DNA of 64,000 nt, taken from positions 3,348,001 to 3,412,000 of the forward strand of contig NZ_VFQE01000001.1 of assembly GCF_006717095.1 (NCBI RefSeq). Direction: 5' to 3'. The translations under genes were made by a program, and so were the position numbers. Under the pieces are notes generated by a model. The model saw only the letters and a program-made list of their open reading frames with translations, searched no databases and was not told the DNA's origin. Shown here one piece after another: positions 1-64,000 of this stretch. Each line of letters begins with the position of its first letter. The first letter of the stretch is position 1. This DNA is from Blastococcus colisei (GTDB lineage Bacteria > Actinomycetota > Actinomycetes > Mycobacteriales > Geodermatophilaceae).

Positions 1-198
1 CCACGCGCAACTGGATAGCGTGAGCCTGGAACCATGACGACCAGATGCAGCATGCGCAGTGGGTGGCTGATGGCCGACGGTGCTTCGGCTGATCCTTGAC
101 GCTCTCTCGATGAGGGAGCTGAGCGTGGCAGAGCAGTGCTGGGCTCAAGGGGGCCGACCGATCGCATCGTCGGTCCCCGTCCCCCTACATACTCACTG

Positions 199-942
199 TC
201 AGGCGGCGACCGCGGTGGCGAAGACGCAGATGCCTTCCCCTCGGTCCGCTCGTGCGCGCAGGCCCACGAGGCTCAGCAGCGACAGCTCGATCCGGTGCAC
301 GAGGAGACGGGCGCCGCTGTACTCGGCGCTACCGCCGCGGCGCACCTCGATGCGGTCGAACCTCGCCTGCCGCAGGTGCTCGGTCAGCATCCAGTCCGGG
401 AGGATCGAGATGTGGCCGGGCCGGTGGTAGAGGTCGGGTCCGAAGAGGAACGGGTCGCCGGTCAGCAGCGCCTTCAGCCGCGAGTGCGGATGCCTGACGT
501 TCGGCGTGCTCACCAGCAGCCGGTCGCCCGCCCCGAGCAGTGACCGGATCGACCGCAGCACCTGCCGCGGATTCTCCACGTGCTCGAGGGTCTCGATGCA
601 GACGACCATGTCGAAGGGGCCCCGGGTCTCGTCGGTCCACTCGGGAGCGTTCAGGTCGAGGCGGAAGATCCAGTCGTGCGGAGGATCGAGATCGGTGGGC
701 ACGACGTCGAACCCGGCCTCCCGCAGCCGCAGTGTCAGAGCGCCGCACCCGGCACCGACCTCCAGGATCCGCCCGCCGTCCGGAAGGGCGGCCCGCGCGA
801 GTTCGACGGCGTACTCGTGCACCCCCAGAGCGGCGTGCACGGCGTGCCCCTTGTACGACCGCGTGCTCGCCGTCCGTTGGACTGATTCCTGTACGGGCCG
901 GCTCACGCGCCAAGCATGCATCGGGGGGACCACACCCGGCAT
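199..942 (-). CDS. Class I SAM-dependent methyltransferase
   Basis: A soluble methyltransferase of about 247 residues. The SAM-binding motif I, ILEVGAGCGALTLRL, lies near residue 55 and is followed by the acidic loop PTDLDPP. A FDMVVCIETLEHVENP segment is typical of the UbiG/Methyltransf_11 families, in which the acceptor is often a small molecule or glycan. The frame stays open further upstream, but that part is compositionally random. I place the start at the ATG at 942; the ATG at 921 is a possible alternative. No neighbour suggests a substrate. The fold assignment is firm and the substrate is unknown. Confidence 0.75.
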   Translation of the reverse strand: MPGVVPPMHAWRVSRPVQESVQRTASTRSYKGHAVHAALGVHEYAVELARAALPDGGRILEVGAGCGALTLRLREAGFDVVPTDLDPPHDWIFRLDLNAPEWTDETRGPFDMVVCIETLEHVENPRQVLRSIRSLLGAGDRLLVSTPNVRHPHSRLKALLTGDPFLFGPDLYHRPGHISILPDWMLTEHLRQARFDRIEVRRGGSAEYSGARLLVHRIELSLLSLVGLRARADRGEGICVFATAVAA

Positions 943-1152
943 GTCGGCGTAGATCCGACGAGTCGTCGGCCACGACGGGCCAGAGGCCGCTCCGACCTGG
1001 CCCCCGACAGGCTGCTCCGATCTTGTGCCGATCGCAACGGTGGCCCCGCGACCCGGCACTCGACGAGCGGAGAGGCGCGCCGCAGGGGTGGCCCAGCACG
1101 CGGGCCGGGCCCCCGTGCGAAGCTCGGCAGAACCCCGACGAGAGGTGGTTCT

Positions 1153-1569
1153 GTGCTTTCCGACAGCGTGCTCGCCAGCCGAGTGCAGGCCGTGCTCGAC
1201 ATCCCGCTGCACCGTTTCCTCGGCATGCAGCTGCGCGACGTCTCCGAGCCGTCGGCCGGCATCTGGTTCCCGGTGGCCGAGCCGACGCGGAACCAGGCGA
1301 CGGTGCTGCACGGCGGCGTGGTCTACACGCTGATGGACGTCGCGTCGTTCCTGGCCCTGCTGCCGTCCCTGTCGGACGAGGAGCACGCGGTGACCCACGA
1401 CCTCACCGTGTCCCTGCTCCGGCCCGTCGCCGCCGACGCGCGGGTGGACATCACGGGAACGGTGCTGCGCAGAGGCCGGCAGGTCGCGTTCATGCGCGCG
1501 GAGGCGACGGTGGACGGGCAGGTCGTCGCCGCCGCGCAGGTCACGAAGAGCGTCGTCCGGCTCGGCTGA
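1153..1569 (+). CDS. PaaI-type hotdog-fold thioesterase
   Basis: A 138-residue single-domain hotdog protein. The stretch NQATVLHGGVVYTLMDVAS is the classic PaaI/YdiI active-site helix region, and HDLTVSLLRPV follows where a substrate loop is expected. Family members hydrolyse acyl- or aroyl-CoA thioesters in the cytoplasm. The GTG start at 1153 was chosen because GAGAGGTGG sits just upstream and the protein then has normal family length. The gene converges on the iron dehydrogenase with no gap, and an acyl-CoA ligase lies 2.4 kb away, so a shared acyl-CoA pathway is possible but unproven. Confidence 0.82.
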   Translation: MLSDSVLASRVQAVLDIPLHRFLGMQLRDVSEPSAGIWFPVAEPTRNQATVLHGGVVYTLMDVASFLALLPSLSDEEHAVTHDLTVSLLRPVAADARVDITGTVLRRGRQVAFMRAEATVDGQVVAAAQVTKSVVRLG

Positions 1570-2859
1570 TCACCACAGCGACATCGACCGGCGAAAGATG
1601 CCGGCGATGTCGTCCTCGGTGACGTCACGGGGGCTGGTCGCGAGCAGCCGCTGCTGCTTCATCGTCCCCTCGACCAGGTCGGGGATGTCGTTCTCCCCGA
1701 AGCCCACGGCACCCACACCGTTCGGGATGTCGATGTCGCGCATCAGGTCCACCAGGACCATGGGCAGGAACTCCTCCGCGGCGGTCGGCAGACCCGCGTT
1801 CGGCGCCAGCAGCTGGGCCGCCCGCACGTGCCGCTCCGGGGACGCCTCGAAGGTGAAGCGGAAGGCCTCCGGCGCGGTCAGCGCCACCGACATGCCGTGC
1901 GGGACCATCGGCTCCTCGGCCGGGTAGTCCTTGGGATGGAAGTCCTTGACCTGTCCGGCGATCGGATAGGCGTTGGCGTGCGGGATGTGCACCCCGGCGT
2001 TGCCGAATCCCATGCCGGCGAAGGTCGCGGCCATGGCCATGTCCGATCGCGCCTGCACCTCGTCGCCGTGCCGGACCGCCCGCCGGAACGAGCCGGCCAT
2101 CAGGGTGAGCGCCTTCTCCGACCACATGTCCGAGATCGGGTTCGATCCGCAGTAGGGCACCCGCTGATCAGGGGTCTTCCGGTCGTAGGTCGTGTACCAG
2201 CGGGCGGTGTAGCTCTCCAGCGCGTGGCAGAGGATGTCCATGCCCGAGGCCGCGGTCACCCCGGGCGGCTGCGTGCGGGTGAGATCGGGGTCGATGACGG
2301 CAAGCGTCGGGCGCAGGCGGGCGTGGCTGATCCCCGTCTTCACCCTCGCGGAGATGACGTCCATGATGCAGATCGTCGTGCTCTCCGAGCCGGTGCCCGT
2401 CGTCGTCGGGACGGCGACCAGCGGCTTCAGCGGCTGCGACGGCGCCTCTCCCCTTCCGACCGGCACGTTCACGTAGTCCATGAGCTCACCGGGATTGGTC
2501 GTGAGCAGGTTGATGGCCTTGGCCGTGTCGATGCTCGAGCCACCGCCCACGGCGACGAAGGCGTCCCAGGGACCGGTCGACCGCGCCTCCTCGATGGCGG
2601 CGATCAGGCTGACGTCCGTCGGCTCGACGTGGACGCCGTCGTACACCCGCGCCTCGATGCCGAACCCGGTCATCTGGTCGGCCACCCGCTGCGGGATCCC
2701 GGTCGCCGCCAGGCCCGCGTCGGTGACCACGAGGACCCGCTGGACGCCGTACCGGCTGAGGTCGTAGCCGATCTCGTCCGAGGCCCCGCTTCCGAACTTC
2801 AGCAGCGGCGCGCCATAGGTGAAGACGCTCTCCGGGTTCGCGGGCACGGCGGCGCTCAT
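1570..2859 (-). CDS. Iron-containing alcohol dehydrogenase, hydroxyacid-oxoacid transhydrogenase-like
   Basis: A 429-residue group III (Fe-ADH) enzyme. VGGGSSIDTAKA (nucleotide binding) and PTTTGTGSES are present, followed by metal-ligand histidines in GMDILCHALESYTA, GNAGVHIPHANAYPI and VPHGMSVAL. The insertion around GSNPISDMWSEKAL and the length resemble ADHFE1-type hydroxyacid-oxoacid transhydrogenases, which couple oxidation of 4-hydroxybutyrate-like acids to reduction of 2-oxoglutarate without free NAD. The gene is divergent from the cyclase/ligase pair across a 143-bp region that carries repeats. The family call is strong; the exact substrate is inference. Confidence 0.82.
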   Translation of the reverse strand: MSAAVPANPESVFTYGAPLLKFGSGASDEIGYDLSRYGVQRVLVVTDAGLAATGIPQRVADQMTGFGIEARVYDGVHVEPTDVSLIAAIEEARSTGPWDAFVAVGGGSSIDTAKAINLLTTNPGELMDYVNVPVGRGEAPSQPLKPLVAVPTTTGTGSESTTICIMDVISARVKTGISHARLRPTLAVIDPDLTRTQPPGVTAASGMDILCHALESYTARWYTTYDRKTPDQRVPYCGSNPISDMWSEKALTLMAGSFRRAVRHGDEVQARSDMAMAATFAGMGFGNAGVHIPHANAYPIAGQVKDFHPKDYPAEEPMVPHGMSVALTAPEAFRFTFEASPERHVRAAQLLAPNAGLPTAAEEFLPMVLVDLMRDIDIPNGVGAVGFGENDIPDLVEGTMKQQRLLATSPRDVTEDDIAGIFRRSMSLW

Positions 2860-2901
2860 GGCATCCCTCTCGGCGGTCGGACGGCGGTTCTGCTGCGGTC
2901 A

Positions 2902-2941
2902 GTTGCACCGAATGTTGCACGCGGTTGTGGTCCGCACCACA
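2902..2941. promoter_or_regulatory. Candidate operator in divergent dehydrogenase/cyclase promoter
   Basis: Two direct copies of GTTGCAC (2902-2908 and 2914-2920, 12 bp apart) are followed by the inverted repeat TGTGGT-CCGC-ACCACA (2926-2941). These lie between the two divergent start codons, where a shared regulator would act. The regulator itself is not identified in this window. Confidence 0.4.
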
Positions 2942-3002
2942 CCGGGGAGATAGTCCGGGGACGCATTCCGCTGCCTGACCGAGCCCATCCCTGGAGGCCC
3001 CC

Positions 3003-3971
3003 GTGACCGACTCCCCCGCGACTGCTCCGGCCCTCGGCGAGCTCCTCAAGGACGCTCCGACGAACTGGGGCAAGTGGGGGCCCGACGACGAGATCGGCGC
3101 GCTCAACTACCTGGGCCCGGAGCAGGTGCTGGCCGCGGTGCAGTTGGTCAGCGCGGGCAAGGTCTTCACCCTGCAGCGGCTGATCGGCGACCCGAAGGGC
3201 GATCCGGTCTGGCCCGGCCGCACCCCGGCCGAGCGCACGCAGATCCTCGATGAGAGCGACTGGGACGAGGGCGGCAAGGGGGCGGCCTACCCGGGCGGGC
3301 TGCACTACGCCGACGACAAGATCAACGCCTTCCTGCAGGGCTCGACGCAGTACGACGGGCTCGGCCACGTCTGGTACGACGGCCAGATCTGGAACGGCTA
3401 CGACGCCCGGACCACCGTCGGCGGGCTGGACAAGGCCAGCGTGGAGCCGATCGCCCAGCGCGGCGTCGTCGGCCGGGCCGTCCTCCTCGACATGGCCCGC
3501 TTCCGCGGCAAGGAGAACCTCGACAAGGCCGAGACCTACACCCACGAGGACCTCATGGCGTGCGCGGAGGCGCAGGGCACCCCCATCCAGAAGCGCGACA
3601 TCCTGATCATCCGGACGAACTTCCTGCGGTTGTTCTTCGAACAGGGTGATGCCTTCTACGAAGGGTTCAACGAGCCGGGCCTGGTCTACAGCCCCGAGCT
3701 CGTCCAGTGGTTCCAGAACATGGAGATCCCGAACCTGGTCACCGACACCATCGCCAACGAGGTCACCTTCGACCCGAACAACGGCGTCGCCCTCGTGCTG
3801 CACAACGCCCTGATGCGCAATCTGGGCGTCACGCTGACCGAGATCACCGATCTGGAGGAGCTCGCTGCCGACTGCGCCGAGGACGGCCGGTACGCATTCC
3901 TCTACGTCGCGGCGCCGCTGAAGGTCTCGAAGGCCAGCGGCTCGCCGGTCAACCCCGTCGTCATCAAGTAG
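3003..3971 (+). CDS. Cyclase-family metal-dependent hydrolase
   Basis: A 322-residue member of the kynurenine-formamidase/isatin-hydrolase (cyclase, PF04199) superfamily, of the long type. It keeps the WGPDDEIGALNYL N-terminal block. Where short members have the HGTHxDxxxH metal motif, this one reads GSTQYDGLGHVW, a variation I associate with the long branch. Such enzymes hydrolyse amide or lactone-like bonds. The GTG start at 3003 follows GGAGGCCCCC. The stop lies 8 bp before the acyl-CoA ligase start, so the two genes are probably one operon. Confidence 0.75.
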   Translation: MTDSPATAPALGELLKDAPTNWGKWGPDDEIGALNYLGPEQVLAAVQLVSAGKVFTLQRLIGDPKGDPVWPGRTPAERTQILDESDWDEGGKGAAYPGGLHYADDKINAFLQGSTQYDGLGHVWYDGQIWNGYDARTTVGGLDKASVEPIAQRGVVGRAVLLDMARFRGKENLDKAETYTHEDLMACAEAQGTPIQKRDILIIRTNFLRLFFEQGDAFYEGFNEPGLVYSPELVQWFQNMEIPNLVTDTIANEVTFDPNNGVALVLHNALMRNLGVTLTEITDLEELAADCAEDGRYAFLYVAAPLKVSKASGSPVNPVVIK

Positions 3972-3979
3972 CCGCACCC

Positions 3980-5629
3980 ATGAGCGCCTACGACGAGCGT
4001 CCGTGGCTGGCCCTCTACGGCGACCAGCCCGCCGACTACGACATCGAGTTCGACGACGCCCTGAGCATGTTCCGGGCCGGCGTGGCGAAGGACCCCTCCG
4101 CCGTCGCGCTGCGGTACTTCGACGGCGTCCTCACCCGCCAGGAGCTCGACGAGCTCAGCGACGGGCTGGCCGCCGGCCTGCTCGCCAACGGGTTCGCGCC
4201 CGGCGACCGGCTGGCCGTCTACCTGCAGAACGTCCCGCAGTTCGTCATCTCGATGGTGGCGGCCTGGAAGGCCGGCGGCGTCATGGTGTCGATCAACCCG
4301 ATGAGCCGCACGCGCGAGCTGTCCTACCTGCTGAAGGACTCCGGTGCCACGGTCCTGGTGTCCCTGGAGTCGCTGTACGGGGAGGTCGCGAAGGACGTCG
4401 TCCCGGACACCGACGTGCGCCTGGTGCTCACCACCAGCGAGCTGGAGTTCCAGAGCCGGAACGACGAGCGGTTGTTCGCCGGCACGAGCCGGCAGCGCCA
4501 CGAGGGGACGACGGACTTCAGCGAGTTCGCCGCCGCGCACGGAGGGACGGTCCCACCGCCGGTGGAGCTGGGCCCGGACGACGTCGCGTTCCTGACGTAC
4601 ACCTCCGGGACGACGGGTGTGCCCAAGGGCGCGATGAACACCCACCGCAACGTCGTCTTCACCGCGCAGGTCTACCGCGACTGGGTGCACGCCGGCCGGG
4701 ACGGCGCGATCTTCGGGATCGCACCGCTGTTCCACATCACCGGGCTGATCGGGCACATCGCGGTGAGCCTGCTGGTGCCGGCGCCGCTGGTCCTCGCCTA
4801 CCGGTTCGAACCGCAGGTCGTGCTCGACGCGTTCGCCGAGCACCGGCCCACGTTCACCATCGGCGCGATCACGGCCTTCAGTGCCCTGCTGAACGCGCCG
4901 GGGTTCAGCAAGGACCACTTCGACTCGTTCACGTCGATCTACTCGGGCGGCGCGGCGATCTCTCCCACCGCCGAGCAGGGCTTCCTGAAGGCGACCGGCA
5001 CGCAGGTGCACAACGCCTACGGCCTGACCGAGACCACCTCCCCCATGACGGTCACGCCGTTCGGCTCGCCGTCCCCCGTGGACCCGACGTCGGGGGCGCT
5101 GTCGGTCGGCGTCCCGGCGCCGAACACGATCGTCCGCATCCAGGACGACGACGGCAACGACCTGCCGCTGGGCGAGATCGGCGAGATCGTCGCCGACGGG
5201 CCGCAGGTCGTCGCCGGGTACTGGGGCAAGCCGGAGGAGACCGCCGCCAACCTGCCCGGCGGTGCGCTCAAGAGCGGCGACGTGGGCTTCATGAACCCCG
5301 AGGGCTGGGTGTTCATCGTCGACCGCAAGAAGGACATGATCAACGCGTCGGGCTACAAGGTGTGGCCGCGGGAGGTCGAGGACGTCCTGGCCGAACACCC
5401 GGCGGTCCGGGAGTCGGCGGTGGTGGGCGTCCCGGACGAGAAGCGCGGCGAGACGGTGAAGGCCTTCGTCAGCCTGAAGTCCGGCGCCACGGTCACCGAG
5501 GACGAGCTGATCGCGCACTGCAAGGAGCGCATGGCCGCCTACAAGTACCCGCGCAGCGTGGTCCTCGTGGACGAGCTGCCGAAGACGGTCACGGGCAAGA
5601 TCCTCCGCCGCGAGCTGCGCGACGGGTAG
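3980..5629 (+). CDS. Acyl-CoA synthetase (AMP-forming)
   Basis: A 549-residue ANL-superfamily ligase that activates a carboxylate through an acyl-adenylate and transfers it to CoA. All core motifs are present: the P-loop-like TYTSGTTGVPKGAM near residue 208, NAYGLTETTSP, GYWGKPEETA, the KSGDVGFM block, the hinge VDRKKDMINASGYKVWP, and the C-terminal lysine in PKTVTGKILRREL. The sequence does not fix the chain length or aromatic nature of the substrate. It follows the cyclase-family hydrolase closely, which suggests activation of that enzyme's product. Confidence 0.88.
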   Translation: MSAYDERPWLALYGDQPADYDIEFDDALSMFRAGVAKDPSAVALRYFDGVLTRQELDELSDGLAAGLLANGFAPGDRLAVYLQNVPQFVISMVAAWKAGGVMVSINPMSRTRELSYLLKDSGATVLVSLESLYGEVAKDVVPDTDVRLVLTTSELEFQSRNDERLFAGTSRQRHEGTTDFSEFAAAHGGTVPPPVELGPDDVAFLTYTSGTTGVPKGAMNTHRNVVFTAQVYRDWVHAGRDGAIFGIAPLFHITGLIGHIAVSLLVPAPLVLAYRFEPQVVLDAFAEHRPTFTIGAITAFSALLNAPGFSKDHFDSFTSIYSGGAAISPTAEQGFLKATGTQVHNAYGLTETTSPMTVTPFGSPSPVDPTSGALSVGVPAPNTIVRIQDDDGNDLPLGEIGEIVADGPQVVAGYWGKPEETAANLPGGALKSGDVGFMNPEGWVFIVDRKKDMINASGYKVWPREVEDVLAEHPAVRESAVVGVPDEKRGETVKAFVSLKSGATVTEDELIAHCKERMAAYKYPRSVVLVDELPKTVTGKILRRELRDG

Positions 5630-5640
5630 CCGACGAGGCG

Positions 5641-6912
5641 TCAGCCCTTGAGCAGCTCCACCAGCTTCGGCAGCTGACCGGTCGCCACGAGGGCCACGAC
5701 GACGCCGACGACCAGCAGCACCTTGACCGCCGGCCAGTACCGCACCACCGACTCGCTGGCCCCCTCCAGGAGGAGCCGGGTGCGGCTGGGCACCCTGTGC
5801 TCCGGCTGCTCCTGCACGGGGAAGACGGTGTTCACGGTGTCCAGCGTGCGGGCCAGGTCGTCGGTGAACACCAGCGCGACAGCGGCCCGCACGGCGTCCG
5901 TCAGCTGCTCCTGCGCCGCCCCCCCGAGGTGCGCGGTCACCGCCGCCTCCCGCAGCCGGCCGGACACGCCCACCGCCACGAGCGCGAGCTGCCCGTACTG
6001 CTCCCCCGTCAGCCGGTGGCGGAAGCGGGGGATGCACCGACGCAGGGCACCGGCCGCGGCGAACGCCGCCCGGTGCCGCGGGCTCCGCCAACGGGCCGGT
6101 CCGCCGCGCAGCCGCGTAAGTACCTCAGGTTTTGTGTCCTCGGCCCTCGGCGGGGGCGACAGATCCTCGTCGTCCTCCTCGTCCGGCCGACCCGATCGCC
6201 TCAGGACCTCGATGGCGTGTTCGGCCAGGTACCAGTCGGGCCGCCACAGCATCGTGCCGACGACGACGAGGCCGACAGCGACGACGGTCGAGAGCAGGCC
6301 CGCGACCGACTCGGTGAGCCGCAGCTGGGTCACCTCGTCGTCCTGCGCACCGGCGACCGCCGCGCGGCCGATGTCCCACACGAACGGGAGGAGGACCAGC
6401 AGCAGAGCGACCACGGCTGCGCTGAGTACGAGCCGCGCCTGCCAGGCAGCGAAGGCGACGGCGCGGGGGACCCGCTGCTGCCAGCAGGGTTCCAGCCACG
6501 CCCCCCACTGCTTCTCGCAGGTTAGAACGTCCTGCCGCCGGCGGATCCACCGCGCGGACGTGACCCCGATGACCACGGGTAGCAGCGCGACCCCCACGAC
6601 GACGCCGAGGAGCAGCACGGCTCGGTGGTACGACCACTCGCCGGCCTCCTCCCCCGGGATGCCGGCCGCCCCGGCCGTGACGGCAGCGCCGAGGAGGAGC
6701 GAGATGACGCCCAGGGCGCCCGTCAGCAGCAGCGCCACCGTGGTCCTGGTCCACCGGCCCGCGCGCCGCCAGCGCCCCTTCCCCTCGCCCTTGGCCAGGG
6801 AGGCCCAGACGTAGGAGCTCATCGACCCGCGCAGGGCCGCGGCGGAGGCGAGCACGCCGACGTCGACCGCCACGGCGTAGACAAGGGCCACGTCGGTGGA
6901 CGACGATGCCAC
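5641..6912 (-). CDS. Multi-pass membrane protein of unknown function
   Basis: A 423-residue protein with about five hydrophobic segments in the N-terminal half (near residues 8-26, 48-72, 88-110, 150-175 and 195-220). A charged cytoplasmic linker rich in D/E and P follows, then a soluble region of roughly 150 residues, and a last hydrophobic segment before the C-terminus. The GTG start at 6912 is preceded by GGGGAGGTTG. I do not recognise the family. The gene converges on the acyl-CoA ligase. Confidence 0.6.
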   Translation of the reverse strand: MASSSTDVALVYAVAVDVGVLASAAALRGSMSSYVWASLAKGEGKGRWRRAGRWTRTTVALLLTGALGVISLLLGAAVTAGAAGIPGEEAGEWSYHRAVLLLGVVVGVALLPVVIGVTSARWIRRRQDVLTCEKQWGAWLEPCWQQRVPRAVAFAAWQARLVLSAAVVALLLVLLPFVWDIGRAAVAGAQDDEVTQLRLTESVAGLLSTVVAVGLVVVGTMLWRPDWYLAEHAIEVLRRSGRPDEEDDEDLSPPPRAEDTKPEVLTRLRGGPARWRSPRHRAAFAAAGALRRCIPRFRHRLTGEQYGQLALVAVGVSGRLREAAVTAHLGGAAQEQLTDAVRAAVALVFTDDLARTLDTVNTVFPVQEQPEHRVPSRTRLLLEGASESVVRYWPAVKVLLVVGVVVALVATGQLPKLVELLKG

Positions 6913-7015
6913 CCAACCTCCCCCTGGTCGCGCTTCGACCTTCCCACGACCGGGCTGACGGCGCGACGGGTCGCGCCGACCGGCAGGCCACCGCCGGCTG
7001 CGGCAGGCTCGCCCC

Positions 7016-7141
7016 ATGACGACGCCCGGGTCCGAGACCCCGCAGCCGCGCGACATCGCACTCGAGCAGGAGACCCCGGAGCTGGAGGCCGACCTGGAGG
7101 CGCAGAGCGAGCCGGAGAGGGGATCCCCGGACGAGTCTTGA
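7016..7141 (+). CDS. Possible small acidic protein (41 aa)
   Basis: An ATG-initiated frame of 41 codons encoding a very acidic, glutamate/proline-rich peptide with no hydrophobic core. It lies alone between the divergent membrane protein and the protein kinase, 26 bp upstream of the kinase start. No strong ribosome-binding site is visible. It could be a disordered small protein or a chance frame in GC-rich DNA. Confidence 0.3.
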   Translation: MTTPGSETPQPRDIALEQETPELEADLEAQSEPERGSPDES

Positions 7142-7167
7142 GCAGGTCGCCGGGGTATCCGCCGTCC

Positions 7168-8355
7168 ATGAGCGCTGACACCGGTCGCGGGAACCGCGTG
7201 CTCGCGGGCCGGTACGCCCTGGCCGGCCTCCTCGGCCGGGGCGGCATGGGCACCGTCTGGCTGGCGACCGACCAGGTTCTCGGGCGTCAGGTGGCGGTCA
7301 AGGAGCTCACCTTCTCCGTCGAGCTGACCGACGAGGAGCGCGGCATCCTGCGGGAGCGCACGATGCGCGAGGCCCGCGCCGCCGCCCGGCTGGACCATCC
7401 GCACGTGACCACCGTGTACGACGTCGTCGAGGAGGACGGCAAGCCCTGGCTGGTGATGAAGCACGTCTCCGCCCGGAGCCTCCAGGAGGTCCTGGAGGAG
7501 CGGGGGCCGCTCCCGCCGGCCGCGGTCGCCCGCATCGGCCTGGACCTGCTCGAGGCGCTCGACGCCGCGCACGCCATCGGCATCGTCCACCGTGACGTCA
7601 AGCCGGCCAACGTGCTCGTCGACGCCGCCGGCCGCGCCTGCCTCACCGACTTCGGCATCGCCACCACCACCGGCGACTCCAGCCTGACCACGCAGGGTGC
7701 ACTGATCGGCTCCCCTGCCTACATGGCCCCCGAGCGGGCCAACGGCTCGACCCCGGGGCCACCGGTCGACCTCTGGTCGCTGGGCGCCACGCTCTACACC
7801 GCGGTGGAGGGGCGCCCGCCGTTCGACCGGGGTGAGGCGATGGCGACGCTCCTGGCCGTCGTGTCCGAGCATCCCGCCCCCATGCTGCGGGCAGGACCGC
7901 TGGAGCCGGTGCTCCGCGACCTGCTCACCAAGGAGCCGGCCCGGCGCGGCACCACTGGTTCCGTCCGGCCCCAGCTCCAGGCGGTCGCCACCGGCCGGGC
8001 GGCCGCGCCGGCCGACGCCCCCGCTCCGCCGCCACCGGTCCCCGGCCCGGTGCCGGGCAACTCGATGACACGGATCGAGGGTGACGACCTGCGCGCAGTG
8101 GCGTCGGCCTCCCGGGCCCTGCTGGGCTCCGTGGCCCGCGACGCCCGCGACCACGCCCGGGTCCTGGCCGACCGACGGCGGGAACGCAAGGCCTCGGAGC
8201 GCCCGGCGGCCGGCCGGCCGGTGGCGGGACCGCGCCCGCGGCACCGTCGGTTCCGGCGGTGGGTGGTCATCCCGGTTCTCACGACCGTCGTCCTGGTCCT
8301 GGTCCTGCTGGTCGGTGCCGGTCTCGCCCTCGCCGCGCTCCTCGACCTGTTCTGA
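7168..8355 (+). CDS. Serine/threonine protein kinase (PknB-like) with C-terminal anchor
   Basis: A 395-residue Hanks-type kinase. The glycine loop LLGRGGMGTVW, the catalytic lysine in VAVKEL, HRDVKPANVL, the DFG in LTDFGIA and the APE-like MAPERANG are all present within about the first 260 residues. A proline/alanine linker and a basic stretch follow, then a single hydrophobic segment at the C-terminus (about residues 368-392). The N-terminal kinase therefore faces the cytoplasm, and there are essentially no extracytoplasmic sensor domains. The gene converges on the potassium channel with only 4 bp between stops. Confidence 0.9.
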   Translation: MSADTGRGNRVLAGRYALAGLLGRGGMGTVWLATDQVLGRQVAVKELTFSVELTDEERGILRERTMREARAAARLDHPHVTTVYDVVEEDGKPWLVMKHVSARSLQEVLEERGPLPPAAVARIGLDLLEALDAAHAIGIVHRDVKPANVLVDAAGRACLTDFGIATTTGDSSLTTQGALIGSPAYMAPERANGSTPGPPVDLWSLGATLYTAVEGRPPFDRGEAMATLLAVVSEHPAPMLRAGPLEPVLRDLLTKEPARRGTTGSVRPQLQAVATGRAAAPADAPAPPPPVPGPVPGNSMTRIEGDDLRAVASASRALLGSVARDARDHARVLADRRRERKASERPAAGRPVAGPRPRHRRFRRWVVIPVLTTVVLVLVLLVGAGLALAALLDLF

Positions 8356-8359
8356 CCAC

Positions 8360-9391
8360 TCAGCGCCGGCCGGCGAGCCGCGCGTCGTCGATCCGCTGTC
8401 CCGCGACGTAGTAGAGCGTCGCGCCTTCCGGGACCGGGGTCTCCCAGGGCGGGCTCACCACGAGGTCGTCGCTCTCGCGAACCGCCAGCACCGTTGCCCC
8501 GAAGGTGCGGCCGAAGTGGGCCTGGCAGTCGCCGAACGTCCGGTGCGGAAAACCGGCGGGCACCCGCATCGAGTAGGTGTTGCCGCGCCCGGCGCTGCTC
8601 ATCAGCTCGTTGTAGATCTGGGTGATGCCCGGATCGGTGGCCTCCTCGGTCAGCAGGAAGGGCATGTGCCACTGGACGACCTGCACGCCGGGGTTCACGT
8701 AGCGCAGGCTGTCCCGGCGGCCCAGGTCGCGCACGGCAGCGACCAGGTGCACGTCGGGGTGGGCGTGGTCGACGGCCACCGCGATCGCCAGGGTCTCGTT
8801 GTCGTCCCGCCCGTCGATGACCACCGTCCGCGCGTCCCGGACGCAGGCCCGGTTCATCACGTCCTCGTGGCTCAGGTCGCCGCGGACGAAGTGCACCGCC
8901 GGCCGGTCGGGCAGCGGATTCTCCGGGACGTCGTCCCAGGCGCAGAGCGCCACCTGGCAGCGGCCCTCGGCGGTCAGCTCGGCGACGATCCGCTCGGTGC
9001 GCCCCGGCCAGTAGCCGAGCAGGACGACGTGGTCGGACAGGTCCAGGGGAACCACACCTCTCAGTCGCCGGCCCCGGATCGACTGCAGGGCACCGGCCAG
9101 CTGGGTGAACAGGAGCGTGAGCGTGACGATGCCGCCGACGATCACGTAGGCACCGACGATCCGGCCGCCGATCGACGCGGGGAAGACGTCGCCGTACCCG
9201 ACGGTCGCCGACGTGACGAGGAAGTACCACCAGTAGGTGCCGGGGCGGGCGATCTCGCTGCCCGCCGGCTCGACCAGCGCCATCGCCAGCCAGCTGGAGC
9301 CGAAGACGAACACGGCGACGGCCAGCGGCAGCCGCCATCCGGTCAGGCGCAGGCGCACGAACCGCGACAGGCGGTAGATCAGGAACGGCAC
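8360..9391 (-). CDS. Two-TM potassium channel with RCK (TrkA-N) domains
   Basis: A 343-residue channel. A first hydrophobic segment lies near residues 20-40, followed by the selectivity filter TSATVGYGDVFP near residue 66 and a second segment around residues 78-100. The cytoplasmic part starts with a Rossmann-like stretch, LSDHVVLLGYWPGRTERIV, and continues through a ligand-binding RCK module to the C-terminus. It probably gates K+ flux in response to nucleotide or ions. The start is the GTG at 9391. It lies upstream of and in the same direction as the potassium-channel/kinase boundary, with no obvious operon partner. Confidence 0.88.
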   Translation of the reverse strand: MPFLIYRLSRFVRLRLTGWRLPLAVAVFVFGSSWLAMALVEPAGSEIARPGTYWWYFLVTSATVGYGDVFPASIGGRIVGAYVIVGGIVTLTLLFTQLAGALQSIRGRRLRGVVPLDLSDHVVLLGYWPGRTERIVAELTAEGRCQVALCAWDDVPENPLPDRPAVHFVRGDLSHEDVMNRACVRDARTVVIDGRDDNETLAIAVAVDHAHPDVHLVAAVRDLGRRDSLRYVNPGVQVVQWHMPFLLTEEATDPGITQIYNELMSSAGRGNTYSMRVPAGFPHRTFGDCQAHFGRTFGATVLAVRESDDLVVSPPWETPVPEGATLYYVAGQRIDDARLAGRR

Positions 9392-9452
9392 CGCGCACTC
9401 CCACGTCGTCCGGACGGACAGCGCAAGTTACCGCTTCCTCGCCTGCGCCTCC

Positions 9453-10016
9453 TCAGCCGACCGGCGTGCCCTCGTGATCGGCGCCGTCGTGCCGCCGGCT
9501 CCGGCGCAGGTGCAGTCGCTCGTGGCGAGCCTCCGGCGAGTGGACGACGGTGACCGGGCAGGACGCGTGGAGCGCGCACTGCATGCTCACCGAGCCGAGC
9601 AGCATGCTGGTGAACCCCCCGTGGCCCCGGCTACCGACGACCAGCAGGTCCGCCCCGTGCGACTCACCGATCAGCACGTCGGCGGCCGTGCCCATGGCCG
9701 CGCGCAGCTGCACCTCCGGCGGTGGCTGCGGCCCCTCGGCCACGACCCCGGCCACGAACTGGCGCAGCCGATCGATGGCGGCCACCCGCTGCTGGTCGGG
9801 CTCATAGGTGCCCACCGCGTAGAAGTCCATCCAGTACTCCGGCGGCCGGTAGGCCGTCACCGCCTCCACCGGCACGCCGCGCCGGGACGCGTCCTGCAGG
9901 GCGAAAAGCAGCGCCGCCCGCGCGCCGGACGAGAAGTCGATGCCCACGACCACCCGCGGTCCGGGCTTCTTCTCCCCCTCGCCGACCGGCGCGCGCGGGT
10001 CGAGCGGCTCGGTCAT
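9453..10016 (-). CDS. Universal stress protein (UspA family)
   Basis: A 187-residue single USP domain. It begins RVVVGIDFSSGARAALLFAL near residue 21 and carries the ATP-binding signature GSRGHGGFTSMLLGSVS followed by CPVTVV. A basic, histidine/arginine-rich tail extends about 25 residues past the domain. Proteins of this kind bind ATP and support survival under stress or stasis. The ATG at 10016 is the first start giving a complete domain. Confidence 0.85.
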   Translation of the reverse strand: MTEPLDPRAPVGEGEKKPGPRVVVGIDFSSGARAALLFALQDASRRGVPVEAVTAYRPPEYWMDFYAVGTYEPDQQRVAAIDRLRQFVAGVVAEGPQPPPEVQLRAAMGTAADVLIGESHGADLLVVGSRGHGGFTSMLLGSVSMQCALHASCPVTVVHSPEARHERLHLRRSRRHDGADHEGTPVG

Positions 10017-10233
10017 GACGCCACCTCCACCGGACCGGTCCCAGCGGCCCGGCTGCGGTCCGGACGAGCGCCGCGAGCCGTCCGCGGTCCTGACCGGAGG
10101 ATGCTCCGTGCGCGAGCGGCTGGCCAGGGTCCTTGGTCGTTCGGCGCACCAACGGCGGCAGGGGCCGGGCCGCGTCGAAGGAGGCGGGAGCGATGACGAT
10201 GCGCGACGCCGGGCAGCATGCCGCGCCGGGTCG

Positions 10234-10250
10234 TAGCGTCCGAAGACGTG
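10234..10250 (+). promoter_or_regulatory. Possible leaderless promoter of the acyl-CoA dehydrogenase
   Basis: The hexamer TAGCGT (10234-10239) fits the actinobacterial -10 pattern TANNNT and lies eight bases before the GTG at 10248. No Shine-Dalgarno sequence precedes that GTG. This arrangement is typical of transcripts beginning at the start codon. Confidence 0.4.
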
Positions 10251-11432
10251 ACCGCCGAGAGCCCGGACTTCTACGCCATCGAGGAACTGCTCGAACCCGC
10301 CGAGATCGAGATGCGGAACCGGGTCCGCGCCTTCTGCGCGCAAGAGGTCACCCCACGGGTGAACGAGTACTGGGAGCGGGCCGAGTTCCCTCATCTCCTC
10401 GTCCCGAAGATCGCCGAGCTGGGCATCTCCGGCGGCACCGTGCAGGGCTACGGCTCACCGGGGATGAGCGCCGTCGCGGCCGGCCTGGTCGCGGCCGAGT
10501 GGGCCCGCGCCGACGGCAGCATCGGCACCTTCTACGGGGTGCACAGCTTCCTGGCGATGCAGTCGATCGCCATGCTCGGCGACGAGGAGCAGCGCGAGCG
10601 CTGGCTGCCGGGGATGGCCCGGCTGGAGAAGATCGGCGCCTTCGGACTCACCGAGCCCCGGCACGGCTCCGACGCCGTCGGCCTGGAGACCTCGGCCCGC
10701 CGGGACGGCGACTCCTTTCTGCTGAACGGTCAGAAGAAGTGGATCGGCAACGGCTCGATCGCCGACTACGTGCTCATCTGGGCGCGCGGTGAGGACGGCG
10801 CCGTCGGTGGTTACGTGGTGGAGAAGGGAACACCGGGCTACGAGGCGACCGTCATGACCGGGAAGACGGCGCTGCGGGCGGTCTGGCAGGCCGAGATCAC
10901 GTTGACCGATGTCCGGGTGCCGGCGGAGAACAGGCTGGCGAACTGCCACTCGTTCACGGACGTGTCCCGGGTGCTCGACCGCACGCGGTACACCGTCGCC
11001 TGGCGCGCGCTGGGCCTCGCAACGGCCTCCTACGAGCTGGCGCTCGCCCACGCGCTACGGCGGGAGCAGTTCGGGCAGCCGATCGCGGGCTTCCAGCTGG
11101 TGCAGGACAAGCTCGCCCGGATGCTGGCCGAGATCACCTCGATGCAGCTGATGTGCTGGCGGCTGTCGAAGCTGGCCGACTCCGGCCGGATGACCGCCGC
11201 GATGGCCTCCCTGGCGAAGATGAACCACGCGGCCAAGGCCAGGGCCATCGTCGCCGACGCCCGCGACATCCTCGGCGGGGACGGGATCCTGCTGGAGAAC
11301 CACGTGGCCCGGCATCACGCCGACATGGAGGCGATCTTCACGTTCGAGGGCACCGACTCGGTGCAGGCCCTCATCGTCGGCCGGGAGATCACCGGCCTGT
11401 CGGCCATCAGCGGCCGCAAGCCCGCCCGCTGA
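10248..11432 (+). CDS. Acyl-CoA dehydrogenase, glutaryl-CoA dehydrogenase-like
   Basis: A 394-residue flavoprotein that oxidises an acyl-CoA to the enoyl-CoA and passes electrons to ETF. It shows FGLTEPRHGSDAVGLET (FAD/substrate loop), LNGQKKWIGNG, the REQFGQPIAGFQLVQDKLA helix, and near the C-terminus FEGTDSVQALIVGREITG, whose Glu is the expected catalytic base. The last motif and overall pattern are closest to glutaryl-CoA dehydrogenases, although decarboxylating activity cannot be read from sequence. The start could also be the ATG at 10218. I prefer GTG 10248 because a -10-like hexamer lies at leaderless spacing. Confidence 0.85.
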   Translation: MTAESPDFYAIEELLEPAEIEMRNRVRAFCAQEVTPRVNEYWERAEFPHLLVPKIAELGISGGTVQGYGSPGMSAVAAGLVAAEWARADGSIGTFYGVHSFLAMQSIAMLGDEEQRERWLPGMARLEKIGAFGLTEPRHGSDAVGLETSARRDGDSFLLNGQKKWIGNGSIADYVLIWARGEDGAVGGYVVEKGTPGYEATVMTGKTALRAVWQAEITLTDVRVPAENRLANCHSFTDVSRVLDRTRYTVAWRALGLATASYELALAHALRREQFGQPIAGFQLVQDKLARMLAEITSMQLMCWRLSKLADSGRMTAAMASLAKMNHAAKARAIVADARDILGGDGILLENHVARHHADMEAIFTFEGTDSVQALIVGREITGLSAISGRKPAR

Positions 11433-11441
11433 GCGCGCGGC

Positions 11442-11482
11442 GTCGGCCCGCCGGCCCGGGGCGCGGGCTCAGCGGGCCGACG
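11442..11482. terminator. Candidate bidirectional hairpin terminator
   Basis: The 11-bp arms CGTCGGCCCGC (11442-11452) and GCGGGCCGACG (11472-11482) are separated by 19 bases that can themselves pair. The hairpin lies between two converging genes and its right arm overlaps the last codons of the minus-strand gene. Confidence 0.45.
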
Positions 11483-11729
11483 TCAGCGGCTTGGCGAGGG
11501 CGGTGAGCCGCCGGCAGTCGGGGCAGGCGGTGCGCCCGCTGCCGACGCGCTCCCACTTCTGCGATCCCCAGACCTGGACGATCGCGCCGCACACGGCCAG
11601 CTCCACCTCCCCGTCCAGCTCGGCTGCCGGACGGTGCGCCTCGACCGCGTGCCAGGGAAAGCTGTGCTCGGCCGACTGCCCACGCGACCAGCGATCCGGT
11701 CTCGCGAACCCCACGGCATACGTGTCCAC
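11469..11729 (-). CDS. Small hypothetical protein with a CxxC pair
   Basis: About 86 residues if started at the GTG at 11729; the frame is open to a TTG at 11762. The protein contains a tryptophan-rich central part and a late ACPDCRRL motif with an earlier lone cysteine (AVCGAIVQVW), so a zinc or redox site is possible. I do not recognise the family. The gene converges on the acyl-CoA dehydrogenase. Reading-frame composition supports coding, but function is unknown. Confidence 0.5.
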   Translation of the reverse strand: MDTYAVGFARPDRWSRGQSAEHSFPWHAVEAHRPAAELDGEVELAVCGAIVQVWGSQKWERVGSGRTACPDCRRLTALAKPLTSAR

Positions 11730-11911
11730 GGGTAACGTGTGCCCCGCCTCACAAGCGATCAATCACCACGAACGGGCTAATCAGGACGCTTCCGGCCCGT
11801 TCGCAGGGGGCGCGAGCACGGACCGACGAACGAGCGGCCGGGGCAGGACCAGCGACGGCACCGCCGTGCCGCCCGCCGCGTTACCGTCGTAGCGGACGAG
11901 AGGGGTCGGGC

Positions 11912-12217
11912 ATGGATCCGGTCAGCCTGCTGGTGGGCGGCGTGCTCCTGGCGGTCGGCTTCGTCAGCGGCCGGTTCGGGCGCCGCCGGGCGGCACCTCC
12001 CCCGCCGGTCACCCCGCTGTGCGGCTGCGGGCACACGCTCAGCCAGCACGACCGCGAGACGCACACCTGCTACGCCGAACTCCGCCGGGACACCTTCGAC
12101 AAGCGCGGGCGCTGGGCCGGCGTGAACTGGGTGCCCTGCACCTGCCGCCAGTACGTGGGCCCCCGCCCGATCGACGAGGTCTTCGCCCCCCGCCTCCTCC
12201 CTCCGACCGCCGACTGA
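11912..12217 (+). CDS. Small membrane-anchored Cys-rich protein
   Basis: A 101-residue protein with one N-terminal hydrophobic segment (residues 4-20) followed by an arginine/proline stretch. Its soluble part carries a cysteine/histidine cluster: PLCGCGHTLSQHD, HTCY, and a later VPCTCRQYVG. The spacing suggests a zinc-binding tail facing the cytoplasm. GAGAGGGG precedes the ATG at 11912. I do not know a function. The lipase-like gene begins 54 bp downstream. Confidence 0.6.
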   Translation: MDPVSLLVGGVLLAVGFVSGRFGRRRAAPPPPVTPLCGCGHTLSQHDRETHTCYAELRRDTFDKRGRWAGVNWVPCTCRQYVGPRPIDEVFAPRLLPPTAD

Positions 12218-12271
12218 TCCGACGGCAGGGCGCAACGACTGTCCGGGGCGCTTCCCGGGCATGAGCGCGGC

Positions 12272-13015
12272 ATGGACCCACGCCCCGACCCGCGCGCGGC
12301 CCGCCGTCGCGCGCTGGTCCTCGCCGCCACCGAGCCCGCGCGCACGCTGGTCAGCGCCGGTGGCGCTGCGGCCACCGCACTGCCGCTGCTGCGGTGGGCG
12401 CCGCGGGGCGAGCCGCATCCGGTGCTCGTGCTCCCCGGCCTGCTGGCCTCCGACGTCTCCACGCGCGTGCTGCGGACGTGGCTCCGGCGGCTGGGCTACC
12501 CGGTCGCCGGCTGGGCGCTGGGCCGCAACCGGGGGCCCAGCCAGGAGATCGACGACGAGCTGCCGCGGCTGGTGGACCGGCTGGCCGGCGAGCACCGGAC
12601 GTCGGTGAGCATCGTCGGCTGGAGCCTGGGCGGTATCTACGCGCGGCGGCTGGCCCGACGTGCCCCTCGCCAGGTCCGCCAGGTCATCTCGCTCGGCTCA
12701 CCGTTCGCGTCGACCCAGCCGTGGGCCACCGCGCCCCCGCAGCCGACCCGCCGCTCCCTCGCCCGGCCGCTGCCGGTCCCGAGCACCGCCGTCTACTCGA
12801 GGTGGGACGGCGTCGTCGACTGGCGCAGCTGCCGGCAGGAGCCCGGGCCGATCAGCGAGAACGTCGCCGTCCGGAGCAGCCACCTGGGCATGGGGCACGA
12901 CCCCGCCGTCCTCTGGGTGGTGGCCGACCGGCTGGCCCAGCCCCGTCACGACTGGCAGCCCTTCCAGCGGCCGAACCGGTTCGGTCTCGGCACCCTCTTC
13001 CCGCCGGAGGGCTGA
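12272..13015 (+). CDS. Alpha/beta-hydrolase (lipase/esterase-like)
   Basis: A 247-residue alpha/beta-hydrolase. HPVLVLPGLLASDVS marks the oxyanion region, the nucleophile elbow is VGWSLGGIYA, the acid is probably the Asp in WDGVVDW, and the histidine lies in SSHLGMGHDP. There is no signal peptide, so it is likely cytoplasmic. It resembles PGAP1/lipase-class proteins used on lipids or esters, but the substrate cannot be assigned. It converges on the broken dienelactone hydrolase with only 3 bp between stop codons. Confidence 0.75.
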   Translation: MDPRPDPRAARRRALVLAATEPARTLVSAGGAAATALPLLRWAPRGEPHPVLVLPGLLASDVSTRVLRTWLRRLGYPVAGWALGRNRGPSQEIDDELPRLVDRLAGEHRTSVSIVGWSLGGIYARRLARRAPRQVRQVISLGSPFASTQPWATAPPQPTRRSLARPLPVPSTAVYSRWDGVVDWRSCRQEPGPISENVAVRSSHLGMGHDPAVLWVVADRLAQPRHDWQPFQRPNRFGLGTLFPPEG

Positions 13016-13018
13016 GCA

Positions 13019-13587
13019 CTACCCGGCGCGGTCGAGGAATTCGAACACCCGCTGCTCGAGCAGCGCCGCGGCCTCGGCGTCGAAGCCGGGCAGGCTGTCG
13101 TCGGCGAACAGGTGCCGATCGCCGGGGTACAGGAAGAGCTCGGAGGACTGCACCGTCGCCACGAGCTCCTGGGCGACGTCGGCGTCGCCCAGGTCGTCGT
13201 CAGCCTGCGTGTGGACCTGCGCGGGCAGCCCCGCCGGCCAGGCCCCGCCGAACTCCTCGGGCGGGACGCAGCCGCTGATCAGGACGGCGCCGCGGGCGCC
13301 TGGCCGCGTCTGGGCCAGCTGCTGCGCCGGCACGACCCCGAGGGAGAGAACCCGGCGTAGACCAGCTCGTCCGGAAGCCCCGAAGCGGCCCGGATCCCGC
13401 GCTCCACCACCGTGCCGAAGCCGATCTGCTGGGCGTGCGCCACCCCGTCGGAGAGGTCGGTGAACGTCCTGCCCTCGAACAGGTCGGGCACGTGGACGAC
13501 GTGACCCGCGGCGCGGAGGCGGTCGGCGAACGAGCGGATCCCGGGTGTCAGGCCGAGCGCGTGGTGGAAGAGCAGGACCTCGGCCAC
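13019..13587 (-). pseudogene. Dienelactone hydrolase family gene, frameshifted
   Basis: Two overlapping minus-strand frames together make one dienelactone-hydrolase-like protein of about 189 residues. The N-terminal part (VAEVLLFHHALG through ELVYAGFS) starts at GTG 13587, one base after the MarR stop. The C-terminal part (PAQQLAQTRPGARGAVLISG to the end) is in another frame. The break is at about 13341-13350, in the nucleophile elbow, where two extra bases change an expected GFSLG into GFSPSG. The gene is either inactivated or contains a sequencing error. It would have been co-translated with the upstream regulator gene. Confidence 0.72.
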
Positions 13588-13588
13588 C

Positions 13589-14044
13589 TCAGTGCTCCGT
13601 CGCGGCGAGGTCGGCGAGGGCACGGGCGAGGGCGGACACGCGCTCGGTTCCCAGCGACGCGGCCAGGGCCGCCTCGTGGGCGGCGACGAGCGCCTCCAGC
13701 CGGACGAGCCGGACCCGTCCCGGCTCCGACAGGTGGACGACGACCTTCCGGCCGTCCCGGGGGTCGGGCAGCCGGTAGGCGAGAGCCGCGTCGACCGCGC
13801 CGTCGACGAGCCTCGTCAGGGTCGGCGGGGGCAGGTGCAGCGCCGCCACGAGCTCGCCCATCGACCGGCCGCCGCCACCGGCGAGGGAACGCAGCAGGCG
13901 GTAGCCGTCGAGGGTCGCGCCGTCCTCGGCCAGGACCGCCGCGACACCGCGGGCCACCCGCCGCTGGGTGACCGTGAGCAGCTCCACGAGGTCGTCCGAC
14001 ACCCGGACGGGCGGTCCGGCTGCAGCCTCCGCGCCCGGCACCAT
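13589..14044 (-). CDS. MarR-family transcriptional regulator
   Basis: A 151-residue winged-helix regulator. The helix-turn-helix region GRSMGELVAALHLPPPTLTRL lies near residues 59-80 and the beta wing near LPDPRDGRKVVVHLSEPGR, as usual for MarR. It is divergent from an AmiC-like sensor gene with only 20 bp between start codons, so it almost certainly controls the amide-utilisation genes and itself. Mycobacterial acetamidase operons are likewise controlled by regulators next to an AmiC protein. The ligand is inferred to be an amide or is relayed through the AmiC-like protein. Confidence 0.83.
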   Translation of the reverse strand: MVPGAEAAAGPPVRVSDDLVELLTVTQRRVARGVAAVLAEDGATLDGYRLLRSLAGGGGRSMGELVAALHLPPPTLTRLVDGAVDAALAYRLPDPRDGRKVVVHLSEPGRVRLVRLEALVAAHEAALAASLGTERVSALARALADLAATEH

Positions 14045-14064
14045 GGCCGCACCATACTCAGGGG
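14045..14064. promoter_or_regulatory. Overlapping divergent leaderless promoters
   Basis: Only 20 bp separate the two start codons. CATACT (14053-14058) lies six bases before the plus-strand ATG. On the other strand TATGGT (complement of 14051-14056) lies six bases before the MarR ATG. The two -10-like elements overlap, and each -35 region would lie inside the opposite gene. Confidence 0.5.
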
Positions 14065-15111
14065 ATGCGCAACCAGCCCGGACTCCTGGACCCGTGGGAG
14101 GTCCTGCTGTCCGGTCCCCGCCCGGACGTCGTCCGCGTCGGCTTGGCCGTGCCGCTGTCGGGACCGCTGGCCATGACCGCCCCTTCGGCCCTCGACCTGG
14201 CGGGGCTCGCCGCCGACGAGATCAACGCCGCCGGCGGCGCGGCCGGCCGGCCGGTGGAACTCGTCGCCGTCGACTCGGGACGGGCTCCGGACGTCGTCGC
14301 CGCCGAGGCCGCGATGCTGCACCGCTCCGGCGCCTTCGACCTGCTCGTCGGCTTCCACACCAGCGACGTCCACCGGGCGCTGGAGAACGCGCTGCCACCC
14401 GGGGCGCGGTACGTCTTCACCCCGCCGCACGAGGGCGGGCGTCGTCGCTCGGGCGTCGTGCGGATCGGCTCCTCACCCCTGGAGCAGCACGCCGCGGCGG
14501 TGGCGTGGCTGGTCCGGCATCGCCGTGCCCGGCGCTGGGTGCTGCTGGGGACCGACTACGTGTGGCCGCGGGCGGTGCACCGCGCCGCGCAGCGGGTCCT
14601 GGCCGACGTCGGCGGGGAGGTCGTCGGCGAGGCGCTGGTCCCCTTCGGCCCCGGTGACCCCGGCGCCCTGCTGGACCTGGTCGTGCAGAGCCGGGCCGAC
14701 GCCGTCCTGCTGAGCCTCGTGGGCCGCGACCTGGTGGCCTTCAACCGGGAGTTCACCCGTGCCGGGCTGGATCGCCGCGTGGTGCGGCTGTCCGGGGCGC
14801 TGGAGGAGAACGGTCTCTACGCCCTCGGCGGCGACGCCACCGGCGGGCTGTTCGCCTGCATGCCCTCCTTCGCCGCCGCCGACGCGGCTGCCGACGAGGG
14901 TCAGCTGGCCCTGGAGGAACGGCATGCGCGCCGGTCGGGCCCCGGCGCGCCGGTCGTCTGCGCCTACGCGCGCGGGCTCTACGACGGCGTGCGGTTGGCC
15001 GCTGCGCTGGCCGACGGACGTCGTCGCATCCGGTCCGGCCGGTCCACCGCGCGGCTGGCCCAGGCCGACGGCCTGACCTTCCGCGAGCTGCCCGGGATGC
15101 GCTCCGCCTGA
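14065..15111 (+). CDS. AmiC-like cytoplasmic ligand-binding protein (PBP type 1)
   Basis: A 348-residue periplasmic-binding-protein fold of the Leu/Ile/Val-AmiC type. It starts RVGLAVPLSGPLAMTAPSAL near residue 25, then has LAADEINAAGG, a central VGFHTSDVHRAL stretch, and WVLLGTDYVWPRAV at the second lobe. No signal peptide or lipobox is present, so it should stay in the cytoplasm and act as a sensor, as AmiC does for aliphatic amides in Pseudomonas. The permease and acetamidase/formamidase genes downstream support an amide or urea-like ligand. Confidence 0.78.
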   Translation: MRNQPGLLDPWEVLLSGPRPDVVRVGLAVPLSGPLAMTAPSALDLAGLAADEINAAGGAAGRPVELVAVDSGRAPDVVAAEAAMLHRSGAFDLLVGFHTSDVHRALENALPPGARYVFTPPHEGGRRRSGVVRIGSSPLEQHAAAVAWLVRHRRARRWVLLGTDYVWPRAVHRAAQRVLADVGGEVVGEALVPFGPGDPGALLDLVVQSRADAVLLSLVGRDLVAFNREFTRAGLDRRVVRLSGALEENGLYALGGDATGGLFACMPSFAAADAAADEGQLALEERHARRSGPGAPVVCAYARGLYDGVRLAAALADGRRRIRSGRSTARLAQADGLTFRELPGMRSA

Positions 15112-15118
15112 ATCGTTA

Positions 15119-15132
15119 CTTCCACATGGAAG
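15119..15132. promoter_or_regulatory. Inverted repeat between sensor and permease genes
   Basis: CTTCCACATGGAAG has 6-bp perfect arms around CA. It lies 8 bp after the AmiC-like stop and 62 bp before the permease start. It could be the operator of a second promoter that drives the permease and amidase. Confidence 0.42.
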
Positions 15133-15194
15133 CAGTGGGCTCTACTCTCTCCCCGGCCCGGCTCCCCGCCGGATGCAGAGATTCAGGAGTCGTC

Positions 15195-16643
15195 ATGAGC
15201 GAGCCCCGCACCACCCACGACCCGGCCGGGCCGCTGCCCGGCGCCGCCCGTGGCCCGATCCCCGCCACGGGCGATCCGGGCGTCGAGGCCTTCGGCTACA
15301 AGCAGGAGCTGAAGCGCTCGCTGAGCTTCACCGACCTGCTCGTCTACGGCCTCGTGTTCATGGTCCCGATCGCGCCGTTCGGCATCTTCGGCGGCGTCTT
15401 CCAGGCCTCGGGCGGCATGGTCGCCCTCGCCTACGCGATCGGCATGCTCGCCATGGCGTTCACGGCCGCTTCCTACTCGCAGATGTCGCGGGCGTTCCCG
15501 ATGGCCGGCTCGGTGTACACCTACGCCGGCCGCGGCATCGGCCAGCCGGTCGGCTTCCTCGCCGGCTGGATGATCCTGCTCGACTACGTGCTGGTTCCCG
15601 GCCTGCTCTACCTGATCGCGTCGATCGCGATGAACTCCATCGTCACGTCGATCCCGGTCTGGATCTGGCTGGTCGGGTTCGTCGTGCTGAACACCGTCGT
15701 CAACTACATGGGCATCGAGTTCACCGCCCGGATCAACAAGATCATGCTGGTCGGCGAGCTGATCGTGCTGGCCATCTTCCTGGTGATCGGCGTGGTCGCC
15801 CTGGCCAGCGGTGAGGGCCGCGGCTTCGACTTCTCCCCGGTCTACAACAGCGACACGTTCTCCCTCGAACTCGTCTTCGGCGCCGTCTCGATCGCGGTGC
15901 TGAGCTTCCTGGGGTTCGACGGCATCTCGACCCTCGCCGAGGAGAACCGGGACGCCGCCCGTTCGCTGGGCAAGTCGATGATCGCGGCGCTCGTGCTGGC
16001 CGGGACGCTGTTCATCGTCCAGACCTGGGTCGCCGCCCTGCTCGTGCCCGACCCGGAGACGCTCATCGCCGACGGCGACGCCGCGGGGACGGCGTTCTAC
16101 GACGCGGCCGAGGTCGCCGGCGGCGCATGGCTGGCCACCCTCACCGCGGTGGCCACGGCGATCGCCTGGGGCTTCGCGAACTCGCTGGTCGCACAGGCGG
16201 CCACCTCGCGGCTGCTGTTCGCCATGGCCCGCGACCGCCAGCTCCCGTCGATCCTCGCCAAGGTCGACCCGAAGCACCGGGTGCCGGTCAACGCCACCCT
16301 GGTCGTCGCCACCATCTCCCTGGCCCTGGGCATCTACATGAGCCAGCGGGACGACGGCATCACGCTGCTGTCCACGCTGGTCAACTTCGGCGCGATGACG
16401 GCGTTCCTGCTGCTGCACGTCTCGGTCGTCGTGCATTTCGTCATCCGGAAGAAGAGCCGGAACTGGGGGCTGCACCTGGTGGTCCCGGTCGTCGGCTTCG
16501 CGATCCTGGCCTACGTCGTCTACAACGCGCAGGTGGCCGCGCAGGAACTCGGCTTCGTGTGGCTGGGCATCGGCGTCGCCGTGCTCGTGTTCCTGCTCGC
16601 CACCGGTCGCAAGCCGGAGCTGAAGGCGGAGGAGAACCTGTGA
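15195..16643 (+). CDS. APC-family amino acid/amide permease
   Basis: A 482-residue inner-membrane transporter of the amino acid-polyamine-organocation superfamily with about 12 hydrophobic segments. LSFTDLLVYGLVFMVPIAPFG starts the first one near residue 40, and the family glycine-rich loop region follows at SRAFPMAGSVYTYAGRG. The ATG at 15195 is preceded by CAGGAGTCGTC. Its position between an amide sensor and an acetamidase/formamidase suggests that it imports a small amide or related nitrogen source. That substrate is inference. Confidence 0.87.
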   Translation: MSEPRTTHDPAGPLPGAARGPIPATGDPGVEAFGYKQELKRSLSFTDLLVYGLVFMVPIAPFGIFGGVFQASGGMVALAYAIGMLAMAFTAASYSQMSRAFPMAGSVYTYAGRGIGQPVGFLAGWMILLDYVLVPGLLYLIASIAMNSIVTSIPVWIWLVGFVVLNTVVNYMGIEFTARINKIMLVGELIVLAIFLVIGVVALASGEGRGFDFSPVYNSDTFSLELVFGAVSIAVLSFLGFDGISTLAEENRDAARSLGKSMIAALVLAGTLFIVQTWVAALLVPDPETLIADGDAAGTAFYDAAEVAGGAWLATLTAVATAIAWGFANSLVAQAATSRLLFAMARDRQLPSILAKVDPKHRVPVNATLVVATISLALGIYMSQRDDGITLLSTLVNFGAMTAFLLLHVSVVVHFVIRKKSRNWGLHLVVPVVGFAILAYVVYNAQVAAQELGFVWLGIGVAVLVFLLATGRKPELKAEENL

Positions 16644-16716
16644 CCGAGCTTGCGAGGTCACGCGAAGGTAGAGCACCGGCGGTCACGTGGCCGACGAGCG
16701 CCAGCGAGGAGGACGC

Positions 16717-17742
16717 GTGACCGCGAGCCTCGAGGTCGTCTCGGTCCAGCCGACGACGGACCAGCTCCGGTACACCTTCGGTGGCGGGGACCCGCTGATC
16801 ACCGTGCGGCCGGGCACGGTGGTCGAACTCGCCACCGAGGACTGCTTCGGCGGCCGCGTGCGCAGCGCCGAGGACCTGCCCAGCCAGGTGTGCGAGTTCC
16901 CCTACCTGAACCCGGTGACCGGGCCGATCGCCGTCGAGGGGGCCGAGCCCGGGGACACCCTGGCCGTGCACCTCGTGGAGATCGCGCCGGCCCGCGACTG
17001 GGCGGTGTCGGCGACGTTCCCGCACTTCGGCGCGCTGACCGCCACGCACAACACGGCGATGCTGCACGACCCGCTGGAGGAGGTCGTCTGGGTCTACGAG
17101 GTCGACCGGCAGAAGGGCACCTGCCTGTTCCGTCCGCGCAAGGGCGGCCCGGAGGTGGAACTCCCGCTCGACCCCATGCACGGGACGATCGGTGTCGCCC
17201 CGGCCGGCGGCGAGGTCTTCGCCAGCATCACCCCGGGAGCCCATGGCGGGAACATGGACACCCCGGAGATGCGGGCGGGGACCACGGCCTACTTCGGCGT
17301 CAACGTCCCCGGCGGGCACCTCTCCCTCGGTGACGGGCACTGCCGGCAGGGCGAGGGCGAGGTGTGCGGCACCGCCGTGGAGGCCGCGATGCGCACCGTG
17401 GTGGTGGTCGACCTGATCAAGGGCGGCGGCCCCGCCTGGCCGCGGATCGAGAGCGACGACTTCCTGATGTCGACCGGGTCCACCCGGCCGCTGGAGGACG
17501 CCTACCGGGTCAGCCAGCACGACCTCGTCACCTGGGCCGCCGAGCTGACCGGCTGGGACAGCCTGGACGCCTACCAGCTGGTCAGCCAGGCCGGCCTGGC
17601 GCCGGCCGGGAACGTCGTGGACACGAACTACACGATGGTCGCCAAGCTCGCCAAGAAGTACCTCGGCTCGAGCGCGATCGTGGCCGACGGCGTGCACGAC
17701 CGGCTGCGGGAGACCGCCGCGGCCTACCTCGCCCAACGCTGA
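16717..17742 (+). CDS. Acetamidase/formamidase (FmdA/AmdA family)
   Basis: A 341-residue amide hydrolase that releases ammonia from formamide, acetamide or related short amides. Family landmarks are NPVTGPIAVEGAEPGDTLAV, GTIGVAPAGG, the metal/active-site block ITPGAHGGNMDTPEM, and GDGHCRQGEGEVCGTAVE. GAGGAGG lies directly upstream of the GTG at 16717, which fixes the start; an in-frame GTG at 16687 is less likely. The gene ends the sensor-permease-amidase unit, and a long hairpin follows. Confidence 0.87.
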   Translation: MTASLEVVSVQPTTDQLRYTFGGGDPLITVRPGTVVELATEDCFGGRVRSAEDLPSQVCEFPYLNPVTGPIAVEGAEPGDTLAVHLVEIAPARDWAVSATFPHFGALTATHNTAMLHDPLEEVVWVYEVDRQKGTCLFRPRKGGPEVELPLDPMHGTIGVAPAGGEVFASITPGAHGGNMDTPEMRAGTTAYFGVNVPGGHLSLGDGHCRQGEGEVCGTAVEAAMRTVVVVDLIKGGGPAWPRIESDDFLMSTGSTRPLEDAYRVSQHDLVTWAAELTGWDSLDAYQLVSQAGLAPAGNVVDTNYTMVAKLAKKYLGSSAIVADGVHDRLRETAAAYLAQR

Positions 17743-17745
17743 GTC

Positions 17746-17791
17746 GTCGAGTCGTCGCCGTGTCGGCACGTCGACACGGCGACGACTCGAC
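17746..17791. terminator. Bidirectional terminator, 20-bp perfect stem
   Basis: The arms at 17746-17765 and 17772-17791 are exact reverse complements of 20 bp (left arm begins GTCGAGTCGTCG) with a 6-base loop. The hairpin occupies nearly all the DNA between the converging amidase and the oxidoreductase/methyltransferase fusion gene, so it can stop transcription from both sides. Confidence 0.72.
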
Positions 17792-17794
17792 ATG

Positions 17795-19357
17795 TCAGCG
17801 GCGGCGGGCCACGACGACGGCGTCGTGGACGGTGGTCACGTCGCCCTCGTGCGCCTTCGCCTCGCGGGGCCGCGCCTCGGCCACGACGACGTCCCAGCCC
17901 GCGGGGTCCAGGGACGAGGCCACCTCCTCGGCGGTGAAGTACAGGTCCGGCGAGTGCGGGCGGTTGGCCCCGGCCGCCAGGTCGCTGACGTCGTGCCCCA
18001 CCAGCAGCAGCGTGCCGCCGGGGGCGACGGCCGCAGCGAGCCGGGCGAACACCCTGCGGCCCAGCACCCCGCCGAGGTGCACGAAGTGCGACGTCACCAG
18101 GTCGTACGCCTTCTCCTCCGGAACCCAGTCGGTCACGTCGGCGCGCTGCCACGCCACGTCGACGCCGGCCTCGGCGGCATGGCAGGCCGCCCGCTCCAGC
18201 GCCGTGGGCGAGAGGTCGACAGCGGTGACGCGCCAGCCCCGTTCGGCGAGCCAGATGGCATCGGCACCCTCGCCGCATCCCACGTCGAGCGCCGTTCCGG
18301 GCGAGAGGTCGGCGGCCTCGGTGACCAGCGGCGGGTTGGGGCGGCCGCTCCACACCGTCGAGTGCGCGCGGTACTGCTCCTCCCAGTCGTGCTCGCCGGA
18401 CGGCGCGAGGTGCTGGTGCGCGGCGGCGACCGCCAGGCGGGTGTCCTCGGTGATCAGGTCGACGTTGATCTGGCCGGCGGCGTTGAGACCCCCCGCGGCG
18501 GACGTGATCACCTGGGCCTGCAGGTTCGCCACGTTGCCGGCCACCCAGACGCCGGGGACGGCGGTGGCACCCATCGGCTCGGACGGGATGTACGTGCCGA
18601 AGACGTTGCCGTTCACCTCCATCTCGACGGGCTCCAGCCCGAGCGAGCGCAGCACGGATGAGTTGGCGACGAACCGCGGCGGTGCCACGACCGCCTCCCG
18701 GCCCACGACCTCCCCGGACGCCAGCCGGACGCCGGCCAGCCGCCCGTCACCGGTCTCGAGGGCAGCGACCTTCCCGTCGACGACCCGGACCCGCAGCGCC
18801 GCCAGCTGCTCGCGCTCCTCGTGGGTGAGCTCCGGCCCGGTGTGCCGGAAGAGGGTGACGTCGGCGCTCCACTGCCGCCACAGCAGCGCGGCGTGGACGC
18901 CCATCGGGCCACCGAGGATGCCGAGGGCACGGTCGCGCACCTCCCAACCGTGGCAGTACGGGCAGTGCAGGACGTCGCTCCCCCACAGCTCGCGCAGCCC
19001 GGGGATGTCGGGCAGCTCGTCGGTGAGGCCCGTCGTCACCAGCAGCCGCCGGGCGTGCACGGAACCGCCGTCGGCGAGGTCGACGCGGAAACCGTCGTCC
19101 AGCCGCTCGGCGCCCACGACCTCGCCGGTTCCCACCTCGCCGCCGTAGCCGGCGACCTCCTCGCGCCCGATGGCCAGCAGCTCGCCCGGGGGCGTGCCCT
19201 CGCGGCCCAGGTAGTTGTGCACGTGCCCGGCCGGCGCGTTGCGCGGCTGTCCCGCGTCGATCACCAGCACCTTCCGTCGTGCCCGGGAGAGTGCCAGCGC
19301 CCCGCTGAGCCCGGCCGCGCCGCCTCCGACGACCACCACGTCGTACCGCTCGTCCAT
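17795..19357 (-). CDS. Thioredoxin-reductase-like oxidoreductase fused to SAM methyltransferase
   Basis: A 520-residue two-domain protein. Residues 1 to about 305 form an FAD/NAD(P)-binding thioredoxin-reductase-like domain with VVVVGGGAAGLSGALALSR, the redox pair in HCPYCHGWEVRD, and GVWVAGNVAN. Residues from about 340 on form a class I methyltransferase with GTALDVGCGEGADAIWLAE and an AYDLVTSHFVHL stretch. Such bifunctional chains are found in actinobacteria; the joint function is not established. GAGGAGAAG precedes the ATG at 19357. The XRE-cupin regulator is divergent and probably controls it. Confidence 0.83.
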   Translation of the reverse strand: MDERYDVVVVGGGAAGLSGALALSRARRKVLVIDAGQPRNAPAGHVHNYLGREGTPPGELLAIGREEVAGYGGEVGTGEVVGAERLDDGFRVDLADGGSVHARRLLVTTGLTDELPDIPGLRELWGSDVLHCPYCHGWEVRDRALGILGGPMGVHAALLWRQWSADVTLFRHTGPELTHEEREQLAALRVRVVDGKVAALETGDGRLAGVRLASGEVVGREAVVAPPRFVANSSVLRSLGLEPVEMEVNGNVFGTYIPSEPMGATAVPGVWVAGNVANLQAQVITSAAGGLNAAGQINVDLITEDTRLAVAAAHQHLAPSGEHDWEEQYRAHSTVWSGRPNPPLVTEAADLSPGTALDVGCGEGADAIWLAERGWRVTAVDLSPTALERAACHAAEAGVDVAWQRADVTDWVPEEKAYDLVTSHFVHLGGVLGRRVFARLAAAVAPGGTLLLVGHDVSDLAAGANRPHSPDLYFTAEEVASSLDPAGWDVVVAEARPREAKAHEGDVTTVHDAVVVARRR

Positions 19358-19412
19358 CTGACTTCTCCTCACCTCGGGGTCTGCGGCCGACTCTCCGCTC
19401 CCTTCCGCCGAA

Positions 19413-19433
19413 TTGACAACTATCGTTGCCGGT
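19413..19433. promoter_or_regulatory. Leaderless promoter and palindromic operator of XRE-cupin gene
   Basis: TATCGT (19421-19426) lies seven bases before the ATG at 19434 and there is no Shine-Dalgarno sequence. The inverted repeat CAAC-TATC-GTTG (19417-19428) overlaps this -10, which would suit autoregulation and control of the divergent fusion gene. Confidence 0.42.
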
Positions 19434-20033
19434 ATGGCAAACGACGACGATCCGGGGCTCGGCGAGGTGCTGTCGGCGGTGGGGCCCCGGCTCCGTGCGC
19501 TGCGTGTGCAGCGAGGTGACACGCTCGGCCAGCTCTCGGCGACCACCGGGATCTCGGTGAGCACGCTGTCCCGGCTGGAGTCGGGGCAGCGCCGGCCGAC
19601 CTTGGAGCTCCTGCTCCCCCTGGCCCGGGCGCACCAGGTGCCGCTCGACGAACTGGTCGACGCGCCGGAGACCGGCGACCCACGGATCCACCAGCGCTCG
19701 TTCGAGCGGCACGGCGTCACGATGATCCCGCTGACCCGCCGGCCCGGCGGGCTCCAAGCCTACAAGCAGGTCTACCCGGCGGGGTGGCCGGGCGGCGAGC
19801 TCGAGCAGAAGGTGCACGAGGGCTACGAATGGCTCTACGTGCTCTCCGGCCGGCTGCGTCTGCTGCTCGGCGAGCACGACGTGACCCTGTCGGCCGGCGA
19901 GGTCGCCGAGTTCGACACCCGCACCCCGCACGCCATGGCCAACCCAGGACCGGCCCCGGTCGAGGTGCTCGCTCTCTACGGCCCCCAGGGCGAGCGGATC
20001 CACGTCCGCGCCCGTCCCGCGCAGCGGACCTGA
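19434..20033 (+). CDS. XRE-family regulator with C-terminal cupin
   Basis: A 199-residue regulator. An N-terminal helix-turn-helix (RVQRGDTLGQLSATTGIS, then TLSRLESGQRRPTL, about residues 19-60) is joined to a C-terminal cupin barrel (HEGYEWLYVLSGRLRLLLGE, then EVAEFDTRTPHAM). Proteins of this architecture sense small ligands or redox state with the cupin and usually repress a neighbouring enzyme gene. Here the divergent oxidoreductase/methyltransferase fusion is the obvious target. The start was set at ATG 19434 by the HTH domain boundary and the leaderless promoter. Confidence 0.85.
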   Translation: MANDDDPGLGEVLSAVGPRLRALRVQRGDTLGQLSATTGISVSTLSRLESGQRRPTLELLLPLARAHQVPLDELVDAPETGDPRIHQRSFERHGVTMIPLTRRPGGLQAYKQVYPAGWPGGELEQKVHEGYEWLYVLSGRLRLLLGEHDVTLSAGEVAEFDTRTPHAMANPGPAPVEVLALYGPQGERIHVRARPAQRT

Positions 20034-20067
20034 CCCCCGCGCGCCGCGTACGCCCCGACGTCGCGAG

Positions 20068-20086
20068 TAAGGTCAGCCTTACCTAG
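20068..20086. promoter_or_regulatory. IdeR/DtxR-type iron box
   Basis: TAAGGTCAGCCTTACCTAG is a close match to the actinobacterial iron box (consensus TTAGGTTAGGCTAACCTAA, read on the other strand here). It lies 36 bp upstream of the siderophore-interacting protein gene, so iron-dependent repression is expected. Confidence 0.75.
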
Positions 20087-20122
20087 TCGCGCACGCCCGG
20101 TCGTCCGGGCCCGGGAGGACCC

Positions 20123-21010
20123 ATGACCGAGCTGCCCACGGCACGACGCCCCCGCGACCCCTCGCCTCCCGATGGGGCACCCCGCAAGCGCGCACCGCGG
20201 GTCGCCGAGGTGCTGCGCACCTCGTGGCTCACCCCGCACATGGTCCGTGTGGTGCTCGGGGGCGACGGGCTGGCCGGTTTCCCGGCCGGCGCCTTCGCCG
20301 ACCACTACGTCAAGCTGCTCTTCGCCCCGGCCGGCGCGTCCTACCGCGCGCCGTACGACGTCGAGCAGCTGCAGGCGGAGCTGCCGCGCGAGCTGTGGCC
20401 GGTCACGCGCACCTATACGGTGCGCGCCTGGGACGCCCGGGCGGGTGAGCTGACGATCGACTTCGTCCACCACGGCGACGAGGGGCTGGCCGGTCCGTGG
20501 GCCGCCGCCGCCCGGCCCGGGGACCTGATCCAGATGATGGGCCCGGGCGGCGCCTACGTGCCCCATCCGGAGGCTGACTGGCACCTGCTCGCCGGTGACG
20601 AATCGGCACTGCCGGCGATCGGCGCCACGCTCGACACGCTGCCCGCCGGTGCGCGCGCCCTGGTGTACGTCGAGGTCGACGGGCCCGCCGAGGAGCAGGA
20701 CGACCTCGCGGTCGGGCCGGGCGTGGAGCTGGTGTGGCTGCACCGCGGGGGCGCCGCTCCCGGGGAAGCGCTGGTCGCCGCCGTGTCGGGCGTGTGCCTG
20801 CCCGACGGCCGCGGGCACGTCTTCGTGCACGGCGAGGCGGGCGCCGTCCGCGAACTGCGCCGTCACCTCCGCGCCGAGCGTGGCCTGGACCCGGAGTTCA
20901 CCTCCATCTCCGGCTACTGGCGGCGGGGCGACACCGAGGATCGCTGGCAGGCCGGCAAGCGGGACTGGAACGCCGCCATCGCGGCGGAGGACGCCGCCAT
21001 CGCCGGGTGA
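20123..21010 (+). CDS. Siderophore-interacting protein (SIP family ferric reductase)
   Basis: A 295-residue FAD-binding reductase that releases iron from ferric siderophores in the cytoplasm. The N-terminal flavin barrel shows TRTYTVRAWDARAGELTIDFV and HGDEGLAGPWA. The C-terminal half has LAGDESALPAIGATL and ends with SISGYWRRGDTEDRW, both typical of the ViuB/SIP family. GGAGGACCC precedes the ATG at 20123. The upstream iron box indicates induction under iron limitation. No siderophore synthesis or uptake genes are present nearby. Confidence 0.9.
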   Translation: MTELPTARRPRDPSPPDGAPRKRAPRVAEVLRTSWLTPHMVRVVLGGDGLAGFPAGAFADHYVKLLFAPAGASYRAPYDVEQLQAELPRELWPVTRTYTVRAWDARAGELTIDFVHHGDEGLAGPWAAAARPGDLIQMMGPGGAYVPHPEADWHLLAGDESALPAIGATLDTLPAGARALVYVEVDGPAEEQDDLAVGPGVELVWLHRGGAAPGEALVAAVSGVCLPDGRGHVFVHGEAGAVRELRRHLRAERGLDPEFTSISGYWRRGDTEDRWQAGKRDWNAAIAAEDAAIAG

Positions 21011-21018
21011 TCGCCGCA

Positions 21019-21062
21019 GGCCACGGCCCGTGGGACCCGCGCGGGTCCCACGGGCCGTGGCC
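21019..21062. terminator. Perfect 44-bp palindrome, bidirectional terminator
   Basis: The 22-bp arms 21019-21040 and 21041-21062 are exact reverse complements (left arm begins GGCCACGGCCCG) with no spacer, so the loop is taken from the centre. It sits between the converging SIP and aldehyde dehydrogenase genes. Confidence 0.72.
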
Positions 21063-21071
21063 GGAGAGCCG

Positions 21072-22535
21072 TCAGGCCGGGAGGCCCACCGAGTGGGTGT
21101 CCATGAACTCCCGCAGGCCCTCGATGCCCATCTCGCGGCCGAACCCGCTGTGGTTGAACCCACCGAACGGCGCGCGCTCGTCGAGGAACGCCGCCCCGTG
21201 GCAGTTGACGAACGTGTAACCGGTGCGCAGCCGGGCCCCGATCTCGGCGGCGCGGTCGAGGTCCGCCGTCCACACCGACGAGCACAGGCCCGACCACGTG
21301 TCGTTGGCGCGGACCACGGCGTCCTCGACGTCGTCGAAGGGCAGGATCGGCAGGGTCGGCCCGAACTGCTCCTCGACGACGACCCGGGCGTCGTCGGCCG
21401 GGTCGAGGACCAGCGACGGCGTGAGGAAGTTGCCGACCGAGATGTCGGCTCCGTCGACCGGCTCGCCGAACTCGCGCACCTCGGCACCGGACTCCCGGGC
21501 CTGGGCGAGGAGCTCCTGCACGTACTCCTTCTGCCGCGTCTGGTGCAGCGGGCCCATCGTGACGCCCTCGTCGAGGCCGTGGCCGAGCCGGGTGGCCGAC
21601 AACAGTCCCGACAGCCCGTCCACCACCTCGTCGTACCGGGACCGGTGCACGTACAGCCGCTTGGTGGCCATGCAGATCTGCCCGGTGGAGTCGAACGTGC
21701 CGCCGAACATCTTCTGCATCGCCTCTGCGCTCAGGTCGGCGTCGGGCAGCACGATGGCGGGGTCGTTGCCGCCCAGTTCCAGCGCCACGCGGGTCAGCGA
21801 CCGCGATGCCATCTCCATGATCTTCTTGCCACCGCCGGGGCTGCCGGTGAAGCACACCTTCTTCACCCGGTCGTCCTGGATCAGCGCCGAACCGATCTCG
21901 GCGTCGGCCCCGGTCACGACGTTGAGCACACCGGGCGGCAGCAGCTCGGCCACCTTCTGCACCGTGCGGGTCGTGGCCAGCGGCGTGGTCGGCGGCGGCT
22001 TCACCACCACGGTGTTGCCGGCGACCAGCGCGTACGGCAGGGAGGCCGCCAGGATGGCCATCGGCCAGTTGAACGGCACGATGACGGTGACCACGCCCAG
22101 CGGGAGGTAGGACACCGTCGTGCGGTACGGCGGGGCGGGCAGCGTGACCGACTCCTCGACCCGGTCGGCCAGCCCGACGGCGAGCCGGAAGCGGTGCTCG
22201 AACACGATGGAGTCGATGAAGGACTCCATGCGGATCTTGCCGTTCTCGCGGGTCAGGATCTCCGCGACCGCCGGCCGGTCGGCCTCCAGCGGGGCGAGGG
22301 CGGCGGTGATCAGCTCGGCCCGCTCCTGCGGGGTCCGGGCCGCCCACTCGGGGAAGGCCCGGTGCGCCGCCGCGACGGCCTCCTCGGCCTGCTTGGCGCT
22401 GGCCGCGGCCGCGTAGCCCACCACCGAACGGCCGTCGGCGGGGTCGATCACCTGCAGGTGGTCGTCGGCGCTGCGTACCTCACCGGCGATGAACAGCTCG
22501 GTCCTGATCTCCGGCAGCTGGTCCAGAGACACCAT
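21072..22535 (-). CDS. Aldehyde dehydrogenase in the lig-type catabolic unit
   Basis: A 487-residue NAD(P)-dependent aldehyde dehydrogenase. It has the PFNWPMAI motif, the catalytic-Glu block VALELGGNDPAIVLPDADL, the nucleophilic cysteine in STGQICMATKRLYVH, and a late EEQFGPTLPILPF. GAGGAGAAGACA precedes the ATG at 22535. It is the last gene of the minus-strand unit that encodes LigK, LigU and LigJ homologues. A plausible role is oxidising a ring-cleavage semialdehyde, such as carboxy-hydroxymuconate semialdehyde, or a benzaldehyde such as vanillin. The family is certain and the substrate is inferred from context. Confidence 0.88.
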   Translation of the reverse strand: MVSLDQLPEIRTELFIAGEVRSADDHLQVIDPADGRSVVGYAAAASAKQAEEAVAAAHRAFPEWAARTPQERAELITAALAPLEADRPAVAEILTRENGKIRMESFIDSIVFEHRFRLAVGLADRVEESVTLPAPPYRTTVSYLPLGVVTVIVPFNWPMAILAASLPYALVAGNTVVVKPPPTTPLATTRTVQKVAELLPPGVLNVVTGADAEIGSALIQDDRVKKVCFTGSPGGGKKIMEMASRSLTRVALELGGNDPAIVLPDADLSAEAMQKMFGGTFDSTGQICMATKRLYVHRSRYDEVVDGLSGLLSATRLGHGLDEGVTMGPLHQTRQKEYVQELLAQARESGAEVREFGEPVDGADISVGNFLTPSLVLDPADDARVVVEEQFGPTLPILPFDDVEDAVVRANDTWSGLCSSVWTADLDRAAEIGARLRTGYTFVNCHGAAFLDERAPFGGFNHSGFGREMGIEGLREFMDTHSVGLPA

Positions 22536-22601
22536 TGTCTTCTCCTCGGATAGTGGACGGTGCCTGCGTCTGCAGGCCACGGATGGGGGTGCGGCCGGCG
22601 C

Positions 22602-23237
22602 TCACGGGGAACGCCCCGGGAGCTCCCGCCAGCCGGACGGCGTCACGATGGCGTCGACCGGCCGGTCGTGCGCCTCGGCCGGCAGCTCGTCGACGACCTC
22701 GTCGTCGAAGACCAGCGCGACGAGGACGGCGTCCGGGCGGGCGTGCGGGAGGGCGCGGTCGTAGTAACCGCCGCCCCGGCCCAGCCGGATCCCCGCACGG
22801 TCCACCGCCAGCGCCGGCACGATGACGACGTCGGCGGTCCCGATCGCGGTGGTGTCGAGCCAGGGGCCGTCCGGCTGCAGCAGACCGAAGCGCCCCGGCA
22901 CGAACCGGCCGGTGTGCTCCGCCCAGCCGAGTTCCCGGCCCTGGGCGGGGATGACCGGCAGCAGCACCCGGGCGCCGAGCTCTGCGTAGGCCGCCGGCAA
23001 CCGGCCGTGCCCGGGCTCGGTCGGGTCGGGCACGAAGGCCGCCACGGTGCCGGCACCGGCGAGCCTGCGGACGAGAACGGCGGCGACGGCGGCGGCGGCG
23101 GCGGCGCGCTCGGCCTCCGGCCTGCCGATCCGGCGGGCGAGGAGACGCGCCCGCAGCGCGGCCTTGGCCGCGACGGGGTCACCGGGACCGGTCACCGCGG
23201 AACCCGCATCCGGAGGCCGCCGACCGCGCGGAACCAT
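22602..23237 (-). CDS. 5-formyltetrahydrofolate cyclo-ligase
   Basis: A roughly 211-residue member of the MTHFS family, which converts 5-formyl-THF to 5,10-methenyl-THF with ATP. AAKAALRARLLARR begins the domain; VIVPALAVDRAGIRLGRGGG followed by YYDRAL is the diagnostic substrate/phosphate loop. The ATG at 23237 starts two bases after the LigJ stop, which favours coupling; a GTG at 23195 is an alternative. Its place inside an aromatic catabolic operon fits a need to return stalled formyl-folate to the C1 cycle that serves the O-demethylase. Confidence 0.83.
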   Translation of the reverse strand: MVPRGRRPPDAGSAVTGPGDPVAAKAALRARLLARRIGRPEAERAAAAAAVAAVLVRRLAGAGTVAAFVPDPTEPGHGRLPAAYAELGARVLLPVIPAQGRELGWAEHTGRFVPGRFGLLQPDGPWLDTTAIGTADVVIVPALAVDRAGIRLGRGGGYYDRALPHARPDAVLVALVFDDEVVDELPAEAHDRPVDAIVTPSGWRELPGRSP

Positions 23238-23239
23238 GC

Positions 23240-24268
23240 TCAGGCCCCGGCACCCAGCAGGGCGTCCAGTCGCGGGTAGACCCGCCGGACGTTGCCCTCG
23301 AAGACGGCGGCACGCGCCTCCTCGTCGAGCGCCCCGTTGTCGAATGCAGCCTCGACGTACCGGCGGGTGTCGTCGAAGTGGTGGCCGGTGCGCGGGTCGA
23401 TCCCGCGGACGGCACCCACCATCTCGGAGCCGAAGAGGACGTTCCGGCTGTCGATCACGTCGAGCAGCAGGTCGATGCCCGCCTGGTGGTAGACGCAGGT
23501 GTCGAAGAAGACGTTGCCCATGACGTTGGACTCCACCGGGGGCTGGCCGAGCATGTCGGCCAGTCCCCGGTAGCGGCCCCAGTGGTAGGGCACCGCTCCC
23601 CCGCCGTGCGGGATGACCAGGCGCAGCTCGGGCAGGTCCGCGAACAGCGTGCCCTGGACCAGCTGCATGAACGCGGTCGTGTCGGCGTTGATGTAGTAGG
23701 CGCCCGTCGCGTGGAACACCGGGGTCGCCGAGGCGGAGACGTGGACCATCGCGGGCACGTCCAGCTCGATCATCGCCTCGTAGAAGGCGTACCAGCTCCG
23801 GTCGGTCAGCGGCGGCGACGTCCAGTGACCTCCGCTGGGATCGGGATTGAGATTGCACCCGACGAAGCCCAGCTCCTCCACGCAGCGCCGGAGCTCCTCG
23901 ATCGACGCCCCGACGTCCGCGCCCGGGGACTGCGGCAGCTGGCTGACCCCGACGAACCGGTCGGGGAAGAGCGTGGTGACCCGGTGGACCAGGTCGTTGC
24001 ACCGCCGGGCCCACTCCAGGCTGACGGCGGCGTCTCCGACGTGGTGCGCCATCGCCGAGGCACGCGGCGAGAAGAGGGTGACGTCGATGCCGCGCTCGTC
24101 CATCAGCCTCAGCTGGCTGGTCTCGATGGTCTCGCGGATCTCGTCGTCGCTGATGGCCGGGTAGGCCGGTGGCGTCGTCCCCGCTGTCCAGGCGGCGACC
24201 TGCTGCTCGCGCCACGCGGTGTGCGCCGCCGGAGCGGTGGTGTAGTGCCCGTGACAGTCGATGATCAT
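23240..24268 (-). CDS. ligJ: 4-oxalomesaconate hydratase (LigJ-like amidohydrolase family)
   Basis: A 342-residue amidohydrolase-superfamily enzyme predicted to hydrate 4-oxalomesaconate to 4-carboxy-4-hydroxy-2-oxoadipate. It begins MIIDCHGHYTTAP, and from memory it aligns closely over its full length with Sphingobium LigJ: FSPRASAMAHHVGD, NLNPDPSGGHWTSPPLTDR, IPHGGGAVPYHWGR, FFDTCVYHQAGIDLL and MVGAVRGIDPRTG are all shared landmarks. Its start overlaps the upstream dehydrogenase stop (ATGA). LigK and LigU homologues in the same unit support the assignment. Confidence 0.88.
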   Translation of the reverse strand: MIIDCHGHYTTAPAAHTAWREQQVAAWTAGTTPPAYPAISDDEIRETIETSQLRLMDERGIDVTLFSPRASAMAHHVGDAAVSLEWARRCNDLVHRVTTLFPDRFVGVSQLPQSPGADVGASIEELRRCVEELGFVGCNLNPDPSGGHWTSPPLTDRSWYAFYEAMIELDVPAMVHVSASATPVFHATGAYYINADTTAFMQLVQGTLFADLPELRLVIPHGGGAVPYHWGRYRGLADMLGQPPVESNVMGNVFFDTCVYHQAGIDLLLDVIDSRNVLFGSEMVGAVRGIDPRTGHHFDDTRRYVEAAFDNGALDEEARAAVFEGNVRRVYPRLDALLGAGA

Positions 24269-25077
24269 GGCTGCTCCGTCTCCCCGGCGGCCCCTGGCCG
24301 GTCGACCGGCACGGCGTCGCGCAGCTCCACGAGCAGGTCGCGGGCGGCCGGGGCGATGCGGGCCGGAACCCCCAGCTCCCGTAGCTGCTCGGTGGCGGCG
24401 GCCATCTCGTCCGCCCGCCGCCGGGCATGGGCGTGCGTGCCGTTGACGACGCGGTCGAGGCTCCGCTCGTCGAAGCCGGCCATCTCCGCCGCGATGTTTC
24501 CCCGCAGCCAGTCGGCGCACCCGGCTGCCTCGGCGCCGCGCAGTGCCTCCACCACCGCGGCGGCGAGCCCCTTGTAGAAGACGCTGCGCAGCAGTTTGCG
24601 GGAGATCGCCGTCCCGACCGGCCCTTCCTGGACCACCACGTCGGCACCCAGGCCGGCGAGCAGGTCGCGGAACCGGTCGGCCCCCTCGCCCGAGACGAGC
24701 ATCGGCGTGCGCAGGCCCTTCCCGGGCACCGGCGACATCAGCGCGACGTCGATGACGGGGACGTCACGCGCCGCCGCCCGCTCGCCCAGGGTCACCTTCA
24801 GTCCCGGGCTGGCCGTGTTGAGGTCGGCCCACAGGGTGCCGGCGCGCAGTTCGGGCAGGGCGTTCTCCAGCGCCGTCATCGCGTCGTGGGAGCTGTTGAC
24901 GCTGATCACGACGTCGGCGTCGGCGACCGCCTCGGCCTCGGAGCCGCGCGGCTGCACGCCGTCCACGGTGATGCCCTTGGGGTCGTACCCGCGGACGTCG
25001 GCCCCGGCTGCCACCAGGTCGCGGGCGATCTCCGAGCCGGCCTCACCGAGCCCCAGGACGGCGAACGCGGCGGTCAC
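24265..25077 (-). CDS. NAD(P)-dependent dehydrogenase, 6PGDH-like with DUF1932
   Basis: A 270-residue protein with an N-terminal Rossmann domain (AVLGLGEAGSEIARDLVAAG, then VRGYDPKG) and ADVVISVNSSHDAM, followed by an alpha-helical DUF1932-type C-terminal domain beginning around SRKLLRSVFYKGLAAA. It resembles beta-hydroxyacid dehydrogenases. The GTG at 25077 overlaps the upstream dioxygenase stop (GTGA), and its own stop overlaps the LigJ start. It is not a LigC homologue, which would be a GFO/IDH/MocA protein. It could act on a hydroxy- or oxo-intermediate of the same pathway, but no specific reaction is proven. Confidence 0.72.
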   Translation of the reverse strand: MTAAFAVLGLGEAGSEIARDLVAAGADVRGYDPKGITVDGVQPRGSEAEAVADADVVISVNSSHDAMTALENALPELRAGTLWADLNTASPGLKVTLGERAAARDVPVIDVALMSPVPGKGLRTPMLVSGEGADRFRDLLAGLGADVVVQEGPVGTAISRKLLRSVFYKGLAAAVVEALRGAEAAGCADWLRGNIAAEMAGFDERSLDRVVNGTHAHARRRADEMAAATEQLRELGVPARIAPAARDLLVELRDAVPVDRPGAAGETEQP

Positions 25078-26030
25078 TCCTGGACCTCGACCGGCGGGGT
25101 GCCGTGGGTGTGGAACGTGTCGATGGTCTTCAGCCCCCAGGCCTGGCCCTTGGCGCGCTCGGCCTCGGACCAGTCGATGGGCTGCCAGTCGGGGGCGAGG
25201 ACCAGCCGCGCGGCGGGGTTGTCCAGCTCGATCCGGTTGCCCGCCGGTTCCCAGACGTAGAGGAAGAAGCTCTGCTGGATGGTGTGCTTGTGCGGCCCGG
25301 TCTCGATGTGCACGCCGTGCTCGAGCGCGAGGTCGGCGGCCCGGATGATGTCGTCCCGGCTGTCGACGGCGAACGACAGGTGGTGCAGCCGGCCGGAGGT
25401 GCCGGTCCTGTCCTTGGTCCACACCACGTCGTAGCCCTTGTTGGTGAACGTGGTCCAGGTGCCGGCGACCGTCCCGTCGTCCAGCACGATCTGCTCGGTG
25501 ATCATCGCCCCGAGGGCGTCGACGAAGAAGTCGCGGTTCTCCACCGGGTTCACGCCGAGGTAGTTGATGTGGTCGATCCGCCGCACGCTCACCCCGCGCC
25601 CGGGGTAGGCCTGTGCCTGGTTCTTCAGCGCGGGCTTCAGGTCACCCTCCGGCCGGTACCACTCCGTCTCGTAGTAGACGCCCATCTCGTGGCCGTCGGG
25701 GTCGGTGAAGACGTACACCGGTCCGTAGCCGGGGTCGCCGTCCTGCCAGCCCTTACCGAGCCCGGTCGCCTCGATGGCGGCCACCCGGCGCTGCAGCGCC
25801 TCCGGCGTGCCGGCCCGGAAGTTGGTCCGCCCCACGCCGGGCCGTGCGGCGGCGGTGAGCTTGACGGTCGTGTTCTCGTAGTCGTCCCAGGCGCGCAGGA
25901 ACACCGAGTCGCCGGCCGACCCGTTCTCCGTCATCCCCAGGTACCGGACGAAGAAGTCCAGGCTCTCCTCGGGCTTGTGGGTCAGCAGCTCGACGTGGGC
26001 GAGGTGCGCGATGTCGTGCAGCGGCGGCAC
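25074..26030 (-). CDS. Extradiol (catechol 2,3-type) ring-cleavage dioxygenase, VOC family
   Basis: A 318-residue type I extradiol dioxygenase with two vicinal-oxygen-chelate modules. Iron ligands are predicted at the early His in IAHLAHVELL (residue 12), a second His in SGRLHHLSFAV, and the Glu in PAGNRIELDNPA near the end of module two. Such enzymes open catecholic rings adjacent to the two hydroxyls. It lies between LigU and the DUF1932 dehydrogenase, so it may give the unit a second ring-cleavage activity alongside LigAB. The substrate is unknown. Confidence 0.85.
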   Translation of the reverse strand: MPPLHDIAHLAHVELLTHKPEESLDFFVRYLGMTENGSAGDSVFLRAWDDYENTTVKLTAAARPGVGRTNFRAGTPEALQRRVAAIEATGLGKGWQDGDPGYGPVYVFTDPDGHEMGVYYETEWYRPEGDLKPALKNQAQAYPGRGVSVRRIDHINYLGVNPVENRDFFVDALGAMITEQIVLDDGTVAGTWTTFTNKGYDVVWTKDRTGTSGRLHHLSFAVDSRDDIIRAADLALEHGVHIETGPHKHTIQQSFFLYVWEPAGNRIELDNPAARLVLAPDWQPIDWSEAERAKGQAWGLKTIDTFHTHGTPPVEVQE

Positions 26031-26071
26031 GGGCTCTCCTGGGACTCAGGGGTACACGGGACGGGCAGGGT

Positions 26072-27151
26072 TCAGGCGCGCGGGTACGCGGTGCCGTCGA
26101 AGAGCTTGCGGGCGGTGCGGACGACGCCGGACCGGACGACGCGCGGCGGGGTCGTCGAGCTGTCGACCGCGACGTCGACGAGCAGGTGCCCCGTCGGGTG
26201 CTCGACGTCCACGCGCGAGGTGCCGGCCGGCCAGCCGACGGTGAGCTCGTGGCCGACCGCATCGGGCAGCAGCATCCCGGTGACCACGCTGACGGCGCCC
26301 AGCACGCCGATCGACGTGTGCGGCTGCACCGGGATGAACGACCGCGTGCACACCTGGCCGCCGTCCCGGGCGGGCGCGAGCAGCGCGGTCTTCGGCACGG
26401 AGGCCGACGACACGTCGCCCATGCCCATCAGCTGCGCCGCCTTGCGCCGGAACGCGTCGATGCGCTGCAGCAGCGCGGTGTCGGCGGCGAGCTCCTCGTG
26501 CGACTCGTAGCCGGTCAGCCCGAACGACTCGGCCAGCGCGAGGACGACCGGCATGCCGTTGTCGACGCAGGTCGCCTCGACGCCCTCGACCGTGTCGCGC
26601 ACGTGCCCGGTCGGCAGGAGGCTGCCGGTCGCCGAGCCCTCGGTGTCGGTGAACGCGAGGACCACCGGGGCGGCGGTTCCGGACACGCCCGCGATCGCCA
26701 CGTCGCCGCGGTACTCCACCCGGCCCTCCGGGGTCGAGAAGGTCGCGACGGCGACGCTGCCGGAGTTGACCATGCGGATCCGCACGGCGGTCTCCTCACC
26801 GCCGGCCGGCACCAGCCCGCGCTCGACGGCGAACGGCCCCACTCCCGCGAGGATGTTGCCGCAGTTCTGCCGGTCGCTGACCGTCGCCTCGTCGACCCCC
26901 AGCTGCAGGAACAGGTAGTCGACGTCGACCTCGGGCTCGTCGGACGGCGAGACGACCGCCACCTTGCTGGTCAGCGTCGTCGCACCGCCGAGCCCGTCGA
27001 TCTGCCGCGGGTCCGGCGTGCCCATGAGGCGCAGCAGCAGGTCGTCGCGCTCGGCCGGGTCGGCGGGCAGGTCGTGCGCCTCGACGTACAGGCCGCGGGA
27101 GGTGCCGGCCCGCAGCATCGTGCAGCGGACACCCGTGTCGTCGTACGTCAC
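26072..27151 (-). CDS. ligU: 4-oxalomesaconate tautomerase (PrpF family, LigU/GalD-like)
   Basis: A 359-residue PrpF-fold isomerase. It shows CTMLRAGTSRGLYVEAHDLP at the start, GLGGATTLTSKVAVV, the catalytic-loop cysteine in SDRQNCGNILAGVGPFA, and a late VQPHTSIGVLGAVSVV. PrpF-family proteins isomerise unsaturated tri-acids; the LigU/GalD branch acts on 4-oxalomesaconate. That branch assignment rests on the adjacent LigK and LigJ homologues. The start overlaps the LigK stop (ATGA). Confidence 0.85.
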   Translation of the reverse strand: MTYDDTGVRCTMLRAGTSRGLYVEAHDLPADPAERDDLLLRLMGTPDPRQIDGLGGATTLTSKVAVVSPSDEPEVDVDYLFLQLGVDEATVSDRQNCGNILAGVGPFAVERGLVPAGGEETAVRIRMVNSGSVAVATFSTPEGRVEYRGDVAIAGVSGTAAPVVLAFTDTEGSATGSLLPTGHVRDTVEGVEATCVDNGMPVVLALAESFGLTGYESHEELAADTALLQRIDAFRRKAAQLMGMGDVSSASVPKTALLAPARDGGQVCTRSFIPVQPHTSIGVLGAVSVVTGMLLPDAVGHELTVGWPAGTSRVDVEHPTGHLLVDVAVDSSTTPPRVVRSGVVRTARKLFDGTAYPRA

Positions 27152-27852
27152 GTTCCCTCCTCCGCGTACGTCGAGTAGGGGACGTACTCGATGCCGAAGT
27201 CGCCGAGCCGGTCGCGCAGGCCGTAGCGGTCGAGGCCGAGCTCGCCCTGCTCGAAGGCGGCGCGGCTGGCGGCCTCCTTGTCGATCCGCGCCTGCGAGGC
27301 GGTCAGCGCCCGCGGCACGTCCGACCGCGGCACCACCATCACGCCGTCGTCGTCGGCGACCACGACGTCCCCGGGGCGGATCGTCTGACCGCCGAGCACG
27401 ATCGGCACGTTCACCGCCCCGGCCGTCGCCTTGACCGTCCCCTGCGCGCTCACCGCCCGGGACCAGGCCGGGAAGCCCATCTCCCGCAGCTCCGCGACGT
27501 CGCGCACCCCGCAGCCGAGGACCACCCCACGCACCCCGCGCTGCGCCAGCGCGGTGGCGAACAGCTCGCCCAGCAGCCCGTCGGTGGACGGCGAGTTGGT
27601 CGCGACGACGAGCACGTCACCGGGCCGGCACTGCTCCACGGCCACGTGGATCATCAGGTTGTCGCCCGGCCAGCACAGCACCGTGACGGCGGTCCCGCCG
27701 ATCCGGGCCCCTGCCCAGGCGGGCCGGAAGTCCGGGCCCAGGTAGCCGACCCGGCCCAGCGCCTCGTGCACGGTGGCGACGCCGAACCCGCCGAGCTGCT
27801 CGGCGTCCCCCGCGTCGGCGCGCGGCGGATCGGTGACGACGACGGTTTTCAT
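27148..27852 (-). CDS. ligK: 4-carboxy-4-hydroxy-2-oxoadipate aldolase/oxaloacetate decarboxylase (LigK-like)
   Basis: A 234-residue class II (metal-dependent) aldolase of the HMG/CHA-aldolase and RraA fold. The substrate/metal region reads GDVLVVATNSPSTDGLLGEL, then RGVRGVVLGCGVRDVAELR and PGDVVVADDDGVMVVPR, as in LigK/GalC. It should split 4-carboxy-4-hydroxy-2-oxoadipate into pyruvate and oxaloacetate and end the pathway. It starts in ATGA overlap with the GntR stop and overlaps LigU at its own end, so it is tightly coupled to both. Confidence 0.87.
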   Translation of the reverse strand: MKTVVVTDPPRADAGDAEQLGGFGVATVHEALGRVGYLGPDFRPAWAGARIGGTAVTVLCWPGDNLMIHVAVEQCRPGDVLVVATNSPSTDGLLGELFATALAQRGVRGVVLGCGVRDVAELREMGFPAWSRAVSAQGTVKATAGAVNVPIVLGGQTIRPGDVVVADDDGVMVVPRSDVPRALTASQARIDKEAASRAAFEQGELGLDRYGLRDRLGDFGIEYVPYSTYAEEGT

Positions 27853-28520
27853 GCGGGATCTCCGGTCTGCTGGGCGGGGTCGGTCAGCGCGTCGATGATG
27901 CTGCGGACGTGGGCGACGGCGGCCGCCTCGGCCCGGTCGGGGTCGCGGTCGGTGACGGCGTCCACCAGGGCGGTCAGCTCCGCCAGGCTCACCCGGGGCC
28001 GCCCGGGCCGCAGCGAGAGCCGGAACTGGTGGCGCACCAGCTGGGCCTGCAGCCGCCCGACGAGCCCCGCGGCGATGGGATGGCGCGCGGCGTCGTGGAC
28101 CATGCCGTGCAGCTGCTGGATCAGGTCCGAGTACTTGAGCAGGTCGCCGGAGTCGACCCGGTCCACCATCGCGTGCAGATGGGTGCGCAGGCGGGCGATC
28201 TCGGCATCGGTGACGCGCTCGGCGGCCTTGCGGGCCAGGAGGCCCTCCAGCGGCATCCGGCACTCCGTGATCGCGACCGCCTCCTCGGTGGACACGACCC
28301 GGACCCGCGCCCCCCGGTGCGGGATCCGCTCGACCAGACCTTCGGCGATCAGCGCGTCGATGGCCGCACGCACGCTGCTGCGGTTCACGCCGACCAGCTC
28401 GGTGAGGTCGGCCTCGACCAGGCGGTACCCCGGCAGCAGATCGCCCCGGGAGATGGCCGCGCGGAGCGCCTGTTCGGCGGCGTGGCGTTCCGCTGCGCCC
28501 ACCAGGCCCCCTCTGCTCAT
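27849..28520 (-). CDS. GntR-family regulator (FCD domain)
   Basis: A 223-residue FadR-type regulator. The winged helix-turn-helix spans about residues 10-75 (LPGYRLVEADLTELVGVNRS, then AIDALIAEGLVERIPHRGARV). The C-terminal FCD ligand domain includes RMPLEGLLARKAAERV and a metal-type histidine pattern around LHGMVHDAARH and HQFRLSLRPGR. It is the second gene of the catabolic unit, overlapping LigK, so it probably senses a pathway intermediate and controls this unit and possibly the divergent LigM unit. Confidence 0.85.
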   Translation of the reverse strand: MSRGGLVGAAERHAAEQALRAAISRGDLLPGYRLVEADLTELVGVNRSSVRAAIDALIAEGLVERIPHRGARVRVVSTEEAVAITECRMPLEGLLARKAAERVTDAEIARLRTHLHAMVDRVDSGDLLKYSDLIQQLHGMVHDAARHPIAAGLVGRLQAQLVRHQFRLSLRPGRPRVSLAELTALVDAVTDRDPDRAEAAAVAHVRSIIDALTDPAQQTGDPA

Positions 28521-28563
28521 CGGTCCGGCCGATGGCGACGCTAGGAGCGTGTCAGCAGGATTG

Positions 28564-29847
28564 TCAACAGTCCGAGTAGCGGCCGTCGGAGCTCCGGTCA
28601 TGCCCGCCGGGCCGGGGTGCGAGCGGCTTGTCCAGACGCCGGTACAGCAGCCCGCCGGCGAGGACACCGGCGGCCAGACAGGCCAGCGCCGCCGGGCGAC
28701 CGGTCCACGAGGAGACGCCGGAACCCACCGCCACGACCAGTGGGGGCCCGAGGAGCTGCCCCACGCTCGACCCCTGCATGAGGAGGCCGACCGCCGCGCC
28801 GGCCGAGGCGGTACCGGCCGACATCGCGACCACGCCGCTGAACAAGGCGGACGGCACGATGCCGACGACGAGCGAGTAGGCCACGACCGAGCCGATGCGC
28901 ACCGACAGCGGCAGGTCCGGGGCGTGCACCGCCCACACCGTTGCGGCGATCCAGCCGCTGCCCGCGACGATCAGCAGCCACCGGCTCACCCCGCGGTGCA
29001 GCAGGAACGCGCCGAGCAGGTTCGCGGGGACGTTGGCCAGGAAGACGATGCCGGTGACCAGTCCGGCGGCCCGCAGCGAGAGCCCGCCGTCGACCAGCAT
29101 CGTGGGCAGCAGGCCGACCACCGCTAGGTACTGGCCGGCGTAGAGGCCGAAGACGACGGCCAGGCAGAGCACCCCCGGCGACCGGAACGCCCCCAGGAGC
29201 CCGCCCATCCCCTGCGGCCTGCGGGCCGGGCCGGACGGGACCCAACGGGCCACCGCCAGCAGGACGGCGGCCGTGACCCCGGCGTCGAGGAGCCAGGCGC
29301 TGCGCCAGTTCAGCACCGTGATCGCCAGGGGCACGAGCAGCGTGGCCAGCCCGGCGCCGAGAGGCATGTAGATGCCCCACGCCCCGATGACCAGCCGGCG
29401 GTGCTCGGGGGCGGCGACCTCCGGCAACAGGCCCGGCGCGGCCAGGACGACCAGCACGAAGCCGAACCCCTCGCCGACCCGGGCGGTGAGGAGCCACCCG
29501 GCGGAGGTGGCGGCGGCACCACCGAGGTTGGCCAGCACGATGGCGAGCAGCCCCAGGAGGACCTGCCGCCGGAAGCCGAGCGCCTGGCCGAGCCAGCCGA
29601 GGAGAGCGCCGGCGACCGCACCGATCGCGCTCACCACGGAGAGGAACCAGGCGGCGCCGGAGGAGCTGAGCAGGAACTCGTCCTGCAGGACCGGCAGGGC
29701 GGCGGACCCCTTGCCGATCTGCGCGGCCCCGACGACGCCGGCGGCCATCAGGCTCAGCACGGCCCCCCACGAGGTGGTGTCCCGCCCGGGCCCGACTCCG
29801 GCACCCGGGGGCCCGTGCCGGTCCCGAGCCGTCGTACGAGGCCCCAC
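28564..29847 (-). CDS. MFS transporter, first gene of the lig-type unit
   Basis: A 427-residue major-facilitator protein with 12 hydrophobic segments. The first begins near residue 25 (GAVLSLMAAGVVGAAQIGKG) and a loop after TM2 reads GWLGQALGFRRQVLLG, the equivalent of motif A. GGGAGGGCGGTG precedes the GTG at 29847, and the open frame upstream of it looks non-coding. The gene is divergent from an ABC importer operon and 43 bp upstream of the GntR gene. It is likely to import an aromatic acid or export an intermediate; the direction is not determinable. Confidence 0.8.
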   Translation of the reverse strand: MGPRTTARDRHGPPGAGVGPGRDTTSWGAVLSLMAAGVVGAAQIGKGSAALPVLQDEFLLSSSGAAWFLSVVSAIGAVAGALLGWLGQALGFRRQVLLGLLAIVLANLGGAAATSAGWLLTARVGEGFGFVLVVLAAPGLLPEVAAPEHRRLVIGAWGIYMPLGAGLATLLVPLAITVLNWRSAWLLDAGVTAAVLLAVARWVPSGPARRPQGMGGLLGAFRSPGVLCLAVVFGLYAGQYLAVVGLLPTMLVDGGLSLRAAGLVTGIVFLANVPANLLGAFLLHRGVSRWLLIVAGSGWIAATVWAVHAPDLPLSVRIGSVVAYSLVVGIVPSALFSGVVAMSAGTASAGAAVGLLMQGSSVGQLLGPPLVVAVGSGVSSWTGRPAALACLAAGVLAGGLLYRRLDKPLAPRPGGHDRSSDGRYSDC

Positions 29848-29997
29848 TGCACCGCCCTCCCGCGCCGGGCCACGTGCCCATGCGTGTCGATCCGGATCGG
29901 ACGCGCCGAGCACGACGCCGTCCCCGGCGGCCCGCGGCCACGGTAACGGCCGGATCACGGGCACCGGACCGATCCGGCGCAGTGCGCCGGCGGCCTA

Positions 29998-30009
29998 CGT
30001 CAAATGACG
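29998..30009. promoter_or_regulatory. Candidate shared operator, site 1 (CGTCAAATGACG)
   Basis: A 12-bp inverted repeat with flanking GGCCTA. Related sequences lie at 41590-41601 (11 of 12 identical), 45290-45301 (9 of 12) and, more weakly, 41104-41115 (8 of 12, with the same GGCCTA flank), all upstream of other units of the aromatic/C1 gene set. Confidence 0.42.
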
Positions 30010-30141
30010 CGAGGGGCGAGTCATCCGGCTCGACGCCTCGTGCCGGATCGGCTGAACAGGTGCCACCATCTCGCTGTGTCGGAGGCCACAGGAGACCCCT
30101 ACGGTTCTCGTGGGGAGTGGCGGACGCCACTGTCCCGCGCG

Positions 30142-30161
30142 CGTCCGGACCGGTCCGGACG
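30142..30161. promoter_or_regulatory. Perfect 20-bp palindrome upstream of the ABC importer
   Basis: CGTCCGGACCGGTCCGGACG is its own reverse complement and ends 87 bp before the first permease start. A dimeric repressor site is the likely role; a cruciform or leader hairpin is an alternative. Confidence 0.45.
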
Positions 30162-30248
30162 TCGGTCGCACGAGCGGCGTCCGACGCTCCGGTCCAGCAC
30201 GGAGCAGCGCGAGCTGTCCGATCCACCGAGGCCCCGAAGGGGAGGCAC

Positions 30249-31193
30249 GTGACGAGGCCGAGCCGGCACGCGGACTCCCGCGCGACGTCGCCACCGGGCG
30301 ACGCGACCGCGGGTGGGCAGGATGACCGCCTCCGCCCGGCGTCCGCCGACCAAGCGGCCGCGGACGCCGCGGCCCCGGGAACGGCGGTGGACCGCCGTCC
30401 CGACGCCTCGCCCCCGCCTCGCGACCGCCTGAGCGCCTGGGGGCTGCCCCTGCTCGGCGTCGTCCTGGCGATCGCCGTCTTCGAGGTGCTCCCTCGCATC
30501 GGCCTCGTCGACCGGCGGTTCCTCCCGCCGGCGTCGGAGATGTTCGGCGCCCTGTTCGGGCGGATCGCTGACGGCTCGATCTGGGAGCCGACGGTCCAGA
30601 CGATGCAGGGCTGGGCCCTCGGACTCGGAACGGCACTGGTCATCGCGCTGCCGCTCGGCATCCTGATCGGCTCGGTGTTCCTGCTGTTCATGTCGACGCG
30701 GACGATCGTGGAGTTCCTCCGTCCGATCCCGTCCGTGGCGCTGATCCCGCTCGCCGTCCTCGTCTTCGGGGCCGGGCTGGAGAGCAAGTGGTTCCTGGCC
30801 GCCTTCGCGGCGACCTGGCCGATCCTGCTGCAGACCCTCTACGGCGTCCGCGACGTCGACCCCACCAGCATCGAGACCGCCCGTTCCTTCGGCATCAAGA
30901 CCCCTGAGCGACTGTGGCGGGTGGTGCTGCCCAGCGCCCTGCCCTACATCGCCACCGGGGTGCGCATCTCCTCCGCGGTGGCGCTGATCCTGGCGGTCAC
31001 CGCCGAACTGGTCCTCGGCGCTCCGGGGCTCGGCCAGGAGATCAACATCGCGCGGCAGAGCGCGGCGGTCGACCAGATGTACGCGCTGATCATCGCGACC
31101 GGCCTCATCGGGTGGCTGCTGAACATCGTCCTGTCCCTCGCCGAGCGGCGTCTGCTGCACTGGCACCCGTCACAGCGGGAGCGCAACCGATGA
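30249..31193 (+). CDS. ABC transporter permease (SsuC/TauC type), first
   Basis: A 314-residue binding-protein-dependent permease with a hydrophilic, proline/alanine-rich N-terminus of about 60 residues and then about six hydrophobic segments. The EAA-like coupling loop reads [20 protein letters not shown] near residue 210, followed by [20 protein letters not shown]. The GTG at 30249 follows GGGGAGGCAC. It overlaps the next permease gene by ATGA. Two different permeases in one operon imply a heterodimeric membrane unit. Confidence 0.87.
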
Positions 31194-31975
31194 GAGAGAC
31201 CAGTCGGCCGGCGCGGGTGCTCGGCGTCGGCCTCGAGATCGCCGTTCCCATCGCCCTGCTGGTGGTGTGGGCGCTGACGTCGGCGAACAGCACCTCGTTC
31301 TACTTCCCGCCGCTGCTCGACATCTTCGGCGCGTTCGCCGACAACTGGTTGTTCGCGCGGTTCGGCAGCGACGTCGTCCCCAGCATGACCCGCCTGTTCG
31401 TCGGCTACACGGTCGCCGTGGTCGCCGCCGTGGTCATCGGGGTGGCTCTGGGCTCGTCCCGGACGCTGGGCCGGATGGTCGACCCCGTCGTCCAGTTCCT
31501 GCGCGCGATCCCACCGCCGGTGCTCATCCCCGCCGGCATCCTGGTCCTGGGTGTCGGCTCGGAGATGAAGATCGCGCTGATCGGCTTCGTCTGCCTCTGG
31601 CCGGTGCTGCTCAACACGATCGACGGCGTCGCCGGGGTCGACCCGGCGCTGCGCGAGACGGCCCGCAGCTTCCAGATCCCGTGGCGGGAGCGGCTTTTCC
31701 GGGTCGTGCTCCCCTCCGCGTCGCCCCAGATCTTCGCCGGCGCCCGGATCGCCCTCTCCTTGGCCGTGATCATGATGGTCGTCTCGGAGATGGTCGCCAG
31801 CACCAACGGGATCGGCTATTTCGTCCTGCAGTCCCAGCGCACGTACGCCATCACCGCGATGTGGTCGGGCATCTTCCTGCTGGCCATCCTCGGCTATGTC
31901 CTCAACGCCCTGTTCCTGCTCGTCGAGCGCCGAGTGCTGCGGTGGCACCGCGGTGCCCGCGCCGGTGCCGGCTGA
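31190..31975 (+). CDS. ABC transporter permease (SsuC/TauC type), second
   Basis: A 261-residue permease with about six hydrophobic segments and the coupling loop [20 protein letters not shown] near residue 160, followed by [20 protein letters not shown]. Its start overlaps the previous stop. It resembles its partner but is clearly divergent, consistent with a heterodimer of the nitrate/sulfonate/taurine importer family. Some members of that family carry aromatic carboxylates such as phthalate. Vanillate- or syringate-like substrates are inferred from the LigM gene in the same operon. Confidence 0.87.
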
Positions 31976-31995
31976 CCCGCGGAGGTATCCCAGAG

Positions 31996-32778
31996 ATGTT
32001 GCGCGTCGAGAACCTTCGGAAGGTCTATCAGGAGGGCACCAAGCGTGCCTTCGAGGCGTGCGCCGACCTGACCTTCGAGGTCAAGGAACAGGAGCTCGTC
32101 TGCATCGTCGGGCCGTCGGGAGCCGGCAAGACCACGCTGCTCAAGATGATCGGGGGGCTGCTGAAGCCCACGTCCGGCACGGTCTACCTCGACGGCGATC
32201 AGGTGACCGGCCCGCCGGAGAAGATGGCACTGGTCTTCCAGGACTACTCGCGGTCGCTGTACCCCTGGATGACCGTCGAGGAGAACGTCGCCTTCCCGCT
32301 CAAGCACCGCAAGCTCGGCAAGGCCGAGACCGCCGAGCTCATCCGGGACACGCTGCAGTCGGTGGGTCTGGCCGGGGCGGGGAAGAAGTACCCCTGGCAG
32401 CTGTCGGGCGGCATGCAGCAGCGGGTGGCGATCGCACGGGCGCTGGCCTACCAGCCCGAGATCCTGCTCATGGACGAGCCCTTCGCCTCCGTCGACGCGC
32501 AGACCCGCGCCGACCTCGAGGACCTCGTGCTGGAGCTGCGGGGCCGGTACGGCGTCACGGTCGTGTTCGTCACCCACGACATCGACGAGTCGGTGTACCT
32601 CAGCGACCGGGTCGTCGTCCTGACGCCCTCCCCCACCCGGGTCCAGGAGATCGTCGACGTCCCGCTGCCCCGGCCTCGCGACCAGGTGGAGACCAAGGAG
32701 CTCGCCGAGTTCGCGCAGCTCCGGGCCTACGTGTGGCGCTCCATCAAGCGCCCCGAGGCAGCCGACGTCCCCGCCTAG
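31996..32778 (+). CDS. ABC transporter ATP-binding protein (SsuB/TauB type)
   Basis: A 260-residue ATPase with Walker [18 protein letters not shown]-loop [20 protein letters not shown], signature [15 protein letters not shown], Walker [13 protein letters not shown] and the H-loop [15 protein letters not shown]. It powers the two permeases immediately upstream. GGAGGTATCC precedes the ATG at 31996. The tail is consistent with SsuB-like proteins. Confidence 0.9.
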
Positions 32779-32784
32779 ACCCGT

Positions 32785-32811
32785 CGGGCGGCCCCACCAG
32801 GGCGCCGCCCG
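32785..32811. terminator. Intra-operon hairpin
   Basis: The 8-bp arms CGGGCGGC (32785-32792) and GCCGCCCG (32804-32811) flank an 11-base loop between the ATPase and binding-protein genes. It may be an attenuator or an mRNA-stabilising processing element that sets different expression of the binding protein. Confidence 0.38.
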
Positions 32812-32850
32812 GAGACAGACCTGATGCACCACCTCGGAGAAGGAGAGCTG

Positions 32851-33849
32851 ATGAGCCACCGTTCGTTCACCCGCCGCACGACCTCCACGGTCGCCGGCCT
32901 GGCCGTGGTCGCGCTCGCGGCCACCGGATGCGGCGGCGACGACGCCGACACCGGCGGAGGGGGTGGCGGCGACGCGGCCGAGATGGAGACGATCCAGATC
33001 GGCACCCTGCCCATCGCCAACGCCGCGGCCATGAACCTCGGCGTGCAGGAGGGCTTCTTCGAGGAGGAGGGCCTGGAACTCGAGCAGACGGTCACCCAGA
33101 CCGGTAACGAGATCATCACCGGCATGGTCGGCGGCGACTACGACTTCGGCTTCGTCGGTTACATCTCCGCCGGCATCGCCGCCGCCCAGGGGGTGCCGGT
33201 CTGTGCGCTCGTCGCGAACGATGCCACGGGAACTTCTCCCGAGGACGACTGGCAGGTGCTGGTCGCCGCCGGCGACAGCCCCATCGACGGGCCCGAGGAC
33301 CTGGCCGGCGCGACCGTCAGCGTCAACGGCCTGGGCGGGGTCGCCGAGGTGATGCTCAAGGCGGCGCTCGACAAGGCAGGCGTCGACTGGAGCACCGTCG
33401 AGCTGATCGAGGTGCCGTTCCCGGAGGTGCCCGCGGCGGTGGCGGCCGGCCGGATCGACGCCGGCTACACGTCCGAGCCGTTCGTCACCACCGTGCTGGA
33501 CCAGGGCGGCAAGGTCGCCTTCGCACCGCAGTCCTACATCGCCCCCGAGTATCCCAACGGGATGTATGCGACCAGCCAGCAGTTCCTGCAGGAGAACCCG
33601 GAGATCGCCGAGCGGTTCGAGGCGGCGATGATCAAGTCGCTGGAGTACGCCCAGGAGAACCCGGACGCCATCCGGGAGATCATCCCGACCTACACCCAGA
33701 TCCCCGAGGACGTCGCTCAGCGGATGCGCCTGCCGGTGTTCCAGACCGAGATGAAGATGGACGCCATCGAGGAGCAGATGGGCTTCCTCGAGGCGTACGA
33801 CATCGTCGAGGAGGCCCCCTCCGCCGAGGAGCTCGTCTGCGGCGACTGA
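32851..33849 (+). CDS. ABC transporter substrate-binding lipoprotein (SsuA/NMT1 type)
   Basis: A 332-residue extracytoplasmic binding protein. An RR-containing signal (SFTRRTTSTVAGLAVVALAA) ends in a lipobox with the cysteine in AATGCGG, followed by a glycine/aspartate linker. The mature domain starts IQIGTLPIANAAAMNLGVQE and contains FFEEEGLELE, typical of the sulfonate/nitrate/thiamine-precursor family. AGAAGGAGAGCTG precedes the ATG. It delivers the substrate to the permease pair encoded just upstream. The aromatic ligand is inferred from context. Confidence 0.87.
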   Translation: MSHRSFTRRTTSTVAGLAVVALAATGCGGDDADTGGGGGGDAAEMETIQIGTLPIANAAAMNLGVQEGFFEEEGLELEQTVTQTGNEIITGMVGGDYDFGFVGYISAGIAAAQGVPVCALVANDATGTSPEDDWQVLVAAGDSPIDGPEDLAGATVSVNGLGGVAEVMLKAALDKAGVDWSTVELIEVPFPEVPAAVAAGRIDAGYTSEPFVTTVLDQGGKVAFAPQSYIAPEYPNGMYATSQQFLQENPEIAERFEAAMIKSLEYAQENPDAIREIIPTYTQIPEDVAQRMRLPVFQTEMKMDAIEEQMGFLEAYDIVEEAPSAEELVCGD

Positions 33850-33855
33850 TCGGTC

Positions 33856-33889
33856 CCGCCGCGCCCGAGGGCGACCCCGGGCGCGGCGG
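33856..33889. terminator. Strong hairpin after the ABC genes
   Basis: The 12-bp perfect arms CCGCCGCGCCCG (33856-33867) and CGGGCGCGGCGG (33878-33889) flank a 10-base loop. It follows the binding-protein stop by 7 bp and precedes the ThDP gene, so it may partly insulate the transporter genes from the two enzymes downstream. Confidence 0.6.
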
Positions 33890-33928
33890 TCCGGCCACGC
33901 ACCACCCCACCCGTCTAGAGGAGACATC

Positions 33929-37106
<3,178 letters not shown>

Positions 37107-37120
37107 CCTGTTCGGAACTG

Positions 37121-37151
37121 TGGCCGGGCGACGCTTCTCGTCGCCCGGCCA
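37121..37151 (+). terminator. Rho-independent-like hairpin after ligM
   Basis: TGGCCGGGCGAC (37121-37132) and GTCGCCCGGCCA (37140-37151) pair perfectly over 12 bp with a 7-base loop. It begins 14 bp after the LigM stop and ends the plus-strand unit. Confidence 0.68.
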
Positions 37152-37424
37152 GAGTCATGTCAGGACGCGTACGGCGACTCTGGCTCGTCATGGTCTGCCC
37201 GAGCGCTTGGTCGCGGACGCGCCAGCACATTTGATCGACGCCGGTACACGGAGTAGACGGACCATCGCCACAAGGTCGGTTCTCGAGGGCCTCGTTTACC
37301 CCCGTTGGCTTGCCCGGCTACGCGCTCCTGTCTATTACGGCGTACTGCCGGCGACGGCCCGACTGTCCCATAGCGGCCCACTTAGGGACACCTGCGGGGC
37401 AGACTCCGACTACCGTTCCCAGTC
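37152..37424. other. Low-GC spacer with a leaderless promoter at its right end
   Basis: Together with the preceding terminator, this is a gene-free stretch of just over 300 bp after ligM. Base composition is noticeably lower in GC than in the surrounding genes, and no coding frame looks real. TACCGT at 37411-37416 lies eight bases before the ATG at 37425 and fits a leaderless -10. Nothing else is recognised. Confidence 0.4.
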
Positions 37425-37637
37425 ATGGCCAATCCGCAGGTCAAAGACACGCTTGCAGTCATGGCCGTCAGCGCGGGCCTTGCCACCCTCGCGCTGCTCA
37501 TCGTGTCCATCCTGACGGGCAACAACTGGTGGATCGTTGTCTTCATGGTGATAGCGACGCTCGTGTTCGCCTTCCGCTACTACGAGGAGCGGCGGCGGTT
37601 CGGAGGGGATGAGGAGCGCCCCTACCGCGTGGGCTGA
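37425..37637 (+). CDS. Small two-segment membrane protein
   Basis: A 70-residue protein with two hydrophobic segments (about residues 11-30 and 34-50) and a charged, arginine/glutamate-rich C-terminal tail. No Shine-Dalgarno sequence precedes the ATG; a TANNNT hexamer at leaderless spacing does. I do not recognise the family. It stands alone between two converging catabolic units. Confidence 0.6.
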   Translation: MANPQVKDTLAVMAVSAGLATLALLIVSILTGNNWWIVVFMVIATLVFAFRYYEERRRFGGDEERPYRVG

Positions 37638-37734
37638 CTGTCCCGAAGGCCGCCTTCAGGGCGTATCTCAGACGCAGCACCAGCCCGACGTCAGTGCCGT
37701 TCGCGAGCAGCTGGAGCCACTCATCCAGCCGTAC

Positions 37735-38607
37735 TCACTCGAAGACGACGGTCCGGTTCCCGTGGATGACGACGCGGTTCTCGGTGTGCCAGCGGACGGC
37801 GTGCGAGAGGGCCCGGGTCTCGGCCTCACGCCCCCGGGCGGCCAGCTGCTCGGGACTGAGCGAGTGGTCGACCCGCAGCATCTCCTGCTCGATGATCGGC
37901 CCCTCGTCCAGGTCCGCGGTGACGTAGTGCGCGGTGGCGCCGATGAACTTCACGCCGCGGGCGTGCGCCTGGTGGTAGGGCCGGGCGCCCTTGAAGCTCG
38001 GCAGCATCGAGTGGTGGATGTTGATCGCCCGGCCTTCCAGCTCCCGGCACAGCCCGTCGGACAGGATCTGCATGTACCGGGCGAGGACCACCAGCTGCAC
38101 CCGCTCCTCCCGCACGATGTCGAGGAGTGCGGCCTCGGCCTCGGGCTTCGTCTCGCGGGTCACCGGGATGTGCCGGAAGGGGACGCCGTAGAAGTCGGCG
38201 ATGTGCTGCAGGTCGGGGTGGTTGGACACGACCGCGACGACGTCGAGGTTCAGCTCGTCGATCGAGTTGCGGAAGAGCAGGTCGTTGAGGCAGTGCGCGT
38301 ACTGGCTGACCATGATCAGCACGCGCTGCCGCTCCGAGGCGTCCGCGATCCGCCAGTTCATCCCGAAGCGCTGGGCGGTGTCCTCGAAGGCCTGGCAGAG
38401 CCGCGGGAAGTCCAGCGGCGTCCCGTCGACGTGCGCGAATTCGACGCGCATGTAGAACATGTCGCTCACCGGGCTGTCGAACTGATGGCTCTCCAGGATG
38501 GTGCACCGCTCCTGCACGAGCAGGCCGGACACCGCGTGCACGATGCCGGGGGCGTCCTGGCAGGACAGCACCAGGACACCGTGCTGAGCCTCGGCGGGTC
38601 GCGTCAT
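37735..38607 (-). CDS. purU: Formyltetrahydrofolate deformylase (PurU), copy next to ligAB
   Basis: A 290-residue enzyme that hydrolyses 10-formyl-THF to formate and THF. An N-terminal ACT domain (VLVLSCQDAPGIVHAVSGLL) is followed by a formyltransferase domain with VLIMVSQYAHCLNDLLFR, VVSNHPDLQHIADFYGVPF, the catalytic Asn/His region INIHHSMLPSFKGARPY, and [19 protein letters not shown] with the catalytic Asp. AGGAGGAGGAGCG precedes the ATG at 38607. It ends the LigAB unit and would dispose of the C1 unit released by LigM. Confidence 0.88.
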   Translation of the reverse strand: MTRPAEAQHGVLVLSCQDAPGIVHAVSGLLVQERCTILESHQFDSPVSDMFYMRVEFAHVDGTPLDFPRLCQAFEDTAQRFGMNWRIADASERQRVLIMVSQYAHCLNDLLFRNSIDELNLDVVAVVSNHPDLQHIADFYGVPFRHIPVTRETKPEAEAALLDIVREERVQLVVLARYMQILSDGLCRELEGRAINIHHSMLPSFKGARPYHQAHARGVKFIGATAHYVTADLDEGPIIEQEMLRVDHSLSPEQLAARGREAETRALSHAVRWHTENRVVIHGNRTVVFE

Positions 38608-38639
38608 CGCTCCTCCTCCTGATCGGCCGGACCGGTACG

Positions 38640-39497
38640 TCAGGCCGGCTGGGACACCCGGTTGTCGAAGAGCGCCACGCCGGCCGCGGTGTTGGACGCC
38701 GGCACGAAGTAGTGCGAGTGGATCTTCGCCACCTGGTCGTTCATCGCGCCGCGCATGATCAGCCACATGATCAGCTCGATGCCCTCGGAGCCCGCCTGCC
38801 GGATGAGCTCCTCGCGGCTGAGCGCCGCCAGCCGGGCGGGATCGGTCTGGATGGTTTCCATCCACATGGTGTCGAACTCGGGGTTGATGTAGCCGGCGCG
38901 GGCGCCGGCCAGCTGGTGGGACATGCCCCCGGTGCCGAGGATGCCGACCGTGGCGTCCTTGGGGTAGCCGGCGATCGCCCGCCCCAGCGCCTGGCCCAGG
39001 GCGTAGCAGCGGGCGGCGGTCGGCTGCGGGTACTGGATGACGTTGACCAGGATCGGCACGACCGGGCAGGGCCAGGCGTCTCCGGGGTCCGGCGTCCACA
39101 CCGACAGCGGCACGGTCAACCCGTGGTCCACCTCGAGCTCCTGGAACACGGTGAGGTCGAAGCCCTCGTCCACCAGGTGCTCGAGGAGGTGCAGCGACAG
39201 CTCGGGGTCGCCGATCACGTCCGGCACCGGCCGCTGGCCGAAGCCCTCGTCGGCGACCTGGTAGCGGTCGGCCGTACCGATCCCGAACGTCGGGATGATG
39301 TCCAGGTCGATGCCGTTCGCGTGGTCGTTGTAGATGACGATGGCGACGTCGGGCTCGTGCTCTGCCAGCCACGCACGCGCTGGTGCGTAGCCGTCGAAGA
39401 GGTCCTTCCAGGTGGGGTCCTCGGTCTTCCCCCGGTCCATGGCTGCGCCGATCGAGGGCACGTGGGAGGTCGCCAGACCCCAGATCACCTCAGCCAT
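38640..39497 (-). CDS. ligB: Protocatechuate 4,5-dioxygenase beta subunit (LigB-like)
   Basis: A 285-residue type II extradiol dioxygenase catalytic subunit. Predicted Fe(II) ligands are His12 (GLATSHVPSIGAA), His59 (VIYNDHANGIDL) and a Glu near residue 240 in GSEGIELIMWLI; the catalytic His lies in VDHGLTVPLSVW. It cleaves protocatechuate between C4 and C5, and LigAB-type enzymes can also attack gallate-like diols. Its ATG overlaps the end of the LigA gene by 8 bp, as expected for a heteromeric enzyme. Confidence 0.9.
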   Translation of the reverse strand: MAEVIWGLATSHVPSIGAAMDRGKTEDPTWKDLFDGYAPARAWLAEHEPDVAIVIYNDHANGIDLDIIPTFGIGTADRYQVADEGFGQRPVPDVIGDPELSLHLLEHLVDEGFDLTVFQELEVDHGLTVPLSVWTPDPGDAWPCPVVPILVNVIQYPQPTAARCYALGQALGRAIAGYPKDATVGILGTGGMSHQLAGARAGYINPEFDTMWMETIQTDPARLAALSREELIRQAGSEGIELIMWLIMRGAMNDQVAKIHSHYFVPASNTAAGVALFDNRVSQPA

Positions 39498-39858
39498 CGC
39501 GCCGTCCTCCTGCTCGCATCGCAGCCTGGAACTCCTGCTCGGTCATGCCGGTGAACACGCCGCCGAGGTACTGCATCGACAGGCCGTCCATCATCGCCAG
39601 CTTGTAGACGTAGAAGATGCTGCCGCCCAGGTCGATCATCGCCTGCCAGTCCCGGTCGAGGACCGCGCGCTGCTGCTCCGGCGTCAGCCCGAACTCCTCG
39701 CAGTAGCCGGACTGGTCGGCGAGGAACCGCTCCCGGTTCTGCGCGGTGCGCAGGCTCATGAACATCTTGTTCATGCGCAGGCCCCGCCGGCTGGTCTGCC
39801 CGTCGAAGACCGGTGTTCCCGGCAGGTCGAAGCGGCCGGCGGGGGTCTCCGGATTCAT
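39490..39858 (-). CDS. ligA: Protocatechuate 4,5-dioxygenase alpha subunit (LigA-like)
   Basis: A 122-residue helical small subunit. RGLRMNKMFMSLRTAQNRERF is followed by a FLADQSGYCEEFGLTPEQ stretch and VLDRDWQAMIDLGGSIFYVY, all typical of LigA, which closes over the LigB active site. The ATG at 39858 was chosen from family length and a GAGGCGACG ribosome-binding site. It directly precedes and overlaps ligB. Confidence 0.88.
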   Translation of the reverse strand: MNPETPAGRFDLPGTPVFDGQTSRRGLRMNKMFMSLRTAQNRERFLADQSGYCEEFGLTPEQQRAVLDRDWQAMIDLGGSIFYVYKLAMMDGLSMQYLGGVFTGMTEQEFQAAMRAGGRRDG

Positions 39859-39913
39859 CGTCGCCTCGGCCCTGCTCCCGCTCCCGGGCACGACGAGCGG
39901 CGCCCCGGCGCGG

Positions 39914-40192
39914 TCACGTGCGCTCCTGTGGGTGGGTGGCCAGGGGCTCCACGTGGACGTCCAGCCACGGCGACATCGGCAGCGACATGAGCGCGTCGTG
40001 CAGGGCCGCCGGATCGTCGGCCTCGTACAGGCCGATCGTCGCGTTGCGTCCGGGCACCCGCCACAGGCGCTTCAGCACGCCCGCCGCGCGCAGCTCCGTC
40101 GCGCGGACGCGCTCGGCGCCGCGCAGCTCCTCGCGCCGCTCGGCCGGGGTGTCGGCGGGCAGCCGGTTCTCCGCCCGCACCAGGAACTCCAC
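39914..40192 (-). CDS. Muconolactone delta-isomerase-like protein
   Basis: A 92-residue protein of the CatC/muconolactone isomerase family (PF02426). It starts EFLVRAENRLP, contains LKRLWRVPGRNATIGLYEAD, and ends with DALMSLPMSPWLDVHVEPLATHP, matching CatC landmarks along its length. CatC acts in the ortho-cleavage pathway, yet the surrounding genes encode meta cleavage. It may instead isomerise a ring-cleavage lactone of this route. The GTG start follows the hydrolase stop by one base. Confidence 0.82.
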   Translation of the reverse strand: MEFLVRAENRLPADTPAERREELRGAERVRATELRAAGVLKRLWRVPGRNATIGLYEADDPAALHDALMSLPMSPWLDVHVEPLATHPQERT

Positions 40193-40193
40193 G

Positions 40194-40931
40194 TCAGACC
40201 CCTGCCTCTCCTGATCGGACCGGCCGTGGGCCGGCGAGTTCGAGCAGCACTGCGGCGAGCTCCTCCGGCGCGGTCACCATCGCCTCGTGGCCGGTCCGCA
40301 GCTCGTGGACGGGCCATCCCTTCGCGCGGGCGCGGTCGGCCTGAGCGGCGAACACCCGCATCCAGTCGGTGCACTCGACGAACGCCGCCGGGACGTCGTC
40401 GACGGCGCCGGTCAGCCGCAACCGGTCGGTGTAGGTCTTCCACGGGTGCGCGGTGAGCTTCGGGATCAGCCAGTCGACGTCGGCCTGCTCGGTCACCCCG
40501 AGGACGGACAGCTTGCGCACCGCCACGAGCCAGCCGAACCCCTGCTCGGCGGCGGACTCCGCCCAGTGGTGCTCCACCGTCTCCGGCAGCAGGTCCCGAG
40601 CCGCCTCGCCGTCGGATCCGACGAACGCGTCGAGGTAGACGCGCTGCGCGACCGCCTGCGGACGGCGGTCGGCGACGGCGGTCACGATCTGCCCGGCGTA
40701 GCTGTGCCCCACGAGGACGACGTCGTCGAGCCCCAGCACGTCGAGAAGCCGGACCACGTCCTCGACGTGGGTCTCCAGACCGACCAACGGACTGAGCAGA
40801 TGCGCCCGCTCCGACAGCCCGGTCAGGGTCGGAGCGTGCACGGCGTGGCCGGCGTCCCGCAGCCGTGGGGCCACGCGGTCCCAGCACCAGCCGCCGTGCC
40901 AGGCCCCGTGCACCAGGACGAAGGTGCTCAT
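40194..40931 (-). CDS. Alpha/beta-hydrolase in the ligAB unit
   Basis: A 245-residue alpha/beta-hydrolase. FVLVHGAWHGGWCWDRVAPRL is the oxyanion-hole start, VLVGHSYAGQIVTAVADRR holds the nucleophile Ser, and the His is probably in LRTGHEAMVTAPEEL. It resembles the EstC/salicylate-esterase and hydroxynitrile-lyase branch. The gene is the first of a compact unit with the isomerase, LigA, LigB and PurU, so an aromatic ester or lactone is a likely substrate, but this is inference. Confidence 0.82.
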   Translation of the reverse strand: MSTFVLVHGAWHGGWCWDRVAPRLRDAGHAVHAPTLTGLSERAHLLSPLVGLETHVEDVVRLLDVLGLDDVVLVGHSYAGQIVTAVADRRPQAVAQRVYLDAFVGSDGEAARDLLPETVEHHWAESAAEQGFGWLVAVRKLSVLGVTEQADVDWLIPKLTAHPWKTYTDRLRLTGAVDDVPAAFVECTDWMRVFAAQADRARAKGWPVHELRTGHEAMVTAPEELAAVLLELAGPRPVRSGEAGV

Positions 40932-41103
40932 GCCTGCGTGCTCCTCGGCGCCGCGCACGTCACGGGTACGCCCTCCTCGGTGGGTCGGGTACGGCGGCGG
41001 TCGTATCCACGGCCGCGCTCCTCGTGGACGGTAGAGGGGATCGGCTCCGTCGAGGATCGTCCCGATGTACCGCCGCGGCCGCCGTTGGGGCACGCATGGC
41101 CTA

Positions 41104-41115
41104 CGTCATCCGTCG
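41104..41115. promoter_or_regulatory. Candidate shared operator, weak site (CGTCATCCGTCG)
   Basis: This lies in the gap between the ferredoxin stop and the hydrolase/ligAB start. It matches site 1 at 8 of 12 positions but also shares the preceding GGCCTA, giving an 11-base identical run. On its own it would not be convincing. Confidence 0.25.
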
Positions 41116-41157
41116 TGGGTGCTGTCCCGGGTACCGCGCCGCTCGACCGGGCAGCGG

Positions 41158-41457
41158 TCACAGGTCGAGGACCAGCCGTCCGGTCCGGGCTCGGGAGACG
41201 CAGATCATCATCGTGTCCCCGAGAGCCCGCTCCTCGGCGGTGAGCACGCCGTCCCGGTGGTCCGGGTGCCCCTCCAGGACCCTCGTCTCGCAGATTCCGC
41301 ACCGGCCCTCGGCGCAGGCGGGCGGGACCTCGAGCCCGGCGTCCCGCACGGCCTCGAGGATGGACGTCTCCGGCGGGACGACAAGGGTGAACCCTGCGGT
41401 GGCACAGACGACCTGGACCGGCGCCGCAGGCTGTTCGGGCGCGGGGACGACGCTCAC
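41158..41457 (-). CDS. Stand-alone [2Fe-2S] plant-type ferredoxin
   Basis: A 99-residue ferredoxin. The cluster ligands are three closely spaced cysteines in PPACAEGRCGICETRV plus the Cys in DTMMICVSRART. It closely resembles the C-terminal domain of the phthalate/vanillate-type oxygenase reductase encoded at 52900-53991, including the identical terminal RLVLDL, but lacks the flavin and NAD domains. GGGAGGTACGCC precedes the GTG at 41457. It would need a separate reductase and a partner oxygenase; none lies next to it. Confidence 0.82.
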   Translation of the reverse strand: MSVVPAPEQPAAPVQVVCATAGFTLVVPPETSILEAVRDAGLEVPPACAEGRCGICETRVLEGHPDHRDGVLTAEERALGDTMMICVSRARTGRLVLDL

Positions 41458-41589
41458 GGCGTACCTCCCTCGGGAAGCGTTCGACCGGCGGGAACTGCCC
41501 GGTCCGGTTGTCGACGCTAGGAGGAGGGCCCCGCGGGCGGATCGCCCCGTTGACCGACGTCGGGAGGCGGAACTGTCGCGCAGGGGCCG

Positions 41590-41601
41590 CGACAAATGAC
41601 G
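41590..41601. promoter_or_regulatory. Candidate shared operator, site 2 (CGACAAATGACG)
   Basis: This is one base different from the inverted repeat at 29998-30009. It lies 133 bp upstream of the ferredoxin start and 10 bp beyond the response-regulator stop. Confidence 0.4.
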
Positions 41602-41610
41602 CCCTCTCGA

Positions 41611-42276
41611 TCAGCGCGGCCGGACCAGCCCTTCCTTCACGGCCAGCAGGGCCGCCTGCGTCCGGGAGCTGAGACCCATCTTGGTGAGCAGGTGGCTCAC
41701 GTGGGTCCGGGCCGTCCGCTCGCTGATGAACAGGTGAGCGGCGATGTCCTTGTTCGACTTCCCCTCGGCCACCAGGACGAGGACGTCCCGCTCCCGGGCG
41801 GTGAGCACCCCCAGCCCCGTGCGGGGCGCCCGGATCTCCTGGGTCAGGCGGCGGGTGACGGCAGCGTCCAGGAACACCTCGTCGCGCACCGCTGCCCGCA
41901 GCGCCTCCTCGACCTCCGCGGGACTGGCGTCCTTGAGCAGGTACCCGGAGGCGCCCTGCTCGAGGGCGGCGTGCACCCGCTCGATCTCCCCGAAGCTGGT
42001 CAGGATCACCACCTTGACGTCCGGGAACCGGCGCACGATCTCCCCGGTCGCCTCGACGCCGTCCATCCCCGGCATCTGCAGGTCCATGAGGACGACGTCG
42101 GGCAGCGCACCGTGCGCGGCCGAGCGCGCGAGGCTGTCCAGCGCCTCGCCGCCGTGCCCTGCCTCGCCCGTCACCACGACGTCCTCGAGCGCCTCCAGGT
42201 AGGCCACCACGCCGCGGCGCACGACCGCGTGGTCGTCCACCACGAGCACCGTGATCTGGGGCGAGGGCGCGCTCAC
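41611..42276 (-). CDS. NarL/LuxR-family response regulator
   Basis: A 221-residue two-domain regulator. The receiver domain has the acidic pocket VLVVDDHAVVRRG, the phospho-acceptor Asp in DVVLMDLQMPGMDG, and the conserved Lys in GYLLKDAS. The C-terminal LuxR-type HTH spans LTARERDVLVLVAEGKSNKD and SERTARTHVSHLLTKM. The GTG start overlaps the histidine kinase stop (GTGA), so they form a cognate pair. Its targets may include adjacent aromatic genes. Confidence 0.9.
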   Translation of the reverse strand: MSAPSPQITVLVVDDHAVVRRGVVAYLEALEDVVVTGEAGHGGEALDSLARSAAHGALPDVVLMDLQMPGMDGVEATGEIVRRFPDVKVVILTSFGEIERVHAALEQGASGYLLKDASPAEVEEALRAAVRDEVFLDAAVTRRLTQEIRAPRTGLGVLTARERDVLVLVAEGKSNKDIAAHLFISERTARTHVSHLLTKMGLSSRTQAALLAVKEGLVRPR

Positions 42277-44066
42277 GGCGCTCCCGTCGCGGGCGGGATC
42301 GGATCCGCCGGCAACGAGGTGACCAGCGGCAGGGTCAGGCGCACGCACGTGCCGCCACCGGAGACCTCGTGCACCCGCACCACCCCTCCCCAGCGAGCTG
42401 CCCGCTCGCGCATCACGGTCATGCCGAACCCGCTCGACGGGGTCCGGTCCTCCTGGTCGGCGTCGGCCCGGGCGCCGATTCCACGACCGTCGTCGGTGAC
42501 GTCGGCCACCAGGCGTCGCCGGCGGCCGTGGGACGTGACCGCGAGCCGGACGCGGACGGAGGTGCCCCCCGCGTGCTTGACGCTGTTGTGCACCGCCTCG
42601 GCGACGATGCGGTAGACGTCCTCGACCAGGTCGACGTCGAGCGCATCGAGCTCGGCCCCGGGGTCGGCGACGTCCAGGTCCACCTGGAGCCCGGCTCTCG
42701 CGACCGTGGTGTCCACCAGCGAGCGCAGGGCCGAGACCAGCCCCCGCCCCGCCGTGGTCGCCGGCCGCAGTTCGACCACCATGCCGCGCAGATCGGCGAG
42801 GACGTCCTCGGCGGTGCTGCTCAGGTCGTCGGCGACCTGGGCCACCTTCTCGGGCGCCGGCTGGAGGCCGCGGCCCACGAGCACGCCCAGGGATCGCGCC
42901 TGCATCATCATCGAGAAGACCTGCTGGACGACGGAGTCGTGCAGGTCCCGAGCCAGTTTCTGCCGCTCCTCACGCCGGACCAGATCCCGCTCGCGCTCCA
43001 GGAGCTCGGCATGGTCGACGGCCATCGCGGCCTGCTCGGCCATCGCCAGGAGGAACTCCAGTTCGGTCTCCCCCACCGTCTGCCCTGGGGCGAAGAAGGC
43101 GTTCAGGATGCCCACCGGTTCGCCCCTGGCGAGGAGGGGAACGCTGGCGAACCAGTCCCACCGCGGCTGCCGCATGAGCTCCCGCAACGGCTCCCACGCC
43201 GGGTCGGTCATGGTCTGCTGGTACCGGTTCGGCACGACCATGGGCTCACGCTTCTCGAGCGCCTCGAGCATGATCAGCCGGGCGCCCCGGGCACGACACT
43301 CCATGAGCTTGTCGAAGAACTCGCTGGACCGGAACCCGGACGCCCCCATGACGTGCAGCCGGTTGCCCGCCGAGTTGACCGTCAGGACCTGCACGCCGGC
43401 CAGCGCGTCGGTGCGGGCCACCTCCTGCGCGAGCGCCTCGAGCGTCCCGACGAGGGACCGCTTCGACGCCACGCTCGACGCCGCCTTCGCGATCGCGGCC
43501 AGCCGCCGCTGCTGCAGCCGGCTCACGGTCACGTCCCGGAAGGAGACCACCCAGCGGGGCCGGCCCGGCACCTGGTTGAGCACGTAGGCGAACTCACGCC
43601 TCGTGCCCGGGGCCGCCGTCCACTCGACCGTGAGGTCTCCGGACCTCGAGGTGGTCCCCGGCTCCTCCGGCGCGGGGAACGGGGACCTGGCGCCTGCCAC
43701 GGCGCCGGGAGCCAGACCGCACAACTGCACGGCAGCGGGGTTCGCCTCGACGAAGCGACCGTCGGCGTCGATGACCGCCAGCCCGTCCGGGGCGTGCTCC
43801 ACGACGTCCTCGGATGCGGTGTCGGTGATGGCGGTGTCGGTGATGGCGGTGTCCGTCATGGCGGTGTCGCTGATGGCGACGGAGCCCGGGACGGCTCGCC
43901 GATCGGCATCCACGTCGTCCCCCTTCCTGGGCGCCTCCGGGACCGGCTCGTGGTGGCGCGGGTCACCTAGGACGATCGTGACACTCGACGGCCCCGGACC
44001 CGAAGCGGAACGCCCACCGTCGCCGGAGCCAACCATGCCGCCCCGTCGCAGGTCGATCCCACTCAC
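42273..44066 (-). CDS. PAS-GAF sensor histidine kinase (NarX/DesK type)
   Basis: A 597-residue kinase if started at GTG 44066 (ATG 44036 is possible). After a low-complexity N-terminus come a PAS domain ([20 protein letters not shown], about residue 90), a GAF domain (about residues 190-340), the HisKA_3 phosphorylation helix [18 protein letters not shown], and a HATPase with [21 protein letters not shown] and VTDDGRGIG. No membrane segment is evident, so it senses a cytoplasmic signal. A 15-bp tandem repeat lies ahead of the PAS domain. Confidence 0.85.
43816..43875. repeat. Four 15-bp tandem repeats inside the kinase gene
   Basis: Four consecutive copies of GCGGTGTCGGTGATG-like units (43816-43830, 43831-43845, 43846-43860, 43861-43875) are present. 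The first two are identical and the last two differ at one or two bases. They encode repeated DTA(I/M)T-like pentapeptides and keep the frame, so copy-number change would lengthen or shorten the linker without inactivating the kinase. Confidence 0.85.
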
Positions 44067-44096
44067 CCGCCGGCATCACACTCCGGTGCGACGCGT

Positions 44097-45176
44097 TCAG
44101 CCCATCGAGACGACCACCTTGAGCCGCTCCCCCGGCGAGCGGAAGGCGAGGTCGTAGGCCTGCTGCACCTCGGCCACCGGGAACCGGTGGGTGACGAGGA
44201 CGTCGACCAGGTCGGGGTGCCGGGCGAGGTGGTCGTGGGCGTCGGCGAGCAACCGCCGCCGATCCATTGCACCGCCCGACATCAGGGTGAGGTTCTTGCG
44301 GATCATGGCTTCCATGTCGAGCGGGTAGACCGGGTCGTCGGGAACACCGAAGTAGAAGATCTGCCCGCCGTCGGCCACGGCGTCGAGGGCGTGCTGCAAC
44401 GTGGACGTCTGGTGCCCCACGGCCTCGACCACGACGTCCGGTCGCTCGTCCTCGGCCAGGCCGCTCGACCACTCACCGCTCGCCGCCCACACGAACCGGT
44501 CCGCCCCCACCTGCCTGGCCGCCGTCGACCGGTCGACCCGGTCCACCGACGTGACCGAGCGAGCGCCCCACGACCGCAGGACGTGGGTGAAGAGCAGCCC
44601 GATGGCGCCCTGACCGATCACGGCGCAGTTCCGGCCGGTGAGGTCGCCGAGCCGCTCGACCGAGGAGAGCACGCACGCCAGGGGCTGGACCAGGACCTCC
44701 TCCTCGGGCGGCAGCCGCCCGGTGTACGGCCACACGCCCCGCGAGTCCGTGACCACGTACTCGGCGACGGCGTCGAAGGAGCTGGCCCAGCCGACGACCA
44801 TCTGCCCGGGAGCGAGGTCCGGGTCGCTGGTGGCGACGACCTCCCCGACCACCTCGTGCATGGGGAACCCGGGGGCCGCTCCCGCCGAGCCAGGTGCCGA
44901 CCACCGGTTGGGCGCGCCGAGGAAGAAGGGGCCGTCGCTGCCGCAGATCCCACCGGCGACCACGCGGAGCAGCACCTCGGCCTCGCCCAGCCGTCCGGAG
45001 GAGGGGCGCGGGACGTCGATCCGGTGGAACCGTCCCGGGCCCGCCAGCGCGTACGCCCACATGCTCATCTCCGCGTCCGGGGCGTCCGGCCGCACCCCTC
45101 CGGCCACCGGCCTGCTCCCCCGTGGGCCTCCCCCCGGCGGCACCGCATCCGGCGGATCGCTCGGGAACTCGTGCAC
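44097..45176 (-). CDS. Medium-chain zinc-type dehydrogenase
   Basis: A 359-residue MDR-superfamily oxidoreductase. The catalytic zinc region [13 protein letters not shown] is followed by [16 protein letters not shown], the Rossmann glycine motif [13 protein letters not shown], and [14 protein letters not shown]. The structural four-cysteine zinc lobe seems absent. About 36 poorly conserved residues precede the domain, so a start at the internal ATG of [10 protein letters not shown] is possible; GTG 45176 has GAGAGGAGAC upstream. It is divergent from the C1-folate genes, which suggests an alcohol or aldehyde linked to lignin monomers. Confidence 0.8.
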
Positions 45177-45558
45177 TGCGGTGTCTCCTCTCGGGCCGGC
45201 GGCCCCACGAGGCTGTCGGACGTGCTCCCGTCACGCCACAGGGAGAGCCGGCCCGGCCGCGCCGCCGCACCTCGGCGCCGGCCCGCGTACGTCAGATGTC
45301 TCGTGGTCGACCGGCCGAACCGGCCAGGAGGGTGCCGACGTTCCACCGTGGCCTGCGCCACAGTGCAGTTCCTAGGCTCGTCTGGCGGGGCGGTCGCCGT
45401 CGCCGGCACTCGCGCGTCCCGGCGACCGTGCCGCCCCGACCGCTCGGTCGAGGTGTTCGCGAGAGGCGATCGATGGTCTCCGGCCGGCACCCGTCCCGAC
45501 GAACTGCGGAGCCCGACCCACAGCGACCGATCTGCCGGCCCAGAGAGAAGGCGACTTC
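45177..45558. promoter_or_regulatory. Divergent control region before the C1-folate genes
   Basis: A 382-bp gene-free stretch between the zinc dehydrogenase and the MTHFR-like gene. It holds CGTCAGATGTCT (45290-45301), related to the element at 29998-30009, the inverted repeat GTGGC-CTGC-GCCAC (45348-45361), and TAGGCT (45373-45378), which could be the -10 of the plus-strand promoter with the inverted repeat in its -35 region. Confidence 0.45.
45290..45301. promoter_or_regulatory. Candidate shared operator, site 3 (CGTCAGATGTCT)
   Basis: It matches 9 of 12 bases of the site at 29998-30009 and shares the preceding TA. It lies upstream of the folate C1 genes. Confidence 0.35.
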
Positions 45559-46422
45559 GTGAACCGCGCCATCACCGTCCGCGAGCCCGCGGCCCGCGCT
45601 TCCCTGAAGAAGGCATTCGAGACCCTCGGCTACGAGGTGATCCCGTTCAAGAAGACCGAGCAGGCGGTGCTGCAGCACGTGCCGAAGGACGTACGGCTGA
45701 CCGTCACCGCGTCCGCGGCCAAGGGCCAGGACGTCACCATCGACCTCACCGTCGCGCTCGTCGGGCACGGTTACACGGTGGCCCCGCACCTCTCGGCCCA
45801 GCAGATCCGCGACCGCGCCCACCTCGCCGAGATCGTGGCCCGCTGCCGCGAGGCCGGCGTCACCGAGGTGTTCGTCGTCGGTGGCGACCCGACCGACATC
45901 CCCACCGAATTCAGGCACGCGCACGACGTGCTCGTGGCGCTGCACGAGATGGATCACGGCTTCACCGACATCGGCATCGCCGGCCACCCGGAGGGGCACC
46001 CCTCCGCGTCGGAGGACGTGCTGTTCCAGGCGCTGAAGGACAAGGCCCCGCTGGCCACCCACATCAAGACCCAGATGGTGTTCGACCCGAAGGTGATCCT
46101 GGACTGGGCGCGGGAGCTGCACCGCCGCGGCATCGACCTCCCGGTCCACATCGGCGTGCCCGGGGCGGTCCACCGCCAGAAGCTGCTGCGCGTCTCCAGC
46201 GGACTGGGCATCGGCGAGTCGGCGAAGTTCCTGAAGAAGCAGCAGACACTGCTCTGGCGGTTCTTCCTCCCCGGGGGCTACAACCCTGCCAAGATCATCA
46301 AGGGACTGGCGCCGCACATGGGTCAGCCGGACAACACCATCGCCGGTTTTCACGTCTTCACGTTCAACGATCTGGAGCCCACCGAGGAGTGGCGGAAGAA
46401 GACGTTGCAGAGTCTCTCCTGA
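45559..46422 (+). CDS. 5,10-methylenetetrahydrofolate reductase-like protein
   Basis: A 287-residue TIM-barrel protein of the MetF family. [55 protein letters not shown] and [16 protein letters not shown] are the FAD/folate-binding landmarks. In this setting it probably runs in the oxidative direction, turning the 5-methyl-THF made by LigM into methylene-THF. The GTG at 45559 follows GAGAGAAGG. It begins a run of folate genes ending at 49117. Confidence 0.85.
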
Positions 46423-46472
46423 CCGCCACCATCCGCTCCCGCCCCCGCGGCCGGGCCCGACCCGGAGAGGCC

Positions 46473-47387
46473 ATGACCTCAGCAGCCCCGACCACCTCCA
46501 CCCTGCCCCGCTCCCCGCACGCCGGGAAGGAGGACGTCGACCACGGCCGCCTGCTCGTGCAGTGCCCCGACAAGCCCGGGATCGTCGCCGCGGTCAGCAC
46601 GTTCCTCACCAAGGCGGGCGCGAACATCGTCACGCTCGACCAGCACTCCACCGCGGAGGAGGGGGGCTCCTTCTTCCAGCGCACCGAGTTCCATCTGGCG
46701 GGACTGCCCGCGGCACGCGACGAGCTGGAGCGCGGCTTCGCCATCGAGGTCGCGGAACAGTTCGGGATGGAGTTCCGGTTCAGCGAGGCGGCCAAGCCCA
46801 AGCGGGTCGCGATCCTCGCGTCCAAGGCCGACCACTGCCTGCTCGACCTGCTGTGGCGCGACCGCCGGGGCGAGCTGGACATGCAGGTCGCGATGGTCAT
46901 CTCCAACCACCCCGACCTGGCCGATCAGGTCCGCCCGTTCGGCGTGCCGTACTTCCACGTCCCGGCCACCCGCGCCAACCGGGCGGAGGCCGAGCAGCGG
47001 ATCCTCGACCTGCTGCGCGGCAACGTCGATCTCGTCGTCCTGGCCCGGTACATGCAGATCATCACGCCCGGGTTCCTGACCGAGGTCGGCGCCCCGCTGA
47101 TCAACATCCACCACTCGTTCCTGCCCGCCTTCATCGGCGCCGGCCCCTACCAGAAGGCCAAGGACCGGGGCGTGAAGCTGATCGGGGCGACGGCGCACTA
47201 CGTGACCGCGGACCTGGACGAGGGACCGATCATCGAGCAGGACGTCGTCCGGGTCGACCACCGGCACAGCGCCGGCGACCTGGTCCGCCTCGGCGCCGAC
47301 GTCGAGCGGGCGGTGCTGTCCCGGGCCGTGCGGTGGCACCTCGAGGACCGGGTCGCCCGGCACGGCAACACCACGATCGTCTTCTGA
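46473..47387 (+). CDS. purU: Formyltetrahydrofolate deformylase (PurU), copy in the C1 unit
   Basis: A 304-residue PurU paralogue. The ACT domain reads [19 protein letters not shown]; the catalytic domain has [16 protein letters not shown], the Asn/His site [17 protein letters not shown] and [19 protein letters not shown]. It is clearly related to, but diverged from, the copy at 37735-38607. It would hydrolyse 10-formyl-THF and so close the oxidative C1 cycle. It stands between the MTHFR-like gene and folD, 10 bp before folD. Confidence 0.89.
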
Positions 47388-47397
47388 GGAGCATGCG

Positions 47398-48258
47398 ATG
47401 ACAGCACAGGTGATCGATGGCAAGGCGGTCGCGCGGCAGGTGCGCGAGGACGTGGCGAAGGGCGTCGAGCAACTGGTCGCCGGGGGCGGAACCGCGCCCG
47501 GGCTCGCCACGGTGCTCATCGGCGACGACCCCGCGTCCGAGGTCTACGTCCGGAACAAGCGCAGGTCCTGCGTCGCGGCGGGCATGCAGGACCTGCACCG
47601 GCACCTGCCCGGGGACGTCGGACAGGCGGAGGCCGCCGCGCTGATCGACGAGCTCGCCGCCGACCCGGCCGTGTCCGGCATCCTGCTCCAGCTGCCCACG
47701 CCGGCACACCTGGACTCCGAGTCGCTGCTCGCCCGCATCCCGGCCGAGAAGGACGTCGACGGGCTGACCACGGCCAACGCCGGTCTCCTGGCGCAGGGCC
47801 GGTCCGGGCTGCGGCCGTGCACCCCCTCCGGCGTCATGGCCCTGCTGGACCAGTACGACGTCCCCCTCCAGGGGGTCGAGGCCGTCGTCGTCGGCCGGTC
47901 CGTCCTCGTCGGCAAGCCCATGGCGCAGCTGCTGCTGGAGCGCCATGCCACGGTGACCATCTGCCACTCCCGCACCCGCGACCTCGCCGAGGTGTGCCGT
48001 CGCGCCGATGTGCTCGTCGTCGCAGCCGGCATCCCGGGGCTGGTCGGGCCGGACGCGGTCAAGCCCGGGGCCACCGTCATCGACGTCGGCATCCACCGCG
48101 GCGAGGAAGGCCTGCACGGCGACGTCGACACCGCGGCCGTCGCGGAGGTCGCCGGCCTGGTCACCCCCGTGCCCGGGGGCGTCGGGCCCATGACGATCGC
48201 CATGCTGCTGGCGAACACGCTGATCGCGGCCAAGGCACAGCAGGGCCGCAGCGACTGA
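47398..48258 (+). CDS. folD: Bifunctional methylene-THF dehydrogenase/methenyl-THF cyclohydrolase (FolD)
   Basis: A 286-residue FolD. The catalytic-Lys region is EVYVRNKRRSC, the folate-site block is GILLQLPTPAHLD, then PAEKDVDGLTTANAGLL, the NADP-binding VVVGRSVLVGKPMAQLLLE, and the signature VTPVPGGVGPMTIAML. It oxidises 5,10-methylene-THF to 10-formyl-THF. The ATG at 47398 follows GAGGAGCATGCG and lies 10 bp after purU. It is probably a second, pathway-dedicated FolD rather than the housekeeping one. Confidence 0.92.
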   Translation: MTAQVIDGKAVARQVREDVAKGVEQLVAGGGTAPGLATVLIGDDPASEVYVRNKRRSCVAAGMQDLHRHLPGDVGQAEAAALIDELAADPAVSGILLQLPTPAHLDSESLLARIPAEKDVDGLTTANAGLLAQGRSGLRPCTPSGVMALLDQYDVPLQGVEAVVVGRSVLVGKPMAQLLLERHATVTICHSRTRDLAEVCRRADVLVVAAGIPGLVGPDAVKPGATVIDVGIHRGEEGLHGDVDTAAVAEVAGLVTPVPGGVGPMTIAMLLANTLIAAKAQQGRSD

Positions 48259-48260
48259 TG

Positions 48261-48315
48261 GCCCCGCCCCGGGCCCGAGCTGGGGCGGGGCGGGCCGGGC
48301 CGGGCCGGGCCGGGC
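48261..48315. terminator. GC hairpin followed by GGGCC repeats
   Basis: GCCCCGCCCC (48261-48270) and GGGGCGGGGC (48282-48291) pair over 10 bp around an 11-base loop just after the folD stop. About four tandem GGGCC units follow. This may terminate or attenuate before the cyclodeaminase gene. Confidence 0.5.
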
Positions 48316-48460
48316 GGCTGAGCATGCCTCGGCCCCGGGGAGGCGTCGCCGGCTCCGAGTGGCCGGACCGGCGCGGGAGACCGACGATCACATCTCCGCA
48401 GGCCCGACCGGCGCCCGTCGGCGCCTTCCCCAGCCGTGCCCCTACCCCCGCATCGAGGCC

Positions 48461-49117
48461 ATGGACGCGAACGCCACGACAGCAGAGTCCCCGACCGCCG
48501 ACGAGCTCGACGGCCAGTCGCTCGGTGAGTTCCTCGGCCAGCTGGCCGCCCGCATGGCCGCTCCTGGCGCCGGCGCCACGGCGGGGATCGAGGCCGCGCT
48601 GTCCGCCTCTCTCATCGCGATGGTCGGTCGCTTCACCACCGACGAGGAGCACGCCGACGTGGTGCGCGAGATCGTCGCGGACGCCGATGCCCAGCGTGAC
48701 GCCTGCCTGGAGGGCGCTGCCGAGGACCAGCAGGCGTTCTCCGCGGTGGCCGAGGCGATGAAGCTGCCCAGGGAGTCCGAGGAGCAGCAGGAGTCCCGCC
48801 GCCGCGCCCTCAGCGCGGCACAGCTGGACGCGGCCCAGCCGCCGCGGAAGATCATCGAGTCGGCCGTGCAGCTGGCGTCGCTGGCCGAACGGCTGCTGCC
48901 GATCGCCAACCGCAATCTCATCAGCGATGTCGCCGCAGCCGTCGCGGCTGCCCGCGCCGCTGCCTCGACGGCGCGGCTCGCCGTCGAGACGAACCTCGCC
49001 GGCATCGACGACCAGAACGCCTACGCCGAGCTGAGCGCCGCCGTCGCGGTGGTCGACGACCTGGCTCGGCGGGCCGACGCCGTGGAGGCGGAGGTCCGCG
49101 ACCTCATCCGCCGCTGA
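48461..49117 (+). CDS. Formiminotransferase-cyclodeaminase-like (FTCD_C) protein
   Basis: A 218-residue helical protein of the cyclodeaminase/methenyl-THF cyclohydrolase (FchA-like) family. SLGEFLGQLAARMAAPGAGA is the usual N-terminal helix and glycine turn, and an AAEDQQAFSAVAEAMKLPRE segment follows. It could open methenyl-THF to 10-formyl-THF, which would reinforce the oxidative C1 flux. The ATG at 48461 sits 202 bp after folD, beyond a hairpin, and converges on the flavin monooxygenase. Confidence 0.82.
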   Translation: MDANATTAESPTADELDGQSLGEFLGQLAARMAAPGAGATAGIEAALSASLIAMVGRFTTDEEHADVVREIVADADAQRDACLEGAAEDQQAFSAVAEAMKLPRESEEQQESRRRALSAAQLDAAQPPRKIIESAVQLASLAERLLPIANRNLISDVAAAVAAARAAASTARLAVETNLAGIDDQNAYAELSAAVAVVDDLARRADAVEAEVRDLIRR

Positions 49118-50704
49118 TCAGCGGACTGTCCGCCCGACCGCGGTGGCGACCAGCGCCTCGGCGTCCTCGCACGCGTCTCCGGCCCAGGCGACGTACTGGT
49201 CGGGGCGCACCAGCACGAGATCCGCGCCGTAGGCGTTCCGTACGTCCTCGCCGACGTCCACCATCCGCACGGGCACCGAGGCCCGCTCCGCTGCCGCGAC
49301 GAGCTCGTCCCCCGACGTTCCGGCGCGCACCAGGACGAATCCGCCGGCTGCCAGCTGGTCGAACAGGTCGACGTCCGTGCCCTCCGGCTGGGCGGCCAGG
49401 TGGTGCCCCGCCCGGGCGCGCGTCTCATGGGACCCAAGGGCGCTGGGCGGCCCACCGCCACCGGCCGGGATGACGGGGGAGCCCTCGTAGTGGGGTTCGT
49501 AGGCGCCGACCTCCACCGCGGCGGCCTCCGCCCGGGCCGCCCACGCGGCCTCGAAGGCCTCCCGGTCGATGTCCGGGTCGTGCGAGGCGAGGAAGTCCCT
49601 GTCGACCTGGATGGAGCGGGCGATGAAGTCGTCCCTGGTCGAGGCGAAGACCGGCCGCCGTTCCGCGTCGTAGGAGTCGAGCAGGTGGGGTCCGCCCCAT
49701 CCCTGCAGGGTGGCCGCGAGCTTCCAGCCGAGGTTCGCGGCGTCCTCGAACCCGGTGTTGATGCCGTAGCCGCCGTAGGGCGGGTGGCTGTGGGCGGCAT
49801 CCCCGGCGACGAAGAGGCGCCCGTTCCGGTAGCGCTCGGCGAGAGCGAACCTCATGTCCCAGAACCCAACGTGCTGGAGCTCGACGTCGAACTCGGCGCC
49901 GACCGCCCGCCAGAGCAGCGGACGGAAGTCGATGGAGGCGTCCGCGGCTTCCACGTCCACGGGGGCGTGAAAGAACCACGTCTTCTCGGCATCCACGCGG
50001 CCGAGGAACTGCCAGTAGCCCTCGAGAGCCGGGTGCAGGACGTTGAAGAATGACGTGCCCGGATGACGCCCGACCAGTTCGTCGAGCCGTGTCGACCGGA
50101 AGACGAGCAGCACCATCATCTGCTCGTGGTCAGTCCGGTCCTGGCCGATGCCCGCTCCCTCCCGCAGCCGGGACCGGCTGCCGTCGCAGCCCACCCCGTG
50201 CTCGGCCTCGACCTCCAGCACCTCGCCCGACGCGTCGCGTGCCTGGACGCGGACCCCTTCCTCGGACTGGCTCACGTCCTCCGCCCGCCAGCCGTAGTGC
50301 ACCGAGACGCTGGGCAGCTCCGCGACGCGGTCCCGCAGCGCCCGCTCGGTGGCGTACTGCGGGAGCCTCTCGTTGTCCGTCGCGTAGAACCGGCGGACGG
50401 CGCTGCGCCGCAGCCACTCGTAGGAGTACTCCCCGAGCAGCGTGCCGTAGGCGGTCAGGCCCCGGGCCCCCTCCCCGGCCGGGAGGGGGCGGCCGGCCCG
50501 GACGCGCTGCTCGACCCCCCAGGCGCGCATGTGCTCCATCGTCCGCTGGGTGAGGTTCTGGCCCTTCGGCACTGGCTGCGGCTCGACGCGCCGCTCGATC
50601 ACGGCGCACCGGATGCCGCACTGGCCGAGGTCGATCGCCAGACCCATCCCGACCGGCCCGCCACCCACGATGACCACCTGGGACCGGATCCGCCGGCCGG
50701 TCAT
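49118..50704 (-). CDS. FAD-dependent aromatic monooxygenase (PheA/MhpA-like)
   Basis: A 528-residue class A flavoprotein hydroxylase. It has the N-terminal dinucleotide motif VVIVGGGPVGMGLAIDLGQ, the middle GCDGSRSRLREGAG (DG motif), and NGRLFVAGDAAHSHPPYGGYG, in which GD binds the FAD ribityl chain. The C-terminal third is a degenerate thioredoxin-like fold typical of phenol hydroxylases. It likely hydroxylates a phenolic acid to a catechol. Its ATG at 50704 overlaps the stop of an upstream 26-codon frame (ATGA). Confidence 0.88.
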   Translation of the reverse strand: MTGRRIRSQVVIVGGGPVGMGLAIDLGQCGIRCAVIERRVEPQPVPKGQNLTQRTMEHMRAWGVEQRVRAGRPLPAGEGARGLTAYGTLLGEYSYEWLRRSAVRRFYATDNERLPQYATERALRDRVAELPSVSVHYGWRAEDVSQSEEGVRVQARDASGEVLEVEAEHGVGCDGSRSRLREGAGIGQDRTDHEQMMVLLVFRSTRLDELVGRHPGTSFFNVLHPALEGYWQFLGRVDAEKTWFFHAPVDVEAADASIDFRPLLWRAVGAEFDVELQHVGFWDMRFALAERYRNGRLFVAGDAAHSHPPYGGYGINTGFEDAANLGWKLAATLQGWGGPHLLDSYDAERRPVFASTRDDFIARSIQVDRDFLASHDPDIDREAFEAAWAARAEAAAVEVGAYEPHYEGSPVIPAGGGGPPSALGSHETRARAGHHLAAQPEGTDVDLFDQLAAGGFVLVRAGTSGDELVAAAERASVPVRMVDVGEDVRNAYGADLVLVRPDQYVAWAGDACEDAEALVATAVGRTVR

Positions 50705-50781
50705 CGGGCGGCTGCCCGGAGGCTGGCACCGGAACGGTGAGGGTCGCCGCCGGCCCAAGGGGTGGCAGGGTAAGTGATCAT
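50701..50781 (-). CDS. 26-residue ORF translationally coupled to the monooxygenase
   Basis: An ATG at 50781 is preceded by the strong Shine-Dalgarno AGGAGGAGCAACGCGC and opens a frame of 26 codons whose TGA overlaps the monooxygenase ATG. The monooxygenase itself has no good ribosome-binding site, so translation of this short frame would supply it. The peptide (begins MITYPATPWAGG) has no recognised domain. It could be a leader peptide or the remnant of a larger deleted gene. Confidence 0.55.
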   Translation of the reverse strand: MITYPATPWAGGDPHRSGASLRAAAR

Positions 50782-51375
50782 GCGCGTTGCTCCTCCTGTG
50801 GGATGGACGACGGGTTGCTGCTCCTGGCCTGCGACGGCGGCCGGCCCCACGCGGCGCCCGCCAACGCCCTCGAGGGCTCGACGAGCACACGCGGAATGAC
50901 CGTCCCCACACCCGAACCGCGACGGGCACGGGACTGCCCCGACGCTGGACGATCGTGGGATTCCGTGCGGCACCGGCTCGGAGAAATTCGGACGCGCCAC
51001 ACCGTAAGAGTTCCCTTCCGCAGATGACGAGAGCTTCGTTGGGCGGACCTGCGGCTCGACCGGGAGAGACGCCGGCGCACCGACGTGGGCGGCATCTGTC
51101 CCCACCGCAACTCCCTGACCCAAATGGTTGGCGCCGTCGTTGCGGAGCAATACGACAATGGACCCAAGACCAGTGCTACCTCGGCGTAGACGACGCCGGT
51201 CGCCGGCGACTGTGACCATTACCGACAGCGAAACCGATACCGACGGGTAGGTGACCACCCAGCCGACCATCCCGGGGCGCGGCTCCCACTTCGAATCGAG
51301 GGTCAGGCGGTAGCCGTCACGCAGCACGCACTGAGGCTTGAGGGAAAAAGAACCGCAGTTCGGCAACATTCTTCC
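50782..51375. other. 594-bp region without a recognised gene
   Basis: This lies between the MFS stop and the coupled short ORF. No frame has convincing coding character. GC is lower near 51340-51400 (A-rich GGGAAAAAGAAC). It presumably contains the promoter of the monooxygenase, but no confident -35/-10 or operator was seen. Confidence 0.4.
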
Positions 51376-52560
51376 TTAGACGTTTCTTGTGCTGTCCGTG
51401 ACGGCTTGTCGCCGGCCCCAGAGGAGTCCCAGGAGCGACGCAGCACCGTACGCCACCGTCATGGCCAGCCAGCCGAAGTGGTAGGAGCCTGAGGCGTCGA
51501 CGATGAAGCCGAAGGAGATCGGCCCCAAGGCGAAGCCGAGGTAGAGACCGATGGCCACGGTGCCGGAAGCGGTACCGACGATTCGCAGCGGGCTCACTCG
51601 CAGCAACGCGATCATCACGACGACGTTCGTGGCAATACCCCTCGCACCGAAGATGGCCGCCCCTGACCACATCAACCACGACAGGCCGGTGATGCTCGCA
51701 GCGAGCAGAGACATGGCCCCCAGGGCAGCGGTCCCCGCGAGAGCACTCAGTGCTCGATGGGGGTGCGCCATCCGGTCCGCGACGTGACCGAAGCCGATTC
51801 TGGCGATCAGCCCAATTCCACCGACCACCGCTGCGCTCAAGCCCGCCACGGTGACGGACAGCCCGAGCTCTTCGTAGGCGAACAGCGGGAGATACGTATT
51901 GGCCGCCTGCAGGGCAGCACCGGTGAGGACTGCGTAGGCCGCCAGCCACCAGACCGCCGTGGGCAGCCGCCCAGGTGGGGAGCGCACGACGGATGCTGCA
52001 GCGGTCAGCCGGTCGGCGGGGATGGACCTCCGCACGAGCATGAGTCCGACGACGGCCACGAGTGAGCAGAGAGCCATCGCCCCACGCCATCCCAAGAGCA
52101 GCGCGAGCGCCGGCAGCGCCGCTCCCGCGAAGAACTGACTCATCTGGACACCCGCCTGCTTCGTCCCCATCAGCAGGCCTCGGCGTCCGGTGACGACATG
52201 CGTGGAGATCAGACGGTTGGTCACCGGGTTCGACAGCGACTGAGCACAACCGGATATGGCTACGGCGACCAGGAGCCAGGCCATCGACCCGGCGACCGCG
52301 GCAAGGATGATCGCCAGAGCACATCCGACATAGAGCGCGATCATGACCGACCGGCCGCTGTAGCGGTCTACCGACCGCCCCAGGACTGCCGAGCTGGCGG
52401 CGGCAACGACGAAGGCGAAAGTCGCGAGGGAACCGAATTGAGTTCGGCTCAGCTCCAGGTCGGTGATCACCAGAGCGCTCATTGCGCTCAGTGCGTAGAG
52501 CAGGAGCGGGCCGGCTCCCATCGCGATCGCCAGATTGGTCCCGAAGGCGAACTTCCGCAT
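51376..52560 (-). CDS. MFS transporter in the Rieske-oxygenase region
   Basis: A 394-residue major-facilitator protein with 12 hydrophobic segments. The loop after TM2 reads LGRSVDRYSGRSVMI (motif A-like). The ATG at 52560 (MRKFAFGTNLAIAMGAG) is preceded by a GTG directly adjacent, and by a weak AGGA. The frame remains open further upstream, so the start is uncertain. It is related to carboxylate and aromatic-acid carriers and may transport the substrate or an intermediate of the surrounding pathway. Its codon use looks slightly less GC-extreme than in the lig region. Confidence 0.8.
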   Translation of the reverse strand: MRKFAFGTNLAIAMGAGPLLLYALSAMSALVITDLELSRTQFGSLATFAFVVAAASSAVLGRSVDRYSGRSVMIALYVGCALAIILAAVAGSMAWLLVAVAISGCAQSLSNPVTNRLISTHVVTGRRGLLMGTKQAGVQMSQFFAGAALPALALLLGWRGAMALCSLVAVVGLMLVRRSIPADRLTAAASVVRSPPGRLPTAVWWLAAYAVLTGAALQAANTYLPLFAYEELGLSVTVAGLSAAVVGGIGLIARIGFGHVADRMAHPHRALSALAGTAALGAMSLLAASITGLSWLMWSGAAIFGARGIATNVVVMIALLRVSPLRIVGTASGTVAIGLYLGFALGPISFGFIVDASGSYHFGWLAMTVAYGAASLLGLLWGRRQAVTDSTRNV

Positions 52561-52899
52561 CACGTGTTCGCCGTCCTGGTGGCCGTTGGGTCCGCGAGCC
52601 GCCCTTCCAGACCGGAGCATGCTCGTCTCTCGTCTACTCATCGTGCGTGGACTCACGATCTCCAGTCGGGCGATGGCAGGCCGCTCGGAGCCTCTCGCCG
52701 GCGGGCGCGCTGACTCATCCACCTGCCGCGGCTTCGTCGGAGCACTCCTGCCGACCCCGCCCCGCGACGGTGGGACGGCGCTACGGGCGGAAGCGTCGTG
52801 AATTGCGGGTTGGCGTCATGCTCCCTCCGCCGGCGACGTCCGACGTCCTCGGCATCGCGCGACAGCCGCTCGCCCGTACCTTCGGGCCGGCAAGGGAGG
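52561..52899. other. 339-bp spacer between reductase and MFS genes
   Basis: No convincing gene is present. The upstream extension of the MFS frame covers part of it. It may hold a separate promoter for the MFS gene; I see no clear operator or terminator. Confidence 0.4.
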
Positions 52900-53991
52900 T
52901 CAGAGATCGAGCACGAGCCGTGGCGTCTTGGATCGACCGACACAGATCATCATGGTCTTCCCCTTCTCCCTTTCCGCAGGAGAGAGGATGGTGTCGTGGT
53001 GCTCCGGAATTCCCTCGAGGACCTTCGTCTCGCACGTGCCACAGAAGCCCTCCTCGCAGGATGACATCGCCTCAGGCACGGCCTCGCGGACGACCTCGAG
53101 GATGGTTCGGTCCGGCGGGACGGTCATGGTCGCGCCGGACCGGCGCAGCTCCACCTCGAAGCTCTGCTGGTCCGTGTCCTCGACGACGGGGACCGCGACC
53201 GCAGCCTTCTTGAGGGCGCCGGTGGCTCCGAAGCGTTCGACGTGGATTTCCCGGGCCGGTGTGCGCAGACACCGTTGCTCCACCGATCGGATCAGCCCCT
53301 CGGGCCCACAGCAGTAGACGACCGTGTCCGGCTCGGCCGTCTCCAGCACGGCGTCAAGGTCGAGCATGCCCTTTTCGTCCTGAGGGACCAGCTGGACGCG
53401 GTCCTCACCGTAGCCGGTCAATTCCGAGAGGAACGCCATGGAGCTCCGAGAACGACCGCCGTACACCAGACGCCAATCGTCGCCTCTCCTGTTGACGTGT
53501 TCCACCATGGCGCGGATAGGGGTGATGCCGATGCCCCCGGCGATGAAGAGATAGCGCTTGGCCGGGACCAGCTCGAAGTGGTTGCGCGGGCCGCGAACGG
53601 TGAGGAGCTTGCCGACCAGTGCGGTGTCGTGCACTTCCTTCGACCCGCCTCGGCCGTACGGCTCGCGGAGCACCGCCACGATGTAGGAGAACCGGTCCTC
53701 GGGGTCCCCGCAGAGCGAGTACTGCCGGACGAGTCCTGAGGTCAACAGGAGATCCAGGTGGGCACCGGGCTCCCAAGGGGGCAGCTCACGCTGGTCCGGG
53801 TCGACCAGGCACAGCGACATGACTCCGTCCGCCTCCCACGTCGCCTGCCGAACCAACAACTTCCGTGGCGCGAACTGATCATGCGGCTCGGGCACCGGAG
53901 CGGTACGGGTTCCTGCGGCTTCCGCCGGCTCGGTCGCCAGAGGGGCATCCCGATCGGCCGCCGGGTTTCCCGACTCAGGCAATGCGGACAT
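52900..53991 (-). CDS. Phthalate dioxygenase-type reductase (FMN/NAD/2Fe-2S)
   Basis: A 363-residue class IA oxygenase reductase. After about 40 linker residues, the flavin domain shows LVRQYSLCGDPED, the NAD domain shows YLFIAGGIGITPIRAMVEH and VYCCGPEGLIRSVE, and the C-terminal plant-type ferredoxin domain has SSCEEGFCGTCETKV plus MMICVGRSK. It transfers electrons from NADH to a Rieske oxygenase, most likely the one encoded at 58662-59948 in the same unit. VanB and Pht2 are the named relatives. Confidence 0.9.
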   Translation of the reverse strand: MSALPESGNPAADRDAPLATEPAEAAGTRTAPVPEPHDQFAPRKLLVRQATWEADGVMSLCLVDPDQRELPPWEPGAHLDLLLTSGLVRQYSLCGDPEDRFSYIVAVLREPYGRGGSKEVHDTALVGKLLTVRGPRNHFELVPAKRYLFIAGGIGITPIRAMVEHVNRRGDDWRLVYGGRSRSSMAFLSELTGYGEDRVQLVPQDEKGMLDLDAVLETAEPDTVVYCCGPEGLIRSVEQRCLRTPAREIHVERFGATGALKKAAVAVPVVEDTDQQSFEVELRRSGATMTVPPDRTILEVVREAVPEAMSSCEEGFCGTCETKVLEGIPEHHDTILSPAEREKGKTMMICVGRSKTPRLVLDL

Positions 53992-54032
53992 TCGAAAGCT
54001 CCTGACTGTCTTTTCCTGAGTGGTGGGCGGGT

Positions 54033-54542
54033 TCAGGCAACGACGACGTCCGGTCGGGCTCCGCCACGCAGCACATCCAGGAAGGGCGCCGCCAACTGCA
54101 GACCCTTGACCACCACGAGCATGTCGACGGACCGGCGCAGGGCCACCATGCCGGTGCTTCCTGCGTGCGTGTCCCAGTGCCCCGATCCGACGACGACTGC
54201 CGCCGTCAGCGCTCCACTCCTCGAGGCAGCCGCAGCCGCCTCCTCGCACAGGGCGGCAGAGACGTCGCTGAGGTCAGATGCCAGCAGGATGACGATGTCG
54301 GCGTCACGAACCACGTGGTGCAGCGGCTCACCGGGCGACGGCTCCCGCCAACCGTGGGCGCCGAGCGGCCGGCTGACTGCGATCAATCCTTGGCCGTCCT
54401 GCTGCGGAACCGACGGATCCACCGTCGCCACGACGAGTCCGTCCAATCCGGCCCTTGCCATCTCGTCGGCCGTGCGTAAGCCGGACGGTCCCAACGGGAT
54501 GAGCAGGACGCGCGCCTCGTAGGAGCGCCTGAGCTTGTTCAT
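54033..54542 (-). CDS. Degenerate FtsZ/tubulin-like domain protein
   Basis: A 169-residue protein. Its order of elements resembles the FtsZ GTPase domain: RVLLIPLGPSGLRTADEMAR (first strand and nucleotide loop), GLDGLVVATVDPSVPQQDGQ (compare FtsZ EGVEFFAVNTDAQ), RDADIVILLAS (compare ADMVFIAAG), GALTAAVVV (compare GILTVAVVT), and MVALRRSVDMLVVV (compare ITELSKHVDSLITI). The tubulin signature GGGTGTG is replaced by SDLSDVSA, so GTP hydrolysis is doubtful. It stands between a reductase and an alcohol dehydrogenase gene. The role is unknown. Confidence 0.6.
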   Translation of the reverse strand: MNKLRRSYEARVLLIPLGPSGLRTADEMARAGLDGLVVATVDPSVPQQDGQGLIAVSRPLGAHGWREPSPGEPLHHVVRDADIVILLASDLSDVSAALCEEAAAAASRSGALTAAVVVGSGHWDTHAGSTGMVALRRSVDMLVVVKGLQLAAPFLDVLRGGARPDVVVA

Positions 54543-54570
54543 CGCTTCTCCGTCCTCATCGTCGATCTGT

Positions 54571-55704
54571 TCAGTGGACGCCTGGACGAACGACCACGTG
54601 AGGCGTGTCCGGCCCCCTCCCCTCGCTCAGTCGACGCAGCATGGGACCGACATCGCTCAGTCCGATCGCGTGGGTCGGGACGTGCCCGAGCGTGGATGCG
54701 CCCACTGACAACAGGTCGATGCTGCGTCGCACGTTGTCCGGGGAACGACCGCGCACCCCTCGGACCGTGAGCAGGTCACGGACCAGTCGAGCGGTGTCGA
54801 TCGATGCCTCCGAGGGGCTCTTCGCCCCGGCCACGACCAGACGGCCGAAGCGTCCGACCAGCGAAGCGGCCAGGCTGAACGTCGCTGGCCCCGAACCCGC
54901 GGTGTCGAGCACCAGATCTGCCATGCCGCCGTCGGTCATGTCAGCGATCGCGGCCGCGACGTCGACGGTCGAGACGTCGACGACCACGGCCCCCTGCTTC
55001 TCGGCGAGGGCGAGGCGCTGCCGGTCCTCGGTACGACCGCAGACGATTACCATGCCGGCGTTGCCCTGGACGGCGGCCTCGACGGCGGCCAGTCCGTGGT
55101 AGCCCGGACCGATGATCACCACCGTCTCTCCGGCCCGGAGTTCGCCGGCACCCTGGACCCAGTCGAGGGCGTTGGCCAAGGGCAGGGTCCAGGACGCAAC
55201 CTCCGGGTCGAGAGAAGCGGGGAGTGCATGCATCACCGTGTTCTCGGACAGGTAGACGTACTCCGCGTTCCCTCCCCACAACGACGGACTCTCCTCGACG
55301 GGCACCAGTCCGACGCGCCGACCGCCCCTCCACAGGTCGGTGGTGGGACACAGGCGGTAATGCCCGTCGCGACAGGTCGTGCACCTCCCACAGGGCAGGT
55401 ACTCCTCCAGGACCACGCGATCCCCGACGGCAACTCCCCATGAGCGCGCCGCGGCAGCGCCGAGTTCGGCGATCTCGCCGACGACGTGGTGACCCAGGAT
55501 CGTCGGTGCGCTGATCGTCGAGCTCAGCGCGACATCCGTTCCGCAGATCCCGCTGGCCTCGACGCGCAGCCAGCCGGTGCCGGCATCGCACCCGGGCATC
55601 GGGAACCGCCGGGTCTCCGCGTCGCCTCCCGGAAGGGCGACGCTGGCCAGTGCTCCGCCCGCGAATGAGACGGTGGAAGCCACCGAACGACTCGCGGTCG
55701 TCAT
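54571..55704 (-). CDS. Zinc-binding alcohol dehydrogenase
   Basis: A 377-residue MDR alcohol dehydrogenase. The catalytic-zinc Cys is in SGICGTDVALSS, with HHVVGEIAELG following; the structural zinc cysteines are CGRCTTCRDGHYRLC; and the Rossmann motif is VVIIGPGYHGLAAVEAA. Its start overlaps the stop of the ABC ATPase gene (ATGA). It probably oxidises an alcohol or a dihydrodiol-like intermediate formed in the Rieske pathway. It is not closely similar to the zinc dehydrogenase at 44097-45176, which lacks the structural lobe. Confidence 0.87.
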   Translation of the reverse strand: MTTASRSVASTVSFAGGALASVALPGGDAETRRFPMPGCDAGTGWLRVEASGICGTDVALSSTISAPTILGHHVVGEIAELGAAAARSWGVAVGDRVVLEEYLPCGRCTTCRDGHYRLCPTTDLWRGGRRVGLVPVEESPSLWGGNAEYVYLSENTVMHALPASLDPEVASWTLPLANALDWVQGAGELRAGETVVIIGPGYHGLAAVEAAVQGNAGMVIVCGRTEDRQRLALAEKQGAVVVDVSTVDVAAAIADMTDGGMADLVLDTAGSGPATFSLAASLVGRFGRLVVAGAKSPSEASIDTARLVRDLLTVRGVRGRSPDNVRRSIDLLSVGASTLGHVPTHAIGLSDVGPMLRRLSEGRGPDTPHVVVRPGVH

Positions 55705-56597
55705 CGGCGGAATCTCCGCTTCCCCGTCGGGACGTTCGCCTGGCTCTCGCTGTGGCTGCGCGCGACCTCATCACGGAGGTTCTGCCAGATGTCGTAGACG
55801 ATCTCGCCGTACTCGGGCCGGTGCCGAATTTCCAGAACGTCCCTCGGCCGCTCGAACGGGACATCGACGAACGCCTTGGCCGCACCGGGACGCGCGGTCA
55901 TGACCATGATCCTGTCCCCGAGCGTGACGGCCTCGTCCACGCTGTGGGTGATGAAGAGCACCGTCTTGCGTGTCTCGTCCCAGATTCGCAGGAGCTCCGA
56001 TTGGAGGAGTGTCTTGTTCTGCTCGTCCAGGGCGGAGAACGGCTCGTCCATCAGTAGCACGTCGGGGTCGTTGGCGAAGGCCCGGGCGATCGAGACCCGT
56101 TGGCGCATCCCACCCGAGAGCTGGTGCGGATAACTGTCCCGGAAGTCGCTCAGCCCCGTCTTCTGGAGGTACTCCCCCACGGTTTCCTTGATCTCCTTCG
56201 CCGGGACGCCCCGCAGCCGGAGGCCGTACGAGGCGTTCTCCCACACCGTCATCCACGGGAAGATGGAGTCCCCCTGGAAGACCATCGAGTTGGCCGGCCT
56301 CTCCTTGCTGTGCTCGCGGACCACCACCTCACCGGCGGTGGGTTCCTCCAGGCCGGCCACGATGCGAAGCAAGGTGGTCTTCCCACAGCCACTCGGCCCC
56401 ACGATGACGAAGAACTGTCCCCGTGGGATGTCGAGGTCCAGCTTCGACAGGGCCGTGACCGCCCTGCCCTTGGTGTCGAACTGCTTCACGAGGCCTCGGA
56501 TCGAGACCTTGATGTCGGTCTCGGCAGCGTCGCCCGCAGTCGGCGTGGCGCCGACGTGCGTCGCGACTGCTGCCGATGAACTGGTCCCTACGGCCAT
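55701..56597 (-). CDS. ABC transporter ATP-binding protein (SsuB/TauB type)
   Basis: A 298-residue ATPase. The Walker A is VGPSGCGKTTLLRIVAG, Q-loop NSMVFQGDSIFPWMTVWEN, signature LSGGMRQRVSIARAF, Walker B VLLMDEPFSALD, and H-loop FITHSVDEAVTLGDRI. About 30 poorly conserved residues precede the domain. It energises the permease encoded just upstream and belongs to the aromatic import system of this second catabolic unit. Confidence 0.9.
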   Translation of the reverse strand: MAVGTSSSAAVATHVGATPTAGDAAETDIKVSIRGLVKQFDTKGRAVTALSKLDLDIPRGQFFVIVGPSGCGKTTLLRIVAGLEEPTAGEVVVREHSKERPANSMVFQGDSIFPWMTVWENASYGLRLRGVPAKEIKETVGEYLQKTGLSDFRDSYPHQLSGGMRQRVSIARAFANDPDVLLMDEPFSALDEQNKTLLQSELLRIWDETRKTVLFITHSVDEAVTLGDRIMVMTARPGAAKAFVDVPFERPRDVLEIRHRPEYGEIVYDIWQNLRDEVARSHSESQANVPTGKRRFRR

Positions 56598-56647
56598 CTT
56601 CTGTCCCCTCACCGGGCGCGCAGGCGCGCTTCCCCTTGGTTCCTGGA

Positions 56648-57484
56648 TCACCGCTCGGCTCTCCAGGGCATGACCAGTCGGGCGACCAGGCCGATGACGA
56701 CCGAGAGCAGGTAGCCGATGATCGCGATGACCAGCAAGCCGACGTACATGGTCTCGACCGAGAACAACTGCCAGGCGTTCCAGATCATGAATCCGAGCCC
56801 CGACGTGGCGCCGACCATCTCGGCGATGGCGATCAGGATCAGTCCCAGGCCTGCGCCGAGTTCGATTCCCGTCATGATGTTTGGCATGGCGCCCGGCACG
56901 GCTACCGATCGGAACACCTGCCACTTACTGGCCCCGTAGTTATTGGCCACGTCGTAGTAGATGGGAGCGACCTGCATGACTCCCGCCATGGTGTTCATGA
57001 CGACGGGGTAGAACACGCCGATGGCGACCATGACGATCTTGGAGCTCTCGCCGAGTCCAAAGATCAACAGGATGAGCGGCAGGAGCGCGCTCTTGGGAAT
57101 GGGATACGTGCCGGAGACCAGGGGACTGAATGCGGCGCGAACCGGTCGGCTCAGCCCCATGATCACGCCGAGGATCAGCGCCGGGATCAGCCCTACCCAG
57201 AATCCGATGAACAAGCGCTGGAGGCTGGCGAGCATGTGGTCCAGCAGCTGGCCGGTCGCCATGAGGTCGAGCATCCGCTCGAAGATTCTGCTCGGTGCCG
57301 GGAAGAAGCGGGTGTCTATGACACCGGTTTGGGCCAGCAACTCCCAGAGAGCCAGCAGCAGGACCGGGGTCGCGACGGCGAGCAGATTGTCCCGGGTCCG
57401 ACCGGTGAATCGTCGCCGCCGGGCCTTGGGTGGCTCGAGGACGGGGTTGGTGACGTCGGTCTGTGGAAGTGCGGTGGTGGTCAT
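56648..57484 (-). CDS. ABC transporter permease (SsuC/TauC type)
   Basis: A 278-residue permease with a basic N-terminus (KARRRRFTGRTRD) and about six hydrophobic segments. The coupling loop is YYDVANNYGASKWQVFRSVA followed by VPGAMPNIMTGIELGAG. The ATG at 57484 was selected because the extra upstream residues lack conservation. Only one permease gene is present here, so it probably works as a homodimer, unlike the two-permease importer at 30-32 kb. Confidence 0.88.
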   Translation of the reverse strand: MTTTALPQTDVTNPVLEPPKARRRRFTGRTRDNLLAVATPVLLLALWELLAQTGVIDTRFFPAPSRIFERMLDLMATGQLLDHMLASLQRLFIGFWVGLIPALILGVIMGLSRPVRAAFSPLVSGTYPIPKSALLPLILLIFGLGESSKIVMVAIGVFYPVVMNTMAGVMQVAPIYYDVANNYGASKWQVFRSVAVPGAMPNIMTGIELGAGLGLILIAIAEMVGATSGLGFMIWNAWQLFSVETMYVGLLVIAIIGYLLSVVIGLVARLVMPWRAER

Positions 57485-57509
57485 GCCGATCCTTCCGCGC
57501 CGTTCAGGC

Positions 57510-58616
57510 TCAGTCGTCGCCCGGGCTGTACTCACCCAGGTCTTCGACCGCGGCTTCTGCGAACGACGAGTCGACGATGTCCTCCACCGCGACCTCGCCG
57601 TCGATGAGTCCCTGTTCCGAGAGGAACTCGTAGTCCTTCTGCAGGCTGTCCATGTTCACCGCACCGCTCGGGTCCACGTAGTTCGGGACGATCTCGCGGT
57701 ACAGCTCGGGGTCGAGACCGGTGGCACCGGTGACGATCTCCGCGATCTCGTCACCCGCCTCGCCGGTCAGTTCCCCGTCCTGGAACGCATCCACGTAATC
57801 CCGCGCGGCTTGCATGTAGGCGCGCATGAAGCAGTGTCCGACCTCGGCCGACTCGTCGGCGAACGCTCCGCTGTAGAGCAGGACGGCGAGCTGCTGGTTG
57901 TCGTAGAACTCCGGCGGGGTGGCCATGCGGACCGCGACGCCCCGCTGCTCGGCCACCGTTGCGTTCGGCTCCGTGGTCAGGCTGGCGTCGATCGCTCCGT
58001 TGTCGAACGCGGTGGCGTGCTCGCTGAAGCCGATGTACTCGTGCTGGACGTCGTCGTAGGTGAGGCCCGCGCTGTCGAGCATCGTGCCGAGCGTCGAGGA
58101 AGTCGCCGTCCCCTGCGCGGGTTCAGCCACGGTTCGACCTTCGAGGTCAGCGATCTCGGTGACCTCCCCGGAGTCGAACAAGTCCTTACGGACCATGAGG
58201 GGCATGTAGCCATAGTTCTCGGGCATGGAACCCTTGTCGGCGACGATGCGCAGCTCCACACCGCTCGCCACCGCGTTGTAGAACCCGGCCGAGGGAGCGC
58301 CGGCCCCGACCTGCAGATCGCCCGCACCCAATGGCGCGATCATCTGCGCGGCGGAGTTGAAGGGCTGGAGGGTCACCGACAGTCCCTCGTCCTCGAAGTA
58401 GCCCTTGTCCTGGGCGATGTAGAGCGGAGCATCGCTGGCGCTGTTCGTGGTGCCGACGGCCACTTCTTCGCCGCTGCAGGCATCACCGCCCGCCGCCTGC
58501 GTCCCCTCTCCACCCCCGTCTCCACCACTGTCCCCTGCACAGGCGGCGAGCATGGTGGCGACCATCAGCGTTGCCCCGGCGGAGCAGGCGCGGGCGAGTC
58601 TCAGGTTCGTGGGCAT
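57510..58616 (-). CDS. ABC transporter substrate-binding lipoprotein
   Basis: A 368-residue binding protein. A signal peptide ends at the lipobox cysteine in LAACAGDSG near residue 26, followed by a glycine/aspartate linker. The mature part begins EVAVGTTNSASDAPLYIAQD and has KGYFEDEGLSVTLQPF, typical of the NMT1/SsuA family. Its gene lies between the Rieske oxygenase and the permease, so its ligand is probably the oxygenase substrate, for example an aromatic carboxylate. Confidence 0.87.
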   Translation of the reverse strand: MPTNLRLARACSAGATLMVATMLAACAGDSGGDGGGEGTQAAGGDACSGEEVAVGTTNSASDAPLYIAQDKGYFEDEGLSVTLQPFNSAAQMIAPLGAGDLQVGAGAPSAGFYNAVASGVELRIVADKGSMPENYGYMPLMVRKDLFDSGEVTEIADLEGRTVAEPAQGTATSSTLGTMLDSAGLTYDDVQHEYIGFSEHATAFDNGAIDASLTTEPNATVAEQRGVAVRMATPPEFYDNQQLAVLLYSGAFADESAEVGHCFMRAYMQAARDYVDAFQDGELTGEAGDEIAEIVTGATGLDPELYREIVPNYVDPSGAVNMDSLQKDYEFLSEQGLIDGEVAVEDIVDSSFAEAAVEDLGEYSPGDD

Positions 58617-58661
58617 TGGATGCTTCCTTCCTAGCGCTATCTCGAGAACGGGTCGTGGGTC

Positions 58662-59948
58662 TCAGACGGAGACGAAGGTCTGTCCGGGGGTAGCGATGAG
58701 CGCCTCCTGAGCTCCTTCCTCGAACGGAACGGAGCGCGGGAGCAGAAGAGAGGTAGAGCGCACGCGTTGGTGCTCCGGGGCTGAGCCGGGCAGCACGTCG
58801 AGCTCGTCCAGCTGCTCGACGGCGGCCAGGAGTCGCCGGCGGGCAAGGATGATCGCCGCGTCCGACGTCCCGAGGCGTTCCTTGGTGCGGTCACAGATCG
58901 CGCCCATGCTCTCTTGCAGGGAGAAGTCCTGGGCCGAGATCCCTTCGACGCCGCTGAAGGACTTGTTCTCCGCCTGCGCCTGCCGGTCGATCAGGTAGTC
59001 GTTCGAGCGGTTGGCGAGGGGCCGGAAGGTTCCGGGAATGTACTTGACGTGAATTCCGTCGCCGGCCCGCATCGCGTCCAGCTCGGCCTCGGACAGGGGC
59101 CTCGCGGGGTGGTAGTTCCAACTCCAGGCCCAGCAGTTTTCGTCGTCGATCGGGACCCAGGCGTGCCCGCCGAGGGGGTTGTGCGTTCCGAACGGCGGGA
59201 TGATCGTGTACCACGGCATGATCCACTGGGTGATCCGCCAGTAGTAGTTCTCCTCGTCGGCCGTCCGCCGCGCGCCGATGAGCAGCCCACCGTCGGATTC
59301 GGCGACCTCGAACTTCGGCCGCGTGTCCGCTTTGAGGTACTTGTTCCCCTCTGTGCCGCTGTGCATCGGGTCGTCGTCGAGGTTGAAGCGGTGGGCGAAG
59401 GAGACGTGGCTGGAGTCGATTCCGCCCTCCATCGCCTGCAGGTAGTTCGACTCCTGCAGACGCTTGGAGATGAAGCGCTGATCGTCATCGAGGAGCATCC
59501 ACTCGAGTTCCGGCACGGGCGGCTGCAGGTCCGGCGGGCCCATGTAGGTCCAGATGACGCCGCCACGCTCCACGCAGGGGTAGGCCGTGTGCTTGACGCG
59601 TTCCTTGAACTTGGAGCCTTCCGGCTCCGATGGCATGTCGACGAGGTTTCCTTCCACGTCGTATTTCCACCCGTGGTAGGCGCACCGCAGTCCACATTCT
59701 TCGTTGCGGCCGAAGAAGAGCGAAGCAGTTCGATGGGCGCAGAATTCGTCGAGCAGCCCGATTCGGTTTTGCGTGTCCCGAAAGGCGATCAGGTTCTCGC
59801 CGAGCAACTTCACCCGAACAGGCGGGCAGTCAGGACTCGGAATCTCCTCGGCCAGCAGGGCAGGGATCCAGTACCTCCGGAACAACCGACCCATGGGCGT
59901 TCCCGGGTCGGTTCGAACGAGCAATTCGTTCTGCTCCCTTGTCAGCAT
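58662..59948 (-). CDS. Rieske non-heme iron oxygenase, phthalate 4,5-dioxygenase-type
   Basis: A 428-residue oxygenase subunit. The Rieske cluster ligands are CAH in LLDEFCAHRTASLFFG and CAYH in ECGLRCAYHGWKYDVEG. The mononuclear iron histidines are in GGIDSSHVSFAHRFN. The N-terminus (LTREQNELLVRTDPGTPMGR, then YWIPALLAEEIPSPDCPPVR) matches my memory of phthalate 4,5-dioxygenases and related O-demethylases. AGAGGTAGTG precedes the ATG at 59948. It is the first gene of the second catabolic unit. The exact substrate is not determinable. Confidence 0.9.
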   Translation of the reverse strand: MLTREQNELLVRTDPGTPMGRLFRRYWIPALLAEEIPSPDCPPVRVKLLGENLIAFRDTQNRIGLLDEFCAHRTASLFFGRNEECGLRCAYHGWKYDVEGNLVDMPSEPEGSKFKERVKHTAYPCVERGGVIWTYMGPPDLQPPVPELEWMLLDDDQRFISKRLQESNYLQAMEGGIDSSHVSFAHRFNLDDDPMHSGTEGNKYLKADTRPKFEVAESDGGLLIGARRTADEENYYWRITQWIMPWYTIIPPFGTHNPLGGHAWVPIDDENCWAWSWNYHPARPLSEAELDAMRAGDGIHVKYIPGTFRPLANRSNDYLIDRQAQAENKSFSGVEGISAQDFSLQESMGAICDRTKERLGTSDAAIILARRRLLAAVEQLDELDVLPGSAPEHQRVRSTSLLLPRSVPFEEGAQEALIATPGQTFVSV

Positions 59949-60107
59949 CACTACCTCTTCCGTCGCATCTCACAGCTGGGCTCTCGGGCAGTCCGGGTTC
60001 ACGGCAGCGACGTCGTTGATGACCGCGACGACACCTCGGAGAGCGGCTACCGCTCGGCGGCCGTCGATTCACCAGTGACGGCCGTCACCGCAACAGGTTG
60101 GCAGAGA

Positions 60108-60145
60108 TTCCCCAGAGCGGGAAGCAGGCAAGGTAAAGTTCCGCC
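60108..60145. promoter_or_regulatory. IclR autoregulatory operator and leaderless promoter
   Basis: The inverted repeat TTCCC-N6-GGGAA (60108-60123) lies just upstream of TAAAGT (60134-60139), which is six bases before the IclR ATG at 60146. This places an operator over the -35 region of a leaderless promoter. The same element could control the divergent Rieske unit. Confidence 0.45.
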
Positions 60146-60964
60146 ATGCCGAATCATCTGCGCCGCAATCGACAACCGGCAGCGCAAGCTCCTACGCCGT
60201 CGGAACCGGTGACCAGCTCCGTCGACAACGCCCTCTGGCTGCTCCAGCTCGTGGGCGAGCGGCCGGCGCTGCGTGTTGCCGAGGCCGCCGAGCTGCTGGG
60301 GGTCGCGCGCTCGACCGCCCATCGGCTCCTCACGTCGCTGCGCCGGCGCGGCTTTGTCATCCAGGACCGGCCGAACGGCGCCTACCGCCCCGGACCGGTG
60401 CTGTACGAGGTCGGGCTCGCCGCCGTCAGCCGCATCGACATCCGGGATGTCGCCCGCCCTGTCTTGGAGCACTTGCGCGACACGACTCAGGAGACGGTCA
60501 GCCTCGCCGTACTGGAGGGCGTAACGGTTCGCTTCATCGACTGCATGGAAAGTCCCCGATCGGTTCGTGTCGGGAACCGGACGGGCGTCGTACGTCCAGC
60601 GCACGCCACGGCGCTCGGAAAGGCGATCCTGGCAGGTCTGCCGGAGACCGAGCTCGAACGCCGCTATCCCGGCGGCCTCCTCCCGCCGACCGCCACGTCC
60701 GCGGCGATGACGGAGATGACAGAATTGCGGGAAGAGCTGGACGAGACGCGCCAACGCGGATTCGCGACGAACTGGGAAGAGAGTGCCGACGGCGTCTGCG
60801 CCATCGCGATAGCACTCCGCGACACTGTTGGTCAACCATTGGCCGGGTTAGGCATCTCAGCGCCGAGCTCCCGGATGGGAACTCCCGAAGCCATCCTGGA
60901 ATTCGCCCCGGCCCTCCTCGCAGGCGGCGAGCTCGTGCGAGAGCGGCTGCACGTGGCTCGGTGA
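60146..60964 (+). CDS. IclR-family transcriptional regulator
   Basis: A 272-residue regulator. The N-terminal winged HTH (about residues 25-85) has LRVAEAAELLGVARSTAHRL and FVIQDRPNGAYRPG. The C-terminal ligand domain contains TVRFIDCMESPRSVRV and RPAHATALGKAILAGLP, typical of IclR proteins that bind aromatic acids or oxo-acids. The ATG at 60146 fits a leaderless promoter. It is divergent from the Rieske oxygenase gene and probably controls that unit. Confidence 0.9.
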   Translation: MPNHLRRNRQPAAQAPTPSEPVTSSVDNALWLLQLVGERPALRVAEAAELLGVARSTAHRLLTSLRRRGFVIQDRPNGAYRPGPVLYEVGLAAVSRIDIRDVARPVLEHLRDTTQETVSLAVLEGVTVRFIDCMESPRSVRVGNRTGVVRPAHATALGKAILAGLPETELERRYPGGLLPPTATSAAMTEMTELREELDETRQRGFATNWEESADGVCAIAIALRDTVGQPLAGLGISAPSSRMGTPEAILEFAPALLAGGELVRERLHVAR

Positions 60965-61065
60965 GGTCGGCGTCGAGTCGCACCTCGGGTGAGGGGCAAG
61001 GCTCAGACGTCGAGACGACCGTCGATCATTCTTTCCGCTTCACTGATCTTTGCTCGCATGTTCTT

Positions 61066-61087
61066 AGCTTGTCGTTTAACCCCTGAT
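61066..61087 (+). repeat. IS left terminal inverted repeat
   Basis: This is a perfect 22-bp match to the reverse complement of 62657-62678. It overlaps the TTAG direct repeat by two bases because of the ambiguity at the junction. Confidence 0.85.
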
Positions 61088-61180
61088 GCCGGTGAGTTAC
61101 ACGGATGTGGTTCAGGGTCTGGTCGTGAGGGCGGCCACCGCGTGATCCTTTGAAGTTGCGACGCTTCGAAGGAAACGGCG

Positions 61181-62668
61181 GTGGCCGCGATGGACAGTCT
61201 GGACCCAGCCGGTGCGGTTGACCAGAGCTCAGCCGCGGCAGGGTTGACGCGGCTGCGGGAGTTCCGCGGCGAGGTGTACCAGTGCCTGGGCCGGCGTGGC
61301 GATGAGCTGTTCGAGCTCACCGACGCACTGCTGTGCGCCGAGGGACCGGTGAAATCCCTGGTGGGGCTGTGCCTTGCTCCGGAGCATCGCCGTGGTCACG
61401 GCGCGCTGTACGACGCGCTCAACAGCGGACGAGTCGACGCCGACCGGCTGCGCGTCGCGCTGGCCGCGTTGCCGCTGCCGCGGATGTTCGGTGGGCGGAT
61501 CGTGCTGGCCGTCGACGTCTCCCCGTGGCTGCGCCCGGACGCCGCGACCTGTCCCGACCGGCTGTTCTGCCATGTCTACGGGCGCGGGCGGAACGCCGAT
61601 CAGCGGATTCCGGGCTGGCCCTATCAGGTCGTGGCCGCCCTGGAGAGCGGGCCCACCAGCTGGACGGCGATCTTGGATGCGGTGCGGCTGGGCCCGGCAG
61701 ATGACGCGACCGCGGTCACCGCCGCCCAGCTGCGCGCGGTCGTGGGTCGGCTGACCGGCGCCGGGCACTGGCGCCCCGGTGACCCGGCGATCATGGTGGT
61801 GATGGACTCCGGGTACGACGTGGCCCGGCTGGCGTTCGTGCTCGCCGACCTGCCCGTGCACCTGGTCGGGCGGATCCGCGCCGACCGGGTGATGCTGGCC
61901 GCCACGCCGCCGCGGGGCCATGACTCCCGCGGCGGACGCCCCCGCAAGCACGGCGCCGTGATGGCCCTGGCCGATGAGGCCACCTGGCCGGTACCGACCA
62001 CGCAGGCCAGCTCACCCACCGCGCGCTACGGAACGGCGCAGGTGTGCTCCTGGGATCGCATGCATCCGCGGCTGGCTCACCGCGGCCCCTGGGCCGACCA
62101 CGACGGCCCGCTGCCGATCGTGGAAGGCACCGTGATTCGGCTGCAGGTCGAGCACCTGCCCGGACAGCGCGAGGCCAAGCCGGTCTGGCTGTGGTCATCG
62201 GTGACCGGCCCCGACGATGTCGACATCGACGACCTGGTCGAGGAGGTGGCCCGCTGCTGGCAGGCCTACCTGCGCCGCTTCGACCTGGAGCACACCTTCC
62301 GCCTGTTCAAGCAGACCCTGGGCTGGACCGCCCCGAAGATCCGCTCACCGGAGGCCGGCGACCGCTGGACCTGGCTGGTCATCGCCGCCCACACCCAGCT
62401 GCGCCTGGCCCGCCACCTCGCCGTCGATCTCCGGCGGCCCTGGGAGAAGCCGCTACCTCCCGAGCGGCTGACCCCGGCGCGGGTGCGCCGGGGGTTTCGC
62501 CACCTGCGCGCGAAGACCGGCCACCCGGCCAGCGCGCCGAAACCCTCCCGCCCGGGACCGGGACGCCCTCCCGGAGTGAAAAACCGGCGCCAAGCCACCC
62601 GTCATGACGTCGGCAAGACCGTCAGACGGGACACCACCAGCCCGGGCGACCACCAGATCAGGGGTTAA
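61181..62668 (+). CDS. IS701-type DDE transposase
   Basis: A 495-residue transposase. Acidic catalytic candidates lie in IVLAVDVSPWLRPDA, MVVMDSGYDVARLAFVLAD and the late DLEHTFRLFKQTLGW, where the E...F..KQ.LG pattern is typical of IS701-family enzymes. The GTG at 61181 follows GAAGGAAACGGCG; the ATG at 61190 is an alternative. The TAA stop lies inside the right inverted repeat. The frame is complete with no disabling change. Confidence 0.87.
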   Translation: MAAMDSLDPAGAVDQSSAAAGLTRLREFRGEVYQCLGRRGDELFELTDALLCAEGPVKSLVGLCLAPEHRRGHGALYDALNSGRVDADRLRVALAALPLPRMFGGRIVLAVDVSPWLRPDAATCPDRLFCHVYGRGRNADQRIPGWPYQVVAALESGPTSWTAILDAVRLGPADDATAVTAAQLRAVVGRLTGAGHWRPGDPAIMVVMDSGYDVARLAFVLADLPVHLVGRIRADRVMLAATPPRGHDSRGGRPRKHGAVMALADEATWPVPTTQASSPTARYGTAQVCSWDRMHPRLAHRGPWADHDGPLPIVEGTVIRLQVEHLPGQREAKPVWLWSSVTGPDDVDIDDLVEEVARCWQAYLRRFDLEHTFRLFKQTLGWTAPKIRSPEAGDRWTWLVIAAHTQLRLARHLAVDLRRPWEKPLPPERLTPARVRRGFRHLRAKTGHPASAPKPSRPGPGRPPGVKNRRQATRHDVGKTVRRDTTSPGDHQIRG

Positions 62669-62678
62669 ACGACAAGCT
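62657..62678 (-). repeat. IS right terminal inverted repeat
   Basis: This is a perfect 22-bp inverted match to 61066-61087. It contains the transposase stop codon and supplies the last codons and stop of the truncated minus-strand gene. Confidence 0.85.
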
Positions 62679-63229
62679 TAGGCGGAGTGGCCGCTGGCCG
62701 TTTGGTCGCCTTCGTCAGCCGCCGTACCTCGGCGGTGTCCATCTCCAGCAGCGCGGCCACCCGCTCGGCCGAGACATCCTCGGCCGAGAGTGCGCGCAGC
62801 GTCTCAGCGAGGGTCGCCGTCGCCGCCTGCAGCCCCTGCTCGGCCTCACGTCGCGCCTCCAGCGCCACGAGCGCCTCGGCCGTCGCCTCCTCGACCCGGC
62901 GGTCGTGCTCATCGCGAGCGGCGTCCAGCGCCCGTCGTCGCTCCCGCGCCTTCGTCAGCGCCGCCGCCTGCCGACTCACCGTTCTGACCACCCCTACCTC
63001 CGCTCGCTCAGCTGACCGACCGCCGGATCGTCACACGCCCTCATGACACGGCTCAGACCGAGCGTCACCCCTCGCAGCAGACCGGAACTCGGAGCCGGCG
63101 TCACCCCACCCCTTCGACTTGACACACCTCCTGCTCGCTGGCCCGGTTCGGTCAGCGCGGGACGGGCAACGCGACGAGTCAGCAACCAATGATCCGAGTC
63201 CGCCTGGTCGACGGTGTGGCGCTTGCCCG

Positions 63230-63988
63230 CTACAGCTCACGGAGGCGGTCGCGGTTGCCTTGGGGGGCGACCGTGCCGTCGCGCAGCTGGATGTCGTAAC
63301 CCAGCGCTGTCAGGGCTGCGATGGCTTCGACGGGCGCGTCTCGCACAACAGCTGCGGTCTGCATGCGGCGCCACCGCTCGCGCCCATCCGCGAGCGCGTC
63401 TCGCCATGCATGCGCATGATCCACGCCGAGCTCCCGGACCAGCATGTCGAGGACGTCTTCCAAGCAGGGACGGAACCGGGTTCCGCCTACCGGGAAGTGC
63501 AGGTCCGACATCCGAGGTACCGCGGTGCCTTGGGCGACCCGTCCGGCCAGTTGCTGACCTCGAGGTGATCCACTACCGGCTCGTGTCATCACGAAAGCCA
63601 GAGCGTCCCGGTGCCCGTGGATCTGCACATGCGCTCGGGGAACATCGCCTGTCGTCCCACGGGTGTACTCGTACCGAAATAGCGGCTCGCCAGCGGCCTT
63701 CGCACCGGCATAGACCTTGACGGCGGACTCGTCGACAGCCAGGAACTGGCCCGGGCTGTCCCAGACGCAGTAGTACTCGGCCGTGAGGTTCAGCAGCGGA
63801 GCTCCATCGACGGTCAACGGGATCCCGGTGCGGGGTTCCTGGTGGACGCTGACGTGGTCGAGGCCGGGATGGTGCAGCGCCCGCGCACGAAACGCCTCGA
63901 CGTGGTCACCGACCACTGCCCGGACTGTGGCGGTCAGGTCAGTGGCGAAGCGCTGCGCTTCGACTACGAGGGCATCGCCGGTGGTCAC
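63230..63988 (-). CDS. Hypothetical protein at the window edge
   Basis: At least 252 residues from a GTG at 63988; the frame may extend beyond the window. It contains LTAEYYCVWDSPGQFLAVDES, then RYEYTRGTTGDVPRAHVQIHGH and VPRMSDLHFPVGGTRFRPCLED, blocks that look conserved and mostly beta-strand. I have no functional name for it. It is upstream of and in the same direction as the IS-split gene, 238 bp away, so the two may have been neighbours in one unit. Confidence 0.6.
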   Translation of the reverse strand: MTTGDALVVEAQRFATDLTATVRAVVGDHVEAFRARALHHPGLDHVSVHQEPRTGIPLTVDGAPLLNLTAEYYCVWDSPGQFLAVDESAVKVYAGAKAAGEPLFRYEYTRGTTGDVPRAHVQIHGHRDALAFVMTRAGSGSPRGQQLAGRVAQGTAVPRMSDLHFPVGGTRFRPCLEDVLDMLVRELGVDHAHAWRDALADGRERWRRMQTAAVVRDAPVEAIAALTALGYDIQLRDGTVAPQGNRDRLREL

Positions 63989-64000
63989 TCCGACAGGAGG

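Follow-up and report, generated by a model that had tools for sequence, protein, structure and literature searches.

The window, that is, the whole stretch of 64,000 nucleotides of Blastococcus colisei DNA that was analyzed, appears to hold a compact actinobacterial gene set by which the methyl group of lignin-type aromatics is passed to folate and on to formate, followed by ring opening. The following features were assigned.

21072-22580, minus strand: aldehyde dehydrogenase (PF00171, 434 bits)
22602-23237, minus strand: 5-formyl-THF cyclo-ligase (5-FCL; PF01812, 111 bits; start assigned in this analysis)
23240-24268, minus strand: LigJ, 4-oxalomesaconate hydratase of the amidohydrolase family (555 bits, 8e-166, to the solved 6dxq)
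24265-25077, minus strand: NAD-binding_2 and DUF1932 dehydrogenase (PF03446, PF09130)
25074-26030, minus strand: VOC-superfamily (type I) extradiol dioxygenase, predicted gallate dioxygenase (TIGR03211, 302 bits)
26072-27151, minus strand: LigU, 4-oxalomesaconate tautomerase (NF033377, 491 bits, cut-off 440)
27148-27852, minus strand: LigK, CHA aldolase/oxaloacetate decarboxylase (NF006731, 315 bits, cut-off 179)
28564-29847, minus strand: MFS transporter, probable uptake (PF07690)
30249-33849, plus strand: NMT1-type ABC transporter (PF00528 twice, PF00005, PF09084; starts assigned in this analysis), with permeases (30249-31193, 31190-31975), ATPase (31996-32778), and binding protein (32824-33849)
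33929-35608, plus strand: ThDP-dependent enzyme, just upstream of LigM (PF02776/PF00205/PF02775)
35700-37106, plus strand: LigM, by homology a THF-dependent vanillate/3-O-methylgallate O-demethylase (NF047885)
37735-38607, minus strand: PurU copy 1, 10-formyl-THF deformylase (TIGR00655, 318.7 bits, cut-off 286)
38640-39497, minus strand: LigB-type catalytic subunit of a type II extradiol dioxygenase
39490-39891, minus strand: LigA-type small subunit (TIGR02792, 119.9 bits, cut-off 108.6)
39914-40192, minus strand: muconolactone-isomerase-family protein, predicted CHMA/oxalomesaconate tautomerase (PF02426, 107 bits)
40194-41093, minus strand: alpha/beta hydrolase, predicted MgaC-like CHMOD methylesterase (PF12697; true start probably around 40931)
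41158-41457, minus strand: 2Fe-2S ferredoxin (PF00111)
41611-44066, minus strand: two-component regulator, with LuxR-type response regulator (41611-42348) and PAS-GAF histidine kinase (42273-44066)
44097-45176, minus strand: zinc alcohol dehydrogenase (PF00107/PF08240)
45559-46422, plus strand: divergent MTHFR, predicted to act in 5-methyl-THF oxidation (PF02219, 50 bits)
46473-47387, plus strand: PurU copy 2 (TIGR00655, 397.9 bits, cut-off 286)
47398-48258, plus strand: FolD (PF02882, 217 bits)
48359-49117, plus strand: FTCD_C/FchA-like putative methenyl-THF cyclohydrolase (PF04961, 139 bits)

The LigM-, LigA-, LigB-, LigU-, LigJ-, and LigK-like genes listed in an earlier note were all recovered at or near the expected places with profile support, as was each of the MTHFR-like, FolD, FTCD-like, two PurU, and 5-FCL genes. 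The two transporters of that list correspond to the MFS gene and one NMT1-type ABC set. The VOC extradiol dioxygenase, the DUF1932 dehydrogenase, and the two-component system were missing from it, and so were the muconolactone-isomerase-family protein and the alpha/beta hydrolase beside LigAB. The search for the same gene set in actinobacteria that had been suggested there was carried out as a gene-neighborhood comparison of 80 actinobacterial LigM loci, in which a copy was defined by at least 40% identity. Many of these genes recurred near LigM; therefore, their grouping is more than chance.

The proposal of folate-dependent O-demethylation was supported, the protein scoring as LigM (875 bits against a cut-off of 580). 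Its long ORF starts at 35577, and the LigM model begins at residue 49 of that ORF. The product gave 730 bits to the solved LigM 5tl4 and shared 317 of 463 residues with LigM of SYK-6. In a tree whose rooting by GcvT is unreliable, a branch with support 100 separated the 40 paralogs from the window protein, with which SYK-6 LigM was placed. Placement with glycine-cleavage T proteins or DMSP demethylases, against which the earlier note had warned, was not found (87 bits against 300 for GcvT; 40 against 410 for the DMSP model). The DesA cut-off of 800 bits was not reached by the window protein (597 bits), nor by four DesA-like paralogs of its relatives (485 to 578 bits). Of the 30 other genomes in the family with LigM, 29 carried a DesA-like paralog of 43 to 49% identity, whereas a search of this genome revealed no second LigM/DesA gene. 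Therefore, the module is not self-contained for syringate, contrary to the initial description. The rarity of LigM in actinobacteria was also not borne out: LigM was present in 31 of the 112 genomes from the same family as the window, and a Micromonosporaceae MAG with a gene of LigM type has already been published (PMC9296663). At least 584 LigM relatives were found on GTDB contigs, and the best 80 of these were actinobacterial by title. In a sample of 396 genomes from across the phylum, only 11 passed the LigM cut-off; LigM is therefore patchy at that level, although it cannot be called rare in this actinobacterial branch.

LigM would, as its strong homology suggests, demethylate vanillate or 3-O-methylgallate, with THF as the methyl acceptor. 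The linked C1-oxidation genes that had been claimed are indeed present in the window, and their families and linkage lead us to infer a route from methyl-THF to formate, in which 5-methyl-THF would be oxidized, and THF regenerated, by the divergent MTHFR, by FolD aided by the FchA-like protein, and by PurU. The MTHFR-like protein scored far below its equivalog cut-off (64 bits against 294), as did the FchA-like protein (93 against 275 for NF045657), a copy of whose gene occurred in 3 of the 80 loci. The best solved relative of the former was 7xg9 (100 bits over residues 13-278 of 287). The two PurU copies are 48.6% identical to each other, and the 5-FCL gene is the last but one of the LigK-LigU-VOC-DUF1932-LigJ run, separated from ligJ by 2 bp.

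The same run completes the lower pathway from oxalomesaconate, which the tautomerase LigU, the hydratase LigJ, and the CHA aldolase LigK would convert to pyruvate and oxaloacetate. No NCBIfam model matched LigJ of the window, and LigK stayed below the cut-off of TIGR02798 (282.5 bits against 304.5). Among the 80 loci, ligU was present in 33 of the 35 with the VOC gene but in only 4 of the 45 without it; in these 33 it lay within 2 kb of the VOC gene on the same strand, with a median gap of 67 bp. Two of the 35 (L053 and the short L059) lacked both ligU and ligK. The DUF1932 gene accompanied the VOC gene in 19 of the 35 loci (within 2 kb in 4). Outside the actinobacteria, ligK accompanied all seven VOC relatives examined of at least 54.8% identity and none of the four examined of 44.6% or less. 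On plasmids carrying VOC relatives, ligU was present in 4 of 7 and a DUF1932 match in 6 of 7, the seventh being covered with a shorter flank. A PF02900 search revealed that a LigB-type gene was missing in 15 of 20 Micrococcales draft genomes with a VOC-LigM locus. This context leads us to predict, as a new step of the scheme, that the VOC protein is a type I gallate dioxygenase, which would cut LigM-made gallate directly to oxalomesaconate. No type I gallate dioxygenase was found in literature searches.

A different substrate, 3-O-methylgallate or protocatechuate, is unlikely for the VOC enzyme. Either product could enter the shared lower pathway, given a subsequent esterase or dehydrogenase. 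However, the hydrolase/isomerase pair was found in only 3 of 30 VOC-only loci, all of them Blastococcus loci truncated near LigAB, and no convincing LigI was detected in six Micrococcales genomes searched. In addition, the gene order on an Agrobacterium pAt plasmid is PIG-L, VOC, ligK, ligU, and a tannase/feruloyl-esterase-family gene, whose product would free gallate if it is a tannase; this neighbor represents one operon, with a single match (31%) in the 80 actinobacterial loci.

It is also unlikely that the VOC protein is an ordinary catechol 2,3-dioxygenase, acting on a catechol or methoxycatechol by-product and sharing the operon by chance. Catechol 2,3-dioxygenase (TIGR03211) is its best curated model, and the gene is so annotated in many records; nonetheless, the score of 302 bits lies just below the equivalog cut-off of 320.2 (a Microbacterium relative gave 292.5). 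Among solved structures, the closest to the VOC protein is 9wgj, which bears the name catechol 1,2-dioxygenase. Against this assignment, neither dmpG nor an acetaldehyde dehydrogenase gene was found among the window ORFs scanned, whereas both accompany three of four distant relatives, and the linkage to ligK, often with ligU, spans Actinomycetota, Alphaproteobacteria, and one Thermus plasmid. The window protein shares its family and metal ligands with catechol 2,3-dioxygenases and homoprotocatechuate 2,3-dioxygenase, and differs from the four canonical sequences in operon context and at two positions. The VOC group, moderately supported in the tree (84/85), retained a 2-His-1-Glu site (H154 and E268 in 42 of 42 rows, H217 in 41), whose residues in the window protein we take to be the metal ligands. 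Position 200 is Tyr, where the four canonical rows have His, and Arg275 was invariant in all 42 rows, where all five other rows have Tyr. The predicted reaction is that of the gallate dioxygenases DesB and GalA, which are of the LigB family (type II), unrelated to the VOC family (type I).

The earlier note had routed vanillate through protocatechuate, opening by LigAB, and the classical LigC/LigI/LigU/LigJ/LigK 4,5-cleavage pathway. LigM, LigA, LigB, LigU, LigJ, and LigK are all present, and LigB scored higher with LigB of protocatechuate 4,5-dioxygenase (1b4u, 308 bits) than with gallate dioxygenase (3wku, 261 bits). However, a LigI query (356 bits to the solved PDC hydrolase 4d8l) had no match in this genome and three in 16 other genomes, none above 29.5 bits, against 737 for its source plasmid. 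A LigC-type query, named by operon place because no curated model names that protein, gave weak partial Gfo/Idh matches (best 53 bits in this genome and 75 elsewhere, against 693 for its own plasmid). Since PcaH and PcaG are encoded elsewhere in the genome, protocatechuate is most likely degraded by the ortho route, and that formed from vanillate would leave through chromosomal PcaGH. Protocatechuate 4,5-cleavage is thus very unlikely here. The Lig genes fit gallate and 3-O-methylgallate, with two routes to oxalomesaconate, and the window probably holds a catabolic module for O-methylated hydroxybenzoates with two ring openings converging on that compound.

For the second opening, the LigB-type protein is predicted to be a 3-O-methylgallate (perhaps also gallate) dioxygenase; its nearness to the protocatechuate enzyme and the lack of a DesA-like gene as a source of 3-O-methylgallate both count against this part of the scheme. 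The genes for LigB, LigA, the isomerase, and the hydrolase form one run (38640-41093; gaps of -8, 22, and 1 bp). By analogy with MgaAB, MgaC, and MgaD of Pseudomonas sp. NGC7, we infer that LigAB would cut 3-O-methylgallate to the methyl ester CHMOD, the hydrolase would release methanol from it, and the muconolactone-isomerase-like protein would tautomerize CHMA to oxalomesaconate. The isomerase gene, the sole PF02426 match of the genome, had counterparts in 25 of 32 loci with ligB and in 5 of 48 without it, four of these five ending shortly behind that gene. Since the loci are related to one another, p-values for this co-occurrence and for that of ligU with the VOC gene are overstated. That the isomerase and hydrolase are instead the CatC/PcaD pair of the catechol ortho route, as their family names suggest, is highly improbable, since both miss the equivalogs (80 bits against 130.6 for muconolactone isomerase; 22 against 256 for PcaD), the pair lies no more than 2 kb from ligB in 20 of the 32 ligB loci and adjoins LigAB on an R. 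opacus plasmid, the hydrolase being 67.5% identical to that copy.

On balance, we lean towards the view that a widespread, mis-annotated VOC (type I) clade represents a second kind of gallate dioxygenase, of independent evolutionary origin. Its enzymes would supply the oxalomesaconate pathway in Actinomycetota and Alphaproteobacteria as well as in at least one Thermus. In them, Tyr takes the place of the His usually present in the second sphere, and the carboxylate may be bound by the invariant Arg close to the metal-binding Glu. Under the same view, a muconolactone-isomerase-family protein took over from LigU/MgaD as tautomerase in LigAB-bearing actinobacteria.

Sphingobium sp. SYK-6 (LigM/DesA-MetF-LigH) and Novosphingobium aromaticivorans (LigM/DesA) resemble the window in THF-dependent O-demethylation by a true LigM, linked methyl-THF oxidation, and a LigU, LigJ, and LigK lower pathway (PMC9296663, PMC8091115). 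The window has PurU, which would release formate, in place of the formate-THF ligase LigH of SYK-6, and unlike in those strains, no LigI or DesA-like gene was found in its genome and its two ring openers are unlike each other. The syringate pathway of NGC7 consists of VanA1B1, MgaAB, MgaC, MgaD, and GalDBC (PMC12314914). In both systems, an alpha/beta hydrolase and an isomerase lie next to a LigAB-like dioxygenase, followed by the oxalomesaconate pathway, with no PDC hydrolase; they differ in the isomerase (PF02426 family versus, by description, the SnoaL-like MgaD) and in demethylation (LigM versus VanAB). A LigB-family enzyme with a LigK lower pathway also occurs in the protocatechuate 4,5-cleavage systems of Pseudarthrobacter phenanthrenivorans Sphe3 (PMC8431788) and of an Arthrobacter sp. 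J3.37 plasmid, whose operon, unlike the window, encodes LigI and a LigC-type Gfo/Idh protein next to a fused LigAB.

If this explanation is true, a bacterial route for S-type lignin monomers and tannin-derived gallate has been concealed by the labels "catechol 2,3-dioxygenase" and "glycine cleavage T-protein", and surveys based on LigAB/DesB would therefore miss some of the actinobacteria and rhizobia that degrade gallate and syringate. It would also provide a new ring-cleaving enzyme for lignin funneling that bypasses PDC and CHMS, and a natural experiment in which Tyr takes the place of a catalytic His in an extradiol dioxygenase.

The remaining genes varied in their association with LigM. 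The MFS gene had a copy in 9 of the 80 loci, the ThDP-dependent enzyme in one, and the ABC set through its ATPase only, in one. The best solved relatives of the ThDP-dependent enzyme were BbmA, acetolactate synthase, and 2-hydroxyacyl-CoA lyase, and the best 25 of 43 NCBIfam matches of the aldehyde dehydrogenase were all below their cut-offs. The zinc alcohol dehydrogenase perhaps acts on methanol or formaldehyde. A response regulator was encoded near LigM in 32 of the 80 loci and a histidine kinase in 28.

The Blastococcus colisei genome comprises 5.16 Mb in four contigs, and a single catabolic region of several gene runs was found at 21-49 kb of the window. Every gene class named in the earlier note, which had described a self-contained module of LigM, 4,5-cleavage and tetrahydrofolate (THF) regeneration, was present there. 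The gene runs were as follows.

Run 1, minus strand: LigK-LigU-VOC dioxygenase (25074-26030)-DUF1932 dehydrogenase-LigJ-5-FCL-ALDH, with gaps of -4 to 41 bp
Run 2, plus strand: NMT1-type ABC transporter, ThDP enzyme (33929-35608), LigM
Run 3, minus strand: Zn-ADH, histidine kinase, response regulator, ferredoxin, alpha/beta hydrolase, muconolactone-isomerase-like protein (39914-40192), LigA, LigB, PurU
Run 4, plus strand: MTHFR-PurU-FolD-FchA

Scans of 21000-40999 yielded no promoter-like sites and one terminator-like site, which is fewer than the shuffled mean. The ThDP enzyme, encoded directly 5' of LigM and preceded by the ABC transporter, resembles ALS, 2-hydroxyacyl-CoA lyase and benzaldehyde lyase; a copy (at least 40% identity) was observed in only one of 80 LigM loci (L028).

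The gene set represents a variation on known methoxyaromatic catabolism. The earlier reading stood where it concerned methoxyaromatic catabolism with a true LigM, but not for the classical protocatechuate 4,5 route. The NCBIfam LigM equivalog matched the window LigM at 875 bits (cut-off, 580), compared with 597 bits for the DesA model (cut-off, 800) and 87 bits for the GcvT model (cut-off, 300). The window protein aligned over its full length with the solved SYK-6 LigM, identical at 317 of 463 residues (730 bits). The LigM tree comprised 76 rows, drawn from the LigM of 26 chosen loci among the 80, 40 paralogs of at least 380 residues (40-49% identity), SYK-6 LigM, two plasmid LigMs and one GcvT. 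All 40 paralogs fell on one side of a branch with an SH-aLRT of 100, and SYK-6 LigM fell on the side of the window protein; the very long branch leading to GcvT, the outgroup, makes the root unreliable. Based on these scores and this placement, the alternative raised in the earlier note, a grouping with glycine-cleavage T proteins, was not borne out.

The closest relatives of the window LigM were from Geodermatophilaceae. A scan of GTDB contigs detected at least 584 LigM relatives, the best 80 of which were actinobacterial by title and showed 68-88% identity in the best segment. LigM (E of 1e-100 or better) was found in 31 of 112 genomes of the window's family, and only 11 of 396 genomes spread across the phylum passed the LigM cut-off. 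LigM in actinobacteria is therefore patchy, yet common in some families. Such genes have been described before: the available part of one study gives a Micromonosporaceae MAG with a LigM-type gene and Solirubrobacterales with DesA-like genes (PMC9296663), and in that of another, some Actinomycetes are predicted to have complete syringate routes (PMC12314914).

In order to examine the 4,5-cleavage of protocatechuate, LigI and LigC-type proteins of an Arthrobacter plasmid operon were used as queries. The LigI query scored 356 bits against the solved PDC hydrolase 4d8l. It gave no match in the B. colisei genome (737 bits on its own plasmid) and only three matches, all at 29.5 bits or less, in 16 other genomes. 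The LigC-type query, a Gfo/Idh protein called LigC by its operon place only, gave weak partial matches, the best being 53 bits in B. colisei and 75 bits elsewhere (693 bits on its own plasmid). PcaH and PcaG of B. colisei passed their cut-offs, and the only other PF02900 protein in this genome was a 4,5-DOPA dioxygenase. Given the lack of a LigI match and of a convincing LigC, classical protocatechuate 4,5-cleavage was rejected as unlikely. With PcaH and PcaG present, protocatechuate is most likely degraded via the ortho route. In that case the Lig lower pathway would serve compounds that yield oxalomesaconate without LigC and LigI, namely gallate and 3-O-methylgallate.

The main interest lies in the VOC protein as a predicted gallate dioxygenase, a type of enzyme that none of the papers listed in the literature searches describes. 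No VOC-type or actinobacterial gallate dioxygenase was found there, and no such enzyme was described for gallate catabolism in walnut-associated Agrobacterium, most subscription journals being outside the coverage. The VOC protein scored 302 bits against the catechol 2,3-dioxygenase model (cut-off, 320). Association counts were obtained from the 80 LigM loci as fetched, 63 of them at least 20 kb long; since the loci are related, the counts are not independent. A VOC relative was present in 35 loci. LigU was found in 33 of these, compared with 4 of the 45 loci without VOC, and in all 33 the LigU and VOC genes shared a strand and lay within 2 kb of each other, the median gap being 67 bp. The two exceptions were Microbacterium VOC genes beside LigM, in L053 (8908-9846) and in the short L059 (2860-3798), where neither LigU nor LigK was found in the fetched stretch. 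As the hydratase gene, LigJ occurred in 5 and a PIG-L (GalB-type) gene in 36 of the 80 loci, never both. Among the Micrococcales genomes searched (drafts), a LigB-type gene was absent in 16 of 22, and in 15 of the 20 with a VOC gene in the locus, the search covering LigB-type genes rather than other VOC dioxygenases. Those 15 genomes have the VOC protein as their strongest candidate ring opener.

The genomic context was also compared on plasmids, using 11 chosen records of 287 with a VOC match (L115, which has no annotation, was read by tblastn). Ten of these relatives were from other phyla and one was actinobacterial (R. pyridinivorans, 38%). Next to the seven relatives with 54.8-62.9% identity, from Agrobacterium, two Rhizobium, Thioclava, Thermus oshimai, Methylobacterium and Roseomonas, LigK was found in all seven, PIG-L or LigJ in six and LigU in four; on the Roseomonas plasmid, LigK is by annotation only and the amidohydrolase is unlike LigJ. 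None of LigK, LigU, LigJ and PIG-L was found with the four relatives of 44.6% identity or less, three of which are accompanied by dmpG and an acetaldehyde dehydrogenase gene. The Agrobacterium pAt plasmid carries PIG-L-VOC-LigK-LigU followed by a gene annotated as tannase/feruloyl esterase family, and also encodes LigM-MTHFR-PurU. Tannase releases gallate. This tannase-family neighbor is one case, and its sole match in the 80 actinobacterial loci showed 31% identity (L021). Both sets, L102 and L114, are on one conjugative plasmid of an Agrobacterium tumefaciens walnut isolate.

In a VOC tree of 47 rows, a group of 42 (the window, the 35 loci and 6 plasmid rows) formed one side of a branch with support of 84/85, present in 86% of bootstrap trees; all 35 locus rows were scored as oxalomesaconate context, including L053 and L059, which lack LigU and LigK. 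The metal ligands (H154, H217 and E268) were conserved in the group except for one row at H217. Tyr200 was found in all 42 rows; at this position four canonical rows have His, whereas 9wgj also has Tyr. In homoprotocatechuate and catechol 2,3-dioxygenases, this His acts as the acid/base residue of the second sphere. Arg275 was likewise found in 42 of 42 rows, with Tyr in all five others. Since the carboxylate of homoprotocatechuate is held by Arg residues near the C-terminal lid, the Arg marks of the group would fit a carboxylated substrate.

The genes for LigB, LigA, the PF02426 (muconolactone-isomerase-family) protein and the alpha/beta hydrolase are separated by -8, 22 and 1 bp. In Pseudomonas NGC7, according to the available part of PMC12314914, MgaAB opens 3-O-methylgallate to CHMOD, whose methyl ester is cleaved by the alpha/beta hydrolase MgaC, and the SnoaL-like MgaD presumably tautomerizes CHMA. 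By analogy, this three-part logic of dioxygenase, esterase and tautomerase appears to fit the window LigAB run, although the window isomerase is unrelated to MgaD. A reading of the pair as CatC and PcaD was rejected because the PF02426 protein, the sole one found in the genome, scored 80 bits against the CatC equivalog (cut-off, 130.6) and the hydrolase 22 bits against PcaD (cut-off, 256). A small ORF beside another locus of the genome that encodes an intradiol dioxygenase did not serve as a CatC control, having no similarity to the PF02426 protein and no NCBIfam match at 1e-20.

The PF02426 gene was present in 25 of 32 loci with LigB (within 2 kb in 20 of them) and in 5 of 48 without, 4 of which end shortly past the PF02426 gene. 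A 33-kb stretch of a Rhodococcus opacus plasmid contains the LigAB-branch genes with FolD, PurU, MTHFR, a LigM paralog, pabB, folP, a formate dehydrogenase-type gene and fdhD. LigU was neither annotated nor detected on this stretch, which suggests from gene content that the PF02426 protein may suffice for the tautomerase step. In L106 (R. opacus DSM 44186 plasmid, 1-19134), the LigM module is accompanied by folP, pabB, a Mur-ligase-type gene, the formate dehydrogenase-type gene and fdhD, which looks like dedicated folate supply and formate oxidation.

In B. colisei, 5-methyl-THF would be converted to formate via the MTHFR-like protein, FolD and PurU. The window MTHFR is divergent (PF02219, 50 bits; best solved relative 7xg9, 100 bits). 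MTHFR was found near LigM in 35, FolD in 22 and a PurU in 29 of the 80 loci. Window-type MTHFR and FolD were each found in 0 of 30 VOC-only loci within the fetched flanks; "VOC only" and "LigAB only" are partly cut-off effects, since the fetched stretch of several Geodermatophilaceae loci stops within or short of the LigU-VOC or LigB genes. Seven Micrococcales loci, including some VOC-only ones, carry a different MTHFR-type gene (cluster 35). In addition, a MetE C-terminal-like (Meth_synt_2) gene, e.g., at 5110-6222 on the plus strand of L072, was observed in 14 LigM loci, mainly of Microbacterium, and its product perhaps uses 5-methyl-THF directly for methionine.

A DesA-like gene was not found in the B. 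colisei genome, compared with a second match of 43-49% identity in 29 of 30 other LigM-bearing genomes of the family, and no DesA remnant was found between LigM and PurU1. The substrates of B. colisei may therefore include vanillate, 3-O-methylgallate and gallate and exclude syringate, except if the first step is carried out by the Rieske protein (58662-59951) or by a different enzyme. A Rieske demethylase was considered as a candidate source of 3-O-methylgallate. The sole match of a Roseomonas VanA query was the LigXa_C-type Rieske protein of the window (26% over 143 residues); nine other Rieske-domain places were found in the genome, one of which (L097) was nearest to the phenylpropionate dioxygenase model.

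A second methoxyaromatic-looking set on the minus strand (52900-59951) consists of the LigXa_C-type Rieske oxygenase, an NMT1 binding protein, a permease, a Zn-ADH and a ferredoxin reductase, and adjoins an IclR gene. Its GC content at third codon positions (approximately 0.78-0.87) is below that of most of the LigM region. A single ORF at 17795-19720 (minus strand) combines a pyridine nucleotide-disulphide oxidoreductase domain with a C-terminal methyltransferase domain. Consecutive genes at 14065-17742 (plus strand) encode a periplasmic binding protein, an amino acid permease and an acetamidase/formamidase, and amide use is possible. At the right edge of the window, a DDE_5 transposase gene (61181-62668, plus strand) adjoins a stretch of lower GC3.
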